Source: a virus. Taken from it: DNA of 32,596 bases. Below, one piece after another: positions 1 to 32,596 of this stretch (the stretch's first letter is position 1; each line of letters begins with the position of its first letter). Under the pieces are notes generated by a model. It saw only the letters and a list, made by a program, of their open reading frames with translations, was not told where the DNA came from and did no database searches. The stretch is from IMG/VR virus record IMGVR_UViG_3300025881_001849, positions 1 to 32,596 of that record. One strand, given 5' to 3'. A program made the position numbers and the translations under genes.

Positions 1-288
1 ATGCCTGCCAATAAAAAGGATGATTCTCTTAATCACCAGATTTATCACGATCCTAAGCCCAAAGATTTTTTAATCCCCGGCGAACTCTTAAAAATTAAGC
101 TGAACTTCAATTCTTTCACAGTTCACTTTCAAATCCCTGGCACAGAAAGATGGGAGCATCAATTAAGAGTCTTAAAAAGAACGTATCCCATTCAATCTTT
201 ATCGGCATTCTTTGCGTATAACGGGAAAATAGAACCTAAACACTTCGCCCATCGCCCCTCATGGTTTTGGGAGGAATTTAAATATTAA
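1..288 (+). CDS. Hypothetical protein, possibly cut by the window edge
   Basis: A 95-residue reading frame begins with ATG on the very first base, so the true start could lie upstream. The protein is basic and rich in aromatic residues, with a C-terminal part reading RPSWFWEEF. I recognise no family, catalytic motif, signal peptide or membrane segment. Its stop overlaps the stop region of the convergent reverse gene by four bases, a compact arrangement normal for phage DNA. Function unknown. Confidence 0.55.
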   Translation: MPANKKDDSLNHQIYHDPKPKDFLIPGELLKIKLNFNSFTVHFQIPGTERWEHQLRVLKRTYPIQSLSAFFAYNGKIEPKHFAHRPSWFWEEFKY

Positions 289-521
289 GATTTTTTATTA
301 GGCCACATTTTTTCCCTAATTCTATTCTCAAATTCTGGACAACACGCCTCAATTTTCATTTTTACATCAATATCTGGATCTGGCACATAACTTATAAGGG
401 TATTACTGCTGCATTTGCCACATCGCATTCCTTTTAATTTCAATTTTGAATGCTCCAGACGGTTCTTCGCGATCTCATTTAAATGTTTTGACCCCGTTTT
501 AACCTCATACTTTATAGCCAT
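285..521 (-). CDS. Small cysteine-rich hypothetical protein
   Basis: A 78-residue protein with a CGKC pair around residues 34-37 and an adjacent-cysteine site (ACCPEF) about 25 residues later, a layout that could bind one zinc ion. The N-terminal third is basic and probably helical. The start is well supported: AGGAGG lies at 531-526 on the reverse strand, four bases ahead of the ATG. A strong Shine-Dalgarno is exceptional in this window, where other starts have only A-rich leaders. It is transcribed divergently from the regulator at 671-949, which fits a control region, but I do not recognise the family and cannot assign a role. Confidence 0.6.
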   Translation of the reverse strand: MAIKYEVKTGSKHLNEIAKNRLEHSKLKLKGMRCGKCSSNTLISYVPDPDIDVKMKIEACCPEFENRIREKMWPNKKS

Positions 522-566
522 TTAGCCTCCTATTAAAATTTTAACATAAAATAATTACACTTTTAA

Positions 567-596
567 TTGTATAATACATTTTCAGTTGTATATTTG
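567..596 (+). promoter_or_regulatory. Bacteroidota-type promoter for the early genes
   Basis: A -33 TTG at 567-569 is followed after 19 bp by TATATTTG at 589-596, an exact match to the TAnnTTTG -7 box of Bacteroidota primary sigma factor promoters. Transcription would start near 602-604. The leader then begins with ATTAACGCAAG (605-615), close to the ACTAACGCAAA word found before four downstream genes. The first gene served is at 671. Confidence 0.65.
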
Positions 597-670
597 CTTC
601 AACGATTAACGCAAGCAAAACCACAACCAAATATAAGGAAGTGATTTGGTTTGAACAATAGAAGATTTGT

Positions 671-949
671 ATGATAACTCCAGAACAACAAAAAGGGCTT
701 CTTGCACATATTGGGGCAAGGCACATTTCTAAGGTGGCAGAATACTTCTACCAGCACATGATTTTTAATAGAAACGGTCATGCCTACCATCACAATTCTA
801 TTTCAGAAGTATTTAACGGGAGAAAGGAAAACCCAAAAATAGAAGCTGGTATCTGGGCTTTTGCAGAAGATCTAAAAAAGCAAAAAGAAAAAGAGGCTAA
901 AAGAAAAGCTGCCATTTTAGGAATTGATAATCCGGTAGAAAATGAATAG
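671..949 (+). CDS. Small helix-turn-helix-like regulator
   Basis: A 92-residue protein, the first gene behind the early promoter. Residues about 15-70 are helical and the stretch NSISEVFNGRKENPKI resembles the recognition-helix region of small phage and Xre-like DNA-binding proteins, where an SxxSxVFNGxRxNPKI pattern is common. The C-terminal tail is a charged helix rich in Lys and Glu. The likely role is transcriptional control of the early region (Cro-like or activator), acting on DNA in the cytoplasm. This rests on sequence feel and position, not on a confirmed domain match. Its stop overlaps the start of the next gene by eight bases, so the two are probably translationally coupled. Confidence 0.6.
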   Translation: MITPEQQKGLLAHIGARHISKVAEYFYQHMIFNRNGHAYHHNSISEVFNGRKENPKIEAGIWAFAEDLKKQKEKEAKRKAAILGIDNPVENE

Positions 950-1148
950 TAAAAATACCAGAGACCAAGAGCTTATAAAGCTATTAGTTCTAGATAAATT
1001 CTATACAGTTTTAACCAGAATCTTAATGCTTTTTGCAATTACAGTAGTATTTACTGCTATCTGTATAGTAGTAGCAATATCAAACCCAAACTCTTATAAA
1101 AAAGCAAAGCCTGAAGCAGCAACTTCAGACTTTATTCATAATTACTAA
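942..1148 (+). CDS. Single-pass membrane protein, unknown function
   Basis: A 68-residue protein with a short charged N-terminus, one strong hydrophobic span at about residues 24-47 (ILMLFAITVVFTAICIVVAI) and a Lys-rich tail. It overlaps the preceding regulator gene by eight bases. The stop codon TAA at 1146-1148 lies inside the intergenic word ACTAACGCAAA. It might be a superinfection-exclusion or inhibitor peptide, as small early membrane proteins often are, but nothing in the sequence proves that. Confidence 0.55.
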   Translation: MNSKNTRDQELIKLLVLDKFYTVLTRILMLFAITVVFTAICIVVAISNPNSYKKAKPEAATSDFIHNY

Positions 1149-1154
1149 CGCAAA
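1144..1154 (+). promoter_or_regulatory. ACTAACGCAAA intergenic motif, copy 1
   Basis: One of four identical 11-base words found between a stop codon and the next start in the early region. The start codon at 1165 lies 21 bases from the first base of the motif. No -7 box sits upstream at promoter distance, which argues for an RNA-level or translational role. Confidence 0.5.
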
Positions 1155-1164
1155 TTAATAGATC

Positions 1165-1779
1165 ATGAACAACAAAAGTACAACATCGCTACAACACTCG
1201 CAACACTTAATTGCAGGTTTATTACCAGGAGACAGCAACATTGAATTCTTTGGATGCTGGGACACCTTAGAGGTTAAATTCACGCAAAACGGAAGCACTC
1301 ATAATTTTAATGAGCTCTCTCCAGAAGACACTCGCACCTTAATGAATGCCTACAACAGCAATTTAGATGCTAGAACCGTGCTTTCTACTTATAAGGAAGA
1401 TGGAAAAATAGTCTCTAGAGCTAGGCAATTAGAACTCTATACATATTTCATGTATGGCGGCACCGATAATCATGCAGATATGATTGATGGAGTTCTGCAG
1501 GAACCAGAAAACTACAGACATACCCGAAACTGCATTTCCCTAAAATTTAAAACCATTAAGCTCAACGGAAATCCATTAAAGAACCGGGAGATTTTCATGT
1601 TGGACGAGATGCTGGAAGATCATAAAAATTTAGTGATCGCAATGAAGATGAAAATAGCTGAAAGCACCTATAACCAACATGACGCAGAGTTAAAACAAAA
1701 AGCCGGAGTACATTCTAAACATGGCCTGTTAGTAAGAGCTTGGCAAGAAGGTGTAGGCCAATATTTTAATAGAGTGTAA
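1165..1779 (+). CDS. Hypothetical early phage protein
   Basis: A 204-residue soluble protein with no signal peptide or membrane segment. It has a central ARQLELYTYFMYGGTDNHAD stretch and a basic, helical C-terminus ending in LLVRAWQEGVGQYFNRV. I know no function for it. The start ATG follows the ACTAACGCAAA motif and an AT-rich spacer. It begins a close run with the small genes at 1781, 1972 and 2197. Its place behind the regulator suggests a role in early takeover or DNA metabolism, which is inference from position only. Confidence 0.65.
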   Translation: MNNKSTTSLQHSQHLIAGLLPGDSNIEFFGCWDTLEVKFTQNGSTHNFNELSPEDTRTLMNAYNSNLDARTVLSTYKEDGKIVSRARQLELYTYFMYGGTDNHADMIDGVLQEPENYRHTRNCISLKFKTIKLNGNPLKNREIFMLDEMLEDHKNLVIAMKMKIAESTYNQHDAELKQKAGVHSKHGLLVRAWQEGVGQYFNRV

Positions 1780-1780
1780 A

Positions 1781-1960
1781 ATGATTTTTAGAAAAGACAT
1801 CACTTTTTACAAGCAGAAAATATCTCGAATTGAAGCCAATTTGGAGATGTTGAAGCATTCTAACCTTTGTTTTAAAGAGAAGGCAGATCTGCGCAAGATC
1901 TACTCATTACAACTTAGTTATTATAGAGAAAAGTTGAAGTCATTTCCCATAACTAAATAA
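1781..1960 (+). CDS. 59-residue hypothetical protein
   Basis: A short frame starting one base after the TAA of the upstream gene and stopping 11 bases before the next start. It fills what would otherwise be an unexplained 192-base gap in a tightly packed operon. The protein (MIFRKDITFYKQKISRIEAN and onward) is very basic, almost entirely helical, with a heptad-like pattern of Ile/Leu, and could form a coiled coil. No family recognised. The support is its exact fit between neighbours. Confidence 0.5.
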   Translation: MIFRKDITFYKQKISRIEANLEMLKHSNLCFKEKADLRKIYSLQLSYYREKLKSFPITK

Positions 1961-1971
1961 GATTTGAATTA

Positions 1972-2190
1972 ATGAGTACCATGACTGCTGATATTATTAA
2001 ACCTGTTTTCAACGCCCTACCGTTGGAACAGCAGCAGGCATTTAAAGAATGGATCTTGGCTAATGAGGAGTTGAAATCTGTTCCTAAAAAAGAGAAAAAA
2101 AGTCTCCTGGATAAAGTAGCAGATCAATTAGGAGAAGAATGGAGACTTGAGAACACAGAAATGATGATATCTAATTTTATGAACAGCTAA
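1972..2190 (+). CDS. 72-residue hypothetical protein
   Basis: A small, helical, charged protein with ALPLEQQQAFKEWILANEE near the N-terminus, a pattern of short amphipathic helices. The C-terminal half is acidic and basic in alternation. Two ATG codons lie close together (1972 and 1981) and either could be used. It lies 6 bases before the gene at 2197. I recognise no family and see no catalytic motif. Confidence 0.5.
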   Translation: MSTMTADIIKPVFNALPLEQQQAFKEWILANEELKSVPKKEKKSLLDKVADQLGEEWRLENTEMMISNFMNS

Positions 2191-2196
2191 TAAAAT

Positions 2197-2445
2197 ATGG
2201 GACCAACAAATAAAATTGCCCTGGCTATTAATGAGACGCTCCAACAGCGCGAATATGACAATTTAGCCACGAAGGAGCTCCCCCGTTCGCAGCGCAGGCA
2301 GTATGAAAGAGATCTTAGAAAACAAACCAAAAAGGCAGTTGGATTACTTACCAGGATTTCAAAAGCAGAACGCAACGGGAACCAGGAAGAACTGGAAAAA
2401 TTGAAAGAGGAATACAGGATTTGGAAAGCAGATCTGCCTAATTAG
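2197..2445 (+). CDS. 82-residue basic hypothetical protein
   Basis: A highly charged, probably all-helical protein. The middle (LPRSQRRQYERDLRKQTKKA) is rich in Arg and Lys and would suit nucleic-acid binding. It ends with TAG at 2443-2445, showing that amber is a normal stop codon in this genome. It is the last protein gene before the tRNA-like gene, which begins 7 bases after its stop. Function unknown. Confidence 0.5.
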   Translation: MGPTNKIALAINETLQQREYDNLATKELPRSQRRQYERDLRKQTKKAVGLLTRISKAERNGNQEELEKLKEEYRIWKADLPN

Positions 2446-2452
2446 AATTAAA

Positions 2453-2535
2453 TGAAAGTTAGCTCAACAGGTTAGAGCGCGAGAGCTAAGTAATATTAGT
2501 TCCCGAGGTTCCGGGTTCGACTCCCGGACTTTCCA
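2453..2535 (+). tRNA. tRNA-like gene with an enlarged anticodon arm
   Basis: The cloverleaf is clear at both ends. Acceptor 2453-2459 pairs with 2528-2534 at six of seven positions (T1 against C72 unpaired), followed by discriminator A2535. U8 and A9 are present. The D stem GCTC/GAGC encloses AACAGGTTA. The T arm is CCGGG, loop TTCGACT, CCCGG, fully canonical, and the variable loop is AGGTT. The anticodon arm (2480-2505) is 26 bases instead of 17: ten stacked positions with one A.C mismatch and one G.T wobble, closed by the six-base loop GTAATA. No standard seven-base anticodon loop can be drawn, so no amino acid is assigned. It could be a specialised or decoy tRNA, or a decayed one. CCA is not encoded after the discriminator. 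Confidence 0.6.
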
Positions 2536-2543
2536 CAAGAATT

Positions 2544-2608
2544 AAAACCGGCCGGCCTTTTAGGATGGTTAAAGTTAAGGTTAGGATAGGTTACATCCGG
2601 CCGGTTTT
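2544..2608 (+). repeat. CCGGCCGG inverted repeat enclosing GGTTA-type repeats
   Basis: AAAACCGGCCGG (2544-2555) and CCGGCCGGTTTT (2597-2608) are exact complements, giving a 12-bp stem. The loop holds five imperfect tandem copies of a GGTTA-like unit between 2567 and 2593 and a small inner inverted repeat GGATG (2563-2567) with CATCC (2594-2598). It follows the tRNA-like gene by nine bases. The trailing T run (2605-2609) would also allow it to act as a terminator, although the loop is very long for one. Confidence 0.65.
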
Positions 2609-2636
2609 TATTAAAAGTATAATACCCAACAAATTT

Positions 2637-2663
2637 TGGGGTGGCCCTACCTACCCCATTTTT
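2637..2663 (+). terminator. Probable intrinsic terminator
   Basis: TGGGGTGG (2637-2644) pairs with CTACCCCA (2651-2658) over eight positions with one G.T wobble, a six-base loop CCCTAC, and a following run of T (2659-2663). It would end the transcript carrying the tRNA-like gene. The next gene starts 13 bases later. Confidence 0.55.
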
Positions 2664-2676
2664 AAAAATTAAAATC

Positions 2677-3138
2677 ATGATACATTTTTTCGTAAAAGAC
2701 AACTCAGACACTCGATTCCATGATATGGAACTCGTTGCTTGGTGGGAAGATGAGAACGTTTTATACACCGATAATAGTCAATTCGGTTCCAGCTTCAAAA
2801 GAATAGAATTTCTTAGGCTATTTTCTCATAAAGAGTTAAACAATTCAGTTGCATTTAAAGCTGATTTCGGAAAAAATACGGCAGTAGGTCATAACGCAAG
2901 AACTGTAAAAGAATTTATAAAATCTGAAAAAGACAATGCTAGTTGGACTGGACCAGGATCTAAATATGTAACTGAAAAGGAATATCTCGAATTACGAAAG
3001 AAGCTTATAGAAATATACCAGTCGAATATGTTCCTGGATTTAGAAATATTAAAACCAACCATAGCTCAGCCTGTTCAAGAACTTGAAACAGGAACAAAAG
3101 TTTTTTTTAATAATAACAAGACCAAAAGCGAGGCTTAG
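2677..3138 (+). CDS. Hypothetical protein, 153 residues
   Basis: The start is placed at ATG 2677, preceded by AAAATTAAAATC as at other starts in this window. A GTG at 2641 in the same frame lies inside the terminator stem and is unlikely. The N-terminus is beta-rich (IHFFVKDNSDTRFHDMELVA) with a WWEDE patch, and the C-terminal half is helical. No family recognised. It stands alone between a terminator and the 605-residue gene. A GCAGGG/CCCTGC inverted repeat lies in the gap that follows. Confidence 0.6.
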   Translation: MIHFFVKDNSDTRFHDMELVAWWEDENVLYTDNSQFGSSFKRIEFLRLFSHKELNNSVAFKADFGKNTAVGHNARTVKEFIKSEKDNASWTGPGSKYVTEKEYLELRKKLIEIYQSNMFLDLEILKPTIAQPVQELETGTKVFFNNNKTKSEA

Positions 3139-3207
3139 CCTCCAAACCAAGTGCCGCAGGGATGGAGAACCCTACCCCTGCCCGCATTTGATTATAAAAT
3201 ATAACGT

Positions 3208-5025
3208 ATGCAATCAACAGAATCCTCCCAGCAATTATCTATAGGTTCACTTATGCGCCAGAATTTGAGCATCCTCCCTCAAGGATCTTCAAAAGGCCCT
3301 ACCAAAAAGGCGTATAAGTATCCCTATATGGATAGTGAGGCCATTAATACCACCATCCAGAACGCTAAGAAATTTGCAGAGGCGTACAATAAAGCCCAGG
3401 ATGAAAAAAGCTCCGGTATTCAGAAAATCAATAGAGAGCTTCGCCTAGCATTAAAATCAGATCCGCATACTACAGAGCAAAAAGTATTATTCCAGGAATA
3501 TAAGCAGCAAGAAAAGATCTCTGGTTTAGAACCGATGGCATATAACCAAAAAGTTCTGGAGTTTAATAGAGCGCACGGAACTCATTATTTTATGAGAACC
3601 TATAAAAAGCTAAAGAGCGAGATTGCTGTAACCTTTGCGCACCTGGTATTCTTTTATGCAGCCCAAATAAGATCTAACAACGCCCGAAAATTAAATGCCG
3701 GAGTAACTACCGCCGGAACTTTACCAAGATTGCTCACCAATAGCGAAAACATAAAGCGATATAAGGTCGAGGGAGTGCCTCAGTGCCCTTTTCAGAACGA
3801 TGCTATACTTAACCATGTTCACAACTTAGTAGAAGCCGGAATTCTTATTAAATACAAATCTCACGGTAGAAATATGGGCTTTTCTGTAGAGTTTAACCCC
3901 GAAATTTTGGAGGTAAAAGACCAGAATTTCACAAAACTTCAAAACGCTAACAGTCAGTTAGTTGTGAAATTTAAAACGGGAAAACCCACCTATAGTGATT
4001 GTATTACAAGAACAGGTGAAGATGATAATGAAAATAAAGGGGATGCCGTTGGCAATCCCCAGATAAGGAACGTCACGCAAAAAAGCGTGACTACATCAGC
4101 TACAGGAAACAATTACAGGGTCACCAAAAGCGAGGAAAACCCGGAACCAAAAGCAAGCGCCAAACCTGAAAATTTAATTAAAAATTCTCCAGAAGTGGAG
4201 AAAAAACAAGAACAGGTTTCGCCGGGCCGCGAAAATTTGGCTAGTGATCATCTGGAAGCAAAAATTCAAGACAAATGGGAACTTTGCAAGGAACTTTCTC
4301 TAGATATGCATGTGAATCACATCCCTATTGACGGGAAAATGCTGTACAACGAAGCTAGAAATGGCACCATGAGCCAGCAAACATTCCGAACGTTAATATT
4401 TCAAGAATTCATGAAGTACATCTCCAGGCTTAAAAAAGGAAATCAGAGTGCTGCAGGTGCATTTTACCGAGCCTTTGATGAGCTTGAAGATATAAAATTG
4501 AAAAATTATCGCGGGTATTATTTCACTAAAGAAACCATGCTGGAGCAATACGAGATCTGGCTTAAATGTGTGGATTATGCCGAAAAAAATTGGGGAATAA
4601 AACGAAATTGGAGATTCTTATTCATCAACGATTATCTTGATCATAATCGCCGTGACGGAAAGGAAATGGGGTTCTGGTATGTGGTAGAACATCTTTATCA
4701 AAAACATGAAAAGCAAAAAGCAAAACGAAAAGCCATAACTGCTAAAAATAAAGCGAAACACGATGTTCGCAAGAAAAAAATAAAGCTAGACCGGGTTCAG
4801 AAATATGGTTACAGATCTATTAAACCGGGAACCAATGCCAAAGCACTTTCTGACTATGAAAAAGCAAGAAAAGCCGTGAGGAAATATCTTTTTGCAGAAG
4901 ATAAATCTGCGGCATTTACAGAACTACACCGCTATTGCAGGTACAATTTAAACCAAACTATTGTTGATGGATTGCAAAATCTGATAGAGTCAGAAAGTGC
5001 TAACTTAAGGAAATATAAAGCATAA
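3208..5025 (+). CDS. Winged-helix DNA-binding protein, possible replication initiator
   Basis: A 605-residue soluble protein, the largest in the early region. Residues about 135-235 look like a winged-helix domain: a helix (VTFAHLVFFYAAQIR), a recognition region with LNHVHNLVEAGILIKYKSHG and a closing strand (FSVEFNPEIL). Residues about 255-350 are low-complexity, polar and Lys/Glu-rich, a probable linker. The C-terminal 250 residues are helical and very basic (many KRKAITAKNKAKHDVRKKK-type runs). The size, layout and early position suggest a phage replication initiator of the lambda O or DnaT kind, which would bind an origin and recruit a helicase. No helicase or primase gene is visible beside it, so the role is inference. 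Confidence 0.55.
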   Translation: MQSTESSQQLSIGSLMRQNLSILPQGSSKGPTKKAYKYPYMDSEAINTTIQNAKKFAEAYNKAQDEKSSGIQKINRELRLALKSDPHTTEQKVLFQEYKQQEKISGLEPMAYNQKVLEFNRAHGTHYFMRTYKKLKSEIAVTFAHLVFFYAAQIRSNNARKLNAGVTTAGTLPRLLTNSENIKRYKVEGVPQCPFQNDAILNHVHNLVEAGILIKYKSHGRNMGFSVEFNPEILEVKDQNFTKLQNANSQLVVKFKTGKPTYSDCITRTGEDDNENKGDAVGNPQIRNVTQKSVTTSATGNNYRVTKSEENPEPKASAKPENLIKNSPEVEKKQEQVSPGRENLASDHLEAKIQDKWELCKELSLDMHVNHIPIDGKMLYNEARNGTMSQQTFRTLIFQEFMKYISRLKKGNQSAAGAFYRAFDELEDIKLKNYRGYYFTKETMLEQYEIWLKCVDYAEKNWGIKRNWRFLFINDYLDHNRRDGKEMGFWYVVEHLYQKHEKQKAKRKAITAKNKAKHDVRKKKIKLDRVQKYGYRSIKPGTNAKALSDYEKARKAVRKYLFAEDKSAAFTELHRYCRYNLNQTIVDGLQNLIESESANLRKYKA

Positions 5026-5036
5026 AAAATAAACTT

Positions 5037-5339
5037 ATGAAAAATAAAAGTATAGAATCATTGGGACTTTATGAAGCATTAGAAGCCTGTAAAAAAGGAC
5101 TTCCTAAAGCATTTGAAAACATAGCTCCCATTGAATGGAAAATTAACAGAGAAGAATCTGACATGGTTAAATTCATCAGTATTTCAAGTGAAAAAAGTAG
5201 TTGCAGTTTCAAAGTTGCAATTGAATATGGTTTTACACCAATGTTTGAAGCTTATGATTTACTCTTAGACGAACCAATAAGATATTTTGATAATGGAGTG
5301 GCTACCGATTTTCTAAGAGATTTAGGATACGAAATTTAA
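5037..5339 (+). CDS. Hypothetical protein, 100 residues
   Basis: A small acidic protein beginning 11 bases after the winged-helix gene and preceded by AAAAATAAACTT, the usual A-rich leader here. It has a helix at the N-terminus (ESLGLYEALEACKKGL), a beta-like middle and an acidic C-terminus. No known motif. Function unknown. Confidence 0.55.
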   Translation: MKNKSIESLGLYEALEACKKGLPKAFENIAPIEWKINREESDMVKFISISSEKSSCSFKVAIEYGFTPMFEAYDLLLDEPIRYFDNGVATDFLRDLGYEI

Positions 5340-5344
5340 TAATA

Positions 5345-5355
5345 ACTAACGCAAA
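5345..5355 (+). promoter_or_regulatory. ACTAACGCAAA intergenic motif, copy 2
   Basis: It lies six bases after the stop of the upstream gene, and its first base is 13 bases before the ATG at 5358, closer than in the other copies. It is identical to copies at 1144, 6206 and 7273. Confidence 0.5.
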
Positions 5356-5357
5356 TT

Positions 5358-5615
5358 ATGAATAGAAATGAATGCTCACACGGAAATACCAATAACTGCA
5401 AGGAATGCAGCCTGGTTAAAATGGTGGCGTACTTACAAACCGATGATAAGATTGTATGGTATTCCTATTTTAAAGAAGATAAAAAGTACGGAAGGCTGGA
5501 AATGATCTCTGGCCAGATGGGATCCAGACTTCAGAAAAAGCATGGCGAAGCTGTAAAGAAGATCATGTTTTTTGATAACAAGACCGCAGGTAAACCTATG
5601 ATAGGTGAAAGTTAA
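5358..5615 (+). CDS. Small zinc-finger-like protein
   Basis: An 85-residue protein whose N-terminus has a C-x-H-x(6)-C-x(2)-C arrangement (residues 6, 8, 15 and 18), a likely single zinc site. The rest is beta-rich and basic with no further motif. Short Cys/His proteins like this are frequent in phage early regions and usually remain unassigned. It lies just behind copy 2 of the shared intergenic motif and six bases before the next gene. Confidence 0.55.
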   Translation: MNRNECSHGNTNNCKECSLVKMVAYLQTDDKIVWYSYFKEDKKYGRLEMISGQMGSRLQKKHGEAVKKIMFFDNKTAGKPMIGES

Positions 5616-5620
5616 GCGCT

Positions 5621-6001
5621 ATGAACAATCAAAAAATTCCACTTAAAAAATTAGATTTTGCAGATCTGTATGTTCTTAATGAAGCTGCAAATTATTACCT
5701 GGGCTACTTAAGAAGTCTAGTACAGGATAAAAAAACGGCTCAGGCGTATATCCATCTTTCAATTTTATCGAGCTATGGTTTTGATATTTATAAAAAATTG
5801 TTTGCCCACCAGATTGAAAGCAGCTTAAAAATGCCAATTTTCACCGCCTTTGTAGCCTTAGACAGTTTGCAATATTATCTGGACTCCGGAACTCCAAGTT
5901 CTTTACACCAGGCAAAGTGTTCTCGTTTAATACAGGAATTAGACAGCGCACTCCCTACAACTTCAGATGGGAAAGTGTTCACCATAAATTCAGAATTATA
6001 A
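5621..6001 (+). CDS. Hypothetical helical protein, 126 residues
   Basis: A mostly helical soluble protein with many Tyr, Leu and Ala residues. The central LSILSSYGFDIYKKLF is hydrophobic but too polar for a membrane span. It starts six bases after the preceding stop and ends one base before the ATG of the interrupted gene at 6003, so these belong to one operon. No family recognised. Confidence 0.55.
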   Translation: MNNQKIPLKKLDFADLYVLNEAANYYLGYLRSLVQDKKTAQAYIHLSILSSYGFDIYKKLFAHQIESSLKMPIFTAFVALDSLQYYLDSGTPSSLHQAKCSRLIQELDSALPTTSDGKVFTINSEL

Positions 6002-6002
6002 C

Positions 6003-6203
6003 ATGGAAAAGATCCTAGAGATTATTCGAGAGAATTCTAAAATTACCGGCAACGGATCCGGAATTTCCATGGTTGCTATTTATCTCAAAAGTGATTTAAT
6101 ATTCTCTCTTGTCTAGGAATATTTGAGGCAGCTTATAAAATCGGGCCAGATCTACTGCAGAAAAGGCATTAACGATTTCCTATTTTTTATAAAACAAGAT
6201 TAA
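6003..6203 (+). pseudogene. Small gene interrupted by an in-frame amber codon
   Basis: ATG at 6003 opens a frame that meets TAG at 6114-6116 after 37 codons and then stays open in the same frame for 28 more codons to TAA at 6201-6203. The full product would be 66 residues. The part before the stop (ISMVAIYLKSDLIFSLV) and the part after (EYLRQLIKSGQIYCRKG) read together as a small winged-helix-like unit in which the second half would be the recognition helix and wing. One base change from a sense codon such as AAG or GAG would explain the TAG. Amber is used as a true stop at 949, 2445 and 3138, so general recoding is unlikely. Either a recent nonsense mutation or occasional read-through is possible. 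Confidence 0.55.
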
Positions 6204-6205
6204 CA

Positions 6206-6216
6206 ACTAACGCAAA
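6206..6216 (+). promoter_or_regulatory. ACTAACGCAAA intergenic motif, copy 3
   Basis: It begins two bases after the stop of the interrupted gene, and its first base is 21 bases ahead of the ATG at 6227, the same distance as copy 1. Confidence 0.5.
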
Positions 6217-6226
6217 AATTAAAATT

Positions 6227-7270
6227 ATGATCAACTTATACAACGCCAATATCGAGAACCTTTACATCCATCAGGTTGGTAACAAATGCCGCGGAGAAGG
6301 TGTATTTTTCTCTCAAGAACCTTATGAGATTAGCGATGAAATTCGCCCGCTATTAAAAGAATTTTTTCTGAAGCCTTTTCGTGAAAAAGAAGAGCAGTAT
6401 TTTAAATTCTCTGAAGATATGCCTATAGCTCATTTGTTTGTTCCTTATAATACAGAGCTACACAAAGATATTGCAGAGCATCTTTACAATCAAGGAACCC
6501 ATCCACACATAAAATCCGGCGAAGTTTATATCTGCCAACTTTCAAATATTATAATAGATAATGAAAAAGTTCACGGTTTTGGAATTTTTAAAAGTGAGCT
6601 GAAGTCTGACTTCCTTCAATTTGAGAAAGGTACCAGCAGACTAGAAATGAATCTTCAGCAAGGTGTAAATCTAGATAAATTAGATAAAGGAGCGTTAATT
6701 CTTACAAATCCAGAAAGCAAGACCGGGTTTAGGATTTTATATATAGACTCCAATAAATACGATTCTAAGTATTGGATGGAAAATTTCCTGAACCTGGAAG
6801 AGTTGGAAGATGATCATTATAAAACCAAAAAATACCTGAAATTTTGCGAGGCCTTTGCTAAGAATGTGGTGTTACCTGCAGAAGATAAACAGACGCAGAT
6901 GGAATTTATTAATGACACCTACGCCCACTTTGCCTCCAGAGACGAATTTATAGAAGAGGAATATTTAGGAGAAGTTTTTACGGAAGCTTCCTGGATAGAT
7001 CATCCGGAAAGCTTTATACAAGAATTTGAAAACTTTAAAACTTTGGAAGGCCCTAAATACAGCGTTCAGGATTTCAGCGATTTTTCTATTTCTAATGAGA
7101 TGGTTAACGAGTGCATGAAAAAGGTGAAGGGAGAGATCAATCTAGACACCGGGATTAGCATTAAAGTAGTAAAGGGATCTAAAGCTGCCAGTACCTATTT
7201 AGAAAAGGGATGGGATGAAGACAAGCAGATGTATTATTACCTGGCATATTTTAATAAAGAGAATAAATAA
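6227..7270 (+). CDS. Nucleoid-associated protein, YejK/NdpA family
   Basis: A 347-residue protein of the 37-kDa nucleoid-associated family (YejK/NdpA). Recognisable family stretches are IENLYIHQVGNKCRGEGVF at the start, DEIRPLLKEFFLKPFREKEE, the HPHIKSGEVYICQLSN region, FGIFKSELKSDFLQFE, LDKLDKGALI, KTKKYLKFCEAFAKNVVLPA, and the end GWDEDKQMYYYLAYFNKE. The length matches the Bacteroidota family members I know. Cellular relatives bind the nucleoid; the molecular role is poorly defined. In a phage early operon it may act on host or phage DNA organisation, which is inference. It has copies of the shared intergenic motif both before and after it. Confidence 0.85.
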   Translation: MINLYNANIENLYIHQVGNKCRGEGVFFSQEPYEISDEIRPLLKEFFLKPFREKEEQYFKFSEDMPIAHLFVPYNTELHKDIAEHLYNQGTHPHIKSGEVYICQLSNIIIDNEKVHGFGIFKSELKSDFLQFEKGTSRLEMNLQQGVNLDKLDKGALILTNPESKTGFRILYIDSNKYDSKYWMENFLNLEELEDDHYKTKKYLKFCEAFAKNVVLPAEDKQTQMEFINDTYAHFASRDEFIEEEYLGEVFTEASWIDHPESFIQEFENFKTLEGPKYSVQDFSDFSISNEMVNECMKKVKGEINLDTGISIKVVKGSKAASTYLEKGWDEDKQMYYYLAYFNKENK

Positions 7271-7272
7271 AT

Positions 7273-7283
7273 ACTAACGCAAA
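7273..7283 (+). promoter_or_regulatory. ACTAACGCAAA intergenic motif, copy 4
   Basis: It begins two bases after the TAA of the nucleoid-associated protein gene, and its first base is 22 bases before the ATG at 7295. It is identical in sequence to the other three copies. Confidence 0.5.
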
Positions 7284-7294
7284 ATATAAAAATC

Positions 7295-7633
7295 ATGGCA
7301 AAAATTTTAAAAGTAACAATTGAAGAGCAATTTTGGAATTCAGACTTGGGAAAACATGAAAAAGTAATCAAGGAGTATGATCGTGAAACTTATGATTTTG
7401 ACTTTGATAATCTCCTTTTGGAGAATATCGATAATTCTGAAATAGAAGATTATGCTGGAGATGAACTTTCTATGGTAGATGCAAATGATGCAGAATGTAA
7501 TTGTTCTATAGGTGATCATCAAGAATATGAGATCATAAGTTATCTAGAAGAACAAGGCTACGAAGTTATAAAGTGCCAAACAATTGTGGATAAAATGAGA
7601 CTGGACAAAATTAAAGAAGCTCTTGAGTTATGA
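7295..7633 (+). CDS. Acidic hypothetical protein, 112 residues
   Basis: A strongly acidic protein: residues about 30-65 are dominated by Asp and Glu (YDFDFDNLLLENIDNSEIED). The N-terminal strand (AKILKVTIEEQFWN) suggests a beta start. Such acidity is seen in DNA-mimic inhibitors of host enzymes, but I have no motif to support that here. Its last four bases overlap the next gene (ATGA junction), so translation of the two is coupled. Confidence 0.55.
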   Translation: MAKILKVTIEEQFWNSDLGKHEKVIKEYDRETYDFDFDNLLLENIDNSEIEDYAGDELSMVDANDAECNCSIGDHQEYEIISYLEEQGYEVIKCQTIVDKMRLDKIKEALEL

Positions 7634-7992
7634 TACACATTAACGAGACTGCCAGAACCAAAGTTTTTCTTGATGATACTCATGTAAAAACGATTCCTAA
7701 TAAATATCAACCAATATTTAAAGAGAAGCACATCATTAATCCCTTAAAAAAGAGATTAACCAGAGAAGAACGTTTTCAATTAGAAGTCAGCCTTTTTGAA
7801 AAACAGTTATTTGATGATCATAGGCACGCTTACAATCTCATAAAAAGATCTTCCCCGGATTTTGTGCAGATTGTTACAACTCCCTTCAGCAAGTATTACG
7901 AGCTCGTCTATAAGAACCGGATGAAAGTAAAAGTATCTGCAGATCTATATAATCTAAGTATTGATAAGAAAGAGATTAAACGAAACTATTAA
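7630..7992 (+). CDS. Basic hypothetical protein, 120 residues
   Basis: A basic soluble protein whose ATG overlaps the TGA of the acidic protein upstream. It has a helical middle (TREERFQLEVSLFEKQLF) and a beta-like C-terminus with KYYELVYKNRMKVKVSADLY. An acidic protein followed by a coupled basic one could be an interacting pair, but this is inference only. No family recognised. Confidence 0.55.
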   Translation: MIHINETARTKVFLDDTHVKTIPNKYQPIFKEKHIINPLKKRLTREERFQLEVSLFEKQLFDDHRHAYNLIKRSSPDFVQIVTTPFSKYYELVYKNRMKVKVSADLYNLSIDKKEIKRNY

Positions 7993-7994
7993 CA

Positions 7995-8318
7995 ATGGAA
8001 TTTTCATTTGAAGCAAAAGTAGTTCTAACCTTAGAACATAAAAAAGGTAGCTCTAAATCCAATCACGTAGCTACAGATTTTAATTTAAGGGTGAGTAAAG
8101 AGCTAGACCCAAAGCAATATTTAGACTCAGAAGATTTACCAACACAAGCAGGATCTAAAGTATTATCAAACGTGCTTATTCAAGGATTGGTAGGTAATAT
8201 TCATTTAGCTCACGAAAAAGGATTTAGAGATAGCGCAGAACATTTAAGATGGATAATCTCTGAATTAGAGCGTGGCTTTGTAACTGTAGCTAATGTTGAA
8301 AAATCAAATTTTAAATAA
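7995..8318 (+). CDS. Hypothetical protein, 107 residues
   Basis: It starts two bases after the previous stop. Strands at the N-terminus (EFSFEAKVVLTLEHKKG) are followed by a helical half (AEHLRWIISELERGF). No cysteines, signal peptide or membrane span. It is probably part of the same operon as its two upstream neighbours. Function unknown. Confidence 0.55.
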   Translation: MEFSFEAKVVLTLEHKKGSSKSNHVATDFNLRVSKELDPKQYLDSEDLPTQAGSKVLSNVLIQGLVGNIHLAHEKGFRDSAEHLRWIISELERGFVTVANVEKSNFK

Positions 8319-8353
8319 ACAGCTTCCTAGTTGAAGCAAAAATAAAACTTAAA

Positions 8354-8584
8354 ATGAAAAAAATATCTAAACTATTATTATTATCCACAATGATCTTTCT
8401 TGTGTTCACCCTTTTTGTTTTGTTTATACTTCTTGCTGTATACGGAGATCAAAAATTACCGGCACCATTTGAGATATTTCTTAGGTATGGATTCCTATTG
8501 TTACCTACAACAGGAGTATCTTTTTTTATAGCGTATTGGAAAGAAATTAAAGAAATTACTTTTGAGATTATTGATTCTTTGTAA
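8354..8584 (+). CDS. Two-span membrane protein, unknown function
   Basis: A 76-residue protein with hydrophobic spans at about residues 6-29 and 44-62 joined by a short polar loop (GDQKLPAPFEIF). The size and topology are compatible with a small class II holin, but the gene lies far from the endolysin at 26434 and in the early region. An exclusion or signalling peptide is equally possible. The start follows AAATAAAACTTAAA, a typical leader in this genome. Confidence 0.55.
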   Translation: MKKISKLLLLSTMIFLVFTLFVLFILLAVYGDQKLPAPFEIFLRYGFLLLPTTGVSFFIAYWKEIKEITFEIIDSL

Positions 8585-8594
8585 AGCTGAAATT

Positions 8595-8846
8595 ATGGCA
8601 AATTATCTAGATGGATACGGAAAAGACCATTGCTCCCATTGCAATAAAAATAGAACTCCAGAAGGTCATGATGGCTGTATTGGAACGCTCCCAAATGTTA
8701 TGAATGCCTGTTGTGGACATGGAGAGGATAGCGTTGCTTATGTACAATTTGATCATAAAGACTATAATTCAGAACCGAATAAAATACTATTGCAGGGACA
8801 AGAAGCTCTTGCGTATATCAAGAAGTATTCGAGTGTAAGCAAATAA
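8595..8846 (+). CDS. Conserved cysteine-rich small protein
   Basis: An 83-residue protein with CSHCNKN (a CxxC pair) near residue 11 and CIGTLPNVMNACCGHG from about residue 23, followed by YVQFDH. Small proteins with the pattern CIGTLP-x-VMNACCGHG are familiar from phage genomes, where they are annotated only as conserved hypothetical. The cysteines suggest zinc binding. The start is placed at ATG 8595, because the in-frame codon at 8562 lies inside the preceding membrane protein gene. Confidence 0.65.
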   Translation: MANYLDGYGKDHCSHCNKNRTPEGHDGCIGTLPNVMNACCGHGEDSVAYVQFDHKDYNSEPNKILLQGQEALAYIKKYSSVSK

Positions 8847-8848
8847 TT

Positions 8849-9070
8849 ATGGAACCAGAAGAAATTGCAAAAAAATATGTTTACGGGAATCACGATGCAC
8901 TTACTGATAGACAAGAAATTAAAGATATGATTCTTGATATTGAAAATTATGCTAAAGAGTATCATGCAGAGCAATTGGATTTAAACGCAATTGGAAAAGT
9001 GAAGCAACCTGTTATTCGTGGTTGCAACCAGCCTAATGTAGATAACACAACTACCCCACCCCGAAGATAA
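8849..9070 (+). CDS. Hypothetical protein, 73 residues
   Basis: An acidic small protein beginning two bases after the cysteine-rich gene. The N-terminal two thirds form a helix pair (ALTDRQEIKDMILDIENYAK) and the C-terminus is a polar, Pro/Thr-rich tail (DNTTTPPRR). No family with known function is recognised. It is probably co-transcribed with its upstream neighbour. Confidence 0.5.
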   Translation: MEPEEIAKKYVYGNHDALTDRQEIKDMILDIENYAKEYHAEQLDLNAIGKVKQPVIRGCNQPNVDNTTTPPRR

Positions 9071-9174
9071 CTAAGCGGTATATGAGCTTAAAAGTAAAAA
9101 AAGCGAGGGCAATGGAATGTAGAAATGGGCTTTTTTTAAAGCTCTTTGCGGTAATTAAAACTAAACACTTTATA

Positions 9175-9768
9175 ATGAAATATCAGGTAATATTAGCAGA
9201 CCCACCTTGGAAAATAACTGCAGGAAGATCTATAGGTGGTTACAAGATGGAGAATGGAAAACAATTATTTGTTTCTTCTAATAATAAATCAAGAAAATTA
9301 GAATACCCTACGATGTCAGTTGAGGAAATTAAAAAACTGAATGTCAAAGATATTACTGCAGAAGATGCTCATTTGTATATGTGGGTTACAAATTCTCATA
9401 TTCCATTTGCTTTTGAAATAATTAAAGAATGGGGATTTAATTATTCTACAATGATCGTATGGGCAAAAAATATGATGGGTGGCGGTTTAGGTGGCGCTTT
9501 TAAAATAAATACTGAATATTTAATATTTGCTCGAAAAGGCTCTCATAAAACTACTCAAACTAATAAAGGTACTTGGTTTAATATAAAAAGAGCTTATGAA
9601 AATGGCGCTCCTAAACATTCAAAAAAGCCAGATTTCTTTTATGAAATGATTGAAAAAACTTCTCCCGGTAAAAAATTAGAAATGTTTGCAAGAACAGAAA
9701 GAAAAGGTTGGGATAGTTGGGGTAATGAAATTGAAAACGATGTTGAAATTTCTTTTAATTCAGCTTAA
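9175..9768 (+). CDS. MT-A70 family adenine-N6 DNA methyltransferase
   Basis: A 197-residue enzyme predicted to transfer a methyl group from S-adenosylmethionine to adenine N6 in DNA. It shows the catalytic DPPW at residues 9-12, the YPTMSVEEI region, LYMWVTNSH, the EYLIFARKG strand, and the closing PGKKLEMFARTERKGWDSWGNE, all typical of short phage MT-A70 proteins. The start is placed at ATG 9175, directly ahead of the first strand (MKYQVILADPPW); an in-frame ATG at 9082 would add 31 residues with no family counterpart. No restriction enzyme lies beside it, so its likely job is shielding phage DNA from host restriction. It is followed by long inverted repeats and may be an acquired cassette. 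Confidence 0.85.
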   Translation: MKYQVILADPPWKITAGRSIGGYKMENGKQLFVSSNNKSRKLEYPTMSVEEIKKLNVKDITAEDAHLYMWVTNSHIPFAFEIIKEWGFNYSTMIVWAKNMMGGGLGGAFKINTEYLIFARKGSHKTTQTNKGTWFNIKRAYENGAPKHSKKPDFFYEMIEKTSPGKKLEMFARTERKGWDSWGNEIENDVEISFNSA

Positions 9769-9866
9769 CTACCCAGAGAAAAAATAAATATGCTGTTTTT
9801 ACAGCTCTTTTATTTGAGCGCAAAGGCAAAAAGCGCAAAGGCTTTTACTTTTTTGCTTATATACGC

Positions 9867-9956
9867 AGTTAGGTGTCCGTATTTTGTAACGGAATCTCTA
9901 CTGAGTAATAATCGGAATAATGAGAATAAACTATCTACAAAATATTGCACCTAACT
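9867..9956. repeat. Long two-part inverted repeat
   Basis: AGTTAGGTG (9867-9875), a four-base spacer and TATTTTGTA (9880-9888) are mirrored by TACAAAATA (9936-9944), a three-base spacer and CACCTAACT (9948-9956). The 18 paired positions are exact. The folded arm would be a long hairpin with one asymmetric internal loop. Just upstream, AGCGCAAAGGC occurs twice in direct orientation (about 9819-9845). There is no T run, so it is not an intrinsic terminator. Confidence 0.7.
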
Positions 9957-9998
9957 CGAGATAAGAGGAGTTTTAATTCCTTTTATCTGGTGTTATGT
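9949..9998. repeat. attC-like imperfect hairpin
   Basis: ACCTAAC (9949-9955) and GTTATGT (9992-9998) face each other like the RYYYAAC and GTTRRRY boxes of integron cassette sites, although the second departs from the consensus at one base. Between them AGATAAGAGGA (9959-9969) pairs over 11 positions with TCCTTTTATCT (9978-9988), leaving mismatched bases between box and stem as in attC sites. At 50 bases it is slightly shorter than usual. The left box is shared with the adjacent inverted repeat. A match by layout, not proof of recombination. Confidence 0.35.
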
Positions 9999-10009
9999 TC
10001 GGGATAATG

Positions 10010-10201
10010 TCAATTCTTTATATTTCCCAGGGCAATTCTCACCTGCGTCCAGTAGGCTTTATCTGCACCATACATGATCAACTTATTAATAGAAATACCG
10101 GCACAAGATCTGGCGCGTTCTTCTTTTTGTGGTCCATCTAATTGTGCAAGCATTAAATGATAGATGTTGCTGGCCATTTCTGCAGGAGTAAATTCTGGCA
10201 T
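10010..10201 (-). CDS. 63-residue hypothetical protein on the reverse strand
   Basis: A small helical protein (MPEFTPAEMASNIYHLMLAQ and onward) with several Ala, Met and Tyr residues. It is transcribed away from the late genes. A TATCTTTC sequence on the reverse strand (10228-10221) is one base off the TAnnTTTG -7 box and could be its promoter. It lies directly beyond the inverted-repeat region and may be a late-gene regulator by position, but nothing in the sequence shows this. Confidence 0.5.
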   Translation of the reverse strand: MPEFTPAEMASNIYHLMLAQLDGPQKEERARSCAGISINKLIMYGADKAYWTQVRIALGNIKN

Positions 10202-10333
10202 ATTCTTTTTTTAAAGCCCGGAAAGATACTATTATAATTCTTTTAATAAATCATCTGATTTTGTTTAAAGAAAATATCTCGTCCCTATCTTTTAATTTTG
10301 TTAACATTTGTATCTTCCGTTATTGTTGAGCTA

Positions 10334-10370
10334 TGTCCTTTTTTTAACATTGGATTATAATTTATATTTG
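10334..10370 (+). promoter_or_regulatory. Late promoter P1
   Basis: TGTCCTTTTTTT at 10334-10345 is followed by a perfect -7 box TATATTTG at 10363-10370, 29 bp from the first base of the motif. Transcription would begin near 10376, giving a leader of about a dozen bases before the ATG at 10388. This is the best -7 match of the seven-member family and the entry into the late region. Confidence 0.75.
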
Positions 10371-10387
10371 AACAAATCAAATAAAGT

Positions 10388-10924
10388 ATGTCCCAAATTA
10401 CTCCCCCTGAAATTGCTAGTTGTTCTGTTACTCAAAACATCCCTGTAGCAAATCACGTTTATAAATATCTCTTGGTAATTTGTGGGAGCGATTATATTAT
10501 AGCCAACAGGTCTACTTATATAGGATCTCTGGTACTTTCTATACAAGGAAGGAATTATGATGTACGCTGTACTAAAAAGAAATTCACTAAAGTATTTCGG
10601 GCAGAAGTTTCTGAAACCTATTACTCCAAAACGGGATTGGTGATAACAAAAGAGAATGCTCAACTATTCAATGATCAGGTAGATAAGAAATTTAGAGAGG
10701 AGCTTTTTCGCAATATGTTGATCAATGATCATTTAAATGAAAAACTTTTTTTACAATCGATGCGCAGATATCTTGACTTTTTCAATATCGATGAAGAAGA
10801 CATTAAAATAGAGACTTTATATCGTGATTTTAAGAGGAAAAAGGATGAGATTTTATCCAATTTCAACACCGTTTCACCCTCCGGGACAAAATGTGAAGTT
10901 TCACAATTTGTCCCTCAAAAATAG
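10388..10924 (+). CDS. Hypothetical late protein, 178 residues
   Basis: The first gene behind late promoter P1. The N-terminal 80 residues are beta-rich (HVYKYLLVICGSDYIIANRS) and the rest is helical and charged, ending with a Ser/Pro-rich tail. No cysteine cluster, signal peptide or membrane span. As the leading gene of the late region it might be structural or a late regulator. I recognise no family. Confidence 0.55.
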   Translation: MSQITPPEIASCSVTQNIPVANHVYKYLLVICGSDYIIANRSTYIGSLVLSIQGRNYDVRCTKKKFTKVFRAEVSETYYSKTGLVITKENAQLFNDQVDKKFREELFRNMLINDHLNEKLFLQSMRRYLDFFNIDEEDIKIETLYRDFKRKKDEILSNFNTVSPSGTKCEVSQFVPQK

Positions 10925-10927
10925 ATT

Positions 10928-11470
10928 ATGATCTACAACCTGTGTAACCTAATAGATGAAACAAATCTTGATTCTTTTTACAAGATTTTAATAGTAGAAG
11001 CTTCCAAGCTTCCAGCCTTTGATCATCTCACTCCAAAGAATGAAGTTTTAGGTATTATAAACTCACTTCCTGAAAGCTTCCAGGCAATGGTAGTTCCCTT
11101 TATGAGAGACAAGCACAGCTTATCTAGCAGCCCTAAAAACAATAATGGTAATACCATCTGGAATCACGGCATTTCGTTTCCGGTGGTACCACAAGATGAA
11201 GCAATTCAGGATCTTCTGGAGAGCTTTCAAAATAGAGAAGTTGTTGCTTTTATGGTAAGGATCACGCACTCCCATTTATATGGAACACAGCTACAGCCAC
11301 TTCTATTTTCTTATGACGAACTCCACTCTCCTAATAAATTAGGCCTTAAAGGTTTCACGATCTCTTTACAAGGGGAAACCTATGGTGCTCCTATGTATTT
11401 TGCAGGAAGTGAAGCAGAATTCCCTGTAATTAATCGCGGTCTTGCCTTCCAGTTAGCAGGCTCATTGTAA
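10928..11470 (+). CDS. Hypothetical late protein, possibly structural
   Basis: A 180-residue soluble protein starting three bases after the preceding stop. The C-terminal half (HSHLYGTQLQPLLFSYDELH, then GLKGFTISLQGETYGAPMYF) is rich in Gly and aromatic residues and predicted beta, like phage structural or enzyme-like folds. No catalytic motif can be named. It ends exactly where late promoter P2 begins, so it closes the first late transcription unit. Confidence 0.55.
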   Translation: MIYNLCNLIDETNLDSFYKILIVEASKLPAFDHLTPKNEVLGIINSLPESFQAMVVPFMRDKHSLSSSPKNNNGNTIWNHGISFPVVPQDEAIQDLLESFQNREVVAFMVRITHSHLYGTQLQPLLFSYDELHSPNKLGLKGFTISLQGETYGAPMYFAGSEAEFPVINRGLAFQLAGSL

Positions 11471-11506
11471 TGTCCTTTTTTCCAGTAGGCTAGCCTTCTA
11501 ATATTG
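11471..11506 (+). promoter_or_regulatory. Late promoter P2
   Basis: TGTCCTTTTTT at 11471-11481 starts on the base after the upstream stop codon. TAATATTG at 11499-11506, 28 bp from the motif start, matches the -7 consensus at all but one position. It serves the capsid operon, whose first codon is GTG 11520. Confidence 0.65.
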
Positions 11507-11519
11507 TTCTTCCATAATA

Positions 11520-12692
11520 GTGAACGAACAATATTTGATTTTGGCAGAACTTAAGCTCCCTTACTTTAATGTAGTTAAAAATTTAGCAGCTCGCGAAGCT
11601 ACCATATATATCTATGGAGTAATTGGCGGGATTGACTGGGATACCTATGAAGAAATTAATACTGCAGCAAAATTTGCAGATGAATTTAAAGAGGTAGAAA
11701 AAGACGCAGATGTTATTCATGTGCGTGTAAACTCTCCAGGCGGTTATGTTTTTGAAGGTCTGGCAATTTATAATGTTCTCTTCGCTTCAGAAAAATACAT
11801 TCATACATATAATGATGGTATCTGTGCATCTATGGCCGCCCTTATTCTTTTGGCCGGAGATGAGATTCACGCTTTCAGCAATTCACTTTTAATGATTCAC
11901 AATTCCTCTTCTGGTTTCTACGGAAACAAAAAAGAAGTAGAGGAACAATTACAAGCTTCAGAAAAAATTGATAAAGCCCTTGGAACCGCTATAGAAGCGC
12001 GCCTGGGAATTACTGCTGAAGAAGTTGCCGAAACTTACTTGAATTACAAAGACAACTGGTTCACTTCAGACGAGGCAAAAGAATCTGGATTCTACGATAC
12101 TATTATCCAGAAGAAAAAAGCACAGGTTCCGAGCGACGCAGTAAACATGTCACCAAAGCAGCTATTCGAAAAATATGCAGCGATGTCTTTCACTATTCCC
12201 ACAAAAAACACAAAACCCAAAAATAAAATGAGCAAACCCAATTCCTTCCCGAATTTGGAAGCTACCCTTGGATTAAAAGCGCCGTTGGCCGTTAATGACA
12301 ATGGAAGCTATCTAAACGAGGACCAGAAAAACACTATTGAGAGATCACTGTCGGCATCTGCCACAGCTCTTAAAAATGCGCAGGATGCTAAGGCAACAGC
12401 TGAAGCAGCTCTGCAAACAGAAAAAGATGCCCACCAAGCGGCATTAACAGATGAATCTGGTAAAGCTACTGCCCTTATTACAGCATTAAAAGCTGCAGCA
12501 ACATTGGCCGGTGTAGAAAACATTGCCGATGACGCAACAGCAGAAGCTGTTCAAACCGCCCTTACAGCACAAATTGAAGTGCTTAACAAAAAACCCGGAG
12601 CAACTCATACTGCTACCGGAGCTGAAGTGGATGAAACCGACACTACACCTTCCTATGTCAATAAGGAGGCTTACGCAAACATGTTTAAATAA
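11520..12692 (+). CDS. ClpP-type prohead protease with C-terminal scaffold region
   Basis: A 390-residue head-maturation protease that processes capsid precursors inside the prohead. Residues about 25-200 form a ClpP/S49-like fold: the oxyanion-loop NSPGG at 71-75, the nucleophile in GICASMAAL (Ser104) and the catalytic histidine in LMIHNSSSG (His127). Residues about 205-240 are a linker, and residues 255-345 are an Ala/Lys/Glu-rich coiled coil typical of scaffolding proteins. The start is GTG at 11520, placed just behind late promoter P2; no ATG fits. An internal ATG at 12228 may give a separate scaffold. The major capsid gene follows 13 bases later. Confidence 0.85.
   Translation: MNEQYLILAELKLPYFNVVKNLAAREATIYIYGVIGGIDWDTYEEINTAAKFADEFKEVEKDADVIHVRVNSPGGYVFEGLAIYNVLFASEKYIHTYNDGICASMAALILLAGDEIHAFSNSLLMIHNSSSGFYGNKKEVEEQLQASEKIDKALGTAIEARLGITAEEVAETYLNYKDNWFTSDEAKESGFYDTIIQKKKAQVPSDAVNMSPKQLFEKYAAMSFTIPTKNTKPKNKMSKPNSFPNLEATLGLKAPLAVNDNGSYLNEDQKNTIERSLSASATALKNAQDAKATAEAALQTEKDAHQAALTDESGKATALITALKAAATLAGVENIADDATAEAVQTALTAQIEVLNKKPGATHTATGAEVDETDTTPSYVNKEAYANMFK
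12228..12692 (+). CDS. Predicted nested scaffold protein from an internal start
   Basis: The in-frame ATG at 12228 (residue 237 of the protease) is preceded by CCCAAAAATAAA, the A-rich leader seen at true starts in this genome. It would yield 154 residues starting MSKPNSFPNLEATLGL and containing the whole coiled coil, without the protease. The same arrangement is known for lambda C and Nu3, where the scaffold is made from the 3' part of the protease gene. Here it is inferred from sequence context only. Confidence 0.45.
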   Translation: MSKPNSFPNLEATLGLKAPLAVNDNGSYLNEDQKNTIERSLSASATALKNAQDAKATAEAALQTEKDAHQAALTDESGKATALITALKAAATLAGVENIADDATAEAVQTALTAQIEVLNKKPGATHTATGAEVDETDTTPSYVNKEAYANMFK

Positions 12693-12705
12693 AAAAACTC
12701 ATTAG

Positions 12706-13707
12706 ATGACTACTGAAGACATTGTAAAAGAATTAGGCGAATACGTTGCCTCCAATGCTAAAATCGTCCCTGCGATGATATATAGCGATGATGTTGTACT
12801 AGATGCACATTGTAAAACCATTACCAAGGTAAAGGGTAAATATCCTTCCTTCCATAGTATTATGACCAACGTTGTTCAAGGTTATAAGAGTGTATGGCAA
12901 TCTCTTGGTGAAGCTCAGTTAAAAAGTAAAAAACTGGAAGCTTTCCGCCAAAAAGTAAACTTTGAATTTAATCCGGATGATATCCAGCATACTTATTTAG
13001 CTGGTGATTATTATGATGAAACCAAAGGAAGAGTTGAAATGCCAATCTCTCAATACGTTTTGGACATTGAATTAAAGCCAAAAGTTACAGACGATATTAA
13101 CTGGCTTTCTATTCTTGCTGAATATGATGAAGCACAGGCAGATGGACAATTTGGAAAATCCCTTAACGGTATTAAAGCTGTTGTAGCTAATGCAGTTGCA
13201 CACGCTACACATCCGGCCTTTAGAATTCCGTTAGACGCTCTTACAGATGCGAACATCTTAGATCAGGAAACTGAATTTGAAGTTTCCCTTCCAGAAAAAG
13301 TAAAACCAAAAGTGAAGGCAATCTTCATGAGTACTAGAAACCTTGAGAGACGTACCAGAGCTTATGTAGATAAATATGGCCAGAATCAGTTTAAAAAGGA
13401 TGAGACTACCACTTTCTTCGGAAGAAGAATTATAGGTCTTCCATTCCTTGATGATGATACCATTTTTGCTACGGTTGATGGAAACCTTGTAAAATTAATC
13501 GATAAGATTGATAACCCACCTTCCATCACAGATATCCAAAAACAAGATTACGTGATCAAGATTTTCATGGAATTTTGGTTAGGATATGAGGTTTTAATTA
13601 ATGAGTTGTTATTCGTTTCTAACTACGAAGATGCAACTTATGGTCTTGGATCTCGTGAAAAGAATCAGTTATACTTCAGCATAGACGGAGTTACTCCAGC
13701 TGTATAA
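12706..13707 (+). CDS. Major capsid protein
   Basis: A 333-residue protein placed directly after the protease/scaffold gene, as in HK97-type heads. Length and layout fit an HK97-fold capsid: a helical N-terminus, an extended YLAGDYYDETKGRVEMPISQYV region, a long helix (NGIKAVVANAVAHA) and a C-terminal beta domain with GRRIIGLPFLDDDTIFA and NELLFVSNYEDA. No conventional long N-terminal scaffold arm is present, which agrees with a separate scaffold. The start ATG follows AAAAAAACTCATTAG. The identity rests on position, size and fold-like pattern. Confidence 0.8.
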   Translation: MTTEDIVKELGEYVASNAKIVPAMIYSDDVVLDAHCKTITKVKGKYPSFHSIMTNVVQGYKSVWQSLGEAQLKSKKLEAFRQKVNFEFNPDDIQHTYLAGDYYDETKGRVEMPISQYVLDIELKPKVTDDINWLSILAEYDEAQADGQFGKSLNGIKAVVANAVAHATHPAFRIPLDALTDANILDQETEFEVSLPEKVKPKVKAIFMSTRNLERRTRAYVDKYGQNQFKKDETTTFFGRRIIGLPFLDDDTIFATVDGNLVKLIDKIDNPPSITDIQKQDYVIKIFMEFWLGYEVLINELLFVSNYEDATYGLGSREKNQLYFSIDGVTPAV

Positions 13708-13717
13708 ACCCATAGAT

Positions 13718-14296
13718 ATGGACAAAAAAGAATTATTAAAAAGATGTAAGGAACTCGGTATACCAACCGAGGGCCTTACTAATAATACCGAGCGCAAAGC
13801 TGCAATTGCAGCTAAGGAAGCCGAATTAGAAGCCCAGGCTTCGAAGGCAAATGCTGAAGAAGTAGATCCTGTAAAATTGAAAGCTGAAGAAGCGGAAGCA
13901 GAAGCTGGAAGAGTTGCGGCTGAAGAAGCTAAATCTGCAGAAGCGGAAGCTGAAAGAGTTGCTGCTGAAGAAGCCAAAGCTGCAGAAGCAGAAGCTGAAA
14001 GAGTTGCTGTTGAAGAAGCCAAAGCTGCAGAAGCGGAAGCTGAAAGAGTTGCTGCTGAAAAAGCCAAAGCTGCAGAAGCGGAAGCTGAAAGAGTTGCTGC
14101 TGAAGAAGCCAAAGCAGCAGAAGCAGAGGCTGAATACACAGATACCCGTGGCAGGAAGTGGGTTTTTAAAGAATCTGCTCCAAAAAAAATTAATATTGAT
14201 GGCCATCCCATGAGCCAGAAAGAGATCCTCGACACAGAGGAAGTAATTTCTGAACTGGTATTCGGGAACTGTGGCTTCTTAACTCAAAAATTATAA
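13718..14296 (+). CDS. Ala/Glu repeat protein with HeH/LEM-like N-terminus
   Basis: A 192-residue protein in three parts. Residues 1-35 (KKELLKRCKELGIPTEGLTN) resemble the HeH/LEM/SAP helix-extension-helix domain seen in phage head proteins. Residues 59-139 are five and a fraction copies of a 15-residue unit AEAEAERVAAEEAKA, which would form a long single helix or coiled coil. Residues 140-192 are a small globular tail (TDTRGRKWVFKESAP, then EVISELVFGNCGFL). It lies 10 bases after the capsid gene and could be a head-decoration or connector component. The repeat also leaves open frames in other phases, which I regard as shadows. Confidence 0.65.
   Translation: MDKKELLKRCKELGIPTEGLTNNTERKAAIAAKEAELEAQASKANAEEVDPVKLKAEEAEAEAGRVAAEEAKSAEAEAERVAAEEAKAAEAEAERVAVEEAKAAEAEAERVAAEKAKAAEAEAERVAAEEAKAAEAEAEYTDTRGRKWVFKESAPKKINIDGHPMSQKEILDTEEVISELVFGNCGFLTQKL
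13892..14134 (+). repeat. 45-bp tandem repeat, about 5.4 copies
   Basis: Five full units of 45 bases plus an 18-base part unit, all in frame, encode AEAEAERVAAEEAKA. The copies differ by a few bases each. The fourth carries AAA for GAA, giving Lys in place of Glu, and the third has Val for Ala. Copy number may change by slippage or unequal recombination. Confidence 0.9.
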
Positions 14297-14300
14297 GACC

Positions 14301-14882
14301 ATGTCAGTAGAATGCGAAGATGTAATTCCAATTGAAAATCTAGATTCTTGTCCTCAAGATGAAGTAGTTGCTGGAATAAGCGAAGTAGGTGTATTTGGAT
14401 CTCCTATAAAGGATTTCTTGAGCATCGCAAAACCTAAAGACCTTAAAACGGCTTTAACCAATGAAGAATTGGCAACCATTGCAGAGGCTCACACTTTTAA
14501 AGAAGGTAAAGGTTTTCATAGAGTAGATTTCATTCCTTTTAGCGGTTCGGTTGATTCCGTTCAAGTTGGGGAAGTTGGAAGTATTTCTATGGAGAACAGT
14601 CTAGGAGCTGCAGTAAAAGGTACCAACGCTAGAGTAGCCGGTTATATGAGACGTTACACCAACGTACCTATGCTGTATATCATCAGAGAAAAGAACGGTG
14701 ATGTGAAGCAAATTGGTAGCGAACTTAGCCCTGCTTATATTGCGGAAGTTGGCGCAACCTCTGGAAAAAAACCAGGAGAAGCAAAACAAACGGTTATCAA
14801 AATTAAAGATACCCAGGCTTACATGGCTCCTAATTATGCTGGAACAATTCAGGAATTTCCTGCTCCAGCACCAGTAGTATAA
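14301..14882 (+). CDS. Probable virion structural protein, perhaps tail tube
   Basis: A 193-residue beta-rich protein with many Gly, Val and Ser residues and no membrane span. Its N-terminus has a CEDVIPIENLDSCPQDEV stretch with two cysteines, and the C-terminus reads GEAKQTVIKIKDTQAYMAPN followed by a Pro/Ala/Val tail. The size and beta pattern are compatible with a major tail tube protein, and the position after head genes agrees. I cannot confirm this from motifs. It may also be a head-tail joining protein. Confidence 0.5.
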   Translation: MSVECEDVIPIENLDSCPQDEVVAGISEVGVFGSPIKDFLSIAKPKDLKTALTNEELATIAEAHTFKEGKGFHRVDFIPFSGSVDSVQVGEVGSISMENSLGAAVKGTNARVAGYMRRYTNVPMLYIIREKNGDVKQIGSELSPAYIAEVGATSGKKPGEAKQTVIKIKDTQAYMAPNYAGTIQEFPAPAPVV

Positions 14883-14888
14883 TAAAAA

Positions 14889-15203
14889 ATGAAAGAAGCA
14901 TTTACAATAGCACCCTGCGTTTATAATATTCCTGGAATTGGAAGGGTAGATTCTACTAAAGAAATTAGTGATGAAATAGCCTTTTCTATTTACAAGCTTA
15001 AACGTGGGGTCTTTCCCTGGATAAAATTAGGCCCTGGAGCTGGATCTTTTTTAAAGAAGCAAAAACTTACCGTGAAGGAAATAGTTTCTCTGGTTGCAAA
15101 CGCCAGAACAGCTGAAGAAATAGAGATCCTGGCCAGCCTAACAGAATCAAAGACCGTAGCCGGAATTGTAGATGTGAGACTTAAAGCTCTTAAAACCCAA
15201 TAA
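14889..15203 (+). CDS. Hypothetical late protein, 104 residues
   Basis: A small protein six bases after the likely tail protein and the last gene before a strong terminator. The N-terminal half is short and basic (YNIPGIGRVDSTKEISDEIA) and the C-terminal half is helical (TAEEIEILASLTESKTVAGI). The size and place would fit a tail-assembly chaperone or a head-tail protein. No slippery frameshift site into a following frame is visible, which speaks against the usual chaperone pair. Confidence 0.5.
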   Translation: MKEAFTIAPCVYNIPGIGRVDSTKEISDEIAFSIYKLKRGVFPWIKLGPGAGSFLKKQKLTVKEIVSLVANARTAEEIEILASLTESKTVAGIVDVRLKALKTQ

Positions 15204-15246
15204 ATATTTCTTTTTCATTTATTTTTAAATTTGATTTTTTAGTTAG

Positions 15247-15277
15247 AAAACCACTCCTCTCCCGGAGTGGTTTTTTT
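15247..15277 (+). terminator. Intrinsic terminator of the capsid operon
   Basis: CCACTCC (15251-15257), loop TCTCCC and GGAGTGG (15264-15270) form a perfect 7-bp stem flanked by AAAA and followed by seven T. It ends the unit that starts at late promoter P2, and the next late promoter motif begins two bases after the T run. Confidence 0.9.
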
Positions 15278-15278
15278 G

Positions 15279-15314
15279 TGTCCTTTATTCTGACTCCTGC
15301 CATTTGCAAATTAG
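15279..15314 (+). promoter_or_regulatory. Late promoter P3
   Basis: TGTCCTTTATT at 15279-15289 (one change from the family word) is followed at +28 by CAAATTAG (15307-15314). The ATG at 15319 lies exactly 40 bp from the first base of the motif, as at P4 and P6, so the transcript should be nearly or fully leaderless. Confidence 0.6.
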
Positions 15315-15318
15315 CAGT

Positions 15319-16080
15319 ATGGAAGAAATAAATGAATGGCTTCAGGACAAAAATAAAAAGTATGAGAAGGGCTTACAGCTCTATTCAGGATCTTCGGTAA
15401 TGAAGAATAGAATTCTTCAAAATCTGAACAGAGGTTACTCCCAAAAGAATCTTTCCACACTTATCTATGAGCTTAGGCAACTAAAAAATATCACGAAAGC
15501 CAAACCCGTACAGGAAAAGAAAAAACCGGATCCTGTAAAGATTATTACTCCACCGGTAAGCGTACAGATAAAAGCAGAGCGTGCAGATCTAATTCACAGA
15601 AGTGTCCAGGAACAGGTAAAAAAGATTCGCCTTGGAGATCTTCCTAAAGAACTACGCCCACGCTATAGGAGAATGAGTGATATCTGGTACCAGATGTGCG
15701 AATTAAAGTTTGTATTCAACGATCTACCTCCTAGAAAGGAAAAGGAAGCTTTGGAAATAATAATTCAAATAGAAGCTTTAGATCAAGAAAAATCAATGAT
15801 CTGGAAAGAAATAGATCACTGGACCAAATATAAAACACTCTTACCTCTAAAAACCGATGAAGACTTCTCTAAACTAACAGCACAGCAGCTGTACCTGAAG
15901 AAGGTAAACCTTGGCAATTACATTCATAAAAAGCAAAAGAGAATTGAAAACTGGATGGAGGAAATGAAAAAGGAACCTGCAAAGCCAGAACGCGTCAAGA
16001 TCCAGGAACAAATTAACAGAACACTTAAATCTATTCACGAGCACGAGCTCAACATACAGAAAATCGAGGACCGATTATAA
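15319..16080 (+). CDS. Hypothetical charged helical protein, 253 residues
   Basis: A basic, almost fully helical protein on its own late promoter and ended by its own terminator. The middle contains LGDLPKELRPRYRRMSDIWY and then FNDLPPRKEKEALEIIIQIE, a stretch I associate with unnamed phage proteins of Bacteroidota encoded near terminase genes. The C-terminal 60 residues form a coiled coil. The start is set at ATG 15319 rather than the TTG at 15304, because 15304 would fall before the predicted transcription start. The function may be linked to packaging or head assembly; it is unproven. Confidence 0.6.
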   Translation: MEEINEWLQDKNKKYEKGLQLYSGSSVMKNRILQNLNRGYSQKNLSTLIYELRQLKNITKAKPVQEKKKPDPVKIITPPVSVQIKAERADLIHRSVQEQVKKIRLGDLPKELRPRYRRMSDIWYQMCELKFVFNDLPPRKEKEALEIIIQIEALDQEKSMIWKEIDHWTKYKTLLPLKTDEDFSKLTAQQLYLKKVNLGNYIHKKQKRIENWMEEMKKEPAKPERVKIQEQINRTLKSIHEHELNIQKIEDRL

Positions 16081-16101
16081 AAGTCTTCCTAAAAAAAATA
16101 T

Positions 16102-16130
16102 AAAACGGCTGCTATATAGTGGCCGTTTTT
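16102..16130. terminator. Bidirectional terminator between convergent genes
   Basis: AAAACGGC (16102-16109) and GCCGTTTT (16122-16129) pair over eight positions around a 12-base loop holding the palindrome CTATATAG. A-rich and T-rich flanks on the two sides allow function in both directions. It separates the forward gene ending at 16080 from the reverse gene ending at 16112, whose last codons lie inside the hairpin. Confidence 0.75.
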
Positions 16131-16420
16131 CTATCTAAATAATAAAGGATCATTCTTCGAGATTTAATAAGTATCTCATCTGTTTCTTCATCTCTCTCCT
16201 CCGGAATTAAATAAGGAAAAGCTTTAAACCCTAGTTCATTTAGAATTTCGTAAACATCTGCCCTATAAACCCAGTCCTCGGGAAGAATATTTATAACCTC
16301 TTTAAAAATATTTTCGAGGGATTTCATTTCAGTATATTCACTTGCTTCAGCTGGAGATGCAACAGGATCATAGTTCTCTGTTATGAAATTTCTTATCTCT
16401 GGATTGTAGTCTGTTTTCAT
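16112..16420 (-). CDS. Hypothetical acidic protein, 102 residues
   Basis: An acidic protein with a disordered N-terminus (DYNPEIRNFITENYDPVASP) and a helical C-terminal half with ADVYEILNELGFKAFPYLIP, which could be a small winged-helix-like fold. An exact -7 match TACTTTTG lies on the reverse strand at 16444-16437, 17 bases before the start codon, so it seems to have its own constitutive-type promoter, unlike the late genes around it. No good -33 box is visible. It could be a regulator or a gene expressed in the prophage. Family not recognised. Confidence 0.55.
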   Translation of the reverse strand: MKTDYNPEIRNFITENYDPVASPAEASEYTEMKSLENIFKEVINILPEDWVYRADVYEILNELGFKAFPYLIPEERDEETDEILIKSRRMILYYLDRKTATI

Positions 16421-16600
16421 AAATTCTCGTTATTCTCAAAAGTAAAAACTTACTTTTCTGTTAATCAGTTTTTTAAGTATCAAATTGCTTTTATTTTTTC
16501 TCAAATGTCAAGCCGATGTAAGTCGCCTAACCTATATGGAAATGACTTTTGCCATCGCCAAAAATCACGGAAATATGAATCGGCTCCCCCTCCTCGCTGC

Positions 16601-18115
16601 CTACCCAAATGTCGAGATCGGACGGTCCTCTTTTTCAACCTTCCACCCCTTGAACTTTGCCCAGAACATGGAGAAGAAAGGATAATCAAATGTATCACTA
16701 AGGTGGGTGGCATGCTCCTGGTCTACTCCTTTCCGTCTCTCCGATCGTTTGTCTTTCTCTATTCCTTTACCCCTATCCAACGATTCAGCATTCTCCATTG
16801 AGATGATCAGGTTGGGACAGTTTGCCTCGTTAATTCTAATCTTCGGGATCCCTCGGAATCTACCGTCTTCTTTAAATGCCGTGTTGATTAGTTGAAACTT
16901 ATCCATATAAGAAGGGTTAGTTCCGGTGGTCATGGTGAATACCTTCCATCCATTATCTTTCAGGATCGCTCTCGCCTGGTCTGCATAGGTTAACTTACTA
17001 TTGGCGGTGGCATTGTTTCCTGTACGGTCATAATAGAAGTACACCTCTTTGCAGTTGTGGGATTCGTAATAAGGAATAAACTCTTCAAGGAATAAGTGGT
17101 CCAGGATCTTTGGAGTCTTCACATAGAATTCTTTGATCACTCGATAGGTATCATCTTGTAATTGAGATACAGTCATAGAGTTGATACTTGCACCCCAGTC
17201 TACAGAAATGATTAGCCGCTTTCCTTTCTGCAGATCAAGATCCTGTTTACAGTTGAACGATCTACCAGATAGATCTTTAAGCGGTGGAACAGTCTCCAGA
17301 TATCCAAGGTCATAGTCTTTATAATAGTGATCAGCTGTCAATTGTGGATAAAACCCATCGGTGATCTCTTTGGGCCGTATGTTCAACATCTCAGCATTAT
17401 ACACTACATCATCACGATAAGAATCGCGCATATACTCAAAATAATCCGGTCTAAGATTGTGGAGATTCACTTTTGCCGTTGCCTTTAAGAAGTAGATCTT
17501 TTTTGGATCTTTTAAAGCTGCTTTCTCCTTTTCGGTAAACCAACGGCCTTTCTTAGTCAATGGCGTGGAAGAAGTCCAAACCTCGCTATGTAATAGCGGA
17601 GACTTTTTATACACATCTTTTAGGGCTCTGTTGGTGTTCTTTACGTTAATGGCAATCTTCTCTTCATCCAGAAGTGCAGCTTCATCTCCTCGTATGGCAT
17701 AAGAGTTTAGACCCCTCCCGCTATCTTTATGATCAAGACTTACAAATTGGAAAATACAGCCATTTGAGAAATGCCATATATTATTGAAAGCATCCGGAGA
17801 TTGCCAGGGCATTTTAAAGCCCATTCGCTTCCCTGCCATAGAACCAACCACATAATCTACATTCTCATAGACTCCAAATAACTCAAGCCCCTCTTTAATG
17901 GCTGGCATAAACCTAGAAAGGATCTGACTATATGTAGATCCTACCATTGCAAAAGAGGCCCTCGGCATCTGTTTAACCAATTCTAAAGAGTCAAATCCTA
18001 AAAAAGTCGTTTTACCGGTTCCCCTGCCTAGCTCCAAATATTTAACTTTTTGCTTCGCTTTCCAGGCCATGGCCTGAGCTAGATTAAGCTGGACCTTCTT
18101 CTTATTAATTACCAT
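16601..18115 (-). CDS. terL: Terminase large subunit
   Basis: A 504-residue DNA-packaging motor. The ATPase half has the Walker A GRGTGKTT at residues 30-37, Walker B with its acidic pair in AIRGDEAALLD (Asp144, Glu145) and the coupling motif TSSTP at 181-185. The nuclease half has the expected acidic residues in LIISVDWGAS (Asp306), YYDRTGN (Asp363) and HLSDTFDYPF (Asp474, Asp477). It would translocate and cut phage DNA at the portal. Its first codons overlap the small subunit by 11 bases. It is on the reverse strand while capsid and portal genes are forward, an uncommon arrangement. About 180 bases without a gene follow its stop; they contain a 6-bp inverted pair, GCCGAT and ATCGGC (16511-16584), of unknown meaning. 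Confidence 0.93.
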   Translation of the reverse strand: MVINKKKVQLNLAQAMAWKAKQKVKYLELGRGTGKTTFLGFDSLELVKQMPRASFAMVGSTYSQILSRFMPAIKEGLELFGVYENVDYVVGSMAGKRMGFKMPWQSPDAFNNIWHFSNGCIFQFVSLDHKDSGRGLNSYAIRGDEAALLDEEKIAINVKNTNRALKDVYKKSPLLHSEVWTSSTPLTKKGRWFTEKEKAALKDPKKIYFLKATAKVNLHNLRPDYFEYMRDSYRDDVVYNAEMLNIRPKEITDGFYPQLTADHYYKDYDLGYLETVPPLKDLSGRSFNCKQDLDLQKGKRLIISVDWGASINSMTVSQLQDDTYRVIKEFYVKTPKILDHLFLEEFIPYYESHNCKEVYFYYDRTGNNATANSKLTYADQARAILKDNGWKVFTMTTGTNPSYMDKFQLINTAFKEDGRFRGIPKIRINEANCPNLIISMENAESLDRGKGIEKDKRSERRKGVDQEHATHLSDTFDYPFFSMFWAKFKGWKVEKEDRPISTFG

Positions 18116-18668
18116 CTGAATCCTCCTCTTCTATCGTTTCATAGCTTATGTCTTCAGCTTCCATATCATTCAGATCCACCACACCTTTACTATTGCTTTC
18201 TACAATTGCCTTTTCTGCTTTTTTACCAATAGTGATGGTAATATCCATATTGGCAAGTTTTTCTAGGTTCACTAGATTCTCCTCTTTATCCAGTTCAGCA
18301 AGCTTGATCATTCTGTCAAGTGCTTTCCCCATTTCTGCTAGGTTCTTTTCTTTGGTGGCCAGCTGCAGTAATTTTTGGTTGTACTCCAGAATGATGTAGC
18401 GCATCCCTTCTTTACTAGCTTTATTGAGATCTCCATATATCTTGAGGGCATTTCCAATATCTCTATAAGCTGTAGCTTGAGAAATATCAAATTGTTCCTG
18501 GAGAACTTTTGCCGCCTGCTCCCGGCTATGCCAATTGAGCAATAATGAAAATGAGGTCTTAATGCGGTTTTTCATATCCAATTGAAAAGGAGAAAGCTGA
18601 ATTCCTTCATTTAAATAGGAAGCCAGGATCTTTTCAAAATGGGAATCTTGTGTAGTAGTAAGTGCCAA
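18105..18668 (-). CDS. terS: Terminase small subunit
   Basis: A 187-residue protein from the TTG at 18668 (MALTTTQDSHFEKILASYLN). The first 70 residues include a helix-turn-helix-like region, REQAAKVLQEQFDISQATAY, typical of small terminases that recognise the packaging site. The middle is an oligomerising helical region and the C-terminus is acidic (EDISYETIEEEDSDGN), suited to contact with the large subunit. An ATG at 18698 is in frame, but it lies upstream of the transcription start predicted from the reverse late promoter. The TTG is preceded by CCTCAAAAAA, an A-rich leader. Which start is used needs experimental evidence. The identity is strong from the pairing with terL. Confidence 0.8.
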   Translation of the reverse strand: MALTTTQDSHFEKILASYLNEGIQLSPFQLDMKNRIKTSFSLLLNWHSREQAAKVLQEQFDISQATAYRDIGNALKIYGDLNKASKEGMRYIILEYNQKLLQLATKEKNLAEMGKALDRMIKLAELDKEENLVNLEKLANMDITITIGKKAEKAIVESNSKGVVDLNDMEAEDISYETIEEEDSDGN

Positions 18669-18686
18669 TTTTTTGAGGTTTAAGCA

Positions 18687-18722
18687 TAAAATTGGCATTT
18701 CACGCTACCTTAAAAAAGGACA
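18687..18722 (-). promoter_or_regulatory. Reverse late promoter P4r for the terminase genes
   Basis: Read on the reverse strand, TGTCCTTTTTT spans 18722-18712 and CAATTTTA, 28 bp further, spans 18694-18687. This is the only reverse copy of the family. The predicted start of transcription is near 18681, giving a leader of about 13 bases before the TTG at 18668, a distance of 54 bp from motif to start, the same as at P1. Confidence 0.65.
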
Positions 18723-18732
18723 GCAAAATGCC

Positions 18733-18768
18733 TGTCCTTTTTTATCAACTGCTCCTTCTTCAATTTAG
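18733..18768 (+). promoter_or_regulatory. Late promoter P4
   Basis: TGTCCTTTTTT at 18733-18743 and CAATTTAG at 18761-18768 (+28). The ATG at 18773 is 40 bp from the motif start. With the reverse copy it forms the exact 12-bp palindrome of 18712-18723 and 18732-18743 around an eight-base gap, so one regulator complex could fire both units. Confidence 0.7.
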
Positions 18769-18772
18769 CGGT

Positions 18773-19129
18773 ATGGTAGAAGAATCAATTTATATCAATG
18801 AAGTCCTGGAGATCATGCGTACACCAAATAAAGAAGGTCGCGCTGTGAAATTTGATATCTCATACAGGACCTTAAATCGGAATTCAAAAACCGGTGGTAA
18901 ATTAAAATACTTCGAGAATGCCAAACTGGTCATGCAGGAAAAAGCAATGGATCCTCATAGCATTTATGCCCTGCAAAACTTCAAGCCTTCAGAAAAGAAA
19001 AAAGTGATCAAGAAAAAACCAAATCACTACGATCAAAAAACCCGAAATATCAGGCTGGAGAATGGAGAAATTAAAAAAGTGCATTACATGTACATCGAAA
19101 CTTTCAACGGTAAAAAAGTCCTTTATTAA
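18773..19129 (+). CDS. Hypothetical protein upstream of portal, 118 residues
   Basis: A basic, beta-rich small protein (EESIYINEVLEIMRTPNKEG, then a Lys-rich KKKVIKKKPNHYDQKTRN linker). The start is ATG 18773, set by late promoter P4; the in-frame codon at 18692 would read through both promoters. Its stop shares one base with the portal ATG (TAATG), so the two are coupled. The position suggests a head or portal accessory protein. Not recognised. Confidence 0.6.
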   Translation: MVEESIYINEVLEIMRTPNKEGRAVKFDISYRTLNRNSKTGGKLKYFENAKLVMQEKAMDPHSIYALQNFKPSEKKKVIKKKPNHYDQKTRNIRLENGEIKKVHYMYIETFNGKKVLY

Positions 19130-20466
19130 TGACACATATAATTCAACAAAATAAATATCTAAGTTTTGGATTGGGAAAAACGGCTGCCTTTAGAATAGAC
19201 AGTTCTAAAGAAACGCATTCCCATATCCCGGTTGAAGAAAAAGGTAGCAGCAAAATAGCTAAGTGGGGTGAGGATAATTTGTATCCGGAGCGGTACATGA
19301 AGGAGATGAAGAAAAACGGAGCCTCACGTACCAGTCACAGATTTAACAGAGCAGCTCATTACGGCCAGGGATTCAAACTTTGGAGACAAGATTCTACCGA
19401 TGATGGAAAAGAGAATCGCAAAGTGGTTCCCATAAGCTCAGTGAAAGAAATATCAGATTTCTTTAAGCAGAATAAAATGCACCGCGTCTTTACCGAGGTG
19501 ATTGCAGATCTAGAAATGTGGTCTCTTGGATGGCCAGAATATATCTTGAGTAATGACTTTAACAGGATTGTATCCGTTCGCCGCTTCCAGACTTATAAGA
19601 TGCGTTATGAAACTATTAATCCAAAAACGGGATTAATTGAGAATTGCTACTACGCTCACAAATGGAATAGTGGTTTAAACCAGGACAGTCCTTTTGTTCA
19701 AAAAACGGCTGTAATAGATAGTTATTGCAGTGCAGAACAGGTAAAGGAATATTGCAAAGCCAAGAAGATCCACAAATTCTTTATGCCTATCTATTATCCA
19801 TTAATAGATGAGATCTACTATCCGGAACCAGAACAGCATTCTGTTTTTCTTAATGGTTGGATGACCGTAGTGAATCAGATCCCAGAATTCAAGAAAAATT
19901 ATTCTGAAAAAGAGTTGAATGTGAAATACATGGTTTACATCTCTGAAGAATACTTCTTGAAAATGTATCAGGACGATTGGGAAAATTTCACGCCCACTAG
20001 AAAACAAGAAATCCGTCAGGAGCTTACCAATAAAATAGACGAGCATCTTTCTGGTAATAAAAACGCCGGAAAATCCATACAGTCTGTTGTATTTAAAGAT
20101 GAGAATGGAGACTGGGTAAAAGGTATTGAAGTGGTACCACTTAAAGATGGGAATACATCTGAAGGAAAAGGACTTTTAGATTCTTCTGCCGGAAACTCTG
20201 AAATTATGAGTGCCTGGGGAGTAGATCCTAACCTTATGGGAGTAGGAATTCCCGGAGGAAAAATTAACGGCAGCTCAGGAAGCGATAAACGCGAAGCCTT
20301 TAGTATTGTAAATTCTCTTTTCAAAACTAAACGTGAAATAAGTCTGGAAATGTGGAGACTGCTCCGCGATTATAACGAGTGGCCAGAAGATCTGGAAGGC
20401 GACTTTGCCATTACAGAGCTAACCACTTTAGATGCAAATCCTACAGGAAGTCAACAAAAATTTTAG
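19129..20466 (+). CDS. Portal protein
   Basis: A 445-residue protein expected to form the dodecameric portal ring at one head vertex, through which the terminase pumps DNA. The N-terminal part holds KWGEDNLYPERYMKEMKKNG, the middle is a mixed stem and wing domain with WSLGWPEYILSND, and the C-terminal SAWGVDPNLMGVGIPGGK and SGSDKREAF segments match those seen in portal proteins of Bacteroidota phages. Length is slightly short but normal. It directly follows the small gene on promoter P4 and lies next to the terminase pair on the opposite strand. Confidence 0.78.
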   Translation: MTHIIQQNKYLSFGLGKTAAFRIDSSKETHSHIPVEEKGSSKIAKWGEDNLYPERYMKEMKKNGASRTSHRFNRAAHYGQGFKLWRQDSTDDGKENRKVVPISSVKEISDFFKQNKMHRVFTEVIADLEMWSLGWPEYILSNDFNRIVSVRRFQTYKMRYETINPKTGLIENCYYAHKWNSGLNQDSPFVQKTAVIDSYCSAEQVKEYCKAKKIHKFFMPIYYPLIDEIYYPEPEQHSVFLNGWMTVVNQIPEFKKNYSEKELNVKYMVYISEEYFLKMYQDDWENFTPTRKQEIRQELTNKIDEHLSGNKNAGKSIQSVVFKDENGDWVKGIEVVPLKDGNTSEGKGLLDSSAGNSEIMSAWGVDPNLMGVGIPGGKINGSSGSDKREAFSIVNSLFKTKREISLEMWRLLRDYNEWPEDLEGDFAITELTTLDANPTGSQQKF

Positions 20467-20472
20467 AAAATC

Positions 20473-20625
20473 ATGATAGAAATTATAGAAACTCTTAATA
20501 AAACCAGTGCATTACGAGTAATATTTTACCTGTTTATTGCCTGGGCAATTTTTGAAGCTGCTGTTCATGTTTTATATAATATCACAAATTTGATCCTAAA
20601 ATATAAAACAAGAAATAAAAAATGA
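20473..20625 (+). CDS. 50-residue single-pass membrane protein
   Basis: A short frame between portal and connector. It has a polar N-terminus, one hydrophobic span at about residues 16-40 (VIFYLFIAWAIFEAAVHVLY) and a Lys-rich tail. The TGA overlaps the ATG of the next gene (ATGA), and the start is six bases after the portal stop, so it fits the operon exactly. Membrane proteins are unusual within head-assembly genes. Its role is unknown. Confidence 0.5.
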   Translation: MIEIIETLNKTSALRVIFYLFIAWAIFEAAVHVLYNITNLILKYKTRNKK

Positions 20626-21563
20626 GCCTCCTTGTAAAAAATATAGAGATTTTCAAAAAACACATTACTGTAAACGACAATTTCAGTTATGAGAAAATAG
20701 CGCCATACCTTAAAAAAGTAGAGCGTAAACAAATAAAGCCTGTTATAGGCCGGGCAATGTATGCCGCCTATGAATTAGCAGATCCTTTAGAAGATGTCCA
20801 GATAGAGGTGTTAGAACTTTTGCATGAAGCTTCGAGTAACCTGGCCATGTTTGAGGCTAGTAAAATACTCACCATGCACATGAGCGATGCCGGTATTTTT
20901 ACCGTAAAAAATGCAAATTCAGATCCTGCCGACTGGTCAAAATTAAGAGACATGCGCCGTTATTTGGTTCAAACAGGACAGCAAGCTTTAGATGAAGCCC
21001 TGGAGATCATGGAAGAGAACCAGGATGAATTTCCACAATGGATTGCTTCCTCAGGATACACAAATTTTACTGAGCTCTTTACCAGACAAACTAAAGAATT
21101 CGAAAAACATTTTAATATAAATAATAGCCGTCTCACCTTCTTGAGATTACGCCCGCACCTACTTAAGTCAGAGACTAAGTACTTCATGAGTCTGTTAGGA
21201 GCAGAGACGGCTTTTCAAATAAAGCATGGATCTACCCCAGAAGAAAAAAAGGCGTTGGAATTATGCCAGGCAGCTCAGGTTCCATTATGTATAAGTGAAC
21301 TGGCTCGCGAAGGTTCTTATAATTTGACTCCAGAAGGTTTCTTTGTTTCCCTGGAGGAAATTCCAGGAGAGAAAAAGACACCGCTTTCAGCCTTAGAAAT
21401 GGAAAAACTGGAAAGAGCCAAACAGGAAGATGGCATTCAGCAGGTTAAAATTTTGGTAGACTACCTGCGAAGTAATCCTTCCAGATTTGCTCAGTTTGCT
21501 TTAAAAGAAAAGCTACCGGTTAAAGATCCTACCTATAATACCAACTCAATTTTAAGTATATAA
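20622..21563 (+). CDS. Probable head-tail connector protein
   Basis: A 313-residue soluble protein rich in helices. The N-terminal KYLKK/IGRAMYAAYELADPLE-like segment and the AMFEASKILTMHMSDAGIFT region resemble the DUF6712-type proteins I know from Bacteroidota prophages, encoded between the portal and tail genes. The middle has a Trp/Asp-rich ADWSKLRDMRRYLVQTGQQA helix. The role as adaptor between portal and tail is inferred from position and this resemblance, and is moderate in confidence. Translation is coupled to the small membrane protein. Confidence 0.5.
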   Translation: MSLLVKNIEIFKKHITVNDNFSYEKIAPYLKKVERKQIKPVIGRAMYAAYELADPLEDVQIEVLELLHEASSNLAMFEASKILTMHMSDAGIFTVKNANSDPADWSKLRDMRRYLVQTGQQALDEALEIMEENQDEFPQWIASSGYTNFTELFTRQTKEFEKHFNINNSRLTFLRLRPHLLKSETKYFMSLLGAETAFQIKHGSTPEEKKALELCQAAQVPLCISELAREGSYNLTPEGFFVSLEEIPGEKKTPLSALEMEKLERAKQEDGIQQVKILVDYLRSNPSRFAQFALKEKLPVKDPTYNTNSILSI

Positions 21564-21566
21564 TCC

Positions 21567-23660
21567 ATGGCTTTAGCAAAACGACCAAGCAAGAACCTAA
21601 AAAATAAACGAAATATCAATCCCTCCATTAATAGGGACACCGAGGTTGTTGCTGAAGATATTAAGGAGATTGCAGACATACAGGAAGATCATGCTATTCT
21701 TATAGATGAACTTTCCAGAGCCAATGAAGGTTCTAAATTCTATGGTTTTAAAGGTACGCTTGCACTTTTTGAAGCCACCTTTCCAAATGCGGAAGAAGAT
21801 GGATTTGGAGTTATAGATCCTGCTAATGGTAATCCGCAAACCATTGCAAAAGTGATTAATGGAGTATGGACAGAACCTGGACTAACGTCTCCTATTCAAA
21901 GATTTAATTCAAAAGTTAACTTTCCAGATCCGGGATTGGAAGACGTTTGGTACATCGCCAAAGATTCTAAAATAGCCTCTCTTTATTATGATGGAGGTTA
22001 TAAAGACTTTGGAAAAGATGGAAACAACGGTCTCTCAGCCTATCAATTAGCAGTTGCTTTTGGATTTGAAGGAACTGAAGCCGAGTGGTTAGTAAGTATT
22101 CAAGGGAAAGACAATTACCAACTATGGTTGGATGCTGGTAACGTTGGAACTTATCAAGATTTCTTTGAAGCTTCCAGAGGTCCAGAAGGTCCAGAAGGTC
22201 CTCCTGGTCCTCCAGGAGATGGAGCAGATCTTTCCGATTACTACAACAAACCAGAAGTAGATGCAGCAGATTCAGATCTTGCTGTTCAAATTGATGCTGT
22301 TGAAGAAGATATTCTTAATCATGAAAGTAGAATACAAGATTTGGAACAAGCTCCTCCTGGAACAGTATCTTCAATACCAAATATTGAATTTGTCTATTTA
22401 GCTGAATCAAACACTTCACAAGAGAACGCGGATATTATTAATGGAGCAGTTCAAAGAGCAATACCAACAAAAGGGGAAATTATAATTAATCAAACCCCTA
22501 TAACATTAGATTTTTGGCCTTGTAGAACAATCACTTGGGATAATAGGGTTAACGTAAAAGCCGCAGGAACTTGGGGCGCTACTAAATTAGGTTCTACTCA
22601 TGCAGAGCCTTTAATAGTAAGTACAAGAACATCATTAATAGATTCCAGAGGTAATTTAGAGAATATTTGGTTAGATGGGAATGGAATAGGTACTATAGGG
22701 ATTGACTCTAATACAAATATCTATTTTAACTATAATAAAGTAGATATTAGAAATTTCACTCAAATAGGTATAAAAACTGTATCTCATATTTTAGGAACCT
22801 TTACTCAGTTAAAAATAAATAATTGCTCTATTGGATGGCATTCAAGAGAACAAGATGGAATAACCTTTGGGAGTGCATATGCACCACAAACAGGTTATAT
22901 GGCTTCTAATGCCGTTATATTAAGAGACTGCTATTTTACTTCTTGTTCAACTTTTGCTATTGATAAAGATAAAGGATCTGGTATTCATTTAAATAATTGC
23001 AATTTTGAACAAAACGGAACTGCAAACAATAATGCTACAGGAGTAATTAAGTTTACTAATATGTCTCCAGATGGTGGCATCTCTTTAGTAATGAATGGGT
23101 GTTGGCTAGAAACCAACAATGGATCACATTTTCAACTCTCATCTAATACATTATCTAAGGCAGTATTTCAAAATACATTTTCAAGATACAATCCTTCTGG
23201 TTCTTCATATTTTAAAGCTTCAGGAAATCTACTTACTATAAAAGTTTCAAATTGTGAAATCGACACTAACAGATCATTTGGAAGTTTTGACCTTTGTAAA
23301 GTGCTTTTAGATAACACTAAAATTGGACCTATAACTTTATTAAATGGGGCAACTTATTTAGAGAATATTTATTCTAATATAGATGAACCTCTTCTCGTGA
23401 ATACTTCTAGGGCATTAACTATTGAAGATAAAAATAAAATACTCCATGTTACTGCAAATGTTACTTTGACTTATCCTCCGGGCGGATTACCTAAAATGAG
23501 ATTTAACATAAATTGTACGTCAACAGGACAAGCAACAATTACAGGACAAACAGCAGATTTAGATATGACTAATAAAGTGGTTCCTGCAAATAAAGGAGCA
23601 ACATTTTACCTAGACCCTGCAACTGGAAAATTAATTGCTTACGGAGAATTAATAGCGTAA
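21567..23660 (+). CDS. Tail fibre or spike protein with collagen-like segment
   Basis: A 697-residue receptor-binding candidate. Residues 1-60 are a helical anchor, 60-150 a beta domain, and 155-180 contain GLSAYQLAVAFGFEGTEAEW, a motif typical of fibre proteins in this phylum. Residues 205-219 are collagen-like (GPEGPEGPPGPPGDG), 221-262 a coiled coil, and 280-600 a run of Asn/Gly-rich short strands (HLNNCNFEQNG and similar) that suggests a trimeric right-handed beta-helix as in spikes. The last 90 residues form a beta tip. The DNA from about 22,380 on is richer in A and T than the first part, hinting at an exchanged C-terminal module. The stop overlaps the next start by one base. Confidence 0.75.
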   Translation: MALAKRPSKNLKNKRNINPSINRDTEVVAEDIKEIADIQEDHAILIDELSRANEGSKFYGFKGTLALFEATFPNAEEDGFGVIDPANGNPQTIAKVINGVWTEPGLTSPIQRFNSKVNFPDPGLEDVWYIAKDSKIASLYYDGGYKDFGKDGNNGLSAYQLAVAFGFEGTEAEWLVSIQGKDNYQLWLDAGNVGTYQDFFEASRGPEGPEGPPGPPGDGADLSDYYNKPEVDAADSDLAVQIDAVEEDILNHESRIQDLEQAPPGTVSSIPNIEFVYLAESNTSQENADIINGAVQRAIPTKGEIIINQTPITLDFWPCRTITWDNRVNVKAAGTWGATKLGSTHAEPLIVSTRTSLIDSRGNLENIWLDGNGIGTIGIDSNTNIYFNYNKVDIRNFTQIGIKTVSHILGTFTQLKINNCSIGWHSREQDGITFGSAYAPQTGYMASNAVILRDCYFTSCSTFAIDKDKGSGIHLNNCNFEQNGTANNNATGVIKFTNMSPDGGISLVMNGCWLETNNGSHFQLSSNTLSKAVFQNTFSRYNPSGSSYFKASGNLLTIKVSNCEIDTNRSFGSFDLCKVLLDNTKIGPITLLNGATYLENIYSNIDEPLLVNTSRALTIEDKNKILHVTANVTLTYPPGGLPKMRFNINCTSTGQATITGQTADLDMTNKVVPANKGATFYLDPATGKLIAYGELIA

Positions 23661-24541
23661 TGAGTTACAGGAGCAACATATTTTCAAAAGGAAATACGCA
23701 AGGAGTTGTGTACACTCCTATATTGGATGATTACACAGCATTAGTTGGGTATTCTACTATGAAACTTAAAAGTTCTATTACAAGCCCAATGACTTTAAAG
23801 AATAATAGCGGGGTAGTTTCTGATTTACTTTATGGAAGCAGTAAGAGTTACGATTTAACCTCATATCTATCTAATGGGCAAACATTCAACGAATTTAAAG
23901 AAAGTAACAATATTAAATTAACTGTATTAAAAGACCAAAGCGGAAACGGAAAAGATATAAGTGCAGTTTCAGCTTTTGAACCTTTAATATCAAATGCAAC
24001 AGATATTTATAAAACAGATGGGCAGCCATCAATTTATTTTGACTCTAAAAGATTAGAAAGAGCAGCGTTACCAGAATTAGCCATCGGAAATAATTTTACT
24101 GTTTATAGTGTGTCTGCGGTGAAATCTGGCTCTGCTATAGGGGTTATTTTAAACACATCCTCTACGGATACAAACAGGTTGGTTCAATTTGCTGATTTAA
24201 GAACAATAAAAAGAAATGCGTTTTTGCAAACCGCTTCTGGTTCTTATGCTTCAGACATGAGCCAAGCAAGAACGACACCTGATAAAAATGTTTTAAAAGT
24301 TTTTTCTATTGGTGGGTCTGGAACTTCTGTTTCATCATGGGATAATAAATCTAATGGTCAGCAAAATGTAGCTATTGTTGGTACTTACACAAACGATATT
24401 TTGAAGATAGGATCGCAACATTTGAACCTATTACCATTAACAGGATATGTACAGTTATTAATAATTAGATCAGGTGTTGATTCAGATATAGTTAGAAATG
24501 ATATTTCAGATAGAATAAATCAAATGTTTAATATATACTAG
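23660..24541 (+). CDS. LamG/concanavalin-like lectin-fold tail protein
   Basis: A 293-residue beta-rich protein. The DQSGNGKDISAVSAFEPLIS segment, GQPSIYFDSKRLERA and the final SDIVRNDISDRINQMFNIY follow the usual course of a laminin-G-like domain, from the DxSGNG motif to the closing helix. Such domains bind sugars. With the fibre gene next to it the protein is probably an accessory receptor-binding or host-range factor at the tail tip. No signal peptide. Base composition is AT-rich like the end of the fibre gene. Confidence 0.6.
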   Translation: MSYRSNIFSKGNTQGVVYTPILDDYTALVGYSTMKLKSSITSPMTLKNNSGVVSDLLYGSSKSYDLTSYLSNGQTFNEFKESNNIKLTVLKDQSGNGKDISAVSAFEPLISNATDIYKTDGQPSIYFDSKRLERAALPELAIGNNFTVYSVSAVKSGSAIGVILNTSSTDTNRLVQFADLRTIKRNAFLQTASGSYASDMSQARTTPDKNVLKVFSIGGSGTSVSSWDNKSNGQQNVAIVGTYTNDILKIGSQHLNLLPLTGYVQLLIIRSGVDSDIVRNDISDRINQMFNIY

Positions 24542-24543
24542 AA

Positions 24544-24618
24544 ATGAAAACACTACTCCTAATTCTATTCTTATCTACGGCTGCTTTTAGTCAGGTTACT
24601 TTAGATATCCAACCATAA
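24544..24618 (+). CDS. 24-residue signal-peptide-like fragment
   Basis: ATG at 24544, two bases after the preceding stop, opens a frame of 24 codons, MKTLLLILFLSTAAFSQVTL plus four residues, then TAA. The first 17 residues are a complete secretion signal with a Ser/Ala cleavage region. Nothing remains of a mature protein, and the late promoter P5 starts six bases after the stop. It is probably the remnant of a secreted-protein gene lost by recombination, or a very short peptide. Confidence 0.4.
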   Translation: MKTLLLILFLSTAAFSQVTLDIQP

Positions 24619-24624
24619 TTTCCC

Positions 24625-24660
24625 TGTCCTTTTTTAAAATATATTGACTTCGGACTTTTA
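24625..24660 (+). promoter_or_regulatory. Late promoter P5 (lysis cassette)
   Basis: TGTCCTTTTTT at 24625-24635 is followed at +28 by GACTTTTA (24653-24660). The 19 bases AATTTCCCTGTCCTTTTTT (24617-24635) are identical to those at P6. The ATG at 24684 is 59 bp from the motif start, so this unit would have a leader of about 18 bases. Confidence 0.65.
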
Positions 24661-24683
24661 TAATCTTTAAATAAATAAGTATT

Positions 24684-25232
24684 ATGAAAGTCCGAAACTT
24701 TTTAAAACGCCTTGGAACATGGCTTGGAGAATTCTTCAATAATATAGGAAACCTAATAGGTGCATTTTTACTTATTATTCTTGCAGCATTTGTTTTTCTA
24801 GTGTGTGTAATCCCATCCATGCTCTGGAAGATCATCTTCAGCTTTAAAAAAGAAGATCGCAAAGCAAGAGATATCATTTCTGGTACAGCGAAGTTTTTTG
24901 TTGGAATTGCCATAGGCATAGATCAAATAGGAAATGTTGCTTTTGGTGGCTTTTTTAATTGGTTCTTCCTCACCAACTCAAAAGAATATCCTTTTGGAAA
25001 TACTCATGAAACTATAAGTGAAGTCTTGGGTTGGAATGATGCTCTAGGCAACTTAAATAGAAAAGGCCATCTCTTGGTTTCCTTTCTAAATGTAATAGAA
25101 TCTGCCCACTGTCAAAATGCAATGCAATCTGGCATCTATGCAGCAAGATATAAAACAGAATTTTATGCACGCCTGCAGTCTAGGCTTCAAACTATAGAGA
25201 AAACCAAAACATTTCTGGAAAAATACTCATGA
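24684..25232 (+). CDS. Membrane protein at the head of the lysis cassette
   Basis: A 182-residue protein with a strong membrane span at about residues 24-48 (LIGAFLLIILAAFVFLVCVI) and a second weaker hydrophobic segment at about 70-95. The later part follows a pattern seen in phage lysis-region proteins, with DQIGN, then NTHETISEVLGW, then a C-terminal ESAHCQNAM. I know that pattern only as unnamed phage proteins. A holin or a membrane anchor for the lysis genes is possible. Its last bases overlap the secreted protease gene (ATGA), so the two are coupled. Confidence 0.55.
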   Translation: MKVRNFLKRLGTWLGEFFNNIGNLIGAFLLIILAAFVFLVCVIPSMLWKIIFSFKKEDRKARDIISGTAKFFVGIAIGIDQIGNVAFGGFFNWFFLTNSKEYPFGNTHETISEVLGWNDALGNLNRKGHLLVSFLNVIESAHCQNAMQSGIYAARYKTEFYARLQSRLQTIEKTKTFLEKYS

Positions 25233-25714
25233 GATTTTTCTTATACATAGCGCTCTTTTGCATGATGCCGGTTGCCGGACAAAATATGTACACCAATGCT
25301 CCAGATAAAGTCTATCCAATCTTGGAAGAATTTATTGCAGAAAATTTTAAGAACGATACTCCATCATTCTATCGCATAAATGAGATTGATAGTATTGTGG
25401 TTAGAAACATCCAACCGGTTATTGATGGCCCTTGGATTATGAGAGTTTTAGGCTATCATATAAGAAGAGGAAAGGTGCACACTATAGAAATAGATTCTTC
25501 ACTTTTAGATCACCCTCAAGTATTCGAGCTCACGCTGAAACATGAGTTAGGCCACGCTTATAATTTAAAACATATCTGTGTAGATGAACTTCCCAAATCA
25601 GATCCTGCCTTTAATGAGATCATGAGCCCAACCCGCTTAATGTATTATGTAGATCCCAAAGAACTCCAAAGAGTCAACACCAATTTTTATAAATCTTTAA
25701 TTCCCAAAAAATGA
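25229..25714 (+). CDS. Secreted zinc metallopeptidase-like protein
   Basis: A 161-residue protein with an N-terminal signal peptide (MRFFLYIALFCMMPVAG, cleavage near residue 17) and a zinc-protease signature HELGHAYNLKH at residues 105-115, the HExxHxxxxxH layout of metzincins, with Asn where Gly is usual. The following EIMSP (Met132) sits where a Met-turn is expected. It would act in the periplasm, perhaps cleaving peptidoglycan peptides or envelope proteins in lysis. The place in the lysis cassette supports that; the substrate is unknown. Its end overlaps the lipoprotein gene by four bases. Confidence 0.65.
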   Translation: MRFFLYIALFCMMPVAGQNMYTNAPDKVYPILEEFIAENFKNDTPSFYRINEIDSIVVRNIQPVIDGPWIMRVLGYHIRRGKVHTIEIDSSLLDHPQVFELTLKHELGHAYNLKHICVDELPKSDPAFNEIMSPTRLMYYVDPKELQRVNTNFYKSLIPKK

Positions 25715-26070
25715 AAAAAATATTATTGATCATTCTTATAAGCTTTAGCCTTTCCGGTTGTGGCATTGCTCAAGAGCTACCTCCTACAGATGTTCGAGAT
25801 CTAGATCTTACAGTAATGTATGTAGAAAATGGCACCGCCGGACTTTACAATCCACTTTACGGTAAAACTTTTAAAGGTGCAGCAGGCACACTCACTCAAG
25901 AAAATGTGGAGAAACAATACCACTTTATAATCACAGTAATAGATTGTGATAATTGCAAAGTGATCAATGTAACCATAGATGATTACAGCATTACCCCTGA
26001 TCAAGCCGACAAAGATATTAAACGAATGCTCAGAGATAATCAAAGCATTCAAAATAGAAAATCAGATTAA
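25711..26070 (+). CDS. Small lipoprotein of the lysis cassette
   Basis: A 119-residue protein with a lipoprotein signal: a hydrophobic stretch (ILLIILISFSLSG) and the lipobox LSGC with the acceptor Cys17. The mature part is polar, with a second CxxC pair in IDCDNCKV and a basic C-terminal end. It would be tethered to the inner or outer membrane. In context it may partner the secreted protease or act as an outer-membrane component of the lysis apparatus. No known family. Confidence 0.6.
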   Translation: MKKILLIILISFSLSGCGIAQELPPTDVRDLDLTVMYVENGTAGLYNPLYGKTFKGAAGTLTQENVEKQYHFIITVIDCDNCKVINVTIDDYSITPDQADKDIKRMLRDNQSIQNRKSD

Positions 26071-26071
26071 T

Positions 26072-26437
26072 ATGTTATTACCCTTACAATTAGAGGTTGC
26101 CGGTACCAAACTATTAGATTATGGTGTTCTGGGAATAGTACTTTTTTTTGTAGGCTATTTTGCTTACAAGCTCTACATGCAGCAACAAGGCTATACCCAG
26201 GAATGGAAACTTGAAGCCAAAGAATCTCATAAAGCCTTTGTAGAATTATCTGCAAAGCAAAATTCCATTTCAGAAAAACAAATTGAGATTCAAGAGAAAC
26301 AAACCCTGCAGACTAAAGATTTTTATGATAGTATCATCAAAAGAGTAGATGAACTGCCGTCTCTAACTTTACGTGAAATTGAATACAACAGGCTACAAGA
26401 CAAACAAAATAATCCTAATGTAACTCCAGCACCATGA
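26072..26437 (+). CDS. Holin-like membrane protein with coiled coil
   Basis: A 121-residue protein with one membrane span at about residues 17-36 (YGVLGIVLFFVGYFAYKLYM) and then a long amphipathic coiled coil through residue about 95. This topology is that of BhlA/UviB-type holin-associated proteins. It directly precedes the endolysin, overlapping it by four bases, which strongly favours a lysis role. The start is set at ATG 26072, two bases after the stop of the lipoprotein gene; an in-frame ATG at 25979 would run through that gene. Confidence 0.55.
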   Translation: MLLPLQLEVAGTKLLDYGVLGIVLFFVGYFAYKLYMQQQGYTQEWKLEAKESHKAFVELSAKQNSISEKQIEIQEKQTLQTKDFYDSIIKRVDELPSLTLREIEYNRLQDKQNNPNVTPAP

Positions 26438-26934
26438 CATCATTCGACAAAGCATTTGAAACATTAATAGGAATTGAAGGTGGTTATGTTAACGACCCAA
26501 CAGACCGTGGTGGAGAAACCAAGTACGGAATTTCTAAAAAAGCTTATCCGCATTTAGACATCAAAAATCTAACGCTGGATATGGCCAAGAAGATCTATTT
26601 TGAAGATTACTGGAAAGCCTGTGGTGCAGACCAAATGTTGAAGTATGAAGTAGCGCTAGAGCTTTTCGATACCGCTGTTAACATGGGCCAAGTCACCGCA
26701 AAAATGTTTCTTCAGGAAGCACTCAATTTAATGAATAGAGATGGCAGAAGTTATCCAGATCTAAAAGTTGATGGCAAGATAGGTCCTGCAACATTAAGCG
26801 CTTATAGAGCCTGTGGGAATGATCGTATTCTTTTAAAAGTACTTAACGGTTTACAATTTTGTAATTACAAAGTGATCTGCGAGAAAAAACCATCGCAAGA
26901 AAAATATTTTAATGGTTGGATGGAACGAGTTTAA
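26434..26934 (+). CDS. Endolysin, GH108 family muramidase
   Basis: A 166-residue lysozyme-like enzyme that cuts the glycan strands of peptidoglycan. The N-terminal IEGGYVNDPTDRGGETKYGI (about residues 14-33) carries the catalytic Glu15 in the EGGY motif of glycoside hydrolase family 108. The C-terminal half has the VDGKIGPATLSAYR region of the usual peptidoglycan-binding segment and ends KYFNGWMERV. There is no signal peptide, so a holin must release it. Neighbours are a holin-like gene upstream (four-base overlap) and a spanin candidate downstream. Confidence 0.9.
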   Translation: MTSFDKAFETLIGIEGGYVNDPTDRGGETKYGISKKAYPHLDIKNLTLDMAKKIYFEDYWKACGADQMLKYEVALELFDTAVNMGQVTAKMFLQEALNLMNRDGRSYPDLKVDGKIGPATLSAYRACGNDRILLKVLNGLQFCNYKVICEKKPSQEKYFNGWMERV

Positions 26935-26944
26935 ATAATTATAT

Positions 26945-27427
26945 ATGAAAACAAAACTACTATTTGCAGTATTGGCGCTAATGTTTTTTAGTGCCTGCAG
27001 TTCCAGAAAAGCTGAGACTCAAAAGAAAGTAGAAAAACTCTCAGAGATCACACAAAACGAGATCAAGACTTCAGATTCAGAAGTATTTGAAAGTACCAGC
27101 ATTTCTAATATTCAGGAAAAGAATATTAAAGCAACGCCTCAAGATCCGGAAAAACCTTCTTCTTTGAATGTGACTGGTAACACCGTTACCTGGCAAAATG
27201 CTGCCCTGGACATTACAAATAAAAAAGAAAATTCTACCAATACCACCAATGGTTCCAAAGCTTCCTCCAAAGAAGATAATAGCAAAAGCAACAAAGATTC
27301 CACCGTAAAAGAAAAAGGGAAAAAAGTGGAAAGAGAATCTATCTCCTGGGGAGCAAACCTTGGGATCATCTTCGGGATAATTGCCGGATTAATATTGCTG
27401 TTTTTATATTTTAAAACGAGAAAATGA
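26945..27427 (+). CDS. Candidate unimolecular spanin (lipoprotein with C-terminal membrane span)
   Basis: A 160-residue protein with a lipoprotein signal at the N-terminus (LLFAVLALMFFSAC, Cys18) and a single membrane span at the C-terminus (about residues 137-156, GANLGIIFGIIAGLILLFLY) followed by a short basic tail. The 115 residues between are polar and rich in Ser, Lys and Asn. This layout, outer-membrane lipid anchor plus inner-membrane span, is that of u-spanins such as T1 gp11, which join the two membranes and fuse them after the wall is degraded. It follows the endolysin by 10 bases, the right place for such a gene. Confidence 0.7.
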   Translation: MKTKLLFAVLALMFFSACSSRKAETQKKVEKLSEITQNEIKTSDSEVFESTSISNIQEKNIKATPQDPEKPSSLNVTGNTVTWQNAALDITNKKENSTNTTNGSKASSKEDNSKSNKDSTVKEKGKKVERESISWGANLGIIFGIIAGLILLFLYFKTRK

Positions 27428-27756
27428 TTCCATATATATTAGCTCATTTTATAGGAGACTTCTTACTTCAGAATGATTGGATGGCAAGAAGAAAAAAGAA
27501 TAGCAGCCTAATTTGCACCATTCACGTGGCTATATATATAATACCCTTCCTTTTTGTTGAAGCTTCCTATCTCCAAACACTCTTAATATTCTCTCAACAC
27601 TGGATTCAAGACAGAACAGAATTTGTTAATTGGTACTGCAGAAAACTTAAAATCTTCCAAGGAGAATTAAACCAGCAAGTGTTACCATGGGGACATTTCA
27701 TTATTGATCAAATTTTCCATTTCATTTGGCTTTGGATTGTGTTCAGATTCTTCTAA
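27424..27756 (+). CDS. DUF3307 family membrane protein
   Basis: A 110-residue hydrophobic protein. The N-terminus AHFIGDFLLQNDWMARRKKN is the hallmark of the DUF3307 family. Hydrophobic spans lie at about residues 30-48 and 90-108. The family is widespread in bacteria and phages and has no settled function. It overlaps the spanin candidate by four bases and is the last gene of the unit begun at P5. A role in holin function or in regulating lysis is possible but unproven. Confidence 0.7.
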   Translation: MIPYILAHFIGDFLLQNDWMARRKKNSSLICTIHVAIYIIPFLFVEASYLQTLLIFSQHWIQDRTEFVNWYCRKLKIFQGELNQQVLPWGHFIIDQIFHFIWLWIVFRFF

Positions 27757-27759
27757 AAA

Positions 27760-27783
27760 CTGTTAACTGATATCTGTTAACTG
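27760..27783 (+). repeat. Two direct copies of CTGTTAACTG
   Basis: CTGTTAACTG occurs at 27760-27769 and 27774-27783, 14 bp apart, each centred on the palindrome GTTAAC. They lie 16-39 bp upstream of the late promoter motif P6. They could be a binding site for a regulator of that promoter or simply a short duplication. Confidence 0.5.
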
Positions 27784-27798
27784 CTCACTGAATTTCCC

Positions 27799-27834
27799 TG
27801 TCCTTTTTTCTCATGCCTTCAAAGATCAAATTTG
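27799..27834 (+). promoter_or_regulatory. Late promoter P6 (tail genes)
   Basis: TGTCCTTTTTT at 27799-27809, with the 19-base identity to P5 (AATTTCCCTGTCCTTTTTT), and CAAATTTG at 27827-27834 (+28), five of the six fixed positions of the -7 consensus. The ATG at 27839 is 40 bp from the motif start, so the transcript is predicted to be leaderless. Confidence 0.7.
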
Positions 27835-27838
27835 AGGT

Positions 27839-28711
27839 ATGAAGGAATTTTTTAGATACTACATCATTACGCCGGTAAAGGATCTTTTCCTCTATATGGC
27901 ATTAGTCATTTTTGGCAGAAACATTACTATGGCCAGGAGTTGGAACCAACTCACAGCAGTTCAACTTTGCGGAGTTGCTGCAGCGCTGGAGCACTTCCAC
28001 AAATTTAAAGATTGCCATCCTAAAGAATTTCAACCGGCGCATTATTCTAAGCTGTATGTAGCCTTAGTGAAAAACCTTCTCAGGGTTAATAATTTCGGAA
28101 AAGTATGGATTGCATTATGGCAAATTCCATCAGAAGAATATCAGGATTATGTAAAATTTCTTCTTGGAGAAATTACCAGGACAAATTTTTTACCTGCTTT
28201 CAAAATAAAAAATCATATCTATTTCCCTCCTGCAGATCGTCTTCAGAACATCAGCATAAAGGAGTTTTCTTTTATAGACTCGCTGTATTATAACTGGAGA
28301 AAAACGCAGGATATAAGATATCTGGATATGCTGTGTGCTACACTTTACCGTCCGGCCGGATCTTCTTCAAAAGAAATAGATCCACGCAGAAGCTTCGATA
28401 AGTTTTTTGTAGAGAAAGATGTAAAAGCCATAAAAAGGTTACGGTATAGAAAAAAACTAGGCATTGCATACACGTATGAAGGTTGCCGGAACTATATCGT
28501 AAAACAGTATCCACATGTTTTTCCGGCACCCGAAAAAGAGGAGAAGAAAATTAAAAAGATTCAAGTATCCTATACTCCTTTCGGAAAGCTGCTGCACTTC
28601 AAGATCCAGTTTGATCACTCTAAACTAGAACTAGTTCAAAACCTGAATATCCACGATTTCTTTGGCCCTTATGAAAATGAGCTTATAGAAATGAAAAATA
28701 AGAAAGAATGA
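27839..28711 (+). CDS. Phage protein of the tail region, unknown function
   Basis: A 290-residue soluble protein. Recognisable are FIDSLYYNWRKTQDIRYLDM and LCATLYRPAGSSSKEIDPRR, patterns found in unnamed proteins upstream of tape-measure genes in Bacteroidota phages. The C-terminus is basic and helical. It follows promoter P6 and begins the tail unit, so it may be involved in tail assembly or chaperoning. No catalytic or binding motif. It overlaps the next gene by four bases. Confidence 0.55.
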   Translation: MKEFFRYYIITPVKDLFLYMALVIFGRNITMARSWNQLTAVQLCGVAAALEHFHKFKDCHPKEFQPAHYSKLYVALVKNLLRVNNFGKVWIALWQIPSEEYQDYVKFLLGEITRTNFLPAFKIKNHIYFPPADRLQNISIKEFSFIDSLYYNWRKTQDIRYLDMLCATLYRPAGSSSKEIDPRRSFDKFFVEKDVKAIKRLRYRKKLGIAYTYEGCRNYIVKQYPHVFPAPEKEEKKIKKIQVSYTPFGKLLHFKIQFDHSKLELVQNLNIHDFFGPYENELIEMKNKKE

Positions 28712-29214
28712 GCGCCCCAACCCACAAGCCAATTATAGACTATTTCGAGAGTCTGAATAAAAATTTAAAAGACTTTCCGGAGAAATCTTTCTTCAGGATG
28801 GATCTGGAAGAAATAACTGGAAGTTTTAGAAGTGGGATAAATTTTCCTGCCATGGTAGTGGAAAGTCCTGAAGGAGATACGGAAGGCTCCTCAATTCATT
28901 CTTCTAAAGTGAACCGTACTTTCTATTTTTCCATATATCAAAAATGTCGTGCCGGCAACTTTGAGCAGCAGAACGAAATACTTGATGAATGTGAACGAAT
29001 TGGTCTCAAGATCATTGCCAGGATGCGTTACGATGCAAGAATTCCAAATCATTTTTTACATAATAAATTTCAGTCGGAGACAGTGAAATGGGTAAAAGAA
29101 GGACCAATATTTACTGAAGCTTTATATGGATTTCAATTCACAGGAATTATTGCTGGTGATGAGTCTTTAAAGTTAGATGCAGCAGATTGGGATGATATTG
29201 ATCTAACCTGTTAA
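28708..29214 (+). CDS. Probable tail-completion or neck protein
   Basis: A 168-residue mixed alpha/beta protein without membrane segments. The long helix (EQQNEILDECERIGLKIIAR) between beta segments and an acidic end (AADWDDIDLTC) recall tail-terminator and neck proteins, which are usually of this size and lie upstream of the tape measure. This is a position-based inference. It overlaps its upstream neighbour by four bases and is followed two bases later by the next tail gene. Confidence 0.45.
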   Translation: MSAPTHKPIIDYFESLNKNLKDFPEKSFFRMDLEEITGSFRSGINFPAMVVESPEGDTEGSSIHSSKVNRTFYFSIYQKCRAGNFEQQNEILDECERIGLKIIARMRYDARIPNHFLHNKFQSETVKWVKEGPIFTEALYGFQFTGIIAGDESLKLDAADWDDIDLTC

Positions 29215-29215
29215 T

Positions 29216-29689
29216 ATGACTGCTGACGAAATTAAATCCAAAGAAAAGCAAATAGGAAGAACTGCCGCAAAGATGGCACAAGCCTATTTGCATAGTATTT
29301 TGGAGCAAAAACTGAACCTAAGAGGTAAAGGAACCAATGGGAAAAAGCCACTTCTAAAATCCACCAGGATTAAGGAAAAAATGGGAGACTATAAATTATT
29401 GGGGCTTAACCTACAATCTACTAAAACTGGTTACATACTTAACTACGGTTTCACAGGCCAAAGATCGGCTACATCTGTTTATTTAAAAGCTGATCGGTAT
29501 GAAAAAACAAGAACACAACGAAAGCGGCATTCTTTTAATCTGCCAGCACGAGAAATTTTTAGTGACATCTACATTAAAAGCGGAGCTGTGGACTATTTGA
29601 CCACCGAACTATCGAAAACCCGAGGACAAAGTGTAGAAGTACTCCTGGAACAAATGATAATTAAATTCAATTCTACTGATGGCAAATAA
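29216..29689 (+). CDS. Hypothetical basic tail-region protein
   Basis: A 157-residue basic protein (RKRHSFNLPAREIFSDIYIK and a helical C-terminus) with no membrane segment. The size and place fit a minor tail or HK97 gp10-type protein, but no motif is decisive. It overlaps the tape-measure gene by 11 bases. Confidence 0.5.
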   Translation: MTADEIKSKEKQIGRTAAKMAQAYLHSILEQKLNLRGKGTNGKKPLLKSTRIKEKMGDYKLLGLNLQSTKTGYILNYGFTGQRSATSVYLKADRYEKTRTQRKRHSFNLPAREIFSDIYIKSGAVDYLTTELSKTRGQSVEVLLEQMIIKFNSTDGK

Positions 29690-32510
29690 TAACGCATTAA
29701 ATCTTACTATAAAGGTAAATGGTCGAGAGGTAGAAAATACCATGAAGGATCTTACTAGAGAGATGTATAATCTCAGACGGGAAGTGAATAAGAATACAGA
29801 AGGAACGGAAGAATATATAAAAGCTAATAAAGATCTGGCTATAATTGAAGCTGAAAGAAAAAAACAAATTGCAGCTCAAAAAGCATTTAGAGAGGAAATT
29901 GCCCGCTCTACAGATAGTATAGATGAACAGGCCTCTGCAATGCAGGAGTTTGGAAATAATTTTGCTGATGCTTTTTCAGCGTTCCGATCTGGTGATGTAT
30001 TAGCATTTAAAACAGCAATGGCAGGAGTCACTGCCCAAATTAGAACCGCCACTATTGCCTCCCTTAAATTTATTGCTACTCCTATAGGGTTAGCGCTAGT
30101 TGCACTTGCAGGTATTGGTATTGCTGCAAAAGAATGGTTTAAATATAACGAAGCCGCTTTAGAAGCTAATAGAATCACACAACAAATCACGCAGTTAAGT
30201 GGCGAAGCTTTAGACCAGGCTCGTGTTAGAGCTACAGCACTCGAAAAAACCTTTGGCACCGATTTTAAAGAATCTCTTACTGCAGCTTCTACATTGGTCG
30301 AGGCATTTGGAATTTCTTATGAAGAAGCGTTTGATAGCATTGAAAACGGCCTTATTAGAGGTGGAAAAGAGAATACAGAATTTCTGGATAGCATTAAAGA
30401 ATATCCAAAGCTTTTTGCTCAGGCAGGATTCACTGTAGAAGATTTTCAAAGAATCGTGAATACAGGAATAGATATGAAGATCTATTCTGATAAACTACCG
30501 GATGCTATTAAAGAATTCTCTTTAAGTCTTATGGAAGAAACTGAGGCTTCTCGTGAGGCCTTAGAAAACGCCTTTGGAAAGGAATTCACAGATAAACTTT
30601 TTAATGGAATTCAGGATGGAAGCATCACTGTAAAAGATGCCTTAGGCTTAGTTGCGGGTGAAGCTGAAAATATTGGATTGAATGCACAGCAGGCACAGTT
30701 GTTAACTGCAGATCTTTTTAAAGGTGCTGGAGAAGATGCAGGTGGAGCCTTGGTAATTTTCGAGGCGGTAAATACTGCTTTGAACAAACAGGAAAGAGCA
30801 TTGACGCCTTTGGAGGATCAATTGAAGAAAGTTCATGATGCCACAGTTGAGCTTGGAGAATCTCAAAATGAAGCGCTTAAATCAGATAGATACTCTGCCT
30901 GGGCAAATGACGTGTCCCTTGCATGGATCAAAGTAAAAACTGGGTTCTTTAATATGATTAGCAGTATAGGTGAAGGTGTCGCTTATCTAGAAGAAAAACT
31001 CAGCAGATTTAGGTATCAATTAAGAGGATTTGTAAGAGATGCATTTTCAGGGAAAGATGCCGATTGGGATGCTTTAGGAAAAGAAGCAGACGCAATCCAG
31101 GCAGCAAAAGAAAAAATAGCAGCAGCACAAAATGCAGAAGAGCTAAAAAAACAAAAAAAGGAGAAACAGGACCCAAACGGGAATGGCTTAAAAATGCAGC
31201 AGGCAGAAGCGAAAAAAGCCGCAGAAGCAGCAAAACTTGCAGAATCTAGAGCTAAAGAAGCTATTGCAAATGAGAAAAAACGTCTGGAAACTATTGAAAA
31301 TCTTCAAAAAGAATATGCAAAAAGAAAAGAAGATCGAGAGGCAGATACAGATAAGAAAAAAATTGAATTAGAACGTGAGCGTGAATTGGCAAAAGCTGCG
31401 GAGTTGGAAGCTTCAAAAGAGGTAACAGATGCCATTAATGCCGAATATGATGCAAAGCAGCAAGAAAAAGAGCTGGAAAACTTAAAAGCATTCCAGGAAC
31501 GCAAACAAGCCTTAATAGATGAACTTTCTATCGCCCAAAAGGAAACTGATGAAGAAAAGCGCCTGGAGGCAGAGGAAATTAGATATCAAAAAGATCTGGA
31601 GAAATTTGAGGAGGAGCTTAAAAAGATTGAATTAACTACCGATGAGAAGAACCAATTTAAGCAGTTACTAGAGAAAAATCATCAAGATAAGATCTATGAG
31701 ATTAAAGAACAGGGACTTTCTAAACAACACGACCTAGAAAAAAAGTGGGCAGAAGCTTCAGTTCAGGCAACTAAAGATCTTGAAATGGCAAAAACAAACG
31801 CAGCATTTGCAGGTGTTGATGTTTTAAAGTCGGTTTTCCAAAACAAAAAAGGAATCTATAAAGCCTTGTTCTTAATTGAAAAAGGAATGGCAGCTGCAGA
31901 AGTCTTTACAAATACCGCAAAATCTTTAGCAGCAATTAGTGCAAATACAGCAATTGCAAATACAGCAGCTGTTGCAGCAGCTCCATTAACATTTGGTATG
32001 CCGTGGGTGGCTATAAATACCGCTACAGGTTTAAACCAAGCTGCAGCAGTAAAAATAAATGCAGCCATTCAATTAGGATCAATTGCCGGAAGTGCTATTG
32101 CGGGTTTTGCTAAAGGAGGTGATACTACACTTTTTGGAATGGGATATAAAGATGAAACTGGTCACGAAGTGGCTGGAGTTGTCCATGTAAACGAATATGT
32201 AATTCCGGAAGTTGTAAGAAAAGATCCAGAAGTTCCGGAGATAATTAATTATCTGGAGAAAAAAAGAAAAAGCAAACTAGGTCTCTACGCAGATGGTGGT
32301 CCAACTTCAGATGAAACTTTAACGCTGCCTTCCAATTCCGGTTCCGGATCTGGAGGTGATGGTTCCAGACAAATACAACTTTTAGAATCTATTTTGGAGG
32401 CAGTAGGAATAACTGGAGATATCTACTTTGGATATGAAGCTGAACAAAAACGAAAAGAGGCTGAAAAGAAATTAGACGCTGTAATAGCTAAAGCAAAAAT
32501 TAAAAAATAA
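29679..32510 (+). CDS. Tail tape-measure protein
   Basis: A 943-residue protein that would set tail length and run down the tail lumen. The N-terminal 60 residues form a helical NLTIKVNGREVENTMKDLTR start typical of tape measures. Residues about 125-150 are a hydrophobic segment (ATPIGLALVALAGIGIAA), 150-430 a helical domain, 470-720 a long Lys/Glu/Ala coiled coil, 760-840 a second hydrophobic region (AAVAAAPLTFGMPWVAINTA and GSIAGSAIAGFAKGG), and the last 80 residues a globular end. Together with the absence of sheath or baseplate genes this points to a long non-contractile tail. At about 2.8 kb it implies a tail of roughly 140 nm by the usual rule of one residue per 0.15 nm. Confidence 0.88.
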   Translation: MANNNALNLTIKVNGREVENTMKDLTREMYNLRREVNKNTEGTEEYIKANKDLAIIEAERKKQIAAQKAFREEIARSTDSIDEQASAMQEFGNNFADAFSAFRSGDVLAFKTAMAGVTAQIRTATIASLKFIATPIGLALVALAGIGIAAKEWFKYNEAALEANRITQQITQLSGEALDQARVRATALEKTFGTDFKESLTAASTLVEAFGISYEEAFDSIENGLIRGGKENTEFLDSIKEYPKLFAQAGFTVEDFQRIVNTGIDMKIYSDKLPDAIKEFSLSLMEETEASREALENAFGKEFTDKLFNGIQDGSITVKDALGLVAGEAENIGLNAQQAQLLTADLFKGAGEDAGGALVIFEAVNTALNKQERALTPLEDQLKKVHDATVELGESQNEALKSDRYSAWANDVSLAWIKVKTGFFNMISSIGEGVAYLEEKLSRFRYQLRGFVRDAFSGKDADWDALGKEADAIQAAKEKIAAAQNAEELKKQKKEKQDPNGNGLKMQQAEAKKAAEAAKLAESRAKEAIANEKKRLETIENLQKEYAKRKEDREADTDKKKIELERERELAKAAELEASKEVTDAINAEYDAKQQEKELENLKAFQERKQALIDELSIAQKETDEEKRLEAEEIRYQKDLEKFEEELKKIELTTDEKNQFKQLLEKNHQDKIYEIKEQGLSKQHDLEKKWAEASVQATKDLEMAKTNAAFAGVDVLKSVFQNKKGIYKALFLIEKGMAAAEVFTNTAKSLAAISANTAIANTAAVAAAPLTFGMPWVAINTATGLNQAAAVKINAAIQLGSIAGSAIAGFAKGGDTTLFGMGYKDETGHEVAGVVHVNEYVIPEVVRKDPEVPEIINYLEKKRKSKLGLYADGGPTSDETLTLPSNSGSGSGGDGSRQIQLLESILEAVGITGDIYFGYEAEQKRKEAEKKLDAVIAKAKIKK

Positions 32511-32512
32511 CA

Positions 32513-32596
32513 ATGGCAATATTTAATCCAAGTATATTAAGCATTACCTACAGGAAAAATTCTAGTGCAATTCCAAATACGGTAGTAGAATTAACT
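32513..32596 (+). CDS. Tail-region gene cut off by the window end
   Basis: ATG at 32513, two bases after the tape-measure stop, opens a frame of at least 28 codons to the edge (MAIFNPSILSITYRKNSSAI and onward). No stop is seen. Genes here usually encode the distal tail protein or a tail-tip component, but nothing can be said from this fragment. Confidence 0.6.
   Translation, partial: MAIFNPSILSITYRKNSSAIPNTVVELT

Follow-up and report, generated by a model that had tools for sequence, protein, structure and literature searches.

A TGTC-type box paired with a degenerate -7-like element marks a putative late-promoter class in temperate siphophages of Bacteroidota

Late operons in a group of temperate siphophages of Bacteroidota are preceded by a two-part signal, in which a box and a degenerate TAnnTTTG element stand at fixed spacing, and which, from its distribution, very probably represents a class of late promoters with some phage-encoded recogniser. 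The signal is described here from a stretch of viral DNA of 32,596 nucleotides (IMG/VR record IMGVR_UViG_3300025881_001849, hereafter the window) and from its relatives. In both, a TGTC-box is followed 27-29 bp downstream by a -7-like element, and several copies stand before late operons. We propose that, as the early phase ends, the phage makes a DNA-binding activator of its own, which attaches to the box and recruits or redirects the host RNA polymerase (the sigma-ABfr holoenzyme) to -7 elements that would be too weak alone, so that the operons for virion, packaging and lysis are turned on together. As this activator we favour the protein of gene 10388-10924, and we consider the account as a whole, in which this protein is the recogniser, moderately likely.

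The box of the window is the 11-letter word TGTCCTTTTTT. Six exact copies are present (10334, 11471, 18733, 24625 and 27799 on the forward strand and 18722 on the reverse), against 0.13 expected from first-order Markov copies of the window, which contained one at most. A seventh copy, TGTCCTTTATT at 15279 on the forward strand, carries one mismatch. Words built from a permuted TGTCC followed by six T residues give 0.1 matches in the window. When one mismatch is allowed the window has 11 matches against 3.3 expected, and the four additional decoys lack a second box at offset 28. A degenerate TAnnTTTG box does follow all seven family members, at offset 28 in six and 29 at 10334. The coordinates, strands and spacing given in the original prediction stand as claimed.

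The first putative promoter (10334-10370, forward) joins a box at 10334-10344 to the -7 element TATATTTG at 10363-10370, with a predicted transcription start at 10375, and would drive the candidate regulator gene 10388. The second (11471-11506, forward; box 11471-11481, TAATATTG at 11499-11506, predicted start 11511) precedes the head protease and capsid operon, while in the third (15279-15314, forward; box 15279-15289, CAAATTAG at 15307-15314) the predicted start, 15319, is the A of an ATG. The fourth (18687-18722, reverse; box 18712-18722, CAATTTTA at 18687-18694, predicted start 18682) faces the terminase operon, and the fifth (18733-18768, forward; box 18733-18743, CAATTTAG at 18761-18768) the portal operon, its predicted start at 18773 again being the A of an ATG. 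The sixth (24625-24660, forward; box 24625-24635, GACTTTTA at 24653-24660, predicted start 24665) lies before a lysis and accessory operon, and the seventh (27799-27834, forward; box 27799-27809, CAAATTTG at 27827-27834) before the tail operon, with a predicted start at 27839, likewise the A of an ATG. Judged by gene content (head protease, terminase, portal, lysis and tail), the genes downstream would be late genes, in keeping with the claim that every copy precedes a late gene or operon; the exception is the copy at 10334, which precedes a gene at the boundary, the proposed regulator, and not a virion gene. Apart from the window, a site like this first one was found only in the closest relatives (G001, G009, G010 and G012). 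A Mu-like phage was considered and dropped, since the window encodes a terminase, a portal protein and a head protease but gave no match to a transposase. The window also encodes an early homologue of the NA37-type nucleoid-associated proteins (6227-7270; PF04245, E 1e-31) and, beside the capsid genes, a protein (13718-14296) with several imperfect Ala/Glu-rich repeats (EAKAAEAEAERVAAE).

Transcription starts were inferred from the spacing in Flavobacterium johnsoniae, where the -7 element extends between a nearly invariant T-12 and G-5, with transcription beginning 4-5 nt beyond (PMC6847099). On that scale, offset 28 is predicted to correspond to -12, the box to approximately -40 to -30, and offset 40 to +1. 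The consensus of the second element over 104 non-redundant sites is [C/T/G]A[A/T/C][T/A/C]TT[T/A]G, although some of these sites are in records picked by a pattern in which part of the positions are already fixed, and the unbiased values are the counts of 25/45, 25/39 and 17/45 presented below. The A and the TT core are conserved, whereas the first base is C in 47 sites, T in 31, G in 22 and A in 4. With T at the first base in only 31 of 104, the -7 elements look weak alone. Offset 40 holds an A in 79 of the 104 sites, and an ATG in 35. The -33 TTTG is absent: its positions are occupied by the T run of the box, with no G, or, in Flavobacterium phage laban6-1, by part of CACAAC. The -33 element is weak in F. 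johnsoniae too (PMC6847099).

Relatives were picked from IMG/VR by terminase and head-protease searches in which the motif was not consulted. These homology-chosen records, together with Polaribacter phage Leef_1, contain 2-9 copies of TGTCCTTTTTT each (5-9 in those longer than 20 kb) versus 0-0.2 in Markov copies, and the same word read backwards occurs 0-1 times per record. At offset 28, [CTG]A..TT.[GC] is found in 25 of 45 non-redundant sites, as compared with a mean of 0.24 at other offsets, and ATG is found at offset 40 in 17 of the 45, as compared with 0.72. The remaining records were chosen with the motif pattern, and only those of their sites that fail to match this pattern were used in the test; the offset-28 element is present in 25 of 39 such sites. 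Checked in this way, the box is conserved upstream of homologous late genes in related phages, and its spacing to the second element is fixed, with a sharp peak at offset 28. A search of the whole viral collection returned 97 stretches for the true pattern, compared with 24 for the reversed box and 41 for the true box at a 4-bp longer spacing, meaning that part of the 97 is chance, although several records carry two or three exact matches. In one relative (G003, position 7814; L120), a single TGTCCTTTTTT lies within a short TGTCC​C/GGGACA repeat array and has no -7-like element; not every occurrence of the word is therefore a promoter.

The same data bear on whether the repeats could be a non-promoter signal, be it for packaging, recombination or something linked to terminators, or a product of chance. 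Several copies do lie directly after terminator-like T runs. The copies are, however, oriented toward the next gene and placed before operons, at a fixed offset to a -7-like element and with the peak of ATG at offset 40, and such an explanation strikes us as the least credible of those weighed here.

Whether the host itself uses the signal was addressed in genomes with prophages, which were located by a terminase alignment search of genome contigs (a search of genome contigs with the portal protein gave no match). Prophages with a terminase homologue came from Galbibacter, Aquimarina, Mesonia, Zunongwangia, Aequorivita, Flavobacterium, Paenimyroides and Flammeovirga, among others. In 16 of these host genomes, approximately 69 Mb, the two-part pattern has 37 matches, of which 23 are inside prophages as judged by position relative to the terminase homologues. 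The 14 outside compare with 13 for a reversed control, so the host uses this promoter no more than background would predict. The plain word TGTCCTTTTTT in whole host genomes is within a few-fold of its control. Background frequency in host genomes outside prophages, conservation in relatives and fixed spacing together give good support to the original view of a late-promoter family with the box in place of the -33 element.

The exact word, taken originally as the family motif, proved to be the variant of a single lineage within a wider class. In phages that lack TGTCCTTTTTT late promoters, another word takes the same position. For instance, TGTCCTTTTAA occurs in 6 copies in Cellulophaga phage Ingeline, TGTCCTTTAT in 3 copies in a gut phage, and TGTCCTTTT in 4 copies in Bacteroides phage BT-TP2 and 4 in a phage recorded from Microcystis, while TGTCCTTTC is the box of a Flavobacteriales MAG. 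Flavobacterium phage laban6-1 (NC_048834; L184) has 5 copies of TGTCACAA(C) and 0 of the reversed word, its box being TGTCACAAC, and three Flavobacterium prophages have TGTCCTATTTT-like boxes in 4-6 copies each. The case of Flavobacterium phage 6H (NC_021867; L179) is weaker, as its 4 copies of TGTCTTAAA compare with 5 occurrences of the reversed 8-mer; nevertheless, a -7-like element follows every copy at offset 27-28, and late genes lie downstream of at least three. MT836146 was not counted as a member of the class: it has 70 TGTCC words versus 15 reversed, but only four have a -7-like element near the expected offset. In the phage recorded from Microcystis, Mea-Yong924-1 (MZ447863; L182), the late box has a longer TTAACACGC/TTTACACGC prefix and the -7 elements are of the TTTG type. 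This phage, although recorded from a cyanobacterium, has homologues of the late genes of the window, and its host assignment is questionable unless the system extends across phyla.

Box copies within one phage vary in concert, and three different boxes are found among phages of a single host genus, Flavobacterium. This lineage-wise co-variation implies that the recogniser is encoded by the phage and is hard to reconcile with a host factor. A host regulator or host alternative sigma factor would explain why the -7-like half resembles host promoters, but not the background level of the two-part motif outside prophages nor the different boxes among phages that share a host genus, and we regard it as very improbable. 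A host factor and chance were both rejected on the host-genome background, the Markov and offset statistics and the Flavobacterium box variants. The suggestion that an activator or an alternative sigma factor reads the box is thus narrowed to a phage-encoded recogniser, since the box varies by phage lineage and not by host.

Which phage protein would read the box was approached by a family census, in which ORFs of Leef_1 and BT-TP2 served as search seeds against 23 phages. The family of gene 10388-10924 (forward strand; 178 aa, at the early/late boundary) is the only non-virion, non-packaging family present in all 23. Integrases are found in 20. Its members include Leef_1 29520-29993 and BT-TP2 gp8, the equivalents of the window gene, and the family occurs as well in prophages of bacterial genomes, including Flammeovirga (L201) and a Dysgonamonadaceae MAG (L203). 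A late box lies within approximately 1.1 kb downstream of the family gene in 29 of 40 records, mostly after one intervening gene, although some of the 40 are near-duplicates and gene order is conserved among these phages, so that position is not independent evidence in each genome. In Ingeline, the gene is downstream of an apparently late operon. No late box is found within 100 bp upstream of the gene in 34 of the 40 records, and five of the six records that do have one belong to the clade of the window, where autoregulation is plausible.

On universality and position, we propose the 10388-10924 product as the late activator. The family is mostly basic (median pI 9.1), and its structure is predicted with good confidence, at a pLDDT of 83.4 for the window protein and 90.8 for a homologue. 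Pfam, PHROGs, NCBIfam, PDB profile and Foldseek searches returned nothing convincing as to its identity: there is no detectable similarity to a known DNA-binding family, and Foldseek with the predicted structures finds no PDB match to the fold. Weak matches to ribbon-helix-helix proteins among archaeal viruses, at a probability of 0.2-0.7, provide a lead only, and the label 'transcriptional regulator' on the BT-TP2 gp8 record has no stated basis. The same box, TGTCCTTTTTT, accompanies very different members, at 12-13% identity to the window protein, which shows that box and protein diverge without simple tracking.

A different phage protein could be the recogniser of the same promoter class. 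The GerE/LuxR-type protein of gene 1165-1779 (forward strand) is early, its family occurs in 19 of the 23 phages, and the HTH match is genuine (PF00196, in 13 of 14 members). Even so, we think it unlikely that this protein, and not the 10388 product, reads the box. The family was not found in four motif-bearing phages (G031, G061, G022 and BT-TP2), some of whose records may be incomplete, and it adjoins lysogeny genes, as suits an earlier role. The sites that dimers of GerE usually bind are symmetric; the box, by contrast, is asymmetric, and where it stands singly no inverted partner is seen upstream. Two members of the GerE family match Sigma70_r4_2, a related HTH domain. To about the same low degree we would credit a phage-encoded sigma factor or sigma-like subunit that reads the box as its -35 and CAnnTTnG as its own -10. 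A sigma factor would also be compatible with the fixed 17-bp spacing and with a box in place of the -33 element, and the second box departs from the host consensus at its first base. It retains, however, the A..TTTG core of the host sigma-ABfr -7 element. Moreover, no sigma domain is found in the 10388 family, in which one of 33 members has a non-significant match (0.013) to a sigma-like model, and the other families common to all 23 phages are virion or packaging genes.

For the preferred reading, an activator that binds the box, the back-to-back promoters give a hint of geometry. In a search that allowed any gap from 0 to 40, all 16 distinct pairs between divergent terminase and portal operons have their boxes 9 bp (9 cases) or 10 bp (7 cases) apart. 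In the window the 10-bp spacer is at 18723-18732; its length is conserved among the phages but its sequence is not, which suggests that two bound proteins touch, or limit each other sterically. Single promoters show no clear signal of an inverted partner or second half-site at any gap, implying that one box is enough. In prophage L190, the two boxes are further apart than 9-10 bp.

The predicted starts have a consequence for translation. A leader of 0 nt is predicted in 28 of 37 sites before the portal-preceding gene (within one base of this in 32 of the 37). The same holds for 19 of 24 sites upstream of the 15319 family and for 9 of 17 upstream of the 27839 family. Predicted leaders are typically 10-31 nt for the head protease (17 sites) and 19-21 nt for the 24684 family (5 of 5 homologous sites). 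N-termini are conserved at the leaderless ATGs. For two late operons in most of the phages, the predicted +1 thus coincides with the A of the start codon, and the mRNA would be leaderless; the same is predicted, given the borrowed start distance, for 15319, 18773 and 27839 in the window. In F. johnsoniae, 87% of predicted transcripts have leaders longer than 10 nt (PMC6847099). As a side observation, the longest ORFs at 15304 and 18692 open with TTG codons upstream of the predicted transcription start, and the conserved starts are ATG 15319 and ATG 18773. The terminase-small-subunit-like gene (18105-18698, reverse) probably begins at TTG 18668 and not at the longest-ORF ATG 18698; TTG 18668 is downstream of the predicted transcription start, and several relatives keep TTGGC there.

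Among known systems, the middle promoters of T4, which depend on sigma appropriation by MotA and AsiA, are reminiscent of this class in having, instead of the -35 element, a short asymmetric box specific to the phage in front of a host-type -10, and in being read by a small phage protein, as proposed here. The MotA box of T4 is centred at approximately -30 (PMC6755090), as compared with approximately -35 here. The box, host phylum and polymerase differ, the T4 promoters drive middle and not late genes, and their -10 is strong whereas the -7 here is degenerate and weak. No MotA homologue appeared among the PDB profile or Foldseek matches of the 10388 candidate, and with its weak -7 and no MotA relative the class is not a member of the MotA system. 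Mor and C of Mu, and Ogr and Delta of P2, are small phage activators that appear ahead of the late genes and act at a site, near -35 or upstream of that, which several late operons have in common. The activator proposed here would be alike in this respect, but their sites are longer or symmetric, and no relation of the 10388 family to these proteins was found in sequence or fold (no Pfam match).

Sigma-ABfr housekeeping promoters (TTTG / TAnnTTTG; PMC6847099) share the A..TTTG core of the -7 element and, by assumption, the 4-5 nt to the start, but the promoters described here have a phage-specific box and mostly C or G at -12; they lack the near-invariant T-12 of TAHHTTTG and have no TTTG at -33. 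Polaribacter phage Leef_1 (Helgolandviridae) has the same box (5 copies), the same late gene set and a 10388 homologue (39.5% identity), but its terminase gene is forward, which leaves it without a divergent pair. Neither promoter nor transcription occurs as a word in the main text of its description (PMC8776804). No published description of such late promoters was found in the open-access literature, most subscription journals being outside the scope of the search, and within that scope the original statement that no such motif is known in Bacteroidota phages agrees with ours. The wider box class, the candidate activator family, the predicted leaderless mRNAs and the 9-10 bp box pairs are additions to the original observation.

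Late gene control is among the best known parts of E. coli phage biology. In Bacteroidota, where the polymerase follows another promoter code, no description of it was found for temperate phages in the literature searched. We give even chances to a late-transcription system that spans the phylum, in which a universal small activator, its predicted fold unmatched in PDB, would read a fast-diverging TGTC-box and steer sigma-ABfr to weak -7 elements, with key late mRNAs starting at the start codon. If this is true, the late operons of a large group of phages, and their start points, would be readable from sequence alone, and the switch to particle production would be open to a single-gene test. 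The promoter and its activator would form a pair of use as a tool in Bacteroides and Flavobacterium, and from the natural series of co-changed boxes one could learn by what rules a new type of DNA-binding protein recognises its sites. Leaderless late mRNAs, if formed as predicted, would in turn bear on how phage translation is initiated in hosts without Shine-Dalgarno sites.
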